Origin: Forficula auricularia
Lineage: Eukaryota; Arthropoda; Insecta; Dermaptera; Forficulidae
Length of the DNA stretch: 64,000 bases
Assembly: GCA_024734495.1 (NCBI GenBank)
Contig: JALMQS010000085.1
Span: 620,001-684,000 of the forward strand
Direction of reading: 5' to 3'
A model generated the notes under the pieces. It was not told the origin of the DNA. It was given only the letters and a program-made list of their open reading frames with translations, and searched no databases. Both the position numbers and the translations under genes were made by a program. Shown in pieces: positions 1 to 64,000 of the stretch (its first letter is position 1; the number at the start of each line of letters is the position of its first letter).

Positions 1-1030
1 TCACCCGAAATTATAGCAATAATAAAACGGAGAAAAAATGGCCAGGTCTAAACAAGACATAAAATTTGGTTGTGAAATAAGAAACAAGATTTATACTATT
101 AAATGTTTGTGATGCTCAAACAGCCGCCAGATGCAGACGCCTATACTGACAACATTTCGATCGCCTACAAAAACAAGATACAATCCTATGCATAGGAAAT
201 TAGTATGCGGAAATCTCTTCTCCCTAGGGAATACACAAATATAGAGATAAGAATAAATGTGTCTGCTCGTCTCTTTTTCGATGGAACTATCAAAGATACA
301 CGATAAGATATGCATGATGATGAGGTTAGTTTAATCAAAAGGCTGAGCTGAAGACGAGCTCATCCAGACTCGAGAGAGGCCAGAAGTCAAATCATAAACC
401 AACTTTAACTTCAAGAGAATATAATAATTTGAAGAAAACATTATTATCTAATATAGAAATATGTTCATGATTGAAATCTTCTCCAAAATATATAAAAATC
501 CACTCACATAATTTCACTTTGTAGTCAAATGTTTTTTGGGGGAATTTGCATCTTTTTAGAGGCTTTTATCTTACTTTTTCTTGAAGTATTTCATATCGCT
601 ATCCTTATTATATAGTAGTCTATTGCAGCGCTTCTTAAACTTTTCTTAAACTTTTTTAATTGGCGAACCCATTTTGACTGAGAATTTTGCATTGCTTCAG
701 ATTTTTTACAAGGTGAAAAAGTTAATTCTTTCGCGTAATATCAAAATAAATAGGGTATTTGTTGTTTCTAAATAATATTATATTAAAATTGATAAAAATA
801 TTTTTGGAATTAATATTTTATTTTTCTAGGGATGTTTCTTCTTCTTCAAGTGCTCGATTACGAGCGTCGGCGATTAATATAGAGAGTATCCTTTCCATTG
901 TAATGTTCATGGGGAAATTTTTTACAGGGGTGGTTTCGCTACAGAAAAATTCAGTTTCGCGACCCCAGGGGGTCTATTGGATAAAGAAATACTTTTCGTT
1001 GGGGAATCCCGTTTATAATAATTATTTATA
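1..1030. other. AT-rich unannotated sequence
   Basis: No convincing gene or complete element is seen. Short open frames here have no recognisable motif and AT-biased composition, so I treat them as chance. The last bases lead into a hammerhead-like repeat fragment. Confidence 0.6.
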
Positions 1031-1110
1031 GATTTTTAAGATGGAGGAAAATTTTTACGAAACGTCGGTATTTAAAGGAGTAAAAATCATGTTTCAATAA
1101 ATTATTTTAT
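1031..1110 (+). repeat. Family A hammerhead-like MITE fragment
   Basis: The segment carries a GGAGG-type hairpin arm, then GAAACGTCGG at 1059-1068 and a tail ending in CAATAAATTATTTTAT. The same order (GAAACGTCGGTTT, a run of A/G, then CAATAAAT) occurs in family A copies at 24.4, 32.8 and 40.9 kb. The 5' half with CTGAAGA is lost or degraded, so this is a truncated copy. Confidence 0.5.
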
Positions 1111-1270
1111 ACGTAAATTATATAAATATAAAATAGGGACCGTGCGTCCCGACATTAACACCAACTGGTGACGAAAATGTAAGCTTTGAGGGATGATTTA
1201 TTAAATTACAAAGACAAAGAGACTCGCTCACGGCCCCCTAGACACGGAGGTGCACTCTTTTATCTATATG

Positions 1271-1510
1271 ATATATCGTCGCCTTAGAGTGTAAACCTGC
1301 TAACTCACAACAAGGAAATTTTACAGGACAGAGAAAAAACAAACAAAATTTAATATTGTTGTTATGGAAAGAAACTATTTTTCACATTTTTTTTTCTACA
1401 ACTTAGGATCGTAATTTTAAGTAGCAGTTTTACTTGGACATCTCTTTTTCATGTCATATATGATAAAAATGAATTTAGCAGGTTTACACTCTAAGGCGAG
1501 GATATATTAT
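1271..1510. mobile_element. MITE with about 28 bp terminal inverted repeats
   Basis: The left end reads GCCTTAGAGTGTAAACCTGC (from 1281). The right end, about 1478-1500, is its reverse complement, and the match continues outward into ATAT-rich DNA with one or two mismatches. The body of about 240 bp has no coding capacity. TA-rich flanks would fit a Tc1/mariner-type MITE, but I cannot prove the target duplication. Confidence 0.75.
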
Positions 1511-2750
1511 ATAATACAATATTTGCCCCAATTCTCCCAAATCATTTAAATAAATAAACACAAGAGAGCGGTTCCTTCGGCAGTAGTGCTGTCTGCCTCT
1601 ATGTTTAACGCACGGCCCCATTTTTTTTATTTAATTCAAAGTAATAAGTTTCAACTTCCACATACTCTGGCTTTGCCTTTAAATTTACATATTTCTAAAT
1701 AGTAGTAAATGATTCGAATTATTGCTTAAAAACTCGAATTATTGTTTTTATTTGAAATATTCCTTTTATTGTTTTTTTTTCATATATGTACCTAGATAGT
1801 AATATGCTTTTTAAAAAATTCACTCTTTTCACGTATGATTTTTGAAAAATTTGCGCAAATTAAAAAAAAATCATAATAATAAATTAAGAGTTTGAGGATA
1901 CAAGTCTGAATGGATCTGATTCTGTATTGAAAAATCAGTTCGAAGAACCTTTCATTCCGACCTCAAAATATAATATTGTGATAAGAGAGTGCGCTCCAGC
2001 TACTTTTAGAATCTATTAAGCAAAAGACATGCTGTTAATGGCACCACGGATGGAACAAGTCGATTATCACCGAGTGGAGAGTGAGTAGAAGAATTCTTGA
2101 TAACATCATCATCATCAGAAAGTATTCAGATTTTTTTTTTATGAACCATCGATTACGAAGCAGGCGTTTCGAGTTTGGTTCATGGAGCGTAAGAATTTCA
2201 CTCACGCACACAAACACACTAAACTCACTAAAAAGGGTCTCTATCAGAGTAAAGGGCTGAGAAAAGGAGAGGAATTCTCCAACATCAACAACACCACCCA
2301 AGTTGCGTTGAGTCAATATCGAGAGTTTCGATGTCGAGATTATATTGTTAGGGAGAAAAAATGTAGAGGGTAGGTAGGTGCATAAAAAATCTGATTTTAG
2401 GAATGTTAATATTAATCGATACTTTAATTAAAAACTTTTACATATTCATAAACTTAACACCATGATGATTATGGTAGGTGATAGAAAAATAGAATATATA
2501 ATGGAATAAATAAACGATAGACCGGAAATAGAACTATTGTCTAGAAGAGTTGAGATAACTCGATAGAATGTATGTTTCGCACGCGGCTTCAGCTTAGGAT
2601 TACATCTTAAGCATCCTAATACTTACAGTTGATGATGAACACTATATGACACAGAAATTCTGTTCAAATCGTTGTGAATTCTAATGAAATTTTCTCATTA
2701 AATTAGATAAGTAAACACATATTGAAATGTATTTAATTTTTTTTTACTTT
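1511..2750. other. Unique AT-rich sequence, no supported gene
   Basis: Overlapping open frames lie on both strands at about 2035-2373, but neither has a recognisable motif and they shadow each other. A splice-like pair on the minus strand near 2202-2223 is probably chance. No repeat was recognised. Confidence 0.5.
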
Positions 2751-3450
2751 ACCATACAGGGAATTGTCAAGTATTGTAATCGCGCATGAAAAAAGTGTTT
2801 TTTCGAAATATCTCAAAAACGGCTGAAACTATTTTGATTAAAAAAATTGGGCGAAACCATGGCATTTCGCTCTACAAAAGAGCTCTAATAAGTGAACATC
2901 GAAAAAATTATATTTTTCGAGATAATAACTGTTTTGTCAAAATGTTTGTTAGTCTGTTATTCTGTACATTAACAAATTTTGTGGAGGAGCTAGCTCAAAA
3001 ACTAGTGTGAATATCAAAACCAAATTTCACACGAAGTTTTGGTGCATGGAGATTAAGAGCCGATTAGATTTTGGTACATATCAACTCAAAATTAAGCGGG
3101 AGGGGGGTTAAAATTTAATATTATAATATTTTCAAACTAAAAAAACAAGAAAATGAAATATACTATAAAATGAACCTATAATAACGACAATATTTTCTTT
3201 TCTGGCGCCAAAATTGGGGGGGGGGGGGTCAAAAAATAAAAATCTAGGCCATTTGAGAAAACTCAACCAAATTTTGTATATTATAAAGTCAGTGGGTCCT
3301 AGAACACTAAAAATGCAAAAACAAACTGCTAAAAATGGTGGCGGGGGAGGGGGGGGTCAAAAAATAAAAATCTAGGCCTTTGTACCAAACTCAACTAGAA
3401 GTGTATGGTAAAGTCAAGTGGATGGCCACACAGAACGTGTCAATTTATTT
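2751..3450 (-). mobile_element. Family B (hAT-like, CAGGGCCGG type) copy, ends missing
   Basis: Compared with the complete copy at 12086-12961, this segment runs in the opposite orientation. Shared landmarks are the ACCATACAGGG-like start, the CGCGCATGAAAAAAGTG block, the ATATCTCAAAAACGGCTGAA block, G-runs followed by TCAAAAAATAAAAATCTAGG, and a TATGGTAAAGTCAAGTGGAT end. The outermost terminal inverted repeats are not present. The G-run plus TCTAGGCC unit is itself duplicated inside (about 3215-3250 and 3340-3380). Confidence 0.65.
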
Positions 3451-3891
3451 TTTCAATCATTTACCTATGTGAATAATAAATATAAAAGACAATTAAAAGT
3501 AACAAATATTTACGTGGAAATTTGCTATTTTTTTAAAACTAGGTATTTATATTTATTTTTTACTAAATAACTGCGCATATTAAAATCAAATAATTAATTA
3601 AAATAATTCAGATAGTTTAATCTAGATATCTTTTAAAGTTATACTAGATCAGAAATTTAATATTAAAAAAAAGAACAAACACAACCGGGTGACGTCAAAA
3701 GTCTTTTTAGACACATTTTGATCCATTTGCAAATGTACAGACGGAATTTAAATTTTTAAATAAACTAATAAATCAACGTGAATGGTGTTTTTATTCTAGC
3801 ATGGGAATAGATCTTTTATATAAATAAACTTGAAATAAAAATGATATTTTCCTATGAGTATCAAATATTTCAAACGAATGATTTAATGTGT

Positions 3892-4165
3892 TCTGAAATA
3901 ATAACTGTTTTGTCAAAATGTTTGTTAGTTATTCTGTGCATTAATCAATTTTCTGGACGAGCTAGCTCAAAAACTAGTGTGAATATCAAAACCAAATTTC
4001 ACACGAAGTTTTGCTGCATGGAGATTAAGAGCCGATTAGATTTTGGTACATATCGACTCAAAATTAAGGGAGAGGGGGGTTAAAATTATAATATTTTCAA
4101 ACTAAAAAAACAAGAAAATGAAATATACTATAAAATGAACCTATAATAACGACAATAATAGACTG
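3892..4165 (-). repeat. Second copy of part of family B (direct repeat of 2929-3180)
   Basis: From AATAATAACTGTTTTGTCAA onward this repeats the 2929-3180 segment in the same orientation with very few differences, through the GATTAAGAGCCGATTAGATT block and the AAAATGAACCTATAATAACG block. The similarity is far higher than between other family B copies here, which suggests a recent local duplication. Confidence 0.8.
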
Positions 4166-5090
4166 AAATTTTATAATCTTGTAGATAACGCTGTCAAACT
4201 TATAGGAAGAATTTAATATTGAAATTTCAAAATTTTATACGGTAAATGAGAAATGGTGGAGAACCTATTTTTACAAAAATGGTAAGACTCAAGTACTATA
4301 TTATGAAATTCGAAACTTGAGTTAAGTATTAGCTAAAGAGCTCTTAGAGCTTAGTTTTCCTTCAAACAAGACTTTCCTAAGCCGAAATTCAGAGGGGGTT
4401 CAAATAACGTCTTATTTGAACTAATACCTCCCACTCAGTATTAAATACAGAGCGAGTATCAAATATAATTTACTTAAGATTTCCAATTTTTGAGTCTACC
4501 ATATAATTATATTAAATTTTTAATTAAACTATAGATAAATATGAAAATTTTCGAAATAAACCTCGAGATTAAATTGTCAGTGAGAATTCAAGAAAAGTCG
4601 GGAATTTTTTTTTGTGTGATACTTAAACGAGGGTAAATAATCGTTTTTATGAGGAAGTAAAAGTATTTTCCCTTTCACGGAGGGGCCTTGGCTAATAAAC
4701 TATCAAGTCTTTTTTCCACGCTGATCAATAATTCAGAAATTTCATCATTTTCCTCAAATGAAGGGAATACTTCGTCATTGTATCCTTGGCATACGAGAAA
4801 TAAAAAAACATGCAGCAATAAATACTCAAATAAAAGTAATAAAATCTTAATCTATACTATAAATTTAAGCATGTGCTGGATGTCATCAAATTTCATGAGT
4901 GGAACGAACATAACATTCACGTCCATAAGGGTAAATGAGACGTATTTATAGTCAATTGAAAATGTTGGAATGGTGTTTTAAGGAGATTAGCAGGGGAATA
5001 AATAAATGAAAGAATGTGTCCTTTGCTTAGTAGAAATATTTTTATAAATATGGATTTGCAGGTATTGGACTTCAGAATAATAAAAAAAAA
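4166..5090. other. AT-rich unannotated sequence
   Basis: No element ends or splice-bounded open frames were recognised. The open frame at 4688-4951 has no family-like motif and begins with a non-ATG codon, so it is not called. Confidence 0.5.
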
Positions 5091-5094
5091 TAGC

Positions 5095-5185
5095 TATATG
5101 TGTATGTTTATTTGCATCAATCAAAAGAAACCTCTTTGATTTCTCTTTATGAATCAACAACTCTGATATTCAAGTAAAAATAAAA
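5095..5185 (+). repeat. Family C repeat, 3' part only
   Basis: The segment shows TTTATTTGCATCAA, then CCTCTTTGATTTCTCTTTAT and GAATCAACAACTCTG. This is the same string of blocks that follows the hammerhead-like core in the copies at 19.1, 55.0 and 57.1 kb. The ribozyme-like part is absent. Confidence 0.6.
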
Positions 5186-5410
5186 TCTTTTCAATTCAAA
5201 CACAATTTATTTAATTTTGACATAATGTATCCAGTTTGGTTTTCGCCATTTAGAATATTTTTTGAAGTGTAAACAAATTGAAGGGTATTTACGACAGACG
5301 TGATTAAATGAACTTGGAATATGAAAGATTTGGTAATAGATTCAAATTTTCTTAAAAAATCATAAGATGGTGTCATCTATTAAATCCGATGGAATGGATT
5401 ATTTTTAATT

Positions 5411-5520
5411 ATATGTCAGAAGGGTTGTTTTTCACCCCCTCAGGAATCGAATCCGAATGCCAGTAACAGCAATCCAGGCCATCTGGCTCACCTGTGAGAT
5501 GCAAACCTCTCTGACATATG
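5411..5520 (-). other. tRNA-like module, left arm copy
   Basis: Read on the minus strand it starts ATATGTCAGAGAGG and ends CCCTTCTGACATAT, so its own ends pair as a long acceptor-like stem. It contains an A-box-like GGTGAGCCAGATGG and a B-box-like GGATTCGATTCC. The T-arm-like stem is weakened compared with the right-arm copy. It is not a functional tRNA, and a tRNA-derived SINE or cargo is the simplest reading. Confidence 0.6.
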
Positions 5521-5685
5521 TAAAACGGGTTAAATATTTTACTCAAAGATTGTTATCTTAATTTGTAAAATTTCTGGATCTAGGGATTCTAAATTTAAAC
5601 ATATAGCCATGTCATATAATCACTAGATTGCGAAATTTTACAAATTAAGATAACAATCTTTGAGTAAAATATTTAACGCGTTTAC

Positions 5686-5794
5686 ATATGTCAGAGAGGT
5701 TTGCACCTCACAGGTGAGCCAGATGGCCCGGATTGCTGTTACTAGAACTCGGGTTTGATTCCCGAGGGGGTGAAAAACAACCCTTCTGACATAT
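5686..5794 (+). other. tRNA-like module, right arm copy
   Basis: Ends ATATGTCAGAGAGGTT and AACCCTTCTGACATAT pair over about 16 bp. Inside are GGTGAGCCAGATGG (A-box-like) and CTCGGGTTTGATTCCCGAG, a perfect 6 bp stem with a 7 nt TTTGATT loop, as in a tRNA T-arm. An anticodon arm is not convincing, so a normal tRNA gene is unlikely. Confidence 0.65.
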
Positions 5795-5864
5795 AATTAA
5801 AAATAATCCATTCCATCTAATTTAATAGATGACACCATCTTATGATTTTCTAAGAACTTAGAAT

Positions 5865-7059
5865 AATAAAATAGAGATTACGAAACATCTCAGTTAAATG
5901 AATTATGCTTTGAGTAGCCCATAAGCCCGAAATTCCTCCAAATTCGTATTTAAAATTATTAAAAAAAATTATACAAATCACATGATATTTAAATATTTTT
6001 ACTAATTTGAGGATATATATTTTTAAGGGTAATTCTGCCTCCACCTTTAGTCTATCTCTTTTTTAGTTCTAGCTAGGAAACCTGTTTCTTTTGGCAGATG
6101 GTGAATTCTATTGGAGCTATCAAAAATAACATAAAATCTTTAGAATTTCATTTAAATATTAACTAAATATGGTTGTGGTCAAAAAACCAAAAACAATCAA
6201 ATTCTTAGTCAACCTTTTGATAAATTAATTGTCTTCTTCAGGTCATTAAAATATAAACAATTTTTAATCATAAGCAATTTTTTATAATTCAAAAGATACT
6301 AAAAATATAGTACTTGAATTATTTTTTTTAAAATATTTTTTTAAAAATAATTAAAAAATTGAAATTTAGTTGTTTGGGGGGGGGGGGGGGGGGGGTTGGC
6401 TGATAGTGTTTCTTTTGTGGTCTTGAAGAAAAAAGTCCGAGTTCAAGCTCCGTTAACTGCAAAAATTTTGACCCCAACACCATTATTATATCCTGAACAC
6501 AAACATACATAAGAATTAATTGCATAATTATGTATATCAAGTTAAGCCTAAAATTAACGTTCTGACCTTGATGAGGGCAATAAAATTGTTGATTGATTGT
6601 TTATTTTTTATTATTATTTCAATCTGTATTATTAAATAAATAAACCTATATTATAGGTATAATGTGAAATACTATAGTGAAAATTAAGTCCAGAATTTCG
6701 AAAAGATTGTTCCATATAAATGCGAATATGGATATTAAACAGAAGATGCAGTTAGTAATTTATTCTTTAAAAAATATTATTAATTATTGTAAAATTCGTA
6801 AAGTTAAAACTCACATTTCTCATCTGATTTCAAATTGACGTTTTTCATGCGCCCCTTGAACATTGGCAACCAGCTTGGCAATGCCGATTTTATTTTCCTA
6901 TTTCGGTTTTTAAATGTAGAGATTACTCCAAATGCTTGAATTCACACGAGTTTTCCAATTAGCGGTTTAAATTTTTATTATCAATATTTTTTTAATGACT
7001 AAATAAATCAATAATATATTTTAATTTTAAATGGAATAAATCAAATAAATGTAAGATAT
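5865..7059. other. AT-rich sequence with a 20 bp poly-G run
   Basis: No gene recognised. A run of 20 G lies at 6376-6395, very unusual in DNA this AT-rich. Similar G-runs occur in family B repeats, so this may be a relic of one. Confidence 0.5.
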
Positions 7060-7745
7060 AATTTTTAAGAAAAAAATAAAACCGACTTCAACAAAATTGA
7101 ATGCAACAAATAAAATACACTAAAAGGTATAAAATAATTTTTATCTTATTTAGTTACAACTAAACTACGAAATATTAAGATGAAATTACTTTTTGAAGTT
7201 GGTGCCAAACAAACTATACCTATAACCGAGCGTACCCACCAAACGTACTAAGTAAGATCCGTCGAGTGCAATTCATAAAAGGTATATGTTTGGCACCGAC
7301 TTAAAAAAGTAATTTCATCTTAATATTTCGTAGTTTAGTTGTAACTAAATAACATAATAATTATTTTATAACTTTTAGCGTATTTTATTTGTTGTATTTA
7401 ATTTTTTTGAAGTCGGTTTTATTTTTTTCTTAAAAATTGTTTTTATTTTTCTCTTTTTAGTGATGTTATTAATAGGGATTATATCATTAGAAGTTGACCA
7501 AATTAATATGACACCATCCCTAAGATACCCCCTTTCCAATAAAAAAAGAATCATCGAAATCGGTTCATAAACAAAGAAGTTAGGCCTGAACAAACCAAAC
7601 AAAAAAGGTCTAATACCTATAAAAAAAAATGGGACCAATCGGAAGGTAGACTGAACCCAACGCAATTTTTTTTTCAAAATCGGTTCATGATTGGCTGAGA
7701 TATGAGGTAACATAGGCACAAAAAAAAAAAAAAAATCAGTCGAAT
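7060..7745 (+). repeat. Family D dispersed repeat with palindromic 5' part
   Basis: Positions about 7060-7440 form a palindrome. The left arm has AAAAATAAAACCGACTTCAA and GGTGCCAAACAAACTATACC; the right arm has GTATATGTTTGGCACCGACT and GAAGTCGGTTTTATTTTTTT. The centre carries AAACGTACTAAGTAAGATCC. Downstream come AATATGACACCATCC, GATATGAGGTAACATAGGCA, a poly-A stretch, AATAGAGAACCTCC and a GAAGTCGGTTAAAAAT end. A second copy lies at 59785-60350. The end resembles repeats widespread in arthropods, but the superfamily is not clear to me. Confidence 0.7.
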
Positions 7746-8283
7746 AGAGAACCTCCTTCTTTTATGAAGTCGGTTAAAAATAAACTGCATTTTAAATTCA
7801 CTCATTGAATGAAATATTGTGTCTTGCATTTAAAATAATTATAATAAATAGGTATTTTTGTTTGAAATAAAAAAACAAATACTTCCTTTGGGAATTATAA
7901 TGGAATTTTAATCACAATTGAATTTACCGTGATTCATTGACGTCACTAAACTATTTCTATTCTTCCTGATAGAAGTAAATTCAAATGTGACTAAAATTCG
8001 ATTGAATATTCACGTGTTAAAATTTCAGACAAAATCATATTATTTTAACTTCTGTATTATTATTAAATAATAAGTAATATCATTTGAATTTCTATACTTT
8101 CTAAAAAAAAATACAATATACCGTTTATAAAACATAAAAATGAAGAAGTATTATTTTTTCTTTCTTTTTGCTATAAATATATGATACTTAATTATATAAA
8201 GAGAGTAAACAAATGTTATCAGAGTGGCAGAGTTATAGGTTTATTATCAATCAAGAAATAGTACTATTAAAAAATATATACCT
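7746..8283. other. AT-rich unannotated sequence
   Basis: Nothing beyond AT-rich DNA is recognised. Confidence 0.5.
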
Positions 8284-8625
8284 ACCAGCGGTCATCTTTA
8301 AAATTTCAAACATTTAGAGTATTTTCATAAATAGATATTTAAGGTCAATTTCAACATTTTAGAAGAATCTTTAAATTTTCAAATTATTATCCGTTATTTT
8401 AAAACAGAGGTGTCCAACCTTTTGGCTTACAAAGGCCGCATTTGAATAAAAAACTAATGCCCCGGGCCGCATATGAAATATACTAATTCAATTGAAATTA
8501 TTTGTTAATCAAAAAATATAGTTAATAATGTAGAATAATGTTATTCACCATGACACAGAAGCAAAAATGAAGGTAGTTTTTTGGACAGCATCCCCTGGTT
8601 GAAAAGCCACCATCCGCACTAATAC
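8284..8625 (+). mobile_element. Family G hAT relic interrupted by another hAT-like piece
   Basis: 8284-8402 matches the start of the hAT copies at 18.2 kb (reverse) and 38.0 kb: AAAATTTCAAACATTTAGAG, ATTTTCATAAATA, TCAAATTATTATCCGTTATT. The far end appears at about 8551-8625: TTTTTTGGACAGCATCCCCTGGTTGAAAAGCCACC. Between them is a different insertion starting at 8405. The terminal CAGTGG/CCACTG ends are eroded. Confidence 0.6.
8405..8550 (+). mobile_element. hAT-like 5' end inserted in family G relic
   Basis: The segment begins CAGAGGTGTCCAACCTTTTGG and continues with a GGCCGCAT/GGGCCGCATATG pair. This is a terminal sequence typical of animal hAT elements. No matching 3' end is found, so it is truncated or a solo end. 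Confidence 0.5.
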
Positions 8626-10841
8626 CTACTGAATATGATTTATGTTTAGAAAGATGTCTGGGTAATAATTAAACACTAAAATTATATTAATACTAAAAAG
8701 TGAGTATTTAAGAATTTTTGAATTTTTTGAAAATAGATGAAATTTTTAAAAATTTCAACATCTCACCGAGGCTCTATCATTAAATAATTGATTTTAAAAA
8801 TTTATTAATTAAAAATGACAATTCTATTCTTGGATCAATATATATCTATGTATAATATTTGTTTTATATATCAGAAGAGTTTTTTTTTGTCTCAGATAGC
8901 CGAACTATTTCTCAAATTTATCTTTAAAAGCAAAAATATTTGTTAAACTTTTTTCTCTGGGGTGTTCAGTAGCCTAAATGGTGTCGAGCTGGTAATTCTA
9001 TCCTTTTAGGGATCCAATGTTGTCATCTTTTTTTTCTTCAATTTTTTTCTTATAAAACACAACTACACCTATAGGCTGGACCCTAATCTTGGGTGTTGTG
9101 GTTTTTTAAAATAAATATTTTTTTATTTTCTTTCGTTAAGTATATGTAGGTAGTATATCTAGCGAGAAATGGTCTATATGACTTAATTAAAGTCCAATAA
9201 AAGGATTTTGGTTTCAAAGTATCTCAATTTGCCAGGACCATATCAATATATGAAACGATTCAACCGTTCTAAAAGCCATTTTGCCACTTCAGGTGACTGA
9301 ATGATACAATAAAGCGGGAACAATGTCAAAAGAGTCAAATAAAACCCCTTTCGTTTTTTTGTTGAATAAAAGGTTTAAAAACAGTTTATTCAATAATAAA
9401 AGAGGATTTTATGGCAGTTCACCCGTCCGCGGTGAAAACGATTCATCAAAATTCTACCTGAGATTTCTCTCGTTGCGTTTTTTTCTTCTGGAGTTATTTC
9501 TTAGCGGTGGGCTGGAGAATCATAATCCAAACAAACAAAGGCTGATGTCATTGGAATGTTGAAATTCGGTTGTGTTTGTTTTGGTTACTTCTCATCTTCC
9601 GTTAAAATTTCCACACGTATTTGTAATCGCGTTGTCTGCCGATGACGGATGGTTGTTTCTGCGGCTAGCTTGTCGACAGACGATGAATGGCCCTAGAGAC
9701 CCTAAACACCCTCCAACTAGGGGCCGGCCCACCAATCGAATATATTTATCTCGTTGACAGCGATATTTGGGAAACCATTTTCTTATTAATCATTTTTGGG
9801 TCAGATAAGCGTCTCGAATAGTTGGATTTGAAATACGCGAAGCCTTTTGAAATGTTCAGGGGTGCAAAAGAGATATGAACTAGCCCTAAAATGGTCTTTG
9901 GGGACGACAAATGAACCTAGGAGAATTCCGAAAACCGATGATTCATGAAGACAGAGAACAAGTAATTGGAAGGCAAGAGAGTTCAGCTCAATTTCGCCAA
10001 AACAACCCTTGTACAAGGATTGTAAGGAGTAATACAAGGCAATTATACATCAAGCAAGCCAACAATTGATGATGATTATAAAATAATAATAATAATAACA
10101 AAAATATAGTGTTTTTTACGAAATTTAAACATCATTAGATGGAATCTCCTCAATGTTATCCTTATATGTTGGCACCTGTTTTTGCTAGAAGAACATCTTA
10201 GGCACGCACACCTTTGTTCCAATGTTCTTTGGTTTTGATGAACTATAATTAGAACGGTTTTGAGAAGATCTAGAGGTACAACATGATTATAACATTAAGA
10301 AGATTTTCCCAGGTTTATTAATTTATAACTTAAATGTTCAAACACTGTGTGAATAGGTAAGGATTAATCAAAGAGGATATCCTCTGCAAGAAACAAATAA
10401 ATACTGTGTGTTTCACACCATGCCTGCCACTTATTTATTTACTTACTCTAACAAGATTTGGAAGATAGCGAAAAAAATTTATTTATTTAATAAAATCCCT
10501 TGTTTTATACTAAGATTAATTAAGCGATCGTTTTTTTTCTTTCTTAAATCAAAACACTCATACTTGGCAATTGCATTTGACTTTTTTTTAAATAAGTTAT
10601 TATTGAAATATTGAATCTTGGAAATCGAGAAAAAAATTTTAATAACACGTTTATTCTGCCTCATTTAGTTTCCAATGGAGACTTCTTTAAGCTCAAAACA
10701 AAACTATACTACAAGATTTGTATCTATATAAATTCAATTTATATATTATAAAATAAAAGTTAAAGAAATATGTACTGTCTGTGATTCTGAAGTTTATAAT
10801 GGATAATGAATTCAAGGCTTATTTTATAGTTTGATTAAAGC
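8626..10841. other. Mostly unique sequence, GC-richer around 9400-9760
   Basis: The 9400-9760 stretch is less AT-rich and open on the plus strand (9323-9562, 9572-9757), but no domain is recognisable and no good splice pair brackets it. It could be a conserved noncoding or regulatory island. The rest is AT-rich with a short AAT microsatellite near 10085. Confidence 0.4.
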
Positions 10842-10872
10842 CTGAGGAAGCTTCGAATGAAGACGAAACATA
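10842..10872 (+). ncRNA. Hammerhead-like core
   Basis: CTGAGGA (10842-10848) is followed by an extra A, a weak CTTC/GAAG hairpin, then GAAAC (10865-10869) and an ATA triplet. The flanking helix is weak. It fits the core layout seen elsewhere in the window but is probably degraded. Confidence 0.35.
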
Positions 10873-11039
10873 GCCGAAAAATGTATTATAAGTATTTATA
10901 AGTAATACATCAACTATATCTTTTAATTCGGAGTATATGGGCTGTAATTATGTCTAATTTCTCTTTTGAAATAGATGTCTGTACTTTCTGTATAACTTAT
11001 TGTTTAGTTGAGAATTTTTAAAATTATTTAAAATCGAAT

Positions 11040-11240
11040 TAGCGCTGGAACTCGCATCCAGCCAACGACTTCCTAGCGACTTATAATCTTCAGCTGTTTA
11101 AGACCCGCATTCACAGATACCTTCGACTCCTACCCAGCCCATAAAATCCCCTCTTCTTCTTCTTTTCGCGATGGGGGGGGCAACTCAGGTCTTTAGAGGA
11201 TGCACCCTTTTGGTGTAATTCCTTCTCACATCAATTTCAT
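11040..11240 (+). pseudogene. Non-LTR retrotransposon 3' end (reverse transcriptase C-terminus)
   Basis: From about 11043 the frame encodes a tail containing NLQLFKTRIHRYL and ends in TAA near 11143. The same tail occurs on the minus strand at 22171-22411. It is the usual extreme C-terminus of jockey/CR1-like LINE polyproteins (RWN-S, then NLQ-FK-I-R-L). The shared 3' UTR follows: TTCTTCTTCTTTTCGCGATG, a G-run, CAGGTCTTTAGAGG, TTTTGGTGTAATTCCTTCTC. It is severely 5'-truncated, as normal for LINE insertions. Confidence 0.75.
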
Positions 11241-12085
11241 TAGAAAAAACAATACTAAATAACCTTAGATTAAGAGGCGGAATATCGTTAGGCGCAAAAA
11301 GATGTTTTATTTTTTCAATTTGGCTGCCCTTATTTATAAAATAATAATATTTTTGGAAGCTTCTAATATCTATCGCTACACTCTTCAAATAAAGAAGGTG
11401 TGTCGGATCGAATTCTAAAAGTGGTCTAATTAAGAGTAAATTTGCTAGAAAATTTGTTCAAATCGGGCGTTACTTTCAAGTAAATCAATTAAGTATCGTT
11501 TCGAGCAAATTATCTGAAGGAAGCTGGCGATTATTCAATAATGAATGTTCCAAGTATAGACACTTGGCGGGCGTTGGCTCGGATATGGATCGGCTTATTT
11601 TATCCACCGCGGTGGCGGCGGTTAATGAACGAAACAGTGAACACACGCTTGAACAGACGTTTTGTGAAAGTAGAAAAAATAAAATAAAAATGCATTCGAA
11701 TGAAAATGAATGGAGAGCGAAAGAAGAAAAGGGAAATAATGATAGCCGAGTTGGCTGCATTGAATAGGATGAATGCAAATGGATATAACAATAAAGCGAA
11801 GTGGGCGAGACGAGCCTGAAATAATATCTTCATATACACATATACATACAAACACACACACAGATAAAAACCCATACATATGAAGTGTAAACTTACATCT
11901 CTTAAAAATATTTAATTTTTTAATTTTATTTTAGGAACTCACTGAGATGGGTATCAGATTTTAAGAATGAATTAAATTTGTACCCTTTAAGACCGTGATT
12001 CGTAACCTAGGGGTAATTACCACCCATGAGAGTATAATAGCCATTTGAAGGGGGTAATCAGGCTAATTAATATAGTAGGGCAAAA
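11241..12085. other. Unique sequence; short hAT-like relic at the end
   Basis: Overlapping open frames on both strands at 11485-11879 shadow each other and have low-complexity content, so none is called. Near 11995-12075 there is TTCGTAACCTAGGGGTAATT followed by GGGGGTAATCAGGCTAATTA, similar to hAT termini that begin with a 'gttcttaacc' motif. Confidence 0.4.
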
Positions 12086-12961
12086 CAGGGCCGGATTTAG
12101 GATGAATGGGCCCCTAGGCTGGACCCTACCAGGAAATTTTTTTTTTAATTAACCTACAAGCCCGCATTTTCAGAAATTATCCAATTAAAAACTTAAAAAT
12201 AAACTGATGTGGCCTTCCACATGACTTTACCAAACGCCTGGCCTCACTCTTATATTTAATATCTATTTAATAAAATCATTTAAGGGGGGGGGGGGCGGTT
12301 CAAAATATGAAAATCTAGGCCTTTGGACCAAACTCAACCAAACGTTTTTACTCTTCTGGGAGCTCACTATACACATCTATACAAAATTTGGTTGAGTTTG
12401 GTCCAAGGGCTTAGATTTTCCTTCCAAATTTTGCCCCCAGAAAAAAATAATATTTTCGTCATTATACTCGTAAGTTCATTTTACTTATATTATTTTTAAT
12501 TTTAATTTTTTTTTTTTTTTTTTTAGTTTGAAAATCTTATATTATAATTTTTAAAAAAATTCCCCCCACCTTTATTTTGGGTTCGATTTCAACTGAAATC
12601 TCATCAGCTCTTAATCTCAATGCACCAAAACTACAATGAAATTTCGTTTTGTTAATGACACTTGTTTTTGAACTAGTGCGTCCAGAAAAATTTGGTAACT
12701 CATTACCGTACTCGAGATTTTGAAAAAATAATTAATATCTCGAAAAATATAATTTTTCCGATGTTCCCTTATTAAGGCTATTTTGAAGATCGAAATGCCA
12801 TGGTTACGTCAATTTTTTATTCAAAATATTTTCAGCCGTTTTTGAGATATTTTAAAAAAAGCAAAAAAAAAAACACTTTTCATGCACGATTACAATACTT
12901 GACCATACCCTGCCGGCCCAAAAGCTGCAGCCTGGGTAGCCTGTGCTTAAATCCGGCCCTG
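12086..12961 (+). mobile_element. Complete non-autonomous hAT-like element (family B reference copy)
   Basis: Perfect 14 bp terminal inverted repeats: CAGGGCCGGATTTA at 12086 and TAAATCCGGCCCTG ending at 12961. Subterminal blocks include TGGGCCCCTAGGCTGG and GCCTGGGTAGCC. The 876 bp body has a G-run near 12284 and no transposase. Flanking 8-mers (GGGCAAAA and GCGCCGAA) match at only 5 of 8 positions, so a target duplication is at best decayed. Related partial copies are at 2.75, 3.9, 28.9 and 30.5 kb. Confidence 0.8.
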
Positions 12962-13790
12962 GCGCCGAAACATGTTCTAGTTATCTAACTATATTTGTTT
13001 TCTTTAGCTAATTTTCATATTTAAATAGTAATTACCACCATCAAAGTTCTACAAATTGAAACGGAAAGAACATTGAGAATTTTTAGTAGAAAAACAAATG
13101 GGCATCCAATAATCCTAATAACTTTTTAGTTTTATTTCGTACTGCTTAACAATTGTATGTAATATATGTTCTGTATTTTTAAGTATATTGGTTTTCGAGG
13201 AAATTAGCAGCGAATGTCCCTTTAGTATACACAATAGTAAACATGTTTAGCGTGCATACACCTCATTGAGCAACTACCGAGAAATTCGCAGGTTGCTTAT
13301 TAAAAAACTATCATAATTAAAAAAATACCAACAAAGTCCAACAAAAATGTATTGGTCAACAAAACACCTAATAAAGGAAGAGTTTTGTTTAGTTTCCTCT
13401 TGGTTTTAAGATGTTATCAAATTTCAGTGTCAAGAATAATAATTTGAATGAATAATTTACCACAAGTATGTAATACACATTGGATCGTTTAAAGGTTACC
13501 TATCCACTTCACTTTGAATGCTTTTTTCATAATTCGTGTTAAGCAACAAATAAATAGTCGGGATCGTTTTTCTTTTAGTCATCCGCGTCATAAATATTAA
13601 TAACATCGAGGTTTAATAGGTTTTCAACAAAAAGACCTTAATTAAAAACACCACAACGTGCCCATTTAATAGTCTCAGATCTCGCATTTCAATCAAAATC
13701 CTTGAATCCATTTACGCGGACATCAGAATACCAAGATAAATTGAAAACTTGTTCAAGAAACTTTGTACGTGGTTTACAAATTTTAGAGAT
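12962..13790. other. AT-rich unannotated sequence
   Basis: No gene or element end recognised. Confidence 0.5.
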
Positions 13791-14480
13791 TTTTTTTTTC
13801 TAAGTCATACTTGACTGGATCAATTTATTATTACAATCTTTTGTGCCAAATTTCAGCTCATTAGTTACAACCATTCAATGTCTCCATTTACTATGACAAT
13901 CCAATTTCTTTCTGATTTTCTTCATTTTTGAACTGGAATTTCTAAAGCTTGAAAGGCAATTCTTCGTTTTGAAAATATTTGAGAACCGGAATTAACTTCA
14001 TATAATCTTCTTTTTTTGAGTTATCATACGTATCTAAATAAATAGATACATAGAAATAAACATTCATTATATTTGAAAATTATCATTCAGACATTTCTTA
14101 GAAGTTGCATTTTATTCTGTGCCAAAATTTACTTCATAAGTTACAATAAGCTTTTCTAATAATGATTCAACTTTTTCTTGTTTTTCGCACTTTATTTGGA
14201 GATACTAAAGATAAAAAGCTTAAAATATAGTCAGTTCATTGTTTTGTAAAGATTTTAGCACCAGAAGGAACTTTCTAAAGACTTTAAGTTATTAAAAAGT
14301 TTAAAATCTAGTCAGTTCATTGTTTTGTAAAGATTTTAGCTCCAGAACGAACTTTCTAAAGACTTTAAGTTATTAAAAAGTTTAAAATCTAGTCAATTCA
14401 TTGTTTTGTAAAGATTTTAGGACCAGAACGAACTTTCTAACGACTTGGAGTTATCATAAGTATCAAAATCAATATATATA
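13791..14480. repeat. Tandem repeat region with 81 bp period
   Basis: Three nearly identical units begin at about 14213, 14294 and 14375. Each reads AAAAAGTTTAAAATCTAGTC, then TTCATTGTTTTGTAAAGA, TTTTAGCACCAGAACGAAC and TTTCTAAAGACTTTAAG. Upstream, 13800-14210 holds diverged relatives (TGTGCCAAATTTCAGCTCAT and TGTGCCAAAATTTACTTCAT). Single related blocks occur at about 15820 and 42690. Confidence 0.8.
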
Positions 14481-15439
14481 GCTGTGTATTGTTATTATTA
14501 TTATTCATTTATTTATTACATTGTTAATGTTGCCGTCTTTACTCCAATAAATTCTGTTTCTGAACTTTATTTGTGAATCGAATCAGAAAATCATCTTAAA
14601 AAATAAATATATTCGGAAAAATAGACAATCAGATATAATAAATTATCCTGTAATATGATTTTTCTCAACGTTTCGGACATTGCTATAATTAAAAAAATAA
14701 ATAAATACAATTTTTGACTAAATTTAATACCTCGGTATGCTAGGCCGATTCAGCTTTGATAATCGAAGTCTCGCTATCCGATGCAATTATATCACCGTGA
14801 TTTATTGTTCAATCGACCCCATGAGGTGGCATTTTTTTTGCCCTCAAGTGGCTTATAGATTTAAGTGGCGGGAAGAAAGGTCCTAGAAATCGAGGACCTC
14901 GTCGAGTGACATCCTTAAAAAAAAGGGGGAAGAGCCTTTCTACCGCTCTCATCTCGCTGTTTCCCACCCAAGGGGGCCTGAAGAAGCCTGTCGTTAACTT
15001 GTCAAGACGTTTCGGTGGTGAGAGAAATATTCACTGACGGCATTTTTGACACGCGTGATCTCCGGCCTTTGGCTGGCTTCTGGCTGTACAGGACAGACAT
15101 TTTTAATCTAACACGAGCCGAATACCAGAAATCGGTATTTTGTTGGAATTGTCAAAATGCCAGATAACCGAAGAATATATGAAAGTAGATAACCTTCGGG
15201 TGATAACGCAAACTGAGGGGTTTCAAAATCTCGTGTTTAGTGATTTTTTAGATGAACTCACACTATCAAAAATAAATCAAATAAAAATAGCCTGAGGGTT
15301 AGGCTACATGACATACATTTACTCCTTTTTAACAACACTCTAAGAAACAATTCAAATACATTTTTTTTTGCTTTTAGGCCTTTCTAACCATAAGCTAATT
15401 TACGATACTTATTTTATTTTTTTTAATTTGTCTCTACCC
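14481..15439. other. Unique sequence, GC-richer at 14730-15110
   Basis: The 14730-15110 stretch is clearly less AT-rich and non-repetitive, with no long open frame or splice-bounded exon. It may be regulatory. Nothing else recognised. Confidence 0.4.
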
Positions 15440-15535
15440 TGGGTTCAGATTTTAGCCGGGTGCCTCGAGTCGGATTCGAACCCGGGTCCTCTTGGTTAGC
15501 AGGCTGGTACACTAACCCCTAGCCTAACCCGACTC
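15440..15535 (-). other. tRNA-like sequence or SINE head
   Basis: On the minus strand an A-box-like TAGGGGTTAGTG is followed about 40 bp later by a perfect B box, GGGTTCGAATCC. GGAGTCGG before the A box can pair with CCGACTC after the B box. The T-arm pairs over only about 3 bp and the anticodon stem is poor, so a working tRNA is unlikely. A tRNA-derived SINE head or tRNA pseudogene fits better. Confidence 0.55.
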
Positions 15536-15870
15536 CAAAAAATAAATATTAAAATCCTAATAAAAAACAAAACAAAGTAATAATTATTGTTAATAATAAT
15601 TATATTAATGTGGGAAAAAGTAAACTATTTCAAGACTAGATGCTCTGTCTCCGAAATCAATGTATGGTAGTTATTAATAAACTTTTGTGATCAATTTTAA
15701 CTCCTTGACTAACCAACGTTTCAAATGACTCAATAATATACAATAATTATGAGGATTCGATTTTTTCCATCAAATATAATTAGTTCTACAAATTATAAAT
15801 AAAAAATAAATAAAAAACATTTTGGCACCAGGACGAACTTTCTATAAACAATTGATTATTTTGAAAATTC

Positions 15871-16046
15871 CTAGAGGTTTTAATCTATTCGATCCTAGAT
15901 AGAATTAATTTTTTTTTAATTATATATCAGAAGGGTTGTTTTTACCCCTTCATATTCAATTCCCGAGGGAATAAAAACAACACGGTTGACTTAAAATTAA
16001 GAATAATCCGTTCCATCTCGAATCTAATATATTAAAACCTCTCGAG
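15871..16046. mobile_element. Foldback element related to the tRNA-like module family
   Basis: The left arm has AGAGGTTTTAATCTATTCGA and ATATATCAGAAGGGTTGTTT. The right arm is the reverse complement with about 20-25 percent mismatches, ending ATTAAAACCTCTCGAG. The centre keeps only a remnant of the module (TTCCCGAGGG). The inner arms share the TCAGAAGGGTTGTTTTT end of the 5.4 kb module. Confidence 0.7.
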
Positions 16047-17080
16047 ATTTTCTTATAAATTTTGTTAGTAGTTAAATCTAAAAATTAATATTTTACTGAG
16101 AATAAAAAATTGAAGGTTTTCAAACATTCAATTAATCAAGTAATAAATAAACAAGGAGATAAAATTTATATATTAATTAATTTTTCTATCTTACTGATTT
16201 CAAATAATGAAATGTGTCTATAGATATCTTAATAAAAATACAAAAATATTTTCTTAATTTGGAAAAATACTCTAGGTCAATTTGAGTTGTAGCCAAAAAC
16301 AACTCTAGATTACCCCTCAATTAAATTTGATTTAAAATTTAAGAAATAGAGTGGACTATTATTTTCTCTTCAGCGCTCGATATTCTTGAATCATCTATTT
16401 TGAAACCCACTCATCTGACACGCTTTGTCTTGGATCTTTCGGGAGATTTACTACTGCACTACTGGTAGATATAAAGTTAAATGAACCCTGATGTGGAGTT
16501 GTCATCTTCGAATATGGATGCTTAATGGCTTGGAACGGGCGAGTGAGAAAAACAAGGGAGGCAAACTCTTATGATTCACGAGGGTCTACAAGTCTACATG
16601 CAATTTCATAACATTAGAGCTAACATTAGAATATTTACGAATTATTTTGTTATTACTTATACTTTATTGTAATTTCTAGAGGTTAGAGAAGTATATTTCA
16701 TACTTTCACCTTTTTTAAACGCTTTATATTATAGTTTTATATATAGCTTCACTTGTATGTAAACAAATCTGGAAAGTCGACTTTATCCTACTTCTAATTG
16801 TCGTATCGATTTGAAACTTTGGATTTATACTAATATGTATGTATTGGACATAAAGAAGTGACAAGTTTATTTATAGCATATAAAGTATGGAACAAAAATT
16901 TATATTTTTGCGTTTAATGTGCAATGAAGATAAAATATTGACAAGGGTAGAATGTATATATCATAAAATTAAAAGTTTACTACAATAAAAGTAAAGGTTT
17001 GAGCATCTTATTTTTGAAAATAGTTGGAATGTTTTTCAAAAATATGCTCGGGTTCAGATTAACAAATCAATTTTTAAAAA
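16047..17080. other. Unique sequence with a short LINE-like repeat block
   Basis: About 16735-16930 carries TTCACTTGTATGTAAACAAA, TCGACTTTATCCTACTTCTA and GTCGTATCGATTTGAAACTT, a pattern of dispersed LINE-type 3' repeats in arthropods. 16370-16600 is GC-richer and unique. No gene seen. Confidence 0.4.
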
Positions 17081-17300
17081 GAGAAATAATTTAATTTTTA
17101 GGACAGATTCTAAGATATTAATAGAAATATTATTAAATTGCAATATCAGAGGGGATTCATCCCCCAAGGAGTCAAACCTGAGAACTAACCTGCTTTCCGG
17201 GCAGTCAGCTCACACCCTCGAGACAAATCCTCTGATATCGAAATTTAATAATATTTCTATTAATATCTTAGAATCTGTCCTAAAAATTAAATTCTTTCTC
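17081..17300. mobile_element. Foldback element with central tRNA-like module
   Basis: Arms of about 62 bp (17081-17142 and 17239-17300) are close reverse complements: GACAGATTCTAAGATATTAA against its complement on the right. The centre is a module of about 96 bp (17143-17238) with paired ends ATATCAGAGGGGATT and AATCCTCTGATAT. On the minus strand the module has GTGAGCTGACTGCCCGG (A-box-like) and AGGTTTGACTCC (B-box-like), and aligns to the 5.7 kb modules although the arms do not. Confidence 0.85.
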
Positions 17301-17574
17301 GTTTACTACAATATTTTGTACTTTCTTAGTACATTACCAACAAAAGCGTTTTTTTTTTAAAGTTTTTTAAAGTATTATTTTTAATAATGATTTCATAGCC
17401 TATATCTTCGAAAATACTTTATTTATTTAATTTTAAAGGTCCAAACTATAATAATATAATAATTTCCCCCGAAAATTTCGTTTTTAAGACCCTAGAATTC
17501 AAAGAGAGAATTTTCTTACATTTGTCAGCTTATTTGTCTTTATATAGTATAGGTATTATTACATATATACATAT

Positions 17575-18272
17575 CACTGGCAGTTGGTAATTTTTCAACC
17601 AGGAGATGCTGTCCAAAAAAGTACCCTTCATTTTTTGAAATTTTATTTGAATCTTCGCTTTTTTTTTGCAAATTTCATCGAGTGCTGGATGATTTTCGTT
17701 ATTTTAAAAAATTTAACATTAGATTTTTAAAAAATTTATTTAGGGACCTTTGCCCCAAATGGATACTGCTTTGTGTGAGTGAGGATAAGGGTAGGAAATT
17801 AATTCTACCAAGCTATGACTTATTGTCTATTGCATTCTTAGTTATTTCCGATCATACATATTGAGAGTTCTTACAAATGGATTACTCCAAAAATTCTCTT
17901 TTTTTATAATAATAGTTCCTCGGCGAGAACATTTTTTATTTGACCGAAACTCGTCTAGACTTGTCTTTGACATGAATGAACTGGAAGATATACCAGGCAG
18001 GGACTTCAAACCTTCTATCGGCACCCTTTTCTGAAAAATCATTCATTTAAATTGCCCCTTGAAACTGTGCAACAATTTTATTTCATTTCGAGAACCAATA
18101 TACTTTTCAAAACAAAAAAATGATTTTTATAGAAATATTTTAAATAACGGATAATAATTTGAAAATTTAATGATCCTCCTGAAAGCCGACCTTATATTTA
18201 TGAACATAATTTAAATGTTAGACATTTTAGGGATGCGTCGCATCCACAGCATCCATGGTCCGCACGCCACTG
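17575..18272 (-). mobile_element. Non-autonomous hAT element (family G), full length
   Basis: On the minus strand it starts CAGTGGCGTGCGGACCATGG and ends in CCAGTG-type sequence (plus-strand CACTGGCAG at 17575). Flanking 8-mers are ATACATAT (17567-17574) and ATTCATAT (18273-18280), 7 of 8 matching, as expected for a hAT target duplication. The body is 698 bp without intact transposase. It shares GGGTGCCGATAGAAGGTTTG and CAGTATCCATTTGGGGC with the 38 kb copy. The open frame at 17682-17864 lies inside it and is not a gene. Confidence 0.9.
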
Positions 18273-18660
18273 ATTCATATATATCAAAATTGTTTTTCTT
18301 CTCTACTAAAAAAAACCGCTGTTTTACATTTTTTAAATTTTAATATATTCAAAAGAGAGGAAGAATCACATGTGTTTTGTTGTCCATGAATTTTCATAAA
18401 AATCGAATGTTTTTTGCGCAAAGTTTTCAATATAATTGAAAAGATCTACTAATCTAATTAGGTCTCGTATTTAAATCTCATTTATGGAACATACTCGTGA
18501 TTTCCTTTTAATATAATTACTATGTAATTTTACTTCCTATTATTTAATTCTAGTTTTAGATTCTTCTTTAAAATCACAATAACTAAAAATTATGTTATTC
18601 TCAAAACAAGATAAAAATATTTTCTCTCATCTCTAATGTTTTCGTTTTTTTTCTTTTCAG

Positions 18661-18707
18661 GTATGTACTCATTGAGAAATATTTACTCCTCTCTTCAAGT
18701 AGTCACA
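18661..18707 (+). CDS. Candidate internal exon, low confidence
   Basis: A polypyrimidine tract ending TTTTTTCTTTTCAG precedes 18661, and CACA|GTAAGTTGG follows 18707. The 47 nt segment is open in two frames (YVLIEKYLLLSSSSH, or MYSLRNIYSSLQVVT), with a stop in the third. No family is recognised. The start GTATGTACT also resembles a donor, so this may be an intronic decoy. Confidence 0.25.
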
Positions 18708-19114
18708 GTAAGTTGGGATTTATTAAGATTTTCATTATATTTTAAGATTTCACTTAAATACTTAAGTATTTTCCCACATAGGCCAATTTTTTTTTTATAA
18801 TTTATCAATATAGTATTGAATTATTTATTTTATTTAAAATTATAAATAAACCTTTCTTCAAAAGTTTTTATATATATTTAGAAATTATAATGTTATTCGG
18901 ATTCTAAAATAACAACGATAGATATCATTATATGGTAGACATTTCATCTGGTATGTAAATTTAATTAATAAAAAATTGTGTAAATGAAATTAATAAATTT
19001 TCCTGAATAAATTATCATTCGATATTTAACCCGATCAGATATAGATGAATTCATTTTGTAGTTTTGGCTATGGGCACATAAAAATCGTCATTAGAAATAG
19101 CAGATAAAATATTT
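18708..19114. other. AT-rich unannotated sequence
   Basis: Nothing recognised. Confidence 0.5.
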
Positions 19115-19290
19115 TTAATTAAAAAGAGTGATGATGAAGGTCAAACCTCCGAAACTATGGTCTCCAACAAATAAATCATAAATATATATGTTAAATATAG
19201 AAAGGTATAATTTTATTTGCATCAAGCTGAGGACAACCTCATTGATTTCTCTTTACGAATTTCGTTTGAATCACATTACGCTTATATAAT
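19115..19290 (+). repeat. Family C repeat with hammerhead-like core
   Basis: At 19128-19162 the core reads GTGATGA, an extra T, the GAAGG/CCTCC hairpin with TCAAA loop, GAAAC, TATG, GTC. The first C of CTGATGA is G here, a position essential for hammerhead catalysis, so this copy is probably dead. Flanks TTTTTAATTAAAAAGA and AATAAATCATAAATATATATG could form helix I. The shared 3' blocks (TTTGCATCAAGC, CCTCATTGATTTCTCTTTA) follow. Confidence 0.65.
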
Positions 19291-20844
19291 ATAAAATTGG
19301 AAGAAAAAAAATATTTCCGAAATTCTTAAATCAAAATTGTTGATTTTGGACTAAAGAAGAGAAAGCAAGTTAAATAAGTCACGTGATATACACACAGTTT
19401 ATTCACCTCTTTATTTAAATACATTTCTTATGGTTTAACTATTATGTGCTTATATTATAACCATAATATATACATGTCTCTATTTATTTATCCACATATA
19501 TCTGTAATTTGAACCCCCAGTAAAAAATTCCCCATAGACCCTCAGTCATGCAGTTGCTCGCTTTCCCCGAAGACATCGACCCCATCTGGGACATTCAATT
19601 CTTCTGCCTCTCATTCCTCGGAGACAAATGTAAATAAACTTATAAAGCGTATTTCTAAACTATTCTTCATAAATAGTTGGAATTAAAAAAAAGTAAATAA
19701 TTAAAAATATTTTTCAAATATAAATTTTTAAGGTCACATCATCTCTCTTTCTTGCTTTAAATAGGGACTCGTTATTATCTTGATAGACATGAATCGAGTC
19801 TGCGTCCTTGACACGATGAAAGAGTTTTCTATAAAAATAAATCAGGAATCAGAACTAAAATAAACCTATTTCATCGGTATTTTACCTCAGTATATATGTA
19901 TACTACATGGCTTTTAATTGGTTATATTAAAATTCAAAAATTCTACACAACTAGCTACAAGAATTTATAAATTACCTACACATTAATTTAGAAAATCGGT
20001 CAAATTTTCCCATGTTTTTACAAATAAAAAATTTATTTATTTATAGGACGTAATACATGTTATTTTAATGACCAATAACCTATAAATTATTCGAAATAAT
20101 TTATGGCTTTTTAATTTAAAAAAAAGGTGAATTTAATGTTTTGTCTGCATCTATTTTAAAAGATTCATGGCTTGATTTGACTAGAACTATAACATTCATC
20201 ACCTGAAATTAAAAGCCCAAACGTCGTAGGAAAAATTCTGATTAATTTTCTTATTGATCTTGGACAGTTCAGATCAAAAAAAAAATATATTCTTTCTGAT
20301 TAACCCTAATTTTTTTGTCAGGACATTTAATCATCTTCAGATTAAAATCATAAGCAATCATCTAATGAAATATAGTGAGAGTCCCATTTGAGCAAAAAAC
20401 CCTTACTTGAGGAATAAATTAAATAATTGAATAGATTTAAGTGGGTATCTAAAAATCAGCAAAATACTGTTTCGATTCCCCAGTTTTATTTTTCCTGAGT
20501 TAGTACTTCAAAACTCTTAAAAATATGTATACCTACCTATATAATAATTTTAGGCCTTTTTTATAAAAAAAAAATATTTAATGTCTTCTGAATTGAAAAA
20601 TATGTATATATTTACATTCATGTTTTATTCTCAGTGAGTGACTAATATTTTGCAAAAAGCACAAGAAAACAAAAGCATTCTTTAAAGTTCTTTAGCCAGG
20701 AGGTCACATTCTTCTAATATAAACCCAAAAAACTGAATTTTTCCTTATATATTCCAACATTCGATTGATAATTAACTAAAGGTTCAAGACTTTCAAGAAA
20801 CCTTGAAAAAGCTATCTTCGTCCGGTAAAAATTTTGACCCAATA
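19291..20844. other. AT-rich unannotated sequence
   Basis: No gene recognised. 19500-19630 is slightly GC-richer and unique. Confidence 0.5.
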
Positions 20845-20905
20845 TTTAGAAGAGGAAATCAATAAGGCTGTCTTCTGCTTGATACTAATAAACATAAACC
20901 TATAC
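20845..20905 (-). repeat. Family C fragment
   Basis: Contains GAGGAAATCAATAAGGCTGT and CTTCTGCTTGATACTAATAA, the reverse complement of the family C 3' blocks. The hammerhead-like part is missing. Confidence 0.55.
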
Positions 20906-21029
20906 TATATTCTCTCTATAGTAATTACCGACGCTTGGAATCGAGTATTGCTCTTCAAGAAGAAGAAGATGATTGATGCATATATTCACACTGCACTCTA
21001 TTTATAATATGTTCCAATAAATAATTGTT

Positions 21030-21190
21030 AGAGCTATTAAGGAGAGTCTTTCAAAACCCGCGTCCACAGATACCTTCAACTTCGAACCAATCTTTAAAAT
21101 TTCTTCTTCTTTTCACAATACAAGTGTTCACCGCGGACTACAGTGGTTTTACCTTTTTGGTCCAACTTCTTCTTAAATCAATATCATTAC
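21030..21190 (+). repeat. LINE 3' tail fragment
   Basis: AAAACCCGCGTCCACAGATACC, TTCTTCTTCTTTTCACAAT and TTTTTGGTCCAACTTCTTC match, in order, the LINE tail at 11040-11240 in the same orientation, with more decay. Confidence 0.6.
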
Positions 21191-22009
21191 AAATCATGCC
21201 ATATGCTAAATAAATAAAGACAAAATAAATTAAAAAAAATACTAAAAACTACACCAGCTGTTCATATATCTATCATAATTTACAAGTTTTTAGATAATTC
21301 GTGATTCATGTTTGGTTTTTACCCCTGAAACTAAAGAAATTTCACAATATATTGTTTTTATTAATATAGATACAAAAGTATCATTGATTAGGTATTCTTT
21401 CTGAGCAACTCCCGTTGACACTAACACATGCATTCGGTGCATCTATCCACAAGAACACATATTGCACAATTGTTATTCATTGCTAGGGAATGAATCAGCT
21501 CGGCCTATGTGTTGTGTCGTGGTGTTGCCCCGCCTTAAATTAAATTGTGTTCACTGGCAAGGCATCAATAAAATAAAAGAAAAGAATGCCTCTTGCATTC
21601 AAATGTAATGTACTCTGCTTTATACTCACGAACTTTTATTCTCTCTGCCATTGCCCTTTATAAATATATGCAGAGATACGAATAGAAATATAACGATATT
21701 ATGGACAATTTTATAGATGATTTGGTAGGAATTTATAAGTGAAACGTGTTCTGCTGATATTTAACAAAAATATATTACGTACAAGGAAGCAAAGGCATTT
21801 AGGACCCGTTTATCCCCTGAAAAGTGTTAGATATCTTTGACTGCAAGCTAAAACAGATATCGTCAGAAAATCTGTGCAGCCATCTGAAGTTAGATGAAGT
21901 TAGATTTCAAAAAGGCCACAATCTTATAGCCATGTTGATTCTATGATTAGAATAACTTCCAGATATGCTTAACTGAAAATGGAGACTTAATTGAAAATAA
22001 TTTGTTTTT
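21191..22009. other. Unique sequence, GC-richer at 21400-21560
   Basis: No open frame with splice support. The less AT-rich 21400-21560 stretch (GGCCTATGTGTTGTGTCGTG) is not repeated in the window. Confidence 0.4.
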
Positions 22010-22070
22010 CTGAAATTAGCAGAGTTGTTGATTCATAAAGAGAAATCAATGAGCTTGTCTTCTGTTTTTT
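22010..22070 (-). repeat. Family C fragment
   Basis: GTTGTTGATTCATAAAGAGA, AATCAATGAGCTTGTCTTCTG: reverse complement of family C 3' blocks, directly abutting a LINE tail. Confidence 0.6.
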
Positions 22071-22411
22071 TTTTTTATGAAAAATGATGAGAGAAAGAGT
22101 TACACCAAAAAGCTACAACTTCTAAAGGCCTGGGTTGGCCCCTCCACCGTGAAAAGAAGAAGAAAGAATTTTATGGGCTGTGCGGGGGTTGAAGGTATCT
22201 GTGGATGCGGGTCTTAAATAGCTGAAGGTTATAAGTCGCGGGAAAGATGGTGGCAGGGAACGAGTTCCAATCTCTGGAGGTCATAGGGATAAAAGAGTTG
22301 GCGAAAGCGATTGTTCGACTTTTATTCAATTTGACATCGAAGTTTAATTGCTCGCTTCTGAATTGCATCCAGGGTAGCAAGAGAATGTTTGTTTTTTTTG
22401 ATGCAAACTAA
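22071..22411 (-). pseudogene. Non-LTR retrotransposon reverse transcriptase C-terminus and 3' UTR
   Basis: On the minus strand one frame reads LATLDAIQKRAIKLRCQIE then stop. A second frame then continues with SFIPMTSRDWNSFPATIFP and YNLQLFKTRIHRYL. Both parts are normal neighbours in jockey/CR1-like LINE ORF2 proteins (LD-IQKRA, R-WNSLP, NLQ-FK-RI), so a frameshift has broken the ORF between them. After the stop comes the 3' UTR with CTTCTTCTTTTCACGGTGGA and GGTGTAACTCTTTCTCTCAT. The element is 5'-truncated. Confidence 0.8.
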
Positions 22412-24416
22412 CATTCAGGCATTCATTTGTTGTGTGACTAGGTCACTACAACTATTCTAAATCCTAAAAAGTTTAAAATAGTTTATTAATTTTAATTACT
22501 CGTGGAATCATGCATGAACACGAATTAGAGGAAATTAAATAGCATTTATCGTGATTAATTTTTAAATGGGTTATCGTCTATGAATATATCTTCTGTTGAC
22601 TTGTTAGAATCTGTTTGAAATTTCTTGTATTACATTAGAATTGATTAAGATAACATAAACTTGAAACGCAAAAGTAAATCTATACTTCACATGTAGGTAT
22701 TCCTATAATTCTAAGATATAGATCGAAGTTTTGGATTGGTAATCGTTTTAGAATATTTGTGGTTGTCTGAGAAGCAGAGAGATTCCAAGACACCCGTTAG
22801 TTAAGTGGTGATAAATTGATTGAACGGAGTCGCTACCGAGAGATTCGTCCTCATTTAGCCTTTCTCCAGAGACTCCAGGCAGGGCGATAATGACTTCTGC
22901 CTATTTCGAGAAAACATCGATCAAGCCTCCTCAAGTTACAAATTTTTGAGTTCAAGAACCGGGCATTCCAATTTCACTTCCTTATACACATATCACTACA
23001 ATTTGAAATTTCCATGTTATTAAGTTAATATCGCTGCAATCTCATTCGATATGGAAAGTATGATCATCATTTCCAGACATTTATTTCTAATTGTAAATTG
23101 TCCTTTATGTGGAGAATTCAATGTGAAACTGAAGGAATGTATTAAAATAAAAAATGGCTTAAGGCGTTTGTGAAGAAAACCACAACAAATAGTGCATGAG
23201 AGGGAATAGAAACCGCTCAAGGACATTTTATTTGTTGAGAAATTACGATCATTCTTTAGATGAATAAATTCGACGCACAGTTATTTATTATTTTCTTATT
23301 ATTCTAACAAAAAATATATGTAATAGAAAAAGTTATACTTAGAATGAAAAATTGCCATTTATTTTGTAAAACATTCTTCTAAACTAAATGTTTACACAAA
23401 ACCAGTGGCTATTTATTTCCATTATACATAAATAAATCCAGGTTTCGTGTGGTAATAATTTTGTTTTGGTTAAACGAAAAAAAAATCGATTTTCAGATTT
23501 TTACATATCTTTATGATTCAAGGTGACTAGAATTCAGATGCAAATGGGACATTATACCGAGTGTTCCGAACCTAATAAGTTACAAAATATACTTACTGGT
23601 AAGATATCAAATTCATTGGTATTTTCCGTTGATAAGGAGAGGATGAAGAAATTTGGGGAATTTTTAAATAATTTTAAGCTCAGCCATTTCTTAAAACAAG
23701 TATGATCGAAAATCCCCTAAAAATTGCCACCGTCATTAGATAGCAAAATAAATTAATATAAAATAAGCTTAGTTCCTTTTAAAGAGATTTTTACAGGGCT
23801 ATCTCACATCCCTTGATAAAAAATAAATTTTTCATTTTCGAAATTCTCCTTCCCACGAAAATAATCATTCGATTAAAATTTAAATAAAATGTTTGAATTC
23901 ATGGAAAAATAAATGTATTAATATGGTAATTTCAAATTAGTATTTTAGTTAGTTTATGGATTACAATGGTCTTCCGAAATGCATTTTATTATAAAGATTT
24001 CTAGCTTGATGGGGAATCCGAGTGATAAGCACGGAAATAGTCAAAAAGGGGGGAAAAATATTCAAAATGATGCCTGTCTAAATATAGTTTATTTCGTAGT
24101 TCTCAGATGTAGACGAGAATTAGCATTTTCAAAACATTAATAGTCATTTTCCATTTCTTCCATACGTATATCATCAACAAATGACCTCCCTCCGCATAGT
24201 TAGTTTGCTCTAGTGCATTTTCCTTATGTGATGGTGAATCACTTCTCATTATGAATTCCTTTAGTATTTTTCTTGAATTTCCTTGTTGATTCTTCGGTAA
24301 TCAGGTTAATACAGTAAAATATTTTATTTTATTCATGTTTTGTTAAATAGGCCCCCCTGAATTAAAAGTAATATGCAATGAAAATAAAACTCTTTAAAAT
24401 GACTCTAAAAACAAAT
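22412..24416. other. Mostly unique sequence, no firm gene
   Basis: 22750-22960 is GC-richer and unique. An open stretch at 23523-23705 on the plus strand is followed internally by CTTACTG|GTAAGATATC, a good donor, but its acceptor is weak and its product has no known motif. I leave it as a note only. Confidence 0.35.
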
Positions 24417-24570
24417 GCCAGTCATTGTTTCTTTGAACCACGAAGAAGGAACGAAGATCCTGCGAAAAGTTGCTTCAAAAGTGTAAAAAGAAAAGTATCC
24501 AATAAATCAACTTTTATTGGGAAGCGTCTTTTTATTTATCCTTGGACTGCCTGCATTCCATTCAATGTTC
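24417..24570 (+). repeat. Family A hammerhead-like MITE, half copy
   Basis: TTTGAACCACGAAGAAGGAA, GAAGATCCTGCGAAAAGTTG and CTTCAAAAGTG give the stem I, hairpin and GAAA order of family A. They are followed by CCAATAAATCAACTTTTATT and CCTTGGACTGCCTGCATTCC, which is the family's terminal GGCAGTCC block. CTGAAGA has become ACGAAGA, so it is degraded. Confidence 0.65.
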
Positions 24571-25861
24571 AGTTATATATCTATCAGTCAGTTTCCATGA
24601 AAAAAACATTTAATATAAATGCCAATATTTAAAATATATTCTTTCTAATTTCACTGTTAAGTAAAAAATCAGCAATACATACATTCAACTCGGACTCTAT
24701 CTCTTTCTCTTTACTTTCCTTATTTGACGATTCAGTAGTTATTAGAAATCGGATAACTGTTTTAGCTATTACCCCAAAATATAAGTATTACGATAAAATG
24801 AATAATATATTTAAAAATATATATATATAAGCTACATGAGATAAAAAATAAATGAATTACTCATTATACCTACAATAGTATAAAATAATTTGAAAGTTTA
24901 TTATAGGAAAAATAAGGACAGTTTTTCAAATTATAAACTTTCAAATTAATACAAATTACGGACGGAAATGATAATATTAAGTACAAAATAATGTCATTGA
25001 AAATTTTTTCCCTTAATTAAGGTAATAGAGAAATGATATATTCTTTCATTAGTAACAAATAAAATCAAAATTGGGGCTTTTTGATGCAAGAGCATTTTGA
25101 ATATAGTCTTCGGGATTAGGCGATTTTTATTTAGGTACATAGTTTTATGTATGCTCATTGAGCCGTCATTACCAGCAAAATTTTAATTTTTATCCCAGTC
25201 GAGGTAATTTACCCCGATTCACCGACCCTTAACTGAAAACAACAACCATTTTCAGTAGTATAAAGTAGTATTACATAGTATTTCAGTTTTCAAGATTGTA
25301 TCAAAAAAGTTTTAATTAAAACTACTAAGTCAGCACTTCACATAAATAAACATAATATACTTAATTAAAGGTAATTTATTAATTTTTAAAATGTCCTGTG
25401 ATAATATTTTTTTTTTTCATTAGTAAATTGTACTTAATACTTAGGTAGGTAGGTATTTCTTGAATTTCCGTGTTGTTTTCCTTATATTTTTGTCAGTTGA
25501 TTTATTTTCCCCTTGACAAAGTAATTATTTAAATTAAAAAATGCAAACTATAAAAAAATAGTATAGAGTAAAAATAATTAAATATAATTTTAATATTTTG
25601 TTATTTATGAGTAAATTTAATTAAAATTTCCTATTTAATATACGTTTTTATAGAATTATATTATTCATTCTCATTTTTCCTAAATCTTGTAAAATTAAAT
25701 TTCTTTACAAAAGCCAAATAATCTAATCCGACCAACCCCTGATGACCTGATTTCTAAAAGAGAAGGTCAAATTGACGCTAAAACTCGCATGACCTTTCAT
25801 TAAATAGCATTTGACATAATATTCATCGAGATTCGATCGTCATCTAAAATCTATAAATCTG
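24571..25861. other. Very AT-rich unannotated sequence
   Basis: Nothing beyond simple AT-rich runs. Confidence 0.5.
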
Positions 25862-26080
25862 TTTCAAGAACAGTATTTCAAAAATTCATTTGTCGACAAT
25901 AGCAGGGTTAGACTTTATTGGAAAATACGAATCCTCCACTGAATCCGAAATATAATGGTAAAGTTTTATTGCATGTTCTATCCTCGTGAGGGATGAATAC
26001 CACTCTTCTGACATGTAATAAAACCTATTCACAACATTTAGGATTCAGTAGAGGATACTTTCGCTGTTCTTCTATATGAA
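25862..26080. mobile_element. Foldback element with short central remnant of the tRNA-like module
   Basis: Arms share ATCCTCCACTGAATCC (left) and GGATTCAGTAGAGGAT (right), with inner AAGTTTTATTGCATGT/ACATGTAATAAAACCT. The centre (about 25971-26018) keeps TATCCTCGTGAGGGATGAAT and CTTCTGACATG, matching the 3' end of the module at 17.1 kb and 5.7 kb. Confidence 0.7.
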
Positions 26081-26289
26081 ATATTTTTTATGGAGGTAAC
26101 TTGAGAAAATTTTTTAATTTAAATCATTCATTACACATTTCATAATTTTGACAATGACCAACATTAATCTAAACTTATTTTAATGAAAGCCAAAATAATT
26201 TAACCGAAACCACAATCCTGTAAGTATTTGCGATTTAGAGTAATGAATATCTTTTCTCAATATTATCATGATTGTGACATATTTTTCAG

Positions 26290-26405
26290 ACGTTTTTTTT
26301 TTTTTTTTTTTTAATGATATTGATGTGAGAAGGAAATTCACAAGAAGGTCCATCCCCTAAAGGCCTGTATGGGCTGGTCCCTCCATCGTGAAAAGAACAG
26401 AGTAG
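26290..26405 (-). repeat. LINE 3' tail fragment
   Basis: AAATTCACAAGAAGGTCCAT, CTAAAGGCCTGTATGGGCTG and CCCTCCATCGTGAAAAGAA are the reverse complement of the LINE 3' UTR at 44.05 kb. A T-run at 26287-26312 is the poly-A side of the insertion. Confidence 0.7.
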
Positions 26406-26835
26406 AAGGAAAGAAGCCGGGATCACGAGCCAAATCTCAGAAAGTTAGATAAGTTATTTAAAATTCAATATAGGTCGAAAAATAATCAAAATATCGAAAC
26501 GTCCTGTCTGTAATCGCAATCTCGTAAAAATTTTGCATTAGATTATTCTCATAATAATTCTTTCGTATTGATTCCAATAAGACTATTAAAAAATTAATGA
26601 ATCAAAAAAATTTTCAGGTCTCAAATCACCGTTTTGACATTTTCATTTTCAACTTGGTTTATTTTTTTAATAGTAACTTTGCTTTGAGAATTTACATAGG
26701 AACCTACAGAGAGAAGAAAATTTAATAAATATTAGAGATTTTTGAGCTGGGCTTATTTTATAAAAAGAGTGTATATCGTGCAATAAAAATTGTAATGATA
26801 ATAAATAATTTGCAAAAAGATATAGTAGTACTCAC

Positions 26836-26884
26836 CGATATCGTGACTTAAGAGATTTTCCGAAGAGCCGAAAATCACTAATTC
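26836..26884 (-). CDS. Candidate internal coding exon (49 nt)
   Basis: On the minus strand TTTTGTTTTATTTTCAG immediately precedes the segment and ATCG|GTGAGTACT follows it, so both splice sites are near consensus. It reads ELVIFGSSENLLSHDI plus one base in phase 0. One other frame is also open, the third is closed. It lies in otherwise noncoding, non-repeat DNA. The protein family is not recognised. If joined to 57766-57830 the frame remains open. Length and signals fit a small internal exon in a gene with very long introns. Confidence 0.5.
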
Positions 26885-27507
26885 CTGAAAATAAAACAAA
26901 AATAAATATTAATTTTTATAAAAACGGGCAAGAAAATTGCAAAAAAGAGATAACTTTTCAGACTTGTTATATATAATACCTATGCCATTCTAAAATTTTA
27001 GTAATTCGGAAATTTTTTTGGTCAGCGAACGGTTTGAAGGTGAATCTTAGGACCAAGGAGAATTTATTTATACAAAATTTTCTACGGAATTTCATCACAT
27101 TAACAGCAGTTGGGTGGCTGCCAATATTACTGTTCTATTTATTTTCAATATTTCTACATTTTGAAACTAAGGCTCTGGAGCTAAAAAACCCAAAATCACT
27201 TTATCGTTTTGTAAATACAAATATTGTAGAATGAGAATTAACTTTCTAGAATATTTCAAAGAGCAAATAAGCAAAAATAAAAAAAAATTGAAATTTTTCT
27301 AATGAAAGAAGCACTACAGCCGACCGGCGAGAAAAGCTCCAAAAGTGTTTGTATAGATTTCTGAATGAATTAGTTAAATTTGACACCATATTCTTCGACC
27401 TTATGTTCTTGAATTAATAATGGTATCGAAAAAAAACATGGTCAAAAATGATTTCTCTGCATTTTAGAGATACTTGTAATTAAAATTAAGAAAAAAAATT
27501 GATTTTT
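26885..27507. other. AT-rich unannotated sequence
   Basis: No element recognised. The open frame at 27034-27234 has no motif support. Confidence 0.45.
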
Positions 27508-27567
27508 AACAGGAATATCAGGGAATTGGACAAAATTAAAAACACAGAGTTTTTATTAATTGGCCCA

Positions 27568-27599
27568 GACGTTTCGTCAATTTATTTTGACTTCCTCAG
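27568..27599 (-). ncRNA. Hammerhead-like core, left arm
   Basis: CTGAGGA, extra A, GTC hairpin stem with AAAATAAATT loop and GAC, then GAAAC, GTC. Flanks TGGGCCA upstream and TGGGCC downstream of GTC can form helix I with one mismatch. All core bases (CUGANGA, GAAA, GUC) are present except for the extra A before helix II. No self-cleavage can be claimed from sequence alone. Confidence 0.6.
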
Positions 27600-27872
27600 T
27601 GGCCCACTTTATCACTCTTTGTCAAAAAACTATTTCACTATACGACAAAACATCATTAATCGTTTTTTATAACATATTCCTGGCTGAAATTTATCAACAA
27701 TCTTGAACTTTTTTTTAACAATTAAAAACAACAAAGAATTTTTTTAAATTATTAAAGAAAAGTACAAGATTGTTGATTAATTTCAGTCACGAATATGTTA
27801 TACAAAAAAAGATTAATGATGTTTTGTCGTATAGTGAAATTGTTTATTGACAAAGAGTGATAAAGTGGGCCA

Positions 27873-27904
27873 CTGAGGATGTCAAAATAAATTGACGAAA
27901 AGTC
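27873..27904 (+). ncRNA. Hammerhead-like core, right arm
   Basis: CTGAGGA (27873-27879), extra T, GTC/GAC hairpin with the same loop, GAAA (27897-27900), AGTC. The C after GAAA is A here. It mirrors the left-arm core. Confidence 0.55.
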
Positions 27905-28036
27905 TGGCCCATTTAATAAAATCTCTGTATTTTTGATTTTGTCCAATTCCCTGCTATTCCTTTTACAAATTTACTATGGATGCGAATGATACAACAACAA
28001 AAAATTGATTTTTGATTAAATACTTTGCTTGCTTAC

Positions 28037-28044
28037 CGTGCCGA
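28037..28044 (-). other. Possible 8 nt microexon
   Basis: On the minus strand a strong acceptor (TTTTCTTCCTTGTTTTAG) is followed by only TCGGCACG and then GTAAGCAAGC. Adjacent acceptor and donor this close could be a microexon, a recursive-splice-like site or chance. Confidence 0.2.
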
Positions 28045-28045
28045 C

Positions 28046-28864
28046 TAAAACAAGGAAGAAAATTCATTTTGAATTACAATGGTTTGGATCTTCATTCCAA
28101 GTAAGGAAAATTGTATTTTAAAAAGAAATAGATAAAAAAATTAATGAATATAATTATTTGGTATGTATTCGAATCTAATGATATTTTAAACAAATAATAG
28201 AAGGAAAAACTAAAACTAAAATAAATGATCCCCGGGCAAAGTTAATTTATTTAGATTATCTCGTAAATGATTTTCCCCGAATGTTATTCAGATGTCAGTC
28301 TGCATTTTGACAGACAGCAGCTTCTGTGGGGCCCAAATTAATAAGCCGCTGGCTTATTAATGGCGCTTGTTCGAGCAGGCCAGCTTTTATCTGATGATGG
28401 CTATCTACCACGGAGATTCGAACAACTTCATATATTCAACACCACAAGGGGGGCAAATCAACGTTAGCTATTTTAGAGTTAGAAGTACCCCTATAAATAC
28501 TAAAGGCAAATGCCTAGTTCACTTCCGTTCCAAATGGAATCTATACTAATTAAAATTGAATGGCTACATGGTTGCCTACATTCAGGCGATGCCAAAATAA
28601 ATATCTAGAATAGTTAGGTAGAAAAGAAAAGAAAAAGATTAATGGTTTTCTTGGTGGAGTTGAGTATTGAGAATAAAACATGTATTAGATCACATGATGC
28701 GTCCATAGAACATTAAAATTAAATTATTAAAAATGTTTAAGTAAGTTGTACTGCCTAATCGAAAACTATTCCGAACTATCAAAATAGGTCTTAGAGCCTT
28801 TAATGGAAGAAGGAATTTTGCACATAAATCCTATACGACCTTATGAAAATTTTTCACAATGTGA
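28046..28864. other. Unique sequence with a GC-richer island
   Basis: 28220-28480 is less AT-rich and unique, with a perfect 8 bp inverted repeat AATAAGCC-GCT-GGCTTATT at 28341-28359. There is no splice-supported frame. It may be regulatory. Confidence 0.4.
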
Positions 28865-29050
28865 AGTTAGGGGGGGGGGGGAATATTTTCAAACAAAAAT
28901 CAAATAAAGCTGCTATTTCTAATAAAATAGTCTCATTTAAAAGAAGATATTATTAATTGCTAATGGGCACGAAATTAAGAGGGGGGTTCTTTCGTAAATA
29001 TTAAAGTTGAAATCGGTCGATGTCTCGGCTTTTCCTCATGTCCCCCACAA
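28865..29050 (-). repeat. Family B fragment
   Basis: A G-run at about 28870-28881 followed by AATATTTTCAAAC, and AAATTAAGAGGGGGGTTC, match family B in the 2.75 kb orientation. Confidence 0.4.
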
Positions 29051-29064
29051 GGAGAGATCCATCC

Positions 29065-29637
29065 AGGGGCGGATTTATGTTCGATGCCGCCCTAGGCCCT
29101 GTCCGATATGCCGCCCTTTTTTCTAAGTAAAAGTGATTGTCAAAATTATATGGCCAATTATCAAATATTATTTTAAATATAACTGTTTATTGGTTAAATT
29201 TTTCAAAAATAATTTTAAATATGTTACTAATTCAAATATAATTTTCTTTAATAAATAGTAAATACATTTTTTTAATTAACTTATGAGATCAATTTTTTCT
29301 TTCTAGCTTTGGTTCGCGCGAAAACGTCGATTATATTGTCGTAATCAATTTCTTGCACTAATTTAGTTTCAATAGACAATAATGCGAGTTCATTACTAAG
29401 TCTATCTTGACCCATAGTTTTTTACCCTTTTCAGAGTAGAAAAAGACCTTTCTCCTGAACAATTTGTAGCCAGAATGCTTAAAAAATTCTTAGTGCAATT
29501 CCGTAATAAAATTTACTAAAAGCTTTCCATCCATTTATAATAAAACAAATACAAATTAATTTTTAATTTGAATTATCTCCGTCTTTCTCCCGCCCTAGGA
29601 CCGGGCTTCAAGGGCCTAGGCCTAAATCCACCAATAA
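29065..29637 (+). mobile_element. hAT-like element with GGGCGGATTTA ends
   Basis: The left end is AGGGGCGGATTTATG then GCCGCCCTAGGCCC. The right end has GGGCCTAGGCCTAAATCC ending near 29637. The inverted ends and the GCCC/GGGC subterminal blocks are like those at 12086-12961. About 570 bp, AT-rich inside with CTAGCTTTGGTTCGCGCGAA, no intact transposase. Confidence 0.65.
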
Positions 29638-29639
29638 AT

Positions 29640-30185
29640 CCAAGTACACCTGTTTGTGCGAAATTTCATGTGGGGCCCATGACTATTCAATATTAACATT
29701 ACATATAATCATTGATTTTCTCGTGGCTGGAAACCATATTGCCGTGTTACCAGGCCCGAATCTGTATGATATGAATTGTTCAGTAAGGGCCCCAAAATCA
29801 AATAAGGGCATGGACGTAGTTAGGAGGGAGCAAGGGGAAGAGTGCCCCCTACAAAACTCATTGCCCCTCTAGAAAAATAGGCAGTATTGAAGAAATATAA
29901 AGTTTCACAAACTTTTTAGGTATCGAGGTTTTTCTGTGAGAAAAAAAAAAAAAAAAAAAACAAAAAAAAAAACATAAGTATCACATTAGAATAATAAAAA
30001 AATTATACCTATAAATTAAATTTCTTACCCTCATTACTTTCTCATTCAAAATTTCATACTAATTAGCAGAATTGTGATAAATTAAAAATCTCTAAAAATG
30101 TCAAACTTTGCTAAGAAAATAATATTTTCACATTTCGTTGGGCAATGGTAATAAAATTCAAAAATGAAATTTTTTCATTAGTTTT
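29640..30185. other. Mixed sequence with hAT-like end and poly-A
   Basis: At about 29808-29870 CATGGACGTAGTTAGGAGG with GTGCCCCCTAC resembles hAT subterminal DNA. A 20-base A-run starts near 29941. A weak minus-strand splice-bounded 30 nt segment lies at 30029-30058. Confidence 0.35.
30029..30058 (-). CDS. Weak candidate 30 nt microexon
   Basis: Minus-strand TGCTAATTAG precedes and GAGG|GTAAGAAAT follows. It reads YEILNEKVMR and would keep frame between 57766-57830 and 26836-26884. The acceptor has a poor pyrimidine tract, so chance is likely. Confidence 0.15.
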
Positions 30186-30189
30186 ATAG

Positions 30190-30425
30190 CTATTGTTAAA
30201 TTGACTCGGACTAGGCTGCGCGTGCCACTTGGGTCAGCAACGCAGCGAACAAGCTCAGACTTGTTCAAGAGGAAGAGGTAATCCGAAGATACGTGGTTGG
30301 CCAACCCCACGCGGGTGGCCCTTTTCCATGCAATTGATCGGATCTTCGGGATTAATTAGCGCTACGAAAATTTCAGTTAACCTAAAGCGGGCGCGCGGTC
30401 ATTTGTAATGGCAGCGGTCACGCGT
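30190..30425. promoter_or_regulatory. GC-rich island with nested palindromes, possible regulatory element
   Basis: This is a sharp island of GC-rich unique DNA in AT-rich surroundings. It holds the perfect 12 bp palindrome GGTTGGCCAACC (30295-30306) and an outer inverted pair TCCGAAGAT / ATCTTCGGGA. No open frame spans it. Function is inferred only from composition and symmetry. Confidence 0.35.
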
Positions 30426-30479
30426 AACCTAAAAGACCTATGGAATATTTCAGTGATTTAAAACACTAATTAATTAATA

Positions 30480-31010
30480 ATCATTTATTTTTTTTGTATG
30501 CAGACACATTATCATTATGTTAGGAAAAATTTGTCAAAATAAAAAAAACTTAAACTCAGATAAAAAAAATATTAGAAAATCAAATAACATAACTCAAATT
30601 TTCCGCCCAAGCGGTTATATTTTGCACTTATAGACTTCTGGGGGCCAACTGATTATGTATACAAATTTGATTGAGTTTGGCCCAGAGGCCTAGATTTGCA
30701 TTTTTTGATCTCAAACCCAATTTTGAACAGTTAGTTTTTGAATTTTTAGTCTTCTGTGAGCCCATTGATTATGAATACAAAATATGGTTGAGTTTAGTCC
30801 AAAAAATTGAAATAAAATTCATTTTTTCTCATAAAATGATTGAGCTGCTGAAACATGGCATTAAAGGTGCAGCTTATTATAAATTTTTTGGCCAAAATTG
30901 ACATCATAAAAAATAAAATTATTATTATAATAATTTTAATTCAATATTAAATATAAGAGAGTGGCCAGGTGTATGGTAAAGTCATGTGGATGGTCACATC
31001 AGTTTATTTT
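30480..31010 (-). mobile_element. Family B partial copy
   Basis: GAGTTTGGCCCAGAGGCCTAG, TCAAACCCAATTTTG and GTATGGTAAAGTCATGTGGA match family B in the 2.75 kb orientation, ending at TGGTCACATCAGTTTATTTTT. Its terminal repeats are missing. The open frame at 30671-30901 is inside this repeat. Confidence 0.6.
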
Positions 31011-31060
31011 TACATAATGATATTGATACAAGAAGAAATTACTCCAAAAAGGTTTTTCCG
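31011..31060 (-). repeat. LINE 3' tail stub
   Basis: TGATATTGATACAAGAAGAA and TTACTCCAAAAAGG are the reverse complement of the last bases of the LINE 3' UTR. It directly abuts family B. Confidence 0.5.
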
Positions 31061-31144
31061 TGCATTATTTAGGGCTCAGAATGCAAACAGACGAATATGC
31101 TTAAAAATAATTTTTCCATGTTTCAAAAAAAAAACTTCGTGTTA

Positions 31145-31320
31145 GTCCCGGCCGGAAAATTTCACTCTCTGGACGTACAGAATTACTTATTATTGAAAAA
31201 AACAAAGTAATTACTATTTAACTTTTAAAGAGATAGGTGTTGGTTCTAGGTTAAATATTTTTATATTAATAAAATTTTTAATTGCGAGATAGGTTTCACC
31301 TCCCCCTATCTTTTCCTCAC
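31145..31320 (+). repeat. Family F dispersed repeat copy
   Basis: TCTCTGGACGTACAGAATTA, CTTTTAAAGAGATAGGTGTT and GATAGGTTTCACCTC match a segment at 62895-63060 with moderate identity. No element ends recognised. Confidence 0.45.
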
Positions 31321-31510
31321 CATATCTATTTCCAAAAAATTATTATTTGTAAAAAAATTTCAAAATTTATATTCAGTTTTCTCTGACTCCTGAAGGTGGG
31401 CTGACAACACGAAATATATCGAATTCAAATTCATTTTTCTTTTATTTCTTTTTTTGTGAAACGTACCTCGCATTTCACCCAATTATTATTATTATAATTA
31501 GTATTTGTCC

Positions 31511-31520
31511 NNNNNNNNNN
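31511..31520. other. Assembly gap (10 N)
   Basis: Ten N bases, probably a placeholder of unknown true length. Confidence 0.99.
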
Positions 31521-32539
31521 CTGTCAATTATCTGATCACTATACTAGATTTAATTGGATAATAGCAAGCAAGCCACGATGTATAGCTCTAGCTCACCACT
31601 TTCAAGGAACATTGCGCGTCAAGGGGCGTTGAAAAGATAATGGAACAAACAAAGGTTGCGTGCAAATGTCTTTGCCATTGCGATTGCCAATGCGAACAAA
31701 CAACGCACAAAACAGCCAGTCCATTCAAATTGAATCAAAGAACCCGAAAGAAAGAAATACAGAATGAAAAAAAGTTCACTAAAGAACATCAGATATATAT
31801 TTTTGTTACGACAGACATGACATCATTCCCTGAGGGAAACTACTTTGGAATATATAGGGGTGTAATTCTTCTAAGTATTGCTTTCAGGATTTATATGACA
31901 ATTCTAAGGACAAAGTTCTGAATTTTGAGTTTTCGTCCTTCACTTGGAATCTAGAGACATTCGACTTTATAGGTATTTTCCTTTTTGATCCATATCAATT
32001 ACAAAAATTAGTGTTTCTGCACTTTCCCTACAACTTTTTATATCATTAATTTTATAAATACGTTTTTTAACCTCTGTAGTCCAAGGTATATAATAAAATT
32101 AAGAAATTTCAGCAATCGGGTCGGAGCTGAATCAATACTTTATATGTGGATGCAGGTTCAGACCTGGTAAAGTTTGAAACGTAAAGACCAACAAAATTTC
32201 GAGTTAAAAATTTTTCATATACCTACTCCAATATTCATGATTGTCAAAATACTTTCTATACACACTAATTTTTATTTTATTTTATGTTTCAATATAATTA
32301 AAAAACTTTTTGTATTAAAAAAAAAAAAAAAATCTATTGTTTTTACATGTTTCGGGATAATTTCAGCCTGTCTTCAGTTTTTAAATCCTTTTTGGCTTTC
32401 CCTTAAATAATTTTTCAAACTTCTCATTCCAAAGCATTAATTAAAAAAAAATCTTGAGAAAACATTCATTGTTAATACAAAAATTAGATTGATAGATATA
32501 AAACTAAGGATTAAAGCTAAGCCAGTCAGTTCAAAGATA
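31521..32539. other. Unique sequence, no supported gene
   Basis: 31530-31930 is less AT-rich and has a plus-strand open frame at 31640-31921 beginning MEQTKVACKCLCHCDCQCEQ. The CxC run is notable but I know no family it fits, and no splice or translation context supports it. Confidence 0.35.
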
Positions 32540-32905
32540 AACAAAAAGATGATTCCCAATAAAAGAACATTTATTGAAAATGTTTCTTTTTACAGCTTGA
32601 GTTGAGCCGTCGTTTCTGAGAATCTTCCCTCTTTCTTCAGGATTCAAAAGGTCATTGAAAGAAGCTTGTATTTTGTTGATGGAAGCAATACAAAAATAGC
32701 TCTACAACACTAACGTGCACTGATAAAGGAGGTATGAAAGAAAATTGTTACATGCTTCTTTCAAAGACCCTTTTGAACTCTGAAGAAGGGGGAAAGTCAT
32801 ACAAAACATCAGTTCAAAAGTGTAAAAATAAAAATTTCCAATAAATCATATTTTATTGGCAATTATATTCTTATTTATTCTTTAAGTGCCTTCTATTCAA
32901 TTCTT
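32540..32905. mobile_element. Family A palindromic MITE with two hammerhead-like cores
   Basis: Inverted arms share CAAAAGGTCATTGAAAGAAGC (left) and GCTTCTTTCAAAGACCCTTT (right). The right end carries CCAATAAATCATATTTTATT and AAGTGCCTTC, a decayed form of the GGCAGTCC terminal block. Cores: 32609-32640 minus (CTGAAGA, weak hairpin, GAAAC, GAC) and 32780-32811 plus (CTGAAGA, degraded hairpin, AAAAC). Neither core is fully intact. Confidence 0.7.
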
Positions 32906-34043
32906 AGTTTAATTGAATACCTATATAGTAAGTATACATAATTTTTATATTATAATATGTTTTTGAAATAAGTCTAAAAATGTAAAAATTATACGTATTC
33001 CATGTTGAAGTTAGATTTGTGTTTTTGTATCTAGAATTTTTTAAATATTAATATTAATGTATGTCGTCTCATGAAAAAAAAAATTATCTTTAAATTAATT
33101 AAGGATATGTTTTGACTATAATTATGTAGGATAAGAAATTTCAAAAATTATATAAAGGGAAAGGTAAAAAGAATTTTAAAACTGAAGATTGGTTGAAATC
33201 AGCTTAAACATGGCTAAACAAAAGATTTTTTTTTTAAATACAATTTTTTAAATTACCTATGTATATTTCAGATAAAAAAATAAAAAAATCAGTCTGAACA
33301 GATATAATTTTGACAACCAAGAATATTGGAGTATATTAAATAATTTTGATAAAAAAAATTTCAAAACAAATATACTTCTTTTTTTATACATTTTTATTTA
33401 AATTTATGAAGTAACGAATTATCAGCCATCGATCTATCCTCGGTTGTACTCCCTTCCGTCAGAGAGGAGTCCTCTTCTTCCATAAGCAATGGAATGTCTT
33501 TGGATTGAAAGGGGAAATTAATCTTTCATCTTTGGATTGGATTTGGACTAGGATGGAATGTCCCTTTTGACTCACCCCCTCCCTCAATTTTCCGTCGAGT
33601 GTTTCAGATAATTCAACTTAATAAATATGATAATAATAATAATAATAAATATGAGTTGGCTTAAATAATCAAACGACAGATTCCCGAGTCATTTAGGCAA
33701 TTTATTTTCAAGTTCACTCTGCTCAAGAGAACTATTTCAATAGGTTTGTGTATCTAAGAGGAAAAGAGAAAGGATTCTTTTTGATTTTGTTTAATCTAAG
33801 GTACAAACAACCAGAGATCAACAAAATCATTGAAACCATTTATATCACTTTAATAGTGATCAATTGATTTTGAATTGTTCGGGAATCTCGAAAAAATCAT
33901 TAAATTTCAATCGAATAAAAATTTTTCCCCCAAAAAATCCTAAATTTTTATAAGTTCAGAAAATTGGTTTTCTAGGAGGAAAAGAGAAAGGATTCTTTTT
34001 GATTCTCTTAATCGAAGTAAAGAAAACTGCGATGCATCCTGGA

Positions 34044-34088
<45 letters not shown>

Positions 34089-34198
34089 GCTTCCAGGTCG
34101 GATAATAATAGTTTTTTTAATTTTTTATATTATCCAAGTATTTTAAGATACATGAAATGTTTTTATAGTAAAATTTTTAATTTTATTTCTTATTATTG
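32906..34198. other. AT-rich sequence with AT microsatellite
   Basis: 33420-33600 is GC-richer and unique. An (AT)n run lies at 34046-34085 between inverted flanks CTGGAAACAT and GAAGCTTCCAG. No gene recognised. Confidence 0.5.
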
Positions 34199-34207
34199 TA
34201 GTCTAAC

Positions 34208-34528
34208 TATAATAGATGTATTTTTCTTAATTTCTTTTAGTATTTCATATTATAGTTCCTAGTATATATAATAGATGGCGGTTTTTTCCTTAAATCTTTC
34301 TTGTTTTTTGTTAGTTTATTCTCAAGGAGTCCTAATAGATGGCGCTGTATTTTCTTATGCATAATCTTCTTTAAATGTTTTTTGTAGTTTAAGTTACTTC
34401 TAATAGATGCCGATATATTTTTATTACTTCTGGTATTAAACATTTTATTTCCGAGGTTATATTCTAATAGATGGAGTTTTCAATTATCCCTATTTTTTTA
34501 ATCTCAGAGATTCCTAATAGATAGCGTT
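34208..34528 (+). repeat. Array of AATAGATGGCG motifs (CTCF-like)
   Basis: AATAGATGGCG or one-mismatch versions begin at 34211, 34270, 34334, 34402, 34466 and 34516, spaced 50 to 68 bp, mostly preceded by TCCT or TTCT. The spacers are AT-rich and only weakly alike. The motif resembles the arthropod CTCF consensus core (AGRTGGCGC), so an insulator-like cluster is possible. Equally it may be a decayed tandem repeat. Confidence 0.5.
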
Positions 34529-34641
34529 AGTTTTTAGGGTTCCATTCGAAAGTAAATTGATGCCCAATTAGTGTTTATACAATGTCTGTCTGCCTGACAG
34601 CCAGTCAGATCATTGTAGGTCGGAAACTACATATGACACAC

Positions 34642-35275
34642 TAGGGTGGTTCTTATTTTGGGTATTTTCCAGATTTTACGCTGACAGAGGTACATATGGT
34701 TGGAAAAGAAAAAAAAATATACCCCAAGTTTTAAGTCTCTATCTCACTTTTGACCTGTGCCGCACAGCGATGCAAGTTTCCCATCTAAATAACATTGGCT
34801 TTTTGACATTGAACGATCAATTTTTTATTACGGCCAATGTAATGGTTTGAAACTCTGTAGGCTTTATTCTTATAATAGTTTCTATCCTTCAGAATTTTTA
34901 CAGATTTTTAGCTATTTTAATTTTGGAGTCTATAATTTACAAACACTAAGATATAGCAGTATTTTATCTAGCTGTAACTCTAAAATTATGATAGCTAAAA
35001 ATCTGTAAAAATTCTGGAGAATAGATACTATTATAAGGATAGAGTCTACAGAGTTTCAAATTTTTTGAACCTATGCTATGGCCGAAATAAAAAATTGATA
35101 TTTTAATGCCAAAAACTCCATATTATTTAGATGGGAAACTTGCATCGCTGTGCGGCACGGGTTAAAATTGAGATAGAGACTTGAAACTTGGGAGATATTT
35201 TTTTTATTTATTTCGAATCATATGAGCCCTTGTCAACGTAAAAATTCGAAAATACCTAAAATAAGGCCCACCCTA
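34642..35275. mobile_element. Mutator-like (MULE) foldback element with 9 bp target duplication
   Basis: Flanked by perfect ATGACACAC at 34633-34641 and 35276-35284. Ends TAGGGTGG and CCACCCTA begin long arms (about 290 bp) that are diverged reverse complements, sharing ATCTAAATAA/TTATTTAGAT and CTTGCATCGCTGTGCGGCAC. A 9 bp duplication with long terminal inverted repeats is the MULE signature. No transposase is present. It sits inside an older repeat of LINE-like character (TGTCTGTCTGCCTGACAG upstream). Confidence 0.85.
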
Positions 35276-35284
35276 ATGACACAC

Positions 35285-36596
35285 CCTTGAAATTGACAAG
35301 TTATTATCAATAATCGTATTGAAATTTTAATCGATTTATTTTGGGGAAAACAAATGTTTCACAACCTTGCAAAGATTTATAGGAAGAATTAGACTAAATG
35401 TAATTTATTTTAAAATCCTGGTGTGAGAGAATTCCAATGTAGCTATTTTTAGGTGCTTGCAGACAAAATTACCAAATCTCCGAAATTTGTAGAGAACCTT
35501 ATATGTCTTGAAAAAACTTTTTCCTCCAACTTTTTAGAGAATTTCATCATCATAAAGATACAAGATATTCACCAAAAACAAATACAGGTATCTGCAAGAT
35601 GTTCTATCTAGGAAACCAATGGGGGTGTTTATTTGAACTCTTTCTTTTAAAGAAGCGATTCCTTGTCCTTCCGGAAAATTGACCTCCCCTTTTGATTGTA
35701 TTTGAAAGTCTTTTTTTTATAAAGTGGGATTGGATGGGGGCGCTGAATGGAAAACAAAGCGAGGCGCTTCTTTAGCGGAAAGCATTTGGCTTCTCGAATC
35801 TAACCAAGTGGCGTGCTTGGAATACCCAGCAACAGGATAATTATCCGTTTAAAGCAGCCGGATAGGATATCCAATGGCTTTTGTTTCCATCGTCATCACT
35901 ATTTTTACCCAGGGCTCCGATCGTAACACTTGTCGGCTATTTGAACATGGTAGAGAATTCATATTTAAATAAAACGGAAACGAAGTTCCACTAGCTCCTA
36001 CGGGGAACCTTTTAAGGCGTTTCGGGTCCACTTGCAAGACACAAACGACGCACCTGTAGCTCTAGAAATTTCTTATTTACCATTAATAAGGTGGAGTTAA
36101 AAGTTTGCAATTTAACGAGTGTCACAACGGCGAGTAAAAAGTTTTTTAACGATTTGTGAATAATTAATTACCAGCATAGATAACAATGTTGCTACACTAT
36201 ATTATAAATTATACATTAAAGTGTTTTTTAGCACGCTTATGCGAATATGATAGTTAATAATTCGAGATGAAATTAAAATTATATTTTTAAATAACAATTT
36301 TTACGGATATAATAGTTCAGAGATCAAATGTATGTGGTATTTGGTATACAAAAACGTTAAAGGCATATTTGGAAAATTCGAAAAAACAAAAAATATTGTA
36401 TGAACTAATTTAAAGCAAAATCTTTTTGAGATAACAAACTCAGGATTTAAATTTCATTTCCTTGTGTTTTAATATTTTCATAAATATAAGCCAGCCACGT
36501 GTGAGTTGGACTCGCATTCCGAGGGTTCAGTATATTGAATGTATATATGGTACATATTACTCTAGCTGAATGTCCCATTACTGCGTGAATTCAATA
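35285..36596. other. Unique sequence, GC-richer at 35640-36060
   Basis: The island at 35640-36060 has open frames on the minus strand (35849-36037) but no recognisable domain or splice pair. Near 36485-36530 ACGTGTGAGTTGGACTCGCA with GAGGGTTC resembles dispersed repeats common in insects; a partial inverse relative is near 38905. Confidence 0.4.
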
Positions 36597-36990
36597 CTTT
36601 AGCCCAGTGGTTCTTAACCTATGGGTCCTGGACCAAAATTGGGTCGTGAAACATATTCTTTGGTCGCGCAAAGTCCAAATATTTTACCTATTTTCAATAA
36701 GTTTAAAAATATATTTTGATTTATTCAATACCATTAAAAGTGAAAATATGAAAAACACCTTCTTTTTCATTCAATTTTCCTTGGATCGAAAAGTACCTTT
36801 GGCTATCTTAATTGTTAAAAAAATTATATGTGAGTTAAAAAATAGCATAATTGTAAAATTTAAGAAAATTGCTTAAGTATGGTCTAAATAAAGGCAATTA
36901 AAAATATATATATTTTTAGGGAGTACAACATAAACATATTTCTCAATTTTGGGTCGTGGCTTAAAAAGGTTAAGAACTATTGCTTTAGCC
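36597..36990 (+). mobile_element. hAT MITE with perfect 8 bp target duplication
   Basis: CTTTAGCC at 36597-36604 and 36983-36990 flank an element of 378 bp that starts CAGTGGTTCTTAACC (36605) and ends GGTTAAGAACTATTG (36982). Both 8 bp duplications and CAGTGGTT ends are textbook hAT. Inside, GGGTCGTG occurs near both ends as subterminal repeats. The perfect duplication suggests a relatively young insertion. The open frame at 36607-36876 lies within it. Confidence 0.92.
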
Positions 36991-37950
36991 CTCTCAGAAT
37001 GCAGGTCCGCGTTAGAAAAATAGTTCCGACATGCAAAATACTACAGTAAATCTATTGCGACAATACTCTGATTTTAACCTTCTATTGAACAATGTTATTA
37101 AATTTAAAATTGACCCTCTATCTCGCTATTTTCTTGTTCTATATATAAAAAATTCAGAGGTTAGGTATTCTATCGGATTGAACTATTCGTACAAAAATTT
37201 CTTGTGTTTTTAAAAACGTTTGAGATATTATTTCTAAAGCCTTGAAATTTAATTTTAAATTTAATTTATCTCTAAATGAAAGTGATCAAAGGGGAAATTC
37301 TTAAAATTAGAGTAATTTAAGACTAAGAGTTTTTTATTGGTGTCACGTTAATTAGAACTTGATGTGAAAAGTCAAATAAATCTTGCTAATTCAAACATTG
37401 ACCTTTGGAAGATAAATGAATCCCTAATGACATCCACCTTTGCAGGAAGCCAAACTTCAATATTTGTCTAATTAACCCTTGAGTGTTTGCCACTACGACC
37501 TTTTCACACACTCTGACCATAAATTCTATACCTACATAACATTTTTATTTAAATCTTATTGGCATTGAGTTATGAACGGAATGAAGCTTCATATTGTACG
37601 GGATGAGAAAACAATCAATGCGTTCAATCCAGGCTTAAAAATGTCTAAATAGATAATAAATAAATTGTAAATTAATCAATAAGATCAACGTTTTCTAAGC
37701 TGTGGTCAGTAGTGGTACTCGGAAAATTTTTTTGGTATAATTTTACAAAAATTCGCTCATCACAAATGATTTCAGTGATATGTGTAATTTATTGACCTTA
37801 ATAAAGTCTATTTAAAATAACTAACCCGATTTTTATTAATCCTTTTATTAAAAATTAAAATTAGCACTTTAAATAATATGATATAATTTTTTTTTACATA
37901 AAAGAGAGAGTTTAAAATTTTTACAAAAATTACTGATCCGGGGTTGAAAA
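36991..37950. other. AT-rich unannotated sequence
   Basis: No gene or element recognised. A splice-acceptor-like CCACCTTTGCAG near 37445 has no matching exon. Confidence 0.5.
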
Positions 37951-38563
37951 CAGTGGCGTGCGGTTCATGGATGCTGTGGATGCTGCGCATCCCTAAAATT
38001 TCAAACATTTAGTGTAGTTTCATAAATATATAAGGTCAGGAGGATCTTAATTTTCAAATTACTATCCTTTTTTTCAAATATTTGTATAAAAAACATTTTT
38101 TTTTGTTTTGAAAAGTATATTGGTTCTCGAAATGAAATAAAATTGTTGCATAGTTTCAAGGGAAAATTAAAATTAATGATTTTTCGAAAAGGGTGCCGAT
38201 AGAAGGTTTGAAGTCCCTCCCTGGTAAATATTCCATTTCAAGAATGTCAAAGACAAGCCTAGACGAGTTTTGATCCAATAAAAATTGTTCCCGCTGAGGA
38301 TTATTACAAGAACTATTATTATAAAAAAGAGAATTTTTGTAGTAATCCATTTGTAAGAACTCTCAATATATATGATCGGAAATAACTAAGAATGCAATAG
38401 ACAATAAGTCATAGCTTGCTATAATTAATTTCTGACTCCTATTCTCACTCACCAAAGCAGTATCCATTTGGGGCGAAGGTCCCAAAATATATTTTTTTTA
38501 AATTTAATGTTAAATTAGAAAAATAAAAAAAATAATGCCGTATTCTATGAAATTTGCAAAAAA
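37951..38563 (+). mobile_element. Family G hAT element, 5' portion
   Basis: Begins CAGTGGCGTGCGGTTCATGG at 37951 and matches the 17.6-18.3 kb element through GAAATTTGCAAAAAAAAA (about 38563). A matching 3' end (CCTCTGGTTGAAATGTCACC...CCACTG) lies at 39820-39919, so the intervening 1.25 kb may be later insertions, including a family A copy. No target duplication is visible across 37951-39919. Confidence 0.75.
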
Positions 38564-39469
38564 AAAACGAACTAATAAGATACAAACTTAAAATTAAAGA
38601 GTCAAAAATCGAAATAATAAATATATTTTGGTCTATTGATTATGAAATATCTGTAAAGAATTCTTTAAAAAGAATTAGGCTATTTTTTTTTAATTTTATT
38701 AAATGTGTGAAATATGATGCTATTTGGCCAATTTTAAGTGATTTTTATTACAAACTTTTATACATGTCTCAGTTCAGAAGTGGCTTAACTTAAAATTATG
38801 AAAAAATTTTAAACATTCATTCATTCTCTCTTTATCAATGGAAAATAAGATCGAATTTAATATATACCATGGTAAAGTATTTTGGAAAATATACCTTGAT
38901 TTGCGAGTCCGACTCGCACTTTACAGGCTTAATTCATCCTATCTAATATAATTTTTTTTTTATAAACTTTCACAAATCAACAGAGTAAATTAAAAATAAA
39001 TATTCAAAGAGATACAGAAATTATGAAATTCTTAATACGCCTAATTGTATGCAACCAGCCAACGCACAGTAGATTTTAGTTATTGAGCGATTTGCTAGGA
39101 GAGCTAGCTGATCTTTATTCAATCAAACATGCTAGGATTGGTAGTGCCATTGGAAAAACGTCACTAATATGAAAAAAATAGTTATTGTATAAAACAACGA
39201 CTTGAGGATGATAAAAACACCAGATCCCTTTTAGATAAGGTTAGATATTGAGCAACATGTGGTGTGCTTTTAGTTGTTGAGCGAGTTAGCGCCTAAGGAA
39301 TTATTTATGCGGTTAGCCACATGCACGTACCAAGGGGGAGACCAGGGAGTCTAGACACCGTCACCCTTTAAATCCACAAAGAATATATATTATATATTAA
39401 TAAATGCAATATTTGAGATACTTGCAAAAAATTGGGAAAAAAAAATAATATAAAATAGAGATTTGATAG
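38564..39469. other. AT-rich sequence, possible insertion within a hAT
   Basis: Contains GCGAGTCCGACTCGC near 38905, a palindromic piece of a dispersed repeat. The open frame at 38554-38793 has no motif and is not called. Confidence 0.4.
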
Positions 39470-39655
39470 AAAGGCAATCCAAGGATAATGAAAAATAAAA
39501 TTTTGAATAAAATAATTTATTGGAAAGACATTTATATCCTTTTAAAAACCGACGTTTTAGATGATCTTTTCTCCTTCTTCAGGGTTTAAAAATTTCAAAG
39601 AAGGAAACATACAAGAAACTTCTTTCTTCTCTTCTTCAACAGTGCTCAGATATTG
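39470..39655 (-). mobile_element. Family A hammerhead-like MITE, partial
   Basis: The left end AAGGCAATCCAAGGATAATG is the GGCAGTCCAAGGAT terminal block. Then AATTTATTGGAAAGACATTT and the core at 39551-39582 on the minus strand: CTGAAGA, hairpin remnant, AAAAC, GTC. Helix I is good (TTTAAACC before, GGTTTTTAAA after GTC). GAAA has become AAAA, so catalysis is unlikely. Confidence 0.7.
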
Positions 39656-39819
39656 TTATTTCTTTAACAAATCATGAATATAATATTTTATAAACTAATA
39701 TAAAAGTTCTAAAGAAACCATGAGAGATTGTCATAGTAAATATCCTAGATGATGCTTGATTACGGATAAATATAATCTACACTCAATTAAAATTTGAAAA
39801 ATAATGAAAAATTCTGCGT

Positions 39820-39919
39820 TCATCAATGAATTTTATGCAAAGGAGAGAAAAATAAAATAAAATTTAAAAAATTGATGGGTTCTTTTTTCCTCTGGTTGAA
39901 ATGTCACCGCCCACCACTG
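39820..39919 (+). mobile_element. Family G hAT 3' end
   Basis: AAAATAAAATTTAAAAAATTG, GGTTCTTTTTTCCTCTGGTT and CACCGCCCACCACTG (ending 39919) match the conserved 3' end of family G copies at 8.6, 41.3 and 60.8 kb. Confidence 0.65.
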
Positions 39920-40321
39920 ATATAGACGTTTATTTATATTAAATTATTCGATTATGTTTTTATAAGAGCTAGCCTGTGACGTCACCTCCACAAATACACG
40001 TCAAGACCTGTCACCACCACAAATATAGGTTAAGACCTGTCAACTCTCCCCACCCTTCCCGAAAATCAAAAAAATATAGACTTTGACCGGGCAATCCCCT
40101 CCCTTCCCCCACGTGAATCCCGAGGGATGCCAATTAGCTTGCGTCCATTCGGGCACCGGTCATCCACAGAACAATTATACCTTCAACCCTTTGGCCGAAA
40201 AAATTTGTTGTTTTTTAAATAATTGTATTTGATTTGAAAATCAACCTTATTCGAGGTAAATTAATAATAGGTCATATAAAAAGTCTTCGCGGCTTTTTGG
40301 TAAATTTTAGAACAAACATAT

Positions 40322-40522
40322 TTGATGACTCGGAACAAATTGATGGAACTTGGTTGGGAAGTTTTGATGCATCCACAGTATAGCCTGGACCTTGCACCGT
40401 CTGAGTACCATTTGTTTCGGTCTCTGCAAAACTCTCTTGATGGTAAAAAATTGTCAGACCGAAGCGCCACAGAAAATCACTTGGCCATGTTTTTCGACGA
40501 TAAATCACAGATGGAATTATGA
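40322..40522 (+). pseudogene. Mariner transposase C-terminal remnant
   Basis: The frame reads ELGWEVLMHPQYSLDLAPSE, then YHLFRSLQNSLDGKK, which is the conserved DD34D mariner block LGWEVLPHPPYSPDLAPSD-YHLF. The third catalytic aspartate is the D in SLDLAP. About 65 residues survive of the usual roughly 345. The first two aspartates and the DNA-binding domain are gone, so it is inactive. The minus-strand open frames over it are shadows. Confidence 0.9.
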
Positions 40523-40660
40523 AGCTACCCAAAAAATGACAAAAGGTCATAGATAATAATGGTCAATATGTACTTGATTAAAATTGATTTTCAATTTAAA
40601 AATTTGTTTTTTGCAACGAAATTTTCTCTGGAGAGAGACGGACTGGTAGAAATTTTAATT

Positions 40661-41023
40661 GAATGTAATGGAAGGCAGCCCAGAGGTAGTGAGGAAAGAA
40701 AAAATTAACACATATCAAATAAGGTGTAATTTATTGGAATCCTTCCTCCTTCTAATCTAATTAAGAAAAGGAGGAAAAAAAAATTGTTTTTCTATGCCTT
40801 TGTTAAAAATGAAGAAAGTTTTTGAACACTACTGTGGAGAGAAGAAGGAAACACTTTATTTGTTTCATTCATTGACCCTTTGAAACCCTGAAGGAGGAGG
40901 GAAAAATCCTCCGAAAAGTCGGTTTGAAAGGAAAGGAGGAGGGATTCCAATAAATTGCACCTTATTTGATATGTGTTAATTTTTTCTTTCCTCACTACCT
41001 CTGGGCTGCCTTCCATTACATTC
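40661..41023 (+). mobile_element. Family A MITE, best-preserved copy, nested in mariner
   Basis: Ends GAATGTAATGGAAGGCAGCC and the exact complement GGCTGCCTTCCATTACATTC. Terminal inverted repeats extend about 80 bp through AGAGGTAGTGAGGAAAG and CATATCAAATAAGGTG. The centre-right carries the hammerhead-like core at 40888-40920. Because it interrupts mariner it is the younger insertion. No coding sequence. Confidence 0.88.
40888..40920 (+). ncRNA. Hammerhead-like core with strong helix I
   Basis: CTGAAGG (A9 to G), extra A, GGAGG/CCTCC hairpin with GAAAAAT loop, GAAA, AGTC. Helix I pairs CCTTTGAAACC upstream with GGTTTGAAAGG downstream, 10 of 11 positions. The compensated helices are the strongest sign that RNA (or single-strand) structure was selected in this family. 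Confidence 0.6.
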
Positions 41024-41159
41024 AAATAAAAATTTATTGTTCTAAAATTTACCAAAGAACCGCGGAGACTTTTTATATGACCTATTAATTATTAATTATT
41101 TCTGATTCCTACATAAAAGACATAATTTAATAATAGTATCGTAAATTGGGTGATGGCTA

Positions 41160-41315
41160 GAAGGGCCGAAAAGCAAAAATAAAAATTTAATTATATTATG
41201 CGGTTATCGATGAATTTTATGAAAGTGAGCAAAGAATAAAATAAAATTTAAAAAAATGGATTGTTCGTTTTTTTGGTCAGCAACCCCTGGCTGAAAAATC
41301 ACCGCAAAAGTAAAC
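41160..41315 (+). repeat. Family G hAT 3' fragment
   Basis: CGATGAATTTTATGAAAGTG, AAAATAAAATTTAAAAAAATGG and TTGGTCAGCAACCCCTGGCT match the 3' end seen at 39820-39919, lacking the last CCACTG. Confidence 0.6.
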
Positions 41316-42094
41316 TTCGATATACCTACTGTTAACTGCAAGGACTATATTTCTTCAAGATATGAATGACATTGATTGTACAGTCAGAAGTTATCTAATT
41401 TATAGAAATGTATATAATATGAAAACAATTCATTGTTTGAGGTTGAATAAATGTTGATTAATTGTAATGGTGGCTGACAAGTGGGTGGGTTCGGCTTGAT
41501 CTCTGCCTAATGATAAATGACAATTCATTTTAATTTCTTTTTTTGGTCCTTGAATAAAAAAACAAATTCCAGAGGCTCCGCGCCTTCGGGGGAGGGAAAT
41601 ATGATTAATCCCCATAATGAGTTGAATACGAATAGTGAACAAGTGACAACAAAAACAACACGCCAGTTGACAGTTTGACATGCCTATAATTTACTTTTTA
41701 GATTTTCTATATATTGTACATTATCAACGTCCTTTGGATTATTGACATTCATCTCTGGTTAGTTTATCTGTAGATGTAGGAAAAATATTATCGAAACGAA
41801 AGAGGATCTATTTTTATCAGCAATGCTGTGATAATTAAAAGATTTACGAGGTTGGGTAATTCAGACAAAAACAATGTATTAGAAAATTACATGATTATGG
41901 AAACAGATTTTTTTTAATTACAGCATAAATCTGAAAAATTTCTCTTACCATTCTTAAAATTATCTGCCACGTAGGCGGCCAAAATTGATTTTATTATTAA
42001 ATTCCATCGCATTCATATTATTTAGTGAATTAAGTATGTTAGTAGGTAGTTGGACGAGAAAGTAGAAAATCGGACAATTCTCATCGATTTAAGC
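41316..42094. other. Unique sequence
   Basis: 41430-41690 is somewhat GC-richer. A minus-strand open frame there (41430-41681) has no family motif. An isolated minus-strand splice-like pair near 41945-41960 is too short to trust. Confidence 0.4.
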
Positions 42095-42127
42095 AACGTT
42101 TCGCCAATTTTATTTCGGCATCATCAG
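42095..42127 (-). ncRNA. Hammerhead-like core, well conserved
   Basis: CTGATGA, extra T, GCC/GGC hairpin with GAAATAAAATT loop, GAAAC, GTT. All core nucleotides match except the extra T and a GUU instead of GUC triplet. Flanks (AGACGC before, GCTTAAATCG after) give only weak helix I. The surrounding element ends are not defined. Confidence 0.55.
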
Positions 42128-42194
42128 GCGTCTAAAAAATTTGATTTGATTTTTTATTATTTATGGTAGAAATGTTTGGAATGTGAAGAAAAAT

Positions 42195-42310
42195 CATTTT
42201 CATGAGTAGAAATCAAAGAGGTTGTCCTCTGCTTGATTCAAATAAACACACACATAGTCACATATATTATGTAAAAGATAATAGCTTCGAAAGTTTTACC
42301 TCCTTTTATT
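42195..42310 (-). repeat. Family C repeat with degraded core
   Basis: Reverse complement shows GGAGGTAAAACTTTCGAAGC where intact copies have a GAAGG hairpin and GAAAC, then TTATTTGAATCAAGCAGAGG and CAACCTCTTTGATTTCT. Confidence 0.6.
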
Positions 42311-43497
42311 TAAAATATTATATCTGTTTTTTCTCAAGGGTTGAAATACCCAATTGGATGTATGTATGGTAAATTTTTTTTGTTATAATAGTAAATTGAA
42401 AATTCGAGGAACAAGTGAAAAGTCTTTCAAGACTCGGTATGGTCCCTGTGAATTGGTAAATTTCTCTTAAGCGAACGATTTGAGCTAGGAATGAAACTTG
42501 ACCTAAGAAGTAAAAACAAATTCAAATTTGGTTAACGAATATCATTTGATTATGGTAATTACAAGCACTCAAGATGTCCTCTAATAAATATATTTAATTT
42601 TTTTTTTTAATTTATTTTATTTTTCATAAATTAAGTTAAGATATGAAGTTATAAATTATTAAATCTAAGCAGTTCTTTATTTTGGAAATATAAACAATTG
42701 TCACACTAAAACGAACTTTGTACGAGCTTCTGTTCTCAAGCTATCGTTAGTGTCACAATACAGATACACACACACACACAGTCAACCAGGAAAAATATAA
42801 TAATAATCCATGAATATAACTTTTTTGAAGTTTCAGACATTTCTAAACGTGATTAAGAAAAAAAATTTTTTTGAACAAATTCAATACTTGAACTTTTCAA
42901 AATTAAATTCGCACGCCAAACATACTGTAACTAGTAGAAGCTATACATTTTAAAAGATAATAAATAAACATGAAACCGAAAACTTTTTACTTTTTAGAAA
43001 AAAAAAAATAGAAAGTTTTAAAAAAGGGAAAAAGTAAAAAAAAAACTGAAATTGAATAAATATCTATGGTAAAATAAATATGAGGGGATGAAATCAAAGA
43101 AGACAAATAATTGAGATTTATTTTTTTGTTCTACTAGCATATTTATTATCTTTAAAGTATTATTAGAGATGTTCTAACAAACAAATCCTTCTGGTGAAAA
43201 GTTTGAGTAAAAGAGAGAGAGAGAAAAGAGTAAAGAAAATAAAACAAAACAAATAAAAAAAAACGAAAAAAACAAATGTTTGGCATATATTCAGTTGGAA
43301 TTCTCAAATTTCAAAGAAATAACCCGCCTGAAGGGTAAAAATGCGCATTAAGGTGCAGAGTAAATAATGTCAAAATGTATTGAACTAAACCCTTGACATT
43401 CCAAACTTTAATTATATAGTTCTTAAGATTTTTCCCACGAACTAGTAATAAATATGGAATTTCTAGATTATGTAATTATTGATAAATATTTATATAT
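42311..43497. other. AT-rich sequence
   Basis: A short (CA)n lies at about 42768-42780. A single unit related to the 14.2 kb tandem repeat is at about 42665-42740. No gene. Confidence 0.5.
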
Positions 43498-44045
43498 AAC
43501 TAGCTGAAGCCCGGGCCTTCGGCCCGGCGTCACCTAGCCCCTGGCGGGGAGCGTCTCGTTTTATGGTTAAAATTTACCATATATAGATAATAGCTGACCC
43601 GACCACGTATTACTTGTCAAAATTGTTCTCTTAACCAAAAATAATATTGACACTTGAAATATTTCCAAAAAGCTATTATCGGCCATCTTGTTTCTTTGCT
43701 TTTACCCCCAAGAGAGGCGCTGGCGTTGTTTCCTCGAAAAAAATATTTTTTACATGCCACAGGTGTGATATGATTATAAAAACACTATATATAAACACTC
43801 GTGTATTTGAATGGAATGTTGTGTAAAAATTTCAAAGAAATCGGTGAAGAACTTTTGGTGATCCTTCAACGTATCACTTAAGCGTAACAGTACATTTTTA
43901 TTTATATAAATAGAATAGAAAGATTTGTAACAAAGCCAGTTTCGCCAACACTTGAATTTCCCCCCTAAGAGTGATGTCAAAACCCCTAAAAAGGCCAAAA
44001 TTAAAAAAAAAAAACTATTAAACTGACGTTTTGTAAAATGTAGGG
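43498..44045 (+). repeat. Dispersed LINE-like repeat beginning TAGCTGAAGCCCGGG
   Basis: Starts ACTAGCTGAAGCCCGGGCC with a strong GC hairpin at 43511-43527 (7 bp stem, TTC loop), then about 300 bp later AAAATTTCAAAGAAATCGGTG and AGAACTTTTGG, as in dispersed 3' repeats of arthropod LINEs that begin 'TAGCTGA'. The minus-strand open frame 43774-44136 runs antisense through it and is not a gene. Confidence 0.5.
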
Positions 44046-44180
44046 TATTTCGAAAATGTAGTTCCGCCCAGCCCATAAAATTATTTCTTCTTCTTTTCAC
44101 GATAGAGGGGTCAATCCAGGCCTTTAGGGGTCCCATCTTTTTGGTGTAACTCCTTCTCTCATCATTTTGATTAAAAAAAT
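44046..44180 (+). repeat. LINE 3' tail
   Basis: CCCAGCCCATAAAATTATTT, CTTCTTCTTTTCACGATAGA, CCAGGCCTTTAGGGG and TTTTGGTGTAACTCCTTCTC: the clearest copy of the LINE 3' UTR shared with 11.1, 21.1, 22.1 and 26.3 kb. Confidence 0.75.
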
Positions 44181-44591
44181 TTCAGTATCGTGAATAAAAC
44201 TCTGCTCATAATTGATAAATTTTTATTTATTTATTTAATGGACCAAATTATTACAAATAGTAACAAAGTATAAAAATCTAGTGACTGATATCAAGTTAGA
44301 ATTAAATAACAAATTCCATATTTTTTTAACCCGAAAAAGAATAACTTTTTCCTGAAATATAATAGAAGAAGGGGAAGGGAACAGAAAGGTCCTACTTTGG
44401 CAGGACATGTCCCACCATTAAAACTTTTGTCCTACGTCCTACCTCCTAAAGGAAATGTCCTACTTGACGAATTTAAAAATAAAAATTAGAAGTCTAATTT
44501 TCCTTTTTTGTAATACCTAAATTAAATAGATGAGTTATAATTTATACCGTTGATCAAATTACACCAATACAAATAATTTAGTATAGAGACA

Positions 44592-44798
44592 GGAATTATT
44601 TAACGGATTATAGTGGTGTTTCACAAAGTGGAAAGTGGAAATTTTTTTTTCTGTTAAACCTCCTGATGAAGGGTTCATAGCCCGAAATATGTATAGAGAT
44701 AAATAAAAAAAATCTTCAAAATAATTTAAAAGATTTTTTAATTTTTTTAATTTTATTTCCACTTTGTGAAACACCACTATAATTCGTTAAATAATTCC
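44592..44798 (+). mobile_element. MITE with 43 bp inverted repeats and central hammerhead-like core
   Basis: Ends GGAATTATTTAACGGATTAT...GTTTCACAAAGTGGAAA and the complement on the right with one or two mismatches. The interior is about 120 bp and contains the core at 44663-44687. The length, inverted ends and absence of coding sequence make it a MITE. Confidence 0.85.
44663..44687 (+). ncRNA. Hammerhead-like core
   Basis: CTGATGA (44663-44669), extra A, GGG/CCC hairpin with TTCATAG loop, GAAA (44684-44687), TATG. Helix I and a cleavage triplet are not clear. It is nearly identical to the pair in the 59.5 kb palindrome. Confidence 0.5.
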
Positions 44799-45276
44799 TG
44801 TGTTTAATATGTTTCACTATAAACCAACACCGCTTTCCCTAAACTTTATTAGTATAGGGAGTCATTAATAATAACAATAGATATTTTTATATTAAATAAT
44901 GGGTACAATTGCAACAAAGAGTAATATTTAAAACAACAAGAGTAGTATATCCTATATCAATTTAAAATTATTTACTTATCAATTTTTACTGTTTTGTTTT
45001 TACTACCGATTTTTATTGTTTTAAGCTGGGTTGTCAAATGTCCTCCTGGGATGCGTTATAAAACTTCAAATGTCTTACTTTGACTATGTCAATATTTGAT
45101 CACCCTACAGAAGGGGTCAAATATCCTAGGCCCGCCAGAGTCACCACTTAATATAATAAAGTATAAATAATCTTTTTTTTTCTTCAATTGTTCAAGAGTT
45201 AAAATTTTAACGCTAATAATCGGCATTTGTTATACCTATATTTTAAAATAAAAAAATCAAATTTTGTTTTTTAATG

Positions 45277-45286
45277 NNNNNNNNNN
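45277..45286. other. Assembly gap (10 N)
   Basis: Ten N. The base after the gap starts mid-way through a hammerhead-like core (CGAAACGTCGG), so the missing DNA probably includes the other half of a palindromic element. Confidence 0.99.
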
Positions 45287-45350
45287 CGAAACGTCGGTTT
45301 TATGAATAAAAAGATAGTGTAAATTATCTTCTTTTTTTGGACTGCCTCAT
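45287..45350 (+). repeat. Family A fragment at gap edge
   Basis: CGAAACGTCGGTTTTATGAA followed by TTTTTTTGGACTGCCTC: the second half of the core and the GGACTGCC terminal block of family A. Confidence 0.65.
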
Positions 45351-45518
45351 CGATATCCACTTAATTCACTTATCAGTCCGTCTCCAAAAATTACTTCAAT
45401 CTTATTAAAGAATTATTTCTCACAGAATTAAAATATTTTTAATAATTTCGATAAATTATTTACAGTTTTGGTCACCACGAATTTAACTGGTCGGCGATCT
45501 TCTTTTTTTGGATAAATG

Positions 45519-45560
<42 letters not shown>

Positions 45561-46979
45561 AAAATCTACAAAAATAAATGAAGAAGAATAAGAGTTAAGA
45601 GAAACTAATGAGGATGTCTTTTGCATCTTCACATCGTTGATTTCTCCTTAAGGAGGTTCGGGACTGTTTATAATTTTTATAAGAAAATTCTCAAATTTTT
45701 ACCATCGAATCATTGATGTATTAAATATTTATTACCGAAATTTGAAGTTGATCGTCTGTCTAATTACCGAGAAATAAATTATTGAAAATTGTCCTTTTAA
45801 CATGGAAGTAAATGGACCGAGCTTTTAAAAACTTCTATACAAATTATACCATTTTCAACAAATTTATACAGATCAATAATTCAACTTTTATGAATCGAAT
45901 GATAGATTTTTCAATAGAGTTGACAGTCTAGTTAATTATTTATTCATAAATGTAACAAATAAAAAGTTATTTTCATCCAACAAAATATGACAAAAGCACT
46001 AGAACTCTATTTGTTGAAATCGTTTTTGTGTTAAATAAATGTTTTTATAATGAGAAAAAATTTATCTCAATATTCTTTTTATTAATATTATCAAAAAAAA
46101 GATTTTTATTCGAAATTAACTTCATTATTAACAATTTTTTTATTAAACAATTTGGTATGCAGACGTTGTCACTCTGAAGAAATACAAAAGATTTTTTCGA
46201 AGATCAACTAGATAGGTAAGCAGTCTCGAACTCCCTTAAGAATCAACAACTCTGCTACTTTTGGAAAGAAAAAATATTATTTATTTTACAAAATTTCATT
46301 CTAGACTAGAAGAATGAGAGGTTTTTATTGATAATCTCCAAATACTAAAAAGATATTTATATACTAATGAAGATAGTCAACAACAATGGTGATTGAAACT
46401 GCTTACAGAATAAATATAAATAAATAAAAATTATTTATTTATTTATTTCAAATAATGAGACAAATAACCCTTAAAGCTAAAAGAATATTTAATTTTCAAT
46501 ATTTAATAATAAGGTTCCATGAATAAGGCAATTCGAACCACTAAAATATTATTTTTGAAAAAGGCCTAAAATATTAAAAATTGAAGCAAATAGATTTATA
46601 CGAAATAGAAATCTCAATTATTATTATTCTAAAGAACTATAAATTAATAGGCTAATAAATCATTTATTTAAGGATCATTTATTTATTGAGTAAGTTTGAG
46701 CATTTGTTTGAATTTCTTATATAAAAGAAAAAGTAACTAAAAATGATAAATTGAAATTTTATAAATAGAAGTTAAGTACATAAAATTTTATAAAATTCTA
46801 AAGAACCGAAATAACTGTAATATGACAAAGTTATCAGAATATCTCAGTGTCCCGAATATTTTTTTAACCTCTGGAAAGTGTAGAATTTTGTTGGATCGTA
46901 AGGGTTGGTTATATGACCTTATAACCCTTAAGTATATATAATTCTAACCGCCTTTGTTAGGTATTCAGTATTCATTTGA
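45351..46979. other. AT-rich sequence
   Basis: An (AT)n run lies at 45523-45550. Family C-like blocks are at 45605-45655 and 46245-46285 (AATCAACAACTCTGCTACTTTT). No gene recognised. Confidence 0.5.
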
Positions 46980-47600
46980 GAATGTCACTCAACTAAATTG
47001 TCCCTTTTTTTGTTGGTAGTTTATTGACCTAATAAATAAATCGCCCAGGTAGATTTGTAAAACAAATCGTAGCGGGCCTCTTTTCGGGACCCCTGTGAGG
47101 TGCTAAAAACGGGCGCGGTGGGTCTTTTAGGGCAAAACTGGCTCTCGGCTGGGAACCGACTACTCAACACGGGCACCTGAAAGGGTTTTTTGTTTGCCCT
47201 CCGGCTGTTATCATGGTAATTTCCTTGTATCATTTTTCATAGCCGAAATAGATCGGATCTTGTTTGATGGAATCGTCGAGGACAAAGAACTACTCCTATG
47301 CTAATAGCCTCATCCAACAACAACAGTGTTGTTGACAAACAGAGATTTAAAAACCTTTCCTCGCGGGGTTTTTCATTTGAATAGTTCTTAGACGAGACAT
47401 CGTATTAGATTACCATCTCGAATAATTGAACAAGAAAATATTGTTACGAAATCGATGTTTCGTGTTGCAGTTAAGAGCCTGGAATTCATTTTCCGGCCTT
47501 TTTAGTTAATTTGTACATAAAAAAAAAAAACTCAAACGGTCCCTTTGTCGGCTCCATCACTGAAACAGGGAAAGGACCAACCTGGAATCTCTAAATAATT
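46980..47600. promoter_or_regulatory. Unique GC-richer island, possible regulatory DNA
   Basis: 47035-47220 is among the most GC-rich unique DNA in the window (for example AACGGGCGCGGTGGGTC). A minus-strand open frame (47021-47233) covers it but has no recognisable domain and no splice pair. An enhancer or conserved noncoding element is as likely as an exon. Confidence 0.3.
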
Positions 47601-49134
47601 CATAGTAATTTCGTTTATTTTTTTCTTTTGAGTGCCCTACATACCTTTAGCGTTGTGCAGGTAAAATTCTCTAACAATGATGTTGATAAAACCTTTCCAG
47701 GAGGCATTTTGCAGACCCAAAGAAGAACAGATAAATAAATAAATTAGCAACGGTTCAAATGAGGAACGATTTGAAATACATTCAGCTAGAAAAGTACAAT
47801 TAAAAAGAGATCAAGCTAGATTGGCTAGCTTCTGAGCATACCGTCAGGTCATCTATTCTTAAGGTTTATAACCACTGCAATTATAAGTATGAAAAGTACG
47901 AAATGTAGATTCCGACTTCACAGTTTGGAATTATGTTAGGATAAATGTGAGAAGAGAAAGAATCCAAGGAATACGCCCCTACGTAGGATTACCACGTAGT
48001 TTCTAGTTCAAGAAACTAGTATTCCATGCAAATTTAAATAATCTTCAAAATCTTTCTCTCCAAATTAATAATTATCGACATTTTATTCTAAATTTACACC
48101 CCTTTTAAATATCTCACTGCCTACTTTTGTCAAAACAAACCATTTTTTCTTGTCATATATAAATTACCAACGTTCATAAATCACACATAGCTCAATGTTT
48201 ATCGAATGGCCGAAGTGACTACTCTTGGTGAAAATGTCATAATTTGGTCAGGCACTAAATCCTCTCCGCTCGTCCAAGTCAGTTTTTGCAATCTGTCATT
48301 TGCATGTCTATAGAATGACACATCTGTTTAATAAGATTAGAGCTTGACATCGAGTCGATAAGAAGGATGGACATGAGGGCTGCCATGACGTAACCTCCTC
48401 GAATCCCGAATTCCTTCTGATTCGGGACAATTATTCTCTCGCTTAGAATAATCTCACCATTAAAACATCTGGTATATCATCTCTCTCTCTCTCTCTCCCA
48501 TGGGATGACTAATATTTCGGCCTCACTGATAAATTATGTTTGGTTTTAATTTAATTTATTAGGAATGGACAAATTCAATGATAACTGGGATTAAAAGTAA
48601 AGATGATACATTTTTAATGGGATTTCGTTTCATAATGAACATAAAACAACTCCTGGGCTCTCTGGATGGGTCTAGCTTACACTAAAAATGACTGTCTAGC
48701 AGGACAGCCACTTAGGATAAAAAGCCGATTTGTTGTTGTTGGCCTCTCCTCTTTGACACCAACACTTGTCAACGAGATCGAATTGATAAGCGAACAGTTT
48801 GGAAAGAGTTATAAATAGTGAGTTTTTCCTTAAGTATTGAAAAGTTAATAATTTTTAGAAATTCATTGCATATGTTGAAACATGTATTGATAAAGAAGAC
48901 ATTTTCAATATTAGATTAGAATTTTCAGATTCTATAAGCCAGAGGGAATCGACCAATACTTTTGATTATAATTTGTCTGTGAAAGTGGGTTGAATAAATT
49001 TTCGAATCATTTACTTCTCATGAAGGAGACTTTGAGAGGATGTTATTTTAATTAAATACATGCCAAGAAACGAAAATTTACTACAATGAACCAACAAGGG
49101 TCAAGGGAGTAACAAAGTTGAGACTCCCATTAAT
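47601..49134. other. Mostly unique sequence
   Basis: 48180-48540 is GC-richer, with a (CT)n run at about 48481-48497. No splice-supported frame. Confidence 0.45.
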
Positions 49135-49180
49135 TTAATGGCTTGTTTTTGAATTGTATCCAGGGTGGTAATTTGTATAT
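49135..49180 (-). pseudogene. LINE reverse transcriptase fragment
   Basis: Minus-strand frame LDTIQKQAI corresponds to LDAIQKRAI in the 22.4 kb LINE. Only this short block is visible. Confidence 0.45.
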
Positions 49181-50180
49181 TTTGAAAAGTTGAGAGGAAC
49201 TTAAAAATAGTACAAGATCTAAACAGAAAGTTATAAACTACAAAAGTAATATGGACATTTCATTAATAATGTCAAAGCGTTGTTATCACCATATAATTTG
49301 AATACTATACTATTCTGGATGGAATGATTAAATAAAAAGCAAAAAAAGGTAAAAAGTGTGGTTTCACTAACTTAAAATCCCGTCATTACGATTTAAGTAA
49401 TGACTCAAATTTTGGAAATTAAGATAAATAAAATATAAATAGATTGAAGGAGACAATAATTCCAACAGAAGACACACTCTTATTCTCTCTTTCAATTTAT
49501 AAAAATTCTGCTACTTTCGGCAAAAAGAAACTTTCAATTTAAAATATGAATAGGTGTATTATTTTACCAAATCATACAAACTCCACTGATTAGACTATAT
49601 TTTATTTTACTCTATAAAATGTTATTTTGATCAAATATTCAAAATTACTATGAATTTAGGTACAGAAAAAAATATGAAAATAAATTAGATTGTCCTAAAT
49701 AATTTTCGAAATTTAAATTGATACATATATTAATTTAACGGGTTTCTTATTTCCATAATGAGAAATTTAAAGAAAAATTGAAAATAAAAGTGTAATAAAA
49801 ATGATTGTGAATCTTTAAGAAGATTAGGTACATAAATTCATCCTAATATATATTTATTTAAATAGACAATCCTAATCCTGAAGAATGAACTTTTCTTAAA
49901 TAAAGTATAGAATCATTAAATTCATAGAATTTTTTCTATTGTCCCCAAAGATAAAGCTCAACTTAAAAACTCACACCACTTACGAGGAGTCATTCATTTT
50001 GAAAGGATTATTTTGAATCATTATTTTTACATTTTTCAAAATCATTATGTCAAATACCGAGAAAATAAGAAAGATAAAATATTTTTTAACTCGTATGAAA
50101 AATCCCTTAAGCAGAAGAATTGTTTGTCACCTTAATACATATGTAACGTGTGAATCACAAGAAAAATGCAAAATAATCCT
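49181..50180. other. AT-rich sequence with a decayed family C block
   Basis: About 49440-49530 shows ATTCTCTCTTTCAATTTATA and AATTCTGCTACTTTCGGCAA, relatives of family C 3' blocks. No gene. Confidence 0.45.
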
Positions 50181-51178
50181 ATTAAATAGATTTTCCTACG
50201 AATTGTGGCCAAACGCTTAATCCCTTTAATCCGCCTTTTGTCCCTTTTATTACCCTCTCAACCAAAAAGCCCTTTTCCACTTCTCTCGTGTTAAATTTAA
50301 TTTTCTTCTCCCTTGGTTCCGTTTCCTTTCCGTTAATGTTGCTAATTTCATTGGATAAATCTCAATTTCTTATCAAGTTTATATTCATCGAGCATCAAAA
50401 TGTTAATTTCCGTTCCGAATTTTTCTCCTCCTCCTTCATTTTCGGCTACTCCTCCCCAATGAAAAAAGTAACATGCGTTTAATTGATGTCCAAAAAAAAA
50501 AGCGAGCTGAACGAATACATTATCGGCCAATGCTTTTGGTGTTGCCTGTCCCCAATTAAGCTCCGGATATAAATTAGTGGTTAATTGCCGAAGTGGGGGG
50601 AGATAGGAGTCCCTAAAAGTAGGGGGGAGTGTTTAGGGGCAGGTTCTCATTGCCATCTGCCCGAGGGCATCTGCCGTTTGCTCCGAGCAAGAGGCCCGCT
50701 CCAATCTCAAAGACGATCAGCCGACTAAACCCAATCTGTTTGTTTAGGATAAATTCCATAAATGAGGATCATCTCTCCTTTAGATGAAGAAATTGAACTT
50801 ATTTCGGAAGAATTAGCCCAAATTGGAGGTTAACAACAATCCTTGTCAGATAACCTTTGTTTAAGTATATATTATTTTATACCATTAAATGAGCAATTTT
50901 TGTAATCGGTTTCTCGTAAAAGAGCTCTAAAAATTTCGATAAAAATCACGGATTATGGGATTTTTGGGTCAACAAATCGACTGTCAGTGTCTCATCTTTG
51001 GGCAACATTAATTTGATTGTTTTTTCTTAATTAAAGTGATTATCACCAGGTGGGTGTGTCAACAAAAATGTAAAATTAAATTTTTTCAATTTCCTTTTAT
51101 TAATTAATTAATTTTTGTTGGTTTTTTTTTATTTTAAAACCCACTAATAGTTTATTACGGGGGAGTGGTAGTCTCAAT
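50181..51178. other. Unique sequence with GC-richer island 50540-50740
   Basis: Overlapping open frames on both strands at 50288-50530 shadow each other. The 50540-50740 island (GAGGGCATCTGCCGTTTGCT) has no frame or splice support. Regulatory use is possible. Confidence 0.35.
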
Positions 51179-51330
51179 GCAGAATTGATGCAAAGGCAGC
51201 CCAAGGGGAATAAATACCACAAACTCCGGAAAAAAATTTTAGAACGTTATTTTAATCCCTTAAAAAAAAAAAGATAATTCGTAAGATCGTCTTTCCTTTT
51301 TCAGAGTTTACCTAAAAGGGCCAACGAATT
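51179..51330 (-). repeat. Family A fragment
   Basis: GCAAAGGCAGCCCAAGGGGA is the GGCAGYCCAAGG terminal block. On the minus strand the core remnant reads CTCTGAAAAAGGAAAGACGA and TTACGAATTATC. Degraded. Confidence 0.55.
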
Positions 51331-52079
51331 ATTTTTAATTGCAATTAGTTCATATAGAAGCGGGTCAAAACGTTGGCAAAAAAGAAAAAAAAATTAAATT
51401 TATTTCAATTTTATTTTAATTCCGTCTACAAATGAAAATAAAAATTTTTCCCTGAATTTATAATCGAAAATAATATTAATTTATCGCTGTTAACTAAAGC
51501 AAAAAATTATCCAGTAAACGCTCGGTTCGCGCCTTTATATTTAAGAGTGGATTAGATTAATTAATTAATATTTGAATGGATTTTGTTAAATAGGACAGGA
51601 ATGTGATTTATGCGATTTCGATTAAGATTAGGTGAAAGGATTTGGGGGTATTTATTAACCCCAAACAAATTTGCATAATATGAATATTTGATTACATCGA
51701 CCCTTTTGATTGATAAGCGAGTGCATTTTTCCAGTCACGTGAGAGGTGGGGGAGAGGCTCAAGATGACCTTATGGTCCCACTTTGAAAAAATTACTTTTT
51801 TTAATTTTCATTTCAACATTATTTGTTAAATAATATACCAAGTTATTTATTTAAGATGAAGTAAAATAATCACTACTTCGGCGGAGACTTTTGTGTGAGC
51901 TAGAGTAATGAATTTAGTATAAAATTTTTAATTTTATTTTTGCTTATTAATTTTCAAAAATGTCTGAAACATAGAAAAAAATAATTTTAAAGAATTATTT
52001 TTTTCTCTCTTTCTAGATTTCGATACTCTCCGTAGAAAGTTTTGAACCCGTTATTTGATGTTTCACCACCCCTAATAAA

Positions 52080-52110
<31 letters not shown>

Positions 52111-52211
52111 TTTGAGGATACAAATTCTATTTTAAATAGGTGTTAGTTTTATTATTTTTTGACAAAAAACATTTTTATCTTTTATTTTTCTTTATTTTAT
52201 TGTCACCCAGG
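51331..52211. other. AT-rich sequence
   Basis: An (AT)n run lies at about 52085-52111. No gene recognised. Confidence 0.5.
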
Positions 52212-52245
52212 AATGTTTCGACATTTACAAATATGTCATCATCAG
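52212..52245 (-). ncRNA. Hammerhead-like core
   Basis: CTGATGA, extra T, GACA/TGTC hairpin with TATTTGTAAA loop, GAAAC, ATT. Four-base-pair helix II is perfect. TTTTAGG before and CCTGGG after the triplet could start helix I (AGG/CCT). Confidence 0.55.
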
Positions 52246-52385
52246 CCTAAAACATTTCAATCATTACACAATATATACAATGACAATTTCTCATCACAAA
52301 ACAACAACTCTCAAAAATTATATCAAAATGACATACCTTCTCAAAATTCTCAAAATTAATCAAGAAAATAAAATTTATTATCTTT

Positions 52386-52630
52386 TTAGAACTGCGTAAT
52401 TCCACCGACATGTTGACTAATTGAAAACAATGCGTTTACTAATAAAATAGCAAGCGATTTCAAGCACATCGATACGTCAGCTCGCGTTCGCCTTACTCTA
52501 CAAGTAGTGACATGTTTCGCTGCAAGTCGATGCAGGTTGCCGTGATCAGGCGAACACAGGCCTGACGAAAAGAGGGGCAAGGGGGTAGTTACTCGGGCCC
52601 GTGCCCAAAAGGAGCCCGGCACTACCACTG
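52386..52630 (-). mobile_element. Possible hAT-like terminus
   Basis: The minus strand begins CAGTGGTAGTGCCGGGCTCC with GGGCACGGGCCCG, typical GC-rich hAT subterminal DNA. No matching second end found. The open frame 52386-52628 lies within and lacks motifs. Confidence 0.3.
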
Positions 52631-54360
52631 TTAAATAAATTTTTGTACTACTAAAATCTATTGATATTATTTATTATAAATCAAAATATAAAATAACAAA
52701 ATTAGATAAAAAAGCATTAAGTTATGGATTTAATTATTTGTTAAGGTAGTTCTTTCACAAATGCAAAAGTTCAAGAAGTCTTCGAAACTTGGAATATAAG
52801 TCATTCAAAGGATAATAAACACACTGTTAAAATTTTTGAAGACGATTTACCACACCAAACATGAAATAATTGCAGTTAAAAATGAAATTTTGTACATATA
52901 GTAAATTGGGAAAGGGTGGAAAAATTATAATTATTTTATTTTTTTTTTCATTGAAGGACTCCACCATCTTGAAGAAAAACTAATATTTGTTAGAATAATA
53001 TATTCGGTGTAACTTGAAAAAAAACTGAAATTATTTACCTCGTAGTTTTGATAAAAAAGAAAAAAAAGAAAAACATATTTTGGCAAATATTTTTAGTGGA
53101 GGGGATATAATATCAATGGCTTGGAAACGATCCATTCATAAACAGGATATAGTAGTGTGAGAAGTACAGTCACGTTAAAAAAACATAACTTAAAATTTTA
53201 CCACCGTTCATATGTATAGAGTGGTTACGAGGCTAAAACTTTTTGTGTGGATTGTCGCAAATGAACTACCTTAAATAATAAAATATTTTGCAAATTGGAA
53301 AATGTAGTACTTTTATTTGTCCCGGCATTGAGGGACCCGGGGTATGATTTTGACTCAGGGCCCGTAAGAGCTCGCCACGGGCCTAGGCGTACACGAAATT
53401 TCATTTCCAATTGTTTTGACATCAAACAAAAAATTAAGACTTTGATTTTTTTCGGACACCCTATGTACCTACATTCATCCAAGGACAATATTAATATTTG
53501 TCTACAATAATTATTGTCTAGCTTAGACCTCATAAACCGCGATTGAAGGTGAAACGTTGCACAATAAACACCTTTTAAGTTAAAAAAATGTTATTCCTGA
53601 TTCTCAAGAAATAATATTTCAATTAAAAGTAATATTCACAAATAGACGACATTGTCCCAAACACATAAAAGGCTAATGTCCTTAATAAAATCGAATTTAA
53701 CGAAATCACCTTAACTAAATAACCTGCTATCAATTCAAATAACAAACAGTCCATTTTCTATAGCCGATTATTTTCTATATTCATTTCAAAACTTTCGAAA
53801 ACGAATCATTCACCTTAAAACGCATACAATTCTTTGAATTCGTGTTTTTTTTTTTGTTCATTTTGACTTATCGACATTATATAGTGATAGATCACTTGAA
53901 ACGGATGAGAAAACTCTCGACTGTTTGTAAAGGTTTCATCCAGGGCGATCGATCAATCACCATCTCTATTCATATCATGAATGTTCTCGGAAATATTTTC
54001 CAAACAAAACTAAAGTTTATAAAAAAAAATCAAAAAACAACCCTAGAATTAATTTTTGAAATTATCTATACAAAGTGAAAATTTAATATTTTTTTTTATT
54101 TAAACATTTAAAATTCTAATTGTAATATAATTTGCAAATTGATGAAGATTTTCTATTCCAAATATAGATATTTTGTAATTCGAAATTAAACCAGCACGGC
54201 AAGGTGTCTCTTTAGGGTCACTTAACGTTCAGGTATCTACACTATCTGTTGGTTTATTACAATAAATTATTATTATTTTGCTTGTATCTCAGTGAAATCT
54301 AATAGGAATCCTAGAGTTGTGATCCTCTAATTAAAAAATAAATAAGTTGTTCCTCTACTC
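52631..54360. other. AT-rich sequence with a short GC-rich hAT-like patch
   Basis: 53320-53400 carries GAGGGACCCGGGGTATGATT and AGGGCCCGTAAGAGC, similar in style to hAT ends but unpaired. No gene recognised. Confidence 0.4.
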
Positions 54361-54597
54361 AGAGCCAGATCTAGGTCTTTTGTCAGTGGGGACAAGCTTG
54401 AATATGCCCCTGCTCCACATAAAACAAGTAGTAAAGTATAATAAAAAATAGTAAATAGGTTATAATAAACAACCATATGGTTTTATAGCTTCAAGAATAA
54501 ATCAATTAAATTTTAACACCATTGTATTTTAAAATACATTACAAAAAATTTGCCGCCGAGGGCACATGCCCCCCCCCCCCCTAGATCCGGCCCTGTC
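54361..54597 (+). mobile_element. Short hAT-like MITE
   Basis: Ends CAGAGCCAGATCTAGG and CCTAGATCCGGCCCTG are inverted with a few mismatches. Near the right end is a C-run of about 14. Body about 237 bp, non-coding. CAG...CTG ends with GCC blocks fit the family B style hAT. Confidence 0.65.
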
Positions 54598-55024
54598 TCT
54601 ACTACTACTGTGAAGAATACAGTGTCGATACAACCTCAATTAAACCGATAAAAAAAGTAAATATGGTATTACAATAGAAAAATGGAAAAAAAATCTAGAG
54701 CATTTGTTTGGTGGGTAATTTATTTTTGGAAATCATATTTTTTGAAAAACTAAAAATTTTCGGTTTACTTAGTATCAATGAGTTGCTTTATATTCATTAC
54801 ATAAAGCAACTTTTTCTTTCTTTTTTAATTAAAAGTTCATTGATAAGGGAAAAATCCTCCTGAAACGTTAGGTATTTCAATAACGTTTGAAGATTGTTTT
54901 TATAAAAGATTTCTTTGAGACTATAGTTTTAATGAATGTTTTTATGTGACCAGCTCTCTATTAAAATAAAACGAATTTGCCCACATCCAATCTGGTAGGT
55001 ATATGAACCCATGAGAAATAAAAA

Positions 55025-55160
55025 ATAAAATATTTATAATTAAAAAGATTGATGATGAAGGTTAAACCTCCCTAACAAATAAATTATAAGGCCAACCTCA
55101 GTGATTTCTCTATATGTATCAACAACTCTACTACTCTCGACAAAAGATAACATGTTTTCA
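55025..55160 (+). repeat. Family C repeat, core deleted
   Basis: TAATTAAAAAGATTGATGAT, GAAGGTTAAACCTCC, then CTAACAAATAAATTATAA: the hairpin is kept but GAAACTATAGTC is missing. The 3' blocks (CCTCAGTGATTTCTC, ATCAACAACTCTACTACT) follow. Confidence 0.65.
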
Positions 55161-55267
55161 ATTAAATACAAAAAAATTTGCTGAAGAATTACATTAGTAA
55201 TGAAGCTGTTGAAGATTTTAGTTTTGTGATTAATTTGATTAAATTTTGAATTTTTATTTAAATCATA

Positions 55268-55458
55268 CATAATTAATTATAATTATTTATTGAACACCAA
55301 CAAATAATACAATATAACTACGATAGGTTAACTGAATCTATAATCGGAGTAAGTGCTCATATTTTGAGAACAATCGCAGAATAAGTCGATCGAAACGTAG
55401 TAGTTATATTGTATTATATTATTTAGTTGTGTTCAATAAATAATTACAATTAATTATG
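55268..55458. mobile_element. MITE with about 60 bp inverted repeats
   Basis: Left CATAATTAATTATAATTATT...CAATATAACTACG and right CGTAGTAGTTATATTGTATT...TAATTAATTATG are reverse complements with few mismatches. The centre of about 70 bp has TCGATCGAAACGTAG, a possible half hammerhead-like core. Confidence 0.75.
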
Positions 55459-56405
55459 TGTGATTTATGATAAATAAAAATTCAAATTTTAATAATAATT
55501 ATATTAATAAATCACAGTATTTTTTTTAATTTCACGAACTGGTTTACACCAATCCAGTGAGAGCTCCTGTTTTAAGCCTGATAAAGCACAAAGCAAGGAA
55601 ATAAGTTACAAAATAGGCACTATTTCAAAACCTGTTCCTTAAATCCCGAGAATATATGCTGAATATAATTGAAAGAATAATGAATTTTAAATATTCATTG
55701 AATGTATTGTATGTTTGTTCCGACAAGTGCCAACGGTTGGCTGAAATTTTTTTTTCTTATAAAGCCAAGCAAGTATTGTGGAATGTGATTTGGCGCCCGC
55801 AATGTGCCTTCCTCGTTCTACTCGATTAAATTGTCTGCGTATTTTTTTTTCTCTTCTTCGTTTCTTCAATTGGATGGGCAAGAGGCCTGGCCGGCTTGAT
55901 TGGCAATGATCCCTGCCAATCCTCATTGAGCGCCGTTCGATTTGCCTTGACTTTGAAACCACAGAGATGGAAACTATTTATATAGACATCGCTATCGAGA
56001 TGACAGGCTAGGAGGCCTTCAAACCAATTGAATTAGACCGGACAGAATGTCGATCGGGGGAACACAAGTTCAAATTGATTACAAGTGTTGTTGGAATAAC
56101 ATCCCGAGAGACTTCAATCTCCAATGAATGTCAACATCTGCTGCCAACCAGAACTTAGGAACGCCACTTTAACCACAAACAGCCCTACACAATTTCTTTA
56201 CCTCATACACTCACCCTGCATCTACACATTACACTGCTCACTTTCTAAACTACAAAAGAAAAAATGGTCCTCATACTATGAACGAATTTCCATAACACAA
56301 AGAATTTTGACACGAATTTTATAATCATATTTTTTACTTTACCATTATGTATAATGGACAATTATTGTATTTTAAAGAAATTAGTTTGCCAAGAGTACCA
56401 GAAAC
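55459..56405. other. Unique sequence, GC-richer at 55700-56120
   Basis: The minus-strand open frame 55687-55962 is basic and motif-free. No splice pair. Nothing else recognised. Confidence 0.4.
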
Positions 56406-56409
56406 AATA

Positions 56410-56470
56410 ATTCATGATGAAAATTCAATTAAGATGTCCCCTGCTTGATGAAAATAAACAAACACATTAT
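56410..56470 (-). repeat. Family C fragment
   Basis: CAATTAAGATGTCCCCTGCT and TTGATGAAAATAAACAAACA: reverse complement of family C 3' blocks. Confidence 0.5.
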
Positions 56471-56477
56471 ATATATA

Positions 56478-56992
56478 CAGGGATCGGCGCTCGAAGTGTT
56501 ACCAATTAAAATTGCTGTAATTTTGTCAATTTTTATTTTTTTTATTTAAAAACTTCAATATATCGTAAAAACACTTCAAATTTTAATAAAAATATGTTAT
56601 TGTTCGATGTAGCCAGCTTTAGCGCGGATAACATCGAGTCTGTCCAGGACTTCACACGCTGCACGAATGTGGTCTGGTGGTATTTTGCGAAGAGTAATCT
56701 CTAAGGCGTTGACCTTCTGATATTTTTTAGTTGATACTTTGACCTCAAGAATGGGCAATATGGAAAAATCCATTATGTTTAAGTCCGGGGAATATGGTGG
56801 TCATTTTTGTGAAGAAATGAAGCTGGAAACTTTTTTTATTAAACAACGTTGGGTTTCACGGACTTTATGACATGGTGCCGAGTCTTGTAGAAACGTCCAA
56901 TGGTTTCTACCGAGTTGTTTACCCCCAAGGTAACAAACCATCTTTTAAAATCTTTTCACGGTATATGGTAACACTTCGTGCGCCGACCCCTG
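56478..56992 (-). mobile_element. Internally deleted Tc1-like element
   Basis: Terminal inverted repeats CAGGGATCGGCGCTCGAAGT (left) and the complement of CAGGGGTCGGCGCACGAAGT (right), continuing GTTACCA, flanked by TA on both sides. The element is 515 bp and retains only the 3' part of the transposase on the minus strand. Confidence 0.92.
56598..56960 (-). pseudogene. Tc1-like transposase C-terminus
   Basis: The minus strand reads TFLQDSAPCHKV, then PPYSPDLNIMDFSILPILEV, ending AKAGYIEQ and TAA at 56598. QDSAPCH and YSPDLN carry the second and third catalytic aspartates, about 32 residues apart. The tryptophan normally before PPYSPDLN is a TGA stop here, so it is dead. The N-terminal helix-turn-helix region and first aspartate are deleted. 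Confidence 0.92.
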
Positions 56993-57084
56993 TATATATA
57001 CAAATTCGTTTGTTGAATGACCAGCTTACTGGTACAAACAAATTTATAATCTACATGTAATCGGGTATTTGAACCCATGAATAG

Positions 57085-57220
57085 AATATTTATAATTAAA
57101 AAGACTGATGATGAATGTCAAAACTTCGAAACTATAGTCTCTAATGAATAAATTATACATAGGTGTTTATTTGTTTGCGTCAAGCATATGACAACCTTAT
57201 AGATTTCTCCTTATTAAGTA
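57085..57220 (+). repeat. Family C repeat, best hammerhead-like copy
   Basis: Contains the full core (57105-57139), upstream TTTATAATTAAAAAGA and downstream TCTAATGAATAAATTATA, then TTATTTGTTTGCGTCAAGCA and TATAGATTTCTCCTTATT. Ends are not sharply defined. Other copies are at 5.1, 19.1, 20.9, 22.0, 42.2, 55.0 and 56.4 kb. Confidence 0.75.
57105..57139 (+). ncRNA. Hammerhead-like core with two-base-pair helix III
   Basis: CTGATGA (57105-57111), extra T, GAA/TTC hairpin with larger loop, GAAAC, TATA, GTC. GAAAC-TATA-GTC closes a minimal helix III (A-U and C-G with UAUA loop) and ends in a GUC cleavage triplet. Helix I: AGA with TCT, an internal loop, then TATAATT with AATTATA. This layout equals the type I hammerheads with tiny helix III known from animal retroelements, apart from the extra T. 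Confidence 0.6.
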
Positions 57221-57765
57221 TTGTAATCTTAATTACTGCATGCGAGTCTGCTTGAAATCCGATACATAGAGAATAACTTGAGAGCAGAGGTCATGGAAAG
57301 TTCGTTCTAGGGAATTTGCAAAAGAAAAGGGACAAATTAGATTTAGGCTTTAATAGCTTTAGAACTTTCGGTTCGAAAATGCAAAAAAAATAAAAATAAT
57401 AATAATAAAAAAATCTTATCAAAACATGGGGTGCTCGGATTTCTAGCTAAGCCCAAATTTGAAAAAAAAAATACTATTTATTTACAAGGCGCAGGTTTCT
57501 TCCTAGTTTCAGCGTTCTAGTTCACTGGCTAAAAAAAATTAACAAATTACCCAAACTTGTCGGGAATGTACAGAATCTTTAAAGTGTTTTCACTTTTTCT
57601 TCCAATTTTAATCAATTCTATTTTTATTGGAATATAAACCAAGGTTCACTGAGAAAAAAGAATAAGTCTAGACATGGAAATGGTGATATTTTTTTTGTAT
57701 TGAATAAATAATTTAAATGAGTTTCAATAAAGTATAAGTATCAAAAGTAATTTCAATGTACTTAC
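57221..57765. other. AT-rich sequence
   Basis: No element or exon recognised before the candidate donor at 57765. Confidence 0.5.
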
Positions 57766-57830
57766 ATTTGACAGCAAAGGTCGAATCATCATCGAAGTCT
57801 TCAGTTTCAATCCGCGGGTGATTTTAAGAT
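57766..57830 (-). CDS. Candidate exon (65 nt) with strong splice sites
   Basis: On the minus strand TTCTCTGTTGTTCCAG precedes and CAAAT|GTAAGTACATTG follows. The frame open throughout reads LKITRGLKLKTSMMIRPLLSN and ends in phase 0, matching the open phase of 26836-26884. Another frame gives IETEDFDDDSTFAVK, more protein-like, but has a TAA near the 5' end, so a UTR/coding boundary, a frameshift or a different acceptor is possible. An ATGATG occurs in the open frame. I do not recognise the protein. Confidence 0.45.
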
Positions 57831-58302
57831 CTGGAACAACAGAGAATAACTAAAATGAAAACTAAATAATACATCTTTAAATACATATTAATATTATTTA
57901 GAAATTTCTAAATAGAGTTTCAAAAATAACACAAAATTTTCTTGGATCATAATAATACCTATAATATAGTAAATCATATTCCAATAGTATTTTTGTTAGT
58001 AAAATTAAAAAAGAAAAAAATCAAATGAAACGAATGAATTTTATATAAATAATGAACAAATTTTTTCATCAAAAATTATTTTTTGCGTTTTTGAGACGTT
58101 AGTCGGGATAATTTTTTTTTTTTTACTATCATCATATTAAAAACCAACTCAAAAATATCAAAAGTTAAAAAAAAAAATCGGCTGTGTGCTCAAGACCACA
58201 CGACAGAAGTGATAATTTATATGGCATTTATAATTCTAATATTCTAAAATTATTTTTTGAAAAGGAATAATTAATATATTTTCCGACAATTATTGAGCTT
58301 GC
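57831..58302. other. AT-rich sequence
   Basis: Nothing recognised apart from the acceptor tract at 57831-57850. Confidence 0.5.
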
Positions 58303-58535
58303 TCTAGACCACAGCTCAACCGTGACCCGTGACGGCTCAATCCCATTTACTGACCAGGAAAATAAAATGTACATGATCGCCAAAATTAAAATATAAGATA
58401 TTAATTTTAGCTTAGAGTTAATGCTGCAGCGCCATCTGCGGCTTGAATTGGTACCAACCGTGACGAGTGACGCGTGATGCCTGACGGCTAAGTCCCATTT
58501 ACTTCCAAATAAAATAAAAGTGTGCAAGGCGCGCC
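58303..58535. repeat. Internal direct repeat with CTCF-like motif between
   Basis: AACCGTGACCCGTGACGGCT then AATCCCATTTACT (from about 58318) recurs as CCGTGACGAGTGACGCGTGA then GACGGCTAAGTCCCATTTAC (from about 58458). Between them, GCAGCGCCATCTGCGG at about 58427-58442 is a CTCF-like site on the minus strand. The open frame 58228-58527 lies across the repeats and is not called. Confidence 0.5.
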
Positions 58536-59429
58536 AAAAGAAGTTATCACTTCGAAAAAAATAAAAAATATACCTATCTATCCTTTATATTTGTTTATTT
58601 TAATTGATACACTTTCTTGTGACAAGCTTAGCCTAATTTAATTTCTACTCCAAGAACATAAGTAACAAGATAGGGTGTTTGAAATGAATTCAAAATTCTA
58701 AATGGAGTCATAGAAATGGCAAGCTAGCATTAATAAATTTAATATCAGTGGAACGAATAAGTCCCTTTGGAGATCTGAATCGATGGATTCATCTTGTAAA
58801 CCTTCAATCAAATTTATAATGACAGCATAAATTGGTTTATTAAATTATTCAATTATAGTTAATCATGTGTCTATAATATGTTTTTCTCTTTTGCGTGATA
58901 CATATTAAAAGTTATTAGGATTCTGATAATAACATTTCTTCCAATGCCTTCTCACGTATCTATACATAGTAATTTATCACCAATTGAGACCGTTGGTTGG
59001 TTCGTTTTCAACTCCACAAACTATGTTCATTATCTATGCATTCTATAACTGCTTTTGGAACGATTTAGAAGCCGAAACGTTCTGTTTATGAAAGGAATGT
59101 ATTTAGAGTCTCTCTTTTCATGTGGTATATTAGTACACGCTTCACTTAGCAAAACTTCGTAAAATTAATTAAAACTTTGGGAATAAAGTTAATTAGAAAA
59201 CTTGATGGGAGAAAAATATTTGAATGCTCAAAGAAGTATCAGGTTACGTAGGAAAATTGTTGACTATATTCATTTGATATTAAACAAACATATTAATTTC
59301 ATTCATAATTTTCAAATTTGTTTAGAAATATATGAAATGTGGTTAAAGATAAGAGTAAATAAATATTATATTTAATATTGATTTACTATGAGTTAAGGAT
59401 TCTAGGTCACTTATTTCACATTAAAATTA
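58536..59429. other. AT-rich sequence
   Basis: An isolated GAAGCCGAAACGTTC near 59070 may be half of a hammerhead-like core. No gene. Confidence 0.45.
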
Positions 59430-59599
59430 AAAGATGTAAATTTTTTTTTCTTTTTCAATATATATATTTCGGGCTATCAACCCATCTTCAGGAAGTACAG
59501 AAAGTAAGTTACTTTCTGTACTTCCTGAAGATGGGTTGATAGCCAGAAATATATATATTGAAAAAGAAAAAAATTTTTACATCTTTTAATTTTTTAATT
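59430..59599. mobile_element. Nearly perfect palindrome with two hammerhead-like cores
   Basis: Arms of about 80 bp meet at 59511-59512 with essentially no spacer. CTTCCTGAAGA, TGGGTTGATAGCC, GAAATATATAT appears on the plus strand (about 59522-59555) and its complement on the left arm. One arm has CCAGAAA where the other has CCCGAAA. The palindrome runs into the 106 N gap. Confidence 0.8.
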
Positions 59600-59705
59600 N
59601 NNNNNNNNNNNNNNNNNNNNNNNNNNNNNNNNNNNNNNNNNNNNNNNNNNNNNNNNNNNNNNNNNNNNNNNNNNNNNNNNNNNNNNNNNNNNNNNNNNNN
59701 NNNNN
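59600..59705. other. Assembly gap (106 N)
   Basis: N run directly after the palindrome, probably caused by it. Confidence 0.99.
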
Positions 59706-59784
59706 AAAAGAGTATAAATCAATTATTCTCTTGTTACAGGTACAACAAGCGACGAAATATTAATACGATTTTTAAAGTCAGTGC

Positions 59785-60350
59785 CCAATAATTCTACCTA
59801 TAATGACACCCGCCAAACGTACTAAAGTAAGATCCGTCGAGTGCGATTCTGCGGGGTATATGTTTGGCACTAACTTTAAAAAATAATTTCGTGTTAATGA
59901 CTTGTCGTTTGATTTTAGTAACTAAATAAGATAATAATTATTTTATACCTTTTAGTGTATTTTTATATTTGTTGCATTTAATTTTTTGAAGTCAGTTTTT
60001 ATTTTTTCATAAAAATTTTCTTTTTTTCTTTTTTTAGTGATGTTATTTATTAATAGCGTTTATATATTGAAACCGGCAAATTAATATGATACCATCCTAA
60101 GACCCCCTTTCAGTAAGTATAAATAAATTATATTGAAAGTTGATCTAAACAAACCTAATAAAAAAGTTAATACTGAAAAAATCGAAAAAAAATGGGACCA
60201 ATCGGAAGCTAGACTGGATATTGAAAAAAAATTCAATCAGTTTGACAATTGGCGGAGAAATGAGGTAACATAGGCACAAAAAAAAAAAAAAAAAAAATTC
60301 AATCGAATAGAGAACCTCCTCCTTTTTTGAAGTCGGTTAAAAATACAACT
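59785..60350 (+). repeat. Family D dispersed repeat, second copy
   Basis: CCAAACGTACTAAAGTAAGA, GTATATGTTTGGCACTAACT, GATGAGGTAACATAGGCACA-like block, a poly-A stretch, AATAGAGAACCTCC, and the GAAGTCGGTTAAAAAT end match 7240-7745. The palindromic left arm is absent or in the gap. Confidence 0.75.
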
Positions 60351-60370
60351 CACGGTGAAAACCTAATATA

Positions 60371-60521
60371 TCAAGAAAGAATTTAATAAGGTCAAAAATC
60401 TAAGATTTTAGTAGAATATTTTTACATTGCATATCGTCCCTTCAGAAGGCCTCTGATATGCAATGTAAAAATATTCTACTAAAATTTTTAGATTTTTTAC
60501 CTTAATTAAAATCTTTCTTGA
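60371..60521. mobile_element. Foldback element with very short centre
   Basis: Left arm TCAAGAAAGAATTTAATAAG...TTTTTACATTGCATATC and right arm GATATGCAATGTAAAAATAT...AATCTTTCTTGA are reverse complements with few mismatches. The 20 bp centre (GTCCCTTCAGAAGGCCTCT) keeps only the GAAGG/CCTCTGATAT edge of the tRNA-like module family. Confidence 0.8.
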
Positions 60522-60689
60522 TTATTTTTCCTCTAAATATGTCAGTGATTCTGGATTCAAATAGTTCAAGAATGCAAGTATGAGGAATTTTTTTAAGGAA
60601 TCAAATTATTTGTTAAATATATTGGTTTCCGAGCTCGCGCGCTTGCTTTCCTACTAAGAAATCACAAAAGTTTTAGGGACTTGAGATTT

Positions 60690-60800
60690 AAACATTCATG
60701 TGAAAATTGCAAAAAAGATAGAAATATAAAATAAAATTTAAAAAAATGAATGGTTCTTTATGGTCAGCATCCCAAGATTGAAAAGTCACACCCCCCCATC
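60690..60800 (+). repeat. Family G hAT 3' fragment
   Basis: AAAATAAAATTTAAAAAAATG, TTATGGTCAGCATCCCAAGA and TTGAAAAGTCACACCC match the family G 3' end. Confidence 0.6.
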
Positions 60801-61312
60801 TATTTGGGATTTTCTATGGCGCACCTAGGAATGTCTCCAGGCATACCCTTTGAGTGCCACTGGTCTATATGAATATGTTGTACATTTGTACCAAGTTTAG
60901 GTTATCTTGTTCGCTTATAAAATATAAAAAAAAAACTCAAAAATGTAAAGAGAGCGTACCCAGTTTTGAAAAAACTTCCACTTTTAATCCATAGGTATAT
61001 CTTTCATTACAAATTAATTTATACCTATGGGTATGAACATACATTTTACACTTGAAGTCGCTCATTAAAGTTCAATTTAAATTGGTCATCGAGAACAAGA
61101 AAAAAATTCAAAGTTTTTAATAAAAAATATTTTCATAGTTTCCTTAGTAAAATACAATTATTTTTTCATCATATAAATAATAAATAAATATTCTTTCAAA
61201 TTTTATAATAATTACCTGTAAATGTCAACACTAATCTTCCTTAACCAATTTCTAATGTAGTTAAATTTTAACTATGTGAAATTAATTATTTATTTTTTTA
61301 TCTATGTTTCAG
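60801..61312. other. AT-rich sequence
   Basis: Nothing recognised before the candidate acceptor at 61311. Confidence 0.5.
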
Positions 61313-61366
61313 GTGAGAGAGGTTATCTTTTACGATGACTATCATTTGCGCATTAACACCGACTAG
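61313..61366 (+). CDS. Candidate 3' terminal exon, low confidence
   Basis: TTTATTTTTTTATCTATGTTTCAG ends at 61312. The following frame reads VREVIFYDDYHLRINTD then TAG (61364-61366). AATAAATAAA at 61417-61426 with a downstream T/G-rich tract (CGTCTTTTGTGGG) could be a polyadenylation signal. The GTGAGAGA start also resembles a splice donor, so the orientation of the junction is ambiguous. Family unknown. Confidence 0.28.
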   Translation: MREVIFYDDYHLRINTD

Positions 61367-61416
61367 CAAAAGGATTGCGAGAAGCCACTCATTAAGGTTG
61401 GAAATTGATAAAAAAT

Positions 61417-61445
61417 AATAAATAAAGATTCGTCTTTTGTGGGAA
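61417..61445 (+). terminator. Possible polyadenylation signal
   Basis: Overlapping AATAAATAAA (61417-61426) followed within 20 bases by CGTCTTTTGTGG. This pairs with the candidate terminal exon. In DNA this AT-rich an AATAAA alone is weak evidence. Confidence 0.25.
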
Positions 61446-61966
61446 GCGGAACTTGTTCCACTGGGCGGACGAGCTTGTCTCTAAGGCTAGGACCTTACCG
61501 GTTTTGTGCCTCTTAGCCAGTAATTATTCAATGGTATTGATGGAATAACGTTTTGGAATTTATTCTCTAATTCTAATACAATGAATGGGAGATTGAAGTG
61601 AGAAAGCCAGACACTAGGGGCAAGATTCAAGGCTTCGTCTGATATATTAGGCATGAGATCTACCTAGTAATTTAAAGACTTGATTAAAAGTTACTTTTTT
61701 CTTTATTGGTCCAGAACTGGTTAATTTATCTGTCAAATTTAATTATTTTTTAAGAATATGTCTTCAGGGGAATAAACGATTTCTGATATAAACTCATTAA
61801 AAAATCTAGAGAAACTTTGTGTAAAAGTCGAAAATTTAAATAAAAAGTTTTGACGTTTTTAAATAAACTTAAATAACTCCCCTCATATAAGTTACATTTG
61901 GAAAAGTAAGTTGTCAAATCTCAACTAGCCTTTGAATTTAGTTAATTCATGTCCATTATAATAATA
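61446..61966. other. Unique sequence, GC-richer at 61440-61520
   Basis: No gene or repeat recognised. Confidence 0.45.
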
Positions 61967-62335
61967 AATAAAAAATTCACGGGTTTTGGAGAATCTTTTT
62001 TGATTAAAGTTAAATATTAATTTTCGTACGACGTTTCGTCCTTTTCAGGATTTTATCAAGTACTGAAAACTAATGTTTGTTTCTTGTCTCGATTATTTTT
62101 CTTTTTCATCAAATATTAATATTTTGAGTAATTGAGGTGGGTGACATATAGCCAAATTATGTATAAATTATTGTAATTTGTAGTATTATGCATTCATTTG
62201 ATTTTTATAATCTAATTGTTCTGTCGTTCTTTGTTTTCAGTACTTGATAAAGTACTGAACAGAACAAAACGTCGTACGAAAATTAATATTTAACATTAAT
62301 AAAAAAAGATTGTCCAAAACCCGTGAATTTTTATA
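61967..62335. mobile_element. Palindromic element with CGACGTTTCGTC core
   Basis: Left end AAAAATTCACGGGTTTTGG and right end CCAAAACCCGTGAATTTTTA are exact complements. Inner arms share TAAATATTAATTTTCGTACG. On the minus strand at 62029-62047 the left arm has CTGAAAA, GGAC, GAAACGTCG, a core-like remnant with shrunken hairpin. The right arm has GAACAGAACAAAACGTCG. The loop is about 170 bp and AT-rich. Confidence 0.8.
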
Positions 62336-63360
62336 GAGATATGTATAAACATATAATTTAATTATTTAAATCAGGAAGATAATCTATAGATTTTGAATAA
62401 AAGCAATTCTTATTTGTAATATAATTTTTAATGAAAATATATATAATTTATCTCAATTGAATAACCAATTTTTAAAAAGTGATATTCTGCCTAAGATGAC
62501 TGAGACGTTCAATTAATCAATACGAATAAAAAAAAGGACAAAAAGTATAGTTTTAATTCTTCTAACTTTCTGAACTAAATAATTTTACGGACATCAGGTT
62601 CTTACCATGAAACATGTGTGTCAGCCTCCTACTTCTCCCAAAATTGTATATCAATTATGTATTTATTAAATTCATTGTCAAGTCTACAAAATATTTAAAT
62701 GTTTAGTTGCTATAATATTTTCCCATAAGCAACATTTTCTTTTAAAAAGAGAAAATTTCTTCCAAAATTTTTGAACTATTTGTAATATTTTGTGGTTGTT
62801 ATTCTTAAAGAATTGTATTATAGAGACTAAAAATAATCAAGATTTTATTTTAAAATAAGTAATTTAATTTTTTTAATTTACATACATTTAGAAAGGGGTA
62901 AGTTTAAGATTTCAGGGGAGGGAGGGTATAGAGCTAAAGTCTCTGGATACATAACTTTTAAGGAGATAGGCGCTAGTTCAAGGTGAAACATTTTTTAATA
63001 ATAAAAAAAAACATTAGGTAAAATTCCGAGGTGGGTTTCACATCTCTGGATACGTTTCTGATACATTATTAGCTGCTATAAATAAATTTATAATTTAAGT
63101 AGTTTCTACAAGCTGCTAATTCGCTGGATAATTTTTGGAACATCAAGCAATAAAAAGTGCGGGTATTATAATACAAACAATAAATGAATATCTATTGCTA
63201 TTGAATGAAAAGAACTTTGTAGTTTGATAACAAAAATATTAGCATTGTCGTCGATATCATATATCATCATCTCTTTATCAATTGAATGAAAAGGGAAATC
63301 GAGATCTTTGTTTAAGTCGACATTAAGAACGAAGAATAATTGAGGGTAACTGAAAGAAAA
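62336..63360. other. AT-rich sequence with family F copy at 62895-63060
   Basis: TCTCTGGATACATAACTTTT, AAGGAGATAGGCGCTAGTTC and GGTGGGTTTCACATCTC match 31145-31320. No gene. Confidence 0.45.
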
Positions 63361-64000
63361 GGTTGATTCTGGGTGACAGACAGCCGATCAATAGCAAAGC
63401 CCTATTTTATCCAAAGACCCTCTCTTCTTCCCCTCGCGCTATCACAATAACTCGCAATTTCAATAACAGCGCCCACATTCTGGCCCTGTGTTGCTCGACT
63501 GGCGCCAGCCAGCCGCCTGTGTTGCTATACGCTCTATATGCTGAGGGAGAAATGCGATCTCCGGGCAAAAAGGAATCAGGCTAAGAGGAGGGCGATAAGC
63601 CAAGCAAACAAAATTCGTTATCAAAAGGGCATTTCGAAGGACAAAAGGAGTGAACTCCAGCGAAACTAGCCCGCCAAAAGGATAATCAAAGCGTCTCCAC
63701 GTCCACATGTGATTAATTATCAAAGAAATACCAACCCAAAATAAAATCTACTTGCTTGGCTTGCTGAAATACAAATCGGAATTTGATAAGAGTTTATGAA
63801 GGACACGAGTTTGTGGAGATGAGGTCAAGCATCAAGGAATTTATTATAAATTCCTTCACATCAGACGCTATTATTAAATAGAACAGAAGAACCATTATAT
63901 CTCAAGTGATGTAATTTTAGAAAGACTTCTGTTATTAAACAATTAATATCAACCAAGAATTATTATGGATTTCTGCTTATATACCAATATTGCTTGCGTG
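63361..64000. other. Unique sequence, GC-richer at 63380-63710
   Basis: Open frames overlap on both strands (63363-63584 plus, 63460-63723 minus). None has a known motif or splice pair, so neither is called. The island could be regulatory. Confidence 0.4.

Follow-up and report, generated by a model that had tools for sequence, protein, structure and literature searches.

The window analysed here, 64,000 nucleotides of the Forficula auricularia genome, contains hammerhead-ribozyme-like cores within short palindromic sequences, which raises the question of what these cores are, what kind of element carries them and how such elements come to be inserted as palindromes.

Hammerhead-like cores in the window

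A preliminary description of the window had reported recurring cores at roughly one per 4-5 kb, to be given up if their frequency equalled that of shuffled sequence. The frequency proved very different: the pattern CTGANGA, a helix II of at least 3 bp and GAAA occurs 10 times in the 64-kb window, compared to a mean of 0.55 (maximum 3) in 200 dinucleotide shuffles, and with a stricter helix II of at least 5 bp there are seven matches, compared to a shuffle mean of 0.085 (maximum 1). Places already described account for eight of the 10 matches to the first pattern. A covariance model (R1), built from 14 hammerheads of which three come from the window, gave 25 matches in the window at E<=5, and the top 18 contain all 16 places of the preliminary description, the remaining two lying at 6200 and 31376. 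Twelve matches have E<0.05 (one per 5.3 kb), in keeping with the high density reported. The E-values, which are rough and not significant for single matches above about 0.1, run from 1.5e-7 to 0.17 for the eight places called intact and from 5.8e-5 to 0.54 for the degraded ones. The Rfam hammerhead models gave no match in the window at E<=5. The designation as intact held in part: all eight places are matched by R1, but four deviate from the core, namely 40888 (CTGAAGG and GAAAA), 27873 (GAAAA), 44663 (GAAATAT) and 10842 (lacking GTC/GTT/ATT, with imperfections in helix II).

The motifs of the window are real hammerhead-like cores (Table 1). That they are look-alikes thrown up by chance from AT-rich palindromes deserves practically no credence and is already refuted for the main core set, given the excess over shuffled sequence and the 46,873 exact matches of the generic core in the genome, compared to none for the reversed pattern. 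Chance does suit the pattern matches at 12607 and 20340 and the site at 55181, all of which lack the extra base described below, look chance-like and were dropped from the feature list.

Table 1. Hammerhead cores and related elements of the window (E, E-value with model R1)
Feature	Position	Strand	Details
Family H palindromic insertion	27493..28013	.	flanking repeat AAAAAATTGATTTTT at 27493-27507 and 27999-28013; head-to-head arms start at 27508
Family H one-sided tail	about 27965-27998 (~34 bp)		right arm only; contains ATGGATGCGAATGATACAACAAC
Family H hammerhead core, left arm	27557..27613	-	helix III ACGT; E 2.8e-6; R1 training row
Family H hammerhead core, right arm	27859..27915	+	GAAAA for GAAAC; E 5e-5
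Family I hammerhead	42084..42141	-	GCC/GGC, ACGTT; E 1.5e-7; R1 training row
Family E1 insertion	44578..44859	.	flanking repeat TTAGTATAG(A/G)G, by eye
Family E1 arms	left 44589-44634; right to 44801		left stops short of hammerhead; right followed by ~45-bp one-sided tail
Family E1 hammerhead	44649..44702	+	GGG/CCC, helix III ATATGTAT; E 2.8e-5; R1 training row
Family J insertion	40611..41034	.	long tail, left arm only; left copy stops short of hammerhead
Family J hammerhead	40874..40930	+	GGAGG/CCTCC, core damaged; E 2.3e-4
Family J-type hammerhead, decayed	39540..39596	-	E 8.6e-4
Family A (PLE pseudo-LTR) hammerhead	57091..57145	+	helix III ACTATAGT; E 2.5e-5
Family A PLE pseudo-LTR, decayed	19106..19260	+	hammerhead 19114-19169, E 0.0082; 78% to L026/L012
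Family E2 palindrome	59423..59593	.	divergent hammerheads 59452-59505 (-), E 5.8e-5, and 59511-59564 (+), E 0.0041; right flank N
Family G hammerhead	52201..52259	-	GACA/TGTC, ATT site; E 0.034
Decayed palindrome	32498..32913	.	72% arms; divergent cores 32598-32654 (-), E 0.54, and 32766-32821 (+), E 0.31
Decayed palindrome	61971..62332	.	core remnant 62019-62062 (-); E 0.44
Decayed hammerhead core	10828..10882	+	E 0.17
Decayed hammerhead core	1021..1077	+	E 0.16
PLE family A pseudo-LTR fragment, coreless	5092..5218	.	82% to L012, 85% to L036
PLE family C pseudo-LTR fragment, coreless	49456..49560	.	90% to L014
PLE family A tail fragments	55089..55167; 21984-22067; 42192-42256	.	similarity search

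Core anatomy and predicted structure

Judged by their sequence, the motifs belong to the minimal type I hammerhead ribozymes, with a CUGANGA...GAAA core bearing helix II (G10.1-C11.1), a helix I across the predicted cleavage site, a reduced and mostly self-complementary helix III, and one additional base, A or U, between A9 and G10.1. The extra base ahead of helix II, which the preliminary description had pointed out, is single in 139 of the 140 cores scored (those with at least four helix II pairs and G10.1, within 325,637 bases examined), double in one and absent from none. The same extra A is found in the (+) hammerhead of the viroid CChMVd, where U is also good at this position and C or G strongly harmful (PMC3705267, in excerpt); in the F. 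auricularia genome this position holds A or T at 46,873 places, compared to 905 with G or C, and the genome offers a large natural population in which hammerheads bearing such an additional base can be studied.

The helices keep their pairing while the sequence of helix II varies, as had been proposed as a sign of structure-conserving evolution. Covariation was counted at pairs where pairing was not a selection criterion: helix II pairs 2-4 are Watson-Crick in 151 of 183 cells (shuffle mean 69.1, maximum 95, 5,000 shuffles), and the first two pairs of helix I, which has 2-5 contiguous pairs in a register taken from the known hammerhead layout, are formed in 18 of 18 cases across nine families, with none of 20,000 permutations as good. 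Helix III is short and self-complementary (ACGT, ACTATAGT, ACTATATAGT, ATATATATAT), except in family E1 (ATATGTAT) and the representative of family F (ACGAT). Among 11 cores folded as dimers, those of families A, C and E2 are predicted to pair clearly via helix III and those of B, D, H, J and E1 are not. As monomers, families A and C have predicted alternative folds of -11.8 and -14.3 kcal/mol, compared to -7.2 and -10.5 kcal/mol when the core is constrained to stay free; the predicted lowest-energy fold of the family H right-arm core is near the hammerhead shape. The ribozyme would probably be active as a dimer formed through helix III, in the longer (tandem) transcripts.

This ribozyme type is already known, and what is striking here is the regular insertion pattern among many copies, described below. 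Cervera and De la Pena (2014) and Lunse, Weinberg and Breaker (2017) reportedly dealt with the minimal type I hammerheads found in Penelope-like elements (PLEs). According to the accounts in PMC7761336 and PMC6155905 (both in excerpt), such hammerheads share with the present ones the type I order, the reduced or absent helix III, the location in pseudo-LTRs (pLTRs), the dispersal in non-coding DNA and a proposed action as dimers, whereas here the extra A/U is present in nearly all scored cores and many families occur together.

Linkage to Penelope-like elements

The genome has full PLEs, with RT and GIY-YIG domains, a tandem period of 2,909 bp and hammerheads inside the pLTRs. All 150 GIY-YIG candidates scored, out of 3,423 seen, are matches, and a single frame of 857 aa matches both RVT_1 (1.6e-16) and GIY-YIG (8e-6). 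Hammerheads of family A, B or C are present in all 18 of the PLE regions retrieved (L021-L038), and 14 of the 20 smaller GIY-YIG loci (L001-L020) have them too; scan and model found none in the GIY-YIG loci L002 (or its larger copy L064), L005 and L006, apart from one chance-like fuzzy match in L005. The PLE frame is complete for family A, partial with both domains for family C, and partial for family B, whose RVT_1 match (27.1 bits) lies under the 29.6 cut-off. The family I core is 80-85% identical to that of PLE-linked family B across 46 bp. The hammerheads belong, on this sequence linkage for A, B and C, to the pLTRs of several PLE families, and the earlier view of the carrier families as unrelated does not hold, since A and the B-like I are both PLE pLTR types.

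The window itself lacks an RT, as previously stated: PLE protein searches gave no match at 1e-3 (three queries), and 110 PLE queries gave a single match (E 0.095), with none in the reversed-window control. The carriers had been taken for MITE or foldback elements without RT, and while the absence of RT from the window stands, a distinction between them and PLEs is not supported, as families A, B and C adjoin RT/EN frames. It is highly improbable that the cores arose in, or were captured by, MITEs or foldback DNA transposons, even if the carriers are palindromic, short, numerous and located in a window without RT, because family A has unequal ends and variable arms where such transposons have terminal inverted repeats that are symmetric and fixed, arm length varies continuously up to more than 1 kb, and the same arms run on into PLE frames at other loci. 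AT-rich short palindromes with outward hammerheads should be checked before MITE annotation.

The window has no RT/EN frame for families H, J, G and E, the frames being linked to A, B and C only, and because no coding partner was found, their PLE origin is suggested from anatomy. The PLE-type anatomy (inverted pLTR, one-sided tail, TSD) is found in family A, in H of the window and, by eye, in E1 of the window; a one-sided tail is present in the window elements H, J and E1. The E1 tail also occurs in loci L079 and L051, and the J tail recurs in L053, with no clear flanking repeat at the J insertion. An automatic flank comparison of 16 regions, 12 of them from families with cores, gave a repeat of more than 8 bp for H only. 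A divergent pair of family G hammerheads lies in locus L042.

Families H, J, G and E could also be non-autonomous retrozyme- or SINE-like elements that borrow the PLE machinery and spread via ribozyme-processed (circular) RNA. Besides the missing coding partner, this would suit copies in the thousands (the family H core has 4,860 genome places with at most three mismatches; control 0) and the supposed PLE dependence of metazoan retrozymes (PMC7229834 and PMC7761336, both in excerpt). Metazoan non-LTR retrozymes carry the same type I hammerheads in small low-GC non-autonomous repeats, but these are direct tandem repeats of ~150-450 bp (PMC7229834, in excerpt), whereas the insertions here are mostly inverted. 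Close neighbours in direct orientation, the retrozyme hallmark of short direct tandem repeats between hammerheads, are scarce: among the first 100 of 6,136 family-A places, all 18 neighbours at most 1 kb apart are ordered - then +, and among the first 100 of 46,873 places of the mixed set, neighbours within 500 bp are outward in 18 of 22 cases, convergent in three and direct in one. Moreover, family-A arms mostly extend upstream of the predicted cleavage site, so that their templates were uncut, and the H tail contains an ATG, as expected for a tail within the coding start. Hence, we regard a retrozyme- or SINE-like nature as quite unlikely.

Head-to-head insertions and their possible origin

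PLE integration is poorly understood, and why copies are inverted and only some ends carry tails is a long-standing question. The palindromes of family A are head-to-head PLE insertions of continuously varying size, and their hammerheads point outward. Forty sites were examined, 20 of them picked as pairs and a few nested or of low complexity (L045, L051, L053, L056, L073). The two outer ends are unequal in 31 of 33 family-A insertions, a long one (+177..186) being combined with one that is ~45 bp shorter (+125..142); the remaining two insertions have short ends on both sides. A flanking direct repeat of at least 11 bp is present in 26 of the 33 and of at least 12 bp in 25, while among 2,000 mismatched flank pairs 11 bp was reached in eight and 12 bp never. 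None of the 66 family-A arms begins at the predicted cleavage site (+33..+39), and the insertions therefore give no evidence of ribozyme cutting.

The palindromes look like 5'-truncated PLE copies that were inserted together, in head-to-head orientation, by a single event. We consider it likely that the hammerheads are those of PLE pLTRs and the palindromes short insertion products of two-ended target-primed reverse transcription, although both the two-ended priming and the dimer cleavage are steps that we infer. The GIY-YIG endonuclease would make a staggered cut ~12 bp wide, and both 3' ends would prime reverse transcription within the element RNA, close to the 5' end of the coding region, from two start sites, one upstream and one downstream. 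Both cDNAs would stop early and be joined at their 5'-truncated ends, which would yield a head-to-head foldback with an outward hammerhead on each side, a long and a short end and a TSD, usually without coding sequence. A PLE protein has been found to cleave and extend both strands, with the 'tail' located between two RT start sites (PMC11167929), and inverted head-to-head pLTRs with TSDs and a tail on one pLTR have been described (PMC3846280, in excerpt).

Alternatively, a single first-strand cDNA or antisense RNA could fold back at a palindrome near its end and self-prime the second strand, a mechanism put forward for the PLEs of Adineta vaga (PMC3846280, in excerpt). At six diagnostic sites the arms of the same insertion agree in 147 of 159 cells, compared to 3,552 of 4,909 between insertions, which points to usually one source for both arms, as snap-back synthesis would also yield; allele sharing thus does not tell the two mechanisms apart. 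Several junctions lie at -53..-40 and ~-97, where the element has short palindromes, and 13 of 31 join equal positions (arms equal within 15 bp), several of them at local palindromes, a type taken as self-priming in PMC3846280 (in excerpt). However, snap-back synthesis does not predict the ~45-bp difference between the outer ends in 31 of the 33 insertions, and a fixed first end should place one end type on the longer arm, whereas the longer arm is on the long-tail side in seven insertions and on the short-tail side in 11. The L051 insertion also seemingly joins two haplotypes. Taken with these points, snap-back synthesis appears unlikely.

Two-ended priming might be generalised, if tentatively: PLE insertion may be obligatorily asymmetric and two-ended, each strand of one staggered cut priming its own cDNA from start sites ~45 nt apart, with the cDNA ends joined, often at palindromes, into a foldback; the tens of thousands of would-be MITEs here would have arisen in this way, and a long end paired with a short one would be the rule in every PLE family. 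The sites examined follow a sharp rule (one end long and the other short, a flanking repeat usually of 12 bp, and neither end type consistently first) and the family-A ribozyme has 6,136 exact genome copies, so that the question is directly testable in vitro.

Published work already covers hammerheads in PLEs, the inverted pLTRs and the one-sided tails, as well as the extra base, in a viroid. The Penelope/Poseidon PLEs (Anolis PAc, PMC11167929; Adineta vaga Pen families, PMC3846280, in excerpt) share with the present elements the RT and GIY-YIG frame, tandem units, pLTRs, the head-to-head inverted pLTR, and a one-arm tail (optional there, ~31 bp) together with a TSD (8-10 bp there); in PAc (PMC11167929) the hammerhead is close to the ORF start, as here. 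In contrast, most copies examined here are short palindromes that lack coding sequence, flanking repeats are usually 12 bp long, and unequal ends prevail. As for variation within the loci, RNA editing was rejected as the source of the A-to-G differences in L034, most of which recur in L023 and L009.

Hammerhead cores in the window and the genome

We compared the frequency of hammerhead-like cores, described earlier as recurring in the window (bases 620,001-684,000 of contig C760, GC content 27-32%, in a genome of 1.06 Gb in 845 contigs), with that in dinucleotide-shuffled sequence, and found that the order CTGANGA, helix II (≥3 bp), GAAA occurs at 10 places against 0.55 in 200 shuffles (maximum 3); with a helix II of at least 5 bp, there were 7 places against 0.085. 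Eight of the ten matches are at places given in the preliminary description. Several of the places that it had called intact are damaged (40888, 27873 and 10842). A covariance model built from 14 cores, three of them from the window, gave 25 window matches at E≤5, the first 18 of which include all 16 places that had been described (16/16). Hence, the hammerhead cores of the window are real.

Across the genome, exact matches to the generic core CTGANGAWG-N8..20-CGAAACGTY number 23,573 + 23,300, and the reversed pattern, used as a control, has none. The family-A core, a 37-mer with a different helix III, is present in a further 6,136 exact copies (control 0), and the family H core in 4,860 copies at up to three mismatches (control 0), a set that overlaps the generic one. 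Minimal type I hammerheads number in the thousands, mostly dispersed in non-coding DNA with some in the pseudo-LTRs of Penelope-like elements (PLEs), as outlined in PMC7761336. The kind of hammerhead is already known, and this genome is a large new instance of it.

The generic pattern required only the first pair of helix II, and pairs 2-4 were Watson-Crick in 151/183 cells (61 distinct cores from the 100 matches listed), compared with a mean of 69.1 and a maximum of 95 when the 3′ arms were shuffled (5,000 shuffles). In these 61 cores, pair 2 is G-C (30), T-A (14), A-T (7) or C-G (2), and pair 3 is A-T (24), C-G (20), G-C (4) or T-A (2). The first two pairs of helix I were Watson-Crick in 18/18 cases in nine family representatives, which had been found without using helix I and whose helix I register was taken from the known hammerhead layout; this was reached in 0/20,000 permutations. 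Neither this count nor that for helix II is an exact probability, because the core sequences are related. The structure of the cores is conserved by covariation, which bears out the earlier claim of structure-conserving change. Helix I has 2-5 contiguous pairs and is short in most families. Among 11 cores folded in silico, J and the right H core are predicted to lie near the hammerhead shape, and family A and C monomers to favour non-hammerhead structures. Within family C, the hammerheads of loci L014 and L065 differ by a compensatory double change in helix II (GAGGGC/GCCCTC vs GAGTGC/GCACTC).

The extra base before helix II and helix III

One base lies between A9 and G10.1 in 139/140 cores with at least four helix II pairs (325,637 bases scored), and in those 139 it is T (118) or A (21) and no other (T 16 and A 15 in distinct cores). 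Genome-wide, the position holds A/T in 46,873 cases against G/C in 905. The hammerhead of chrysanthemum chlorotic mottle viroid (CChMVd) has its extra A10 at this same place, where either A or U can be accommodated but C or G is detrimental, as summarized in PMC3705267. Helix III is self-complementary in most families (ACGT, ACTATAGT, ACTATATAGT, ATATATATAT), E1 and the family F representative being exceptions, and dimers modelled in silico pair through helix III in A, C and E2 and do not in B, D, H, J and E1. This fits, and is no proof of, the dimer action outlined for hammerheads whose helix III is short (PMC7229834, PMC7761336).

In cores with G as the extra base, 31 of the 52 changes relative to the nearest family core were A to G and 1 was T to C (62 scored of 65 cores; 69 cores taken from the 100 matches listed; for example, G000:C22:10219893 and C4:12163713), and in A-extra-base cores only 3/24 changes were A to G (32 scored of 34). 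The excess looks like strand-specific A-to-G clustering as from ADAR editing of template RNA, although it may partly reflect how the cores were selected.

Penelope-like carriers

All scored candidates of a GIY-YIG search matched (150/150, of 3,423 candidates), with frames of up to 864 aa, and one 857-aa frame combines RVT_1 (1.6e-16) with GIY-YIG (8e-6). Arthropods (Parnassius, Diabrotica) supply the closest named homologues of the PLE protein, and matches from flatworm, fish, frog and rotifer rank lower (107 of the 7,994 proteins scored reached E≤1e-20); the host is thus probably an arthropod. Family A, B or C hammerheads were present in 18/18 PLE regions (L021-L038) and, by a strict scan, in 14/20 smaller GIY-YIG loci (L001-L020); the covariance model, run on 19 of the latter, added L015, L019 and, weakly, L001, and gave no hammerhead in L002 (nor in its larger copy, L064), L005 or L006. 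Family-A cores are spaced 2,909 bp in a tandem array. Judged by sequence, the hammerhead carriers can be classed as Penelope-like, families A, B and C by their PLE frames. The earlier view of the carriers as MITE or foldback elements apart from PLEs is not supported for A, B and C, which lie in PLE loci. Families H, J, G and E, which could not be linked to an RT/EN frame, are probably Penelope-like, judging by their anatomy. These four were found again in loci chosen for other reasons (L048, L054, L053, L016, L042, L079, L051, L041, L022 and L050), and family I is akin to family B.

Features of the window, with positions, flanking repeats and tails
Feature	Window position	Observation
Family A pLTR (pseudo-LTR)	57105	Window comparison with PLE sequences
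Family A pLTR	19128	Window comparison with PLE sequences
Family A and C fragments	5092, 21984, 42192, 49456, 55089	Without core
Family H element		15-bp flanking repeat; 34-bp tail on one arm only
Family E1 element		11-bp repeat with one mismatch, by eye; ~45-bp tail on one arm
Family J element		One-arm tail; clear flanking repeat absent
Palindromes	32498, 59423, 61971	No flanking repeat on flank comparison
~700-bp repeat with internal palindrome	7048-7791, 59706-60345	76-94% identical to stretches in L035, L018, L002, L022
Large palindrome	5349-5856	176-bp arms, 94%; hammerhead core not found
Large palindrome	34710-35205	143-bp arms, 85%; hammerhead core not found
Inverted repeats	34032-34103, 12298-12436	MicroRNA-precursor matches far under gathering score, likely chance

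A hammerhead was looked for and not found in the four locus stretches matching the ~700-bp repeat, which may be an element of its own and a target for insertions.

Ends of head-to-head family-A insertions

Among the 100 matches listed for each set, family-A neighbours were outward in 18/18 pairs within 1 kb and in 20 pairs, with 2 inward, within 5 kb; mixed-family neighbours within 500 bp were outward in 18, inward in 3 and direct in 1. We analysed the ends of 20 outward pairs and of 20 places without a listed partner. An inverted arm, in many cases cut short or carrying a mutated core, is present at 13 of these 20 places as well; of the remaining seven, L066, L067 and L077 extend past the retrieved stretch, and L069, L075, L079 and L085 seem single. 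In 33 insertions, the outer ends lie at +125..142 or +177..186 of the family-A unit, with one end of each type in 31/33 and two short ends in the other two (L068, L078). A flanking direct repeat of at least 11 bp was found in 26/33 and of at least 12 bp in 25/33 (mode 12; low complexity in L051 and L056), compared with 8 reaching 11 bp and 0 reaching 12 bp among 2,000 mismatched flank pairs. From their ends and flanks, the palindromes are best read as single head-to-head insertions.

A PLE protein studied in PMC11167929 cuts and extends both strands, and starts reverse transcription within the RNA at two sites bounding the 'tail'. If both ends of a staggered cut primed reverse transcription, this two-ended priming would place the arms head to head with their tails facing outward and would duplicate the target site. 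Were the start sites chosen independently, roughly one insertion in two should have equal ends; the 2/33 observed suggest that the choice is coupled, possibly, as a guess, through an asymmetric protein-RNA dimer that uses each start site once. Reverse transcription would begin internally, near the RNA 5′ end, which would account for the RT-less state of most copies. Arm starts are spread from -1137 to +115 (for L073 a split alignment led to a misread start of the right arm, and nesting or interruption affects L045, L051 and L053), and 0/66 arms start at +33..+39, the predicted ribozyme cut, in agreement with reports that hammerhead mutants have no effect on insertion and that the ribozyme cuts only with the protein present (PMC11167929).

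The snap-back model, as outlined in PMC3846280, accounts for palindromic junctions as well as for the sharing of alleles at six sites, 147/159 within insertions vs 3,552/4,909 between them; however, it leaves unexplained both the fixed difference between the outer ends and the occurrence of the longer arm with either end type (7 vs 11, with equal arms in 13). L051 seems to join two haplotypes, and the arms of L074, both decayed, differ at 3/6 sites. The coupling of the two start sites under two-ended priming is the new point, and the rule of one long and one short outer end per insertion is the part that deserves specialist attention; no description of it was recognised in the open-access literature, mostly titles, on MITE or foldback hammerheads, PLE hammerheads and inverted or two-ended PLE insertion.

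In the right arm (2898-3846) of the head-to-head PLE insertion in L024, 10/13 changes are T-to-C and 0 are A-to-G, with 1 of the 10 common to the other arm.
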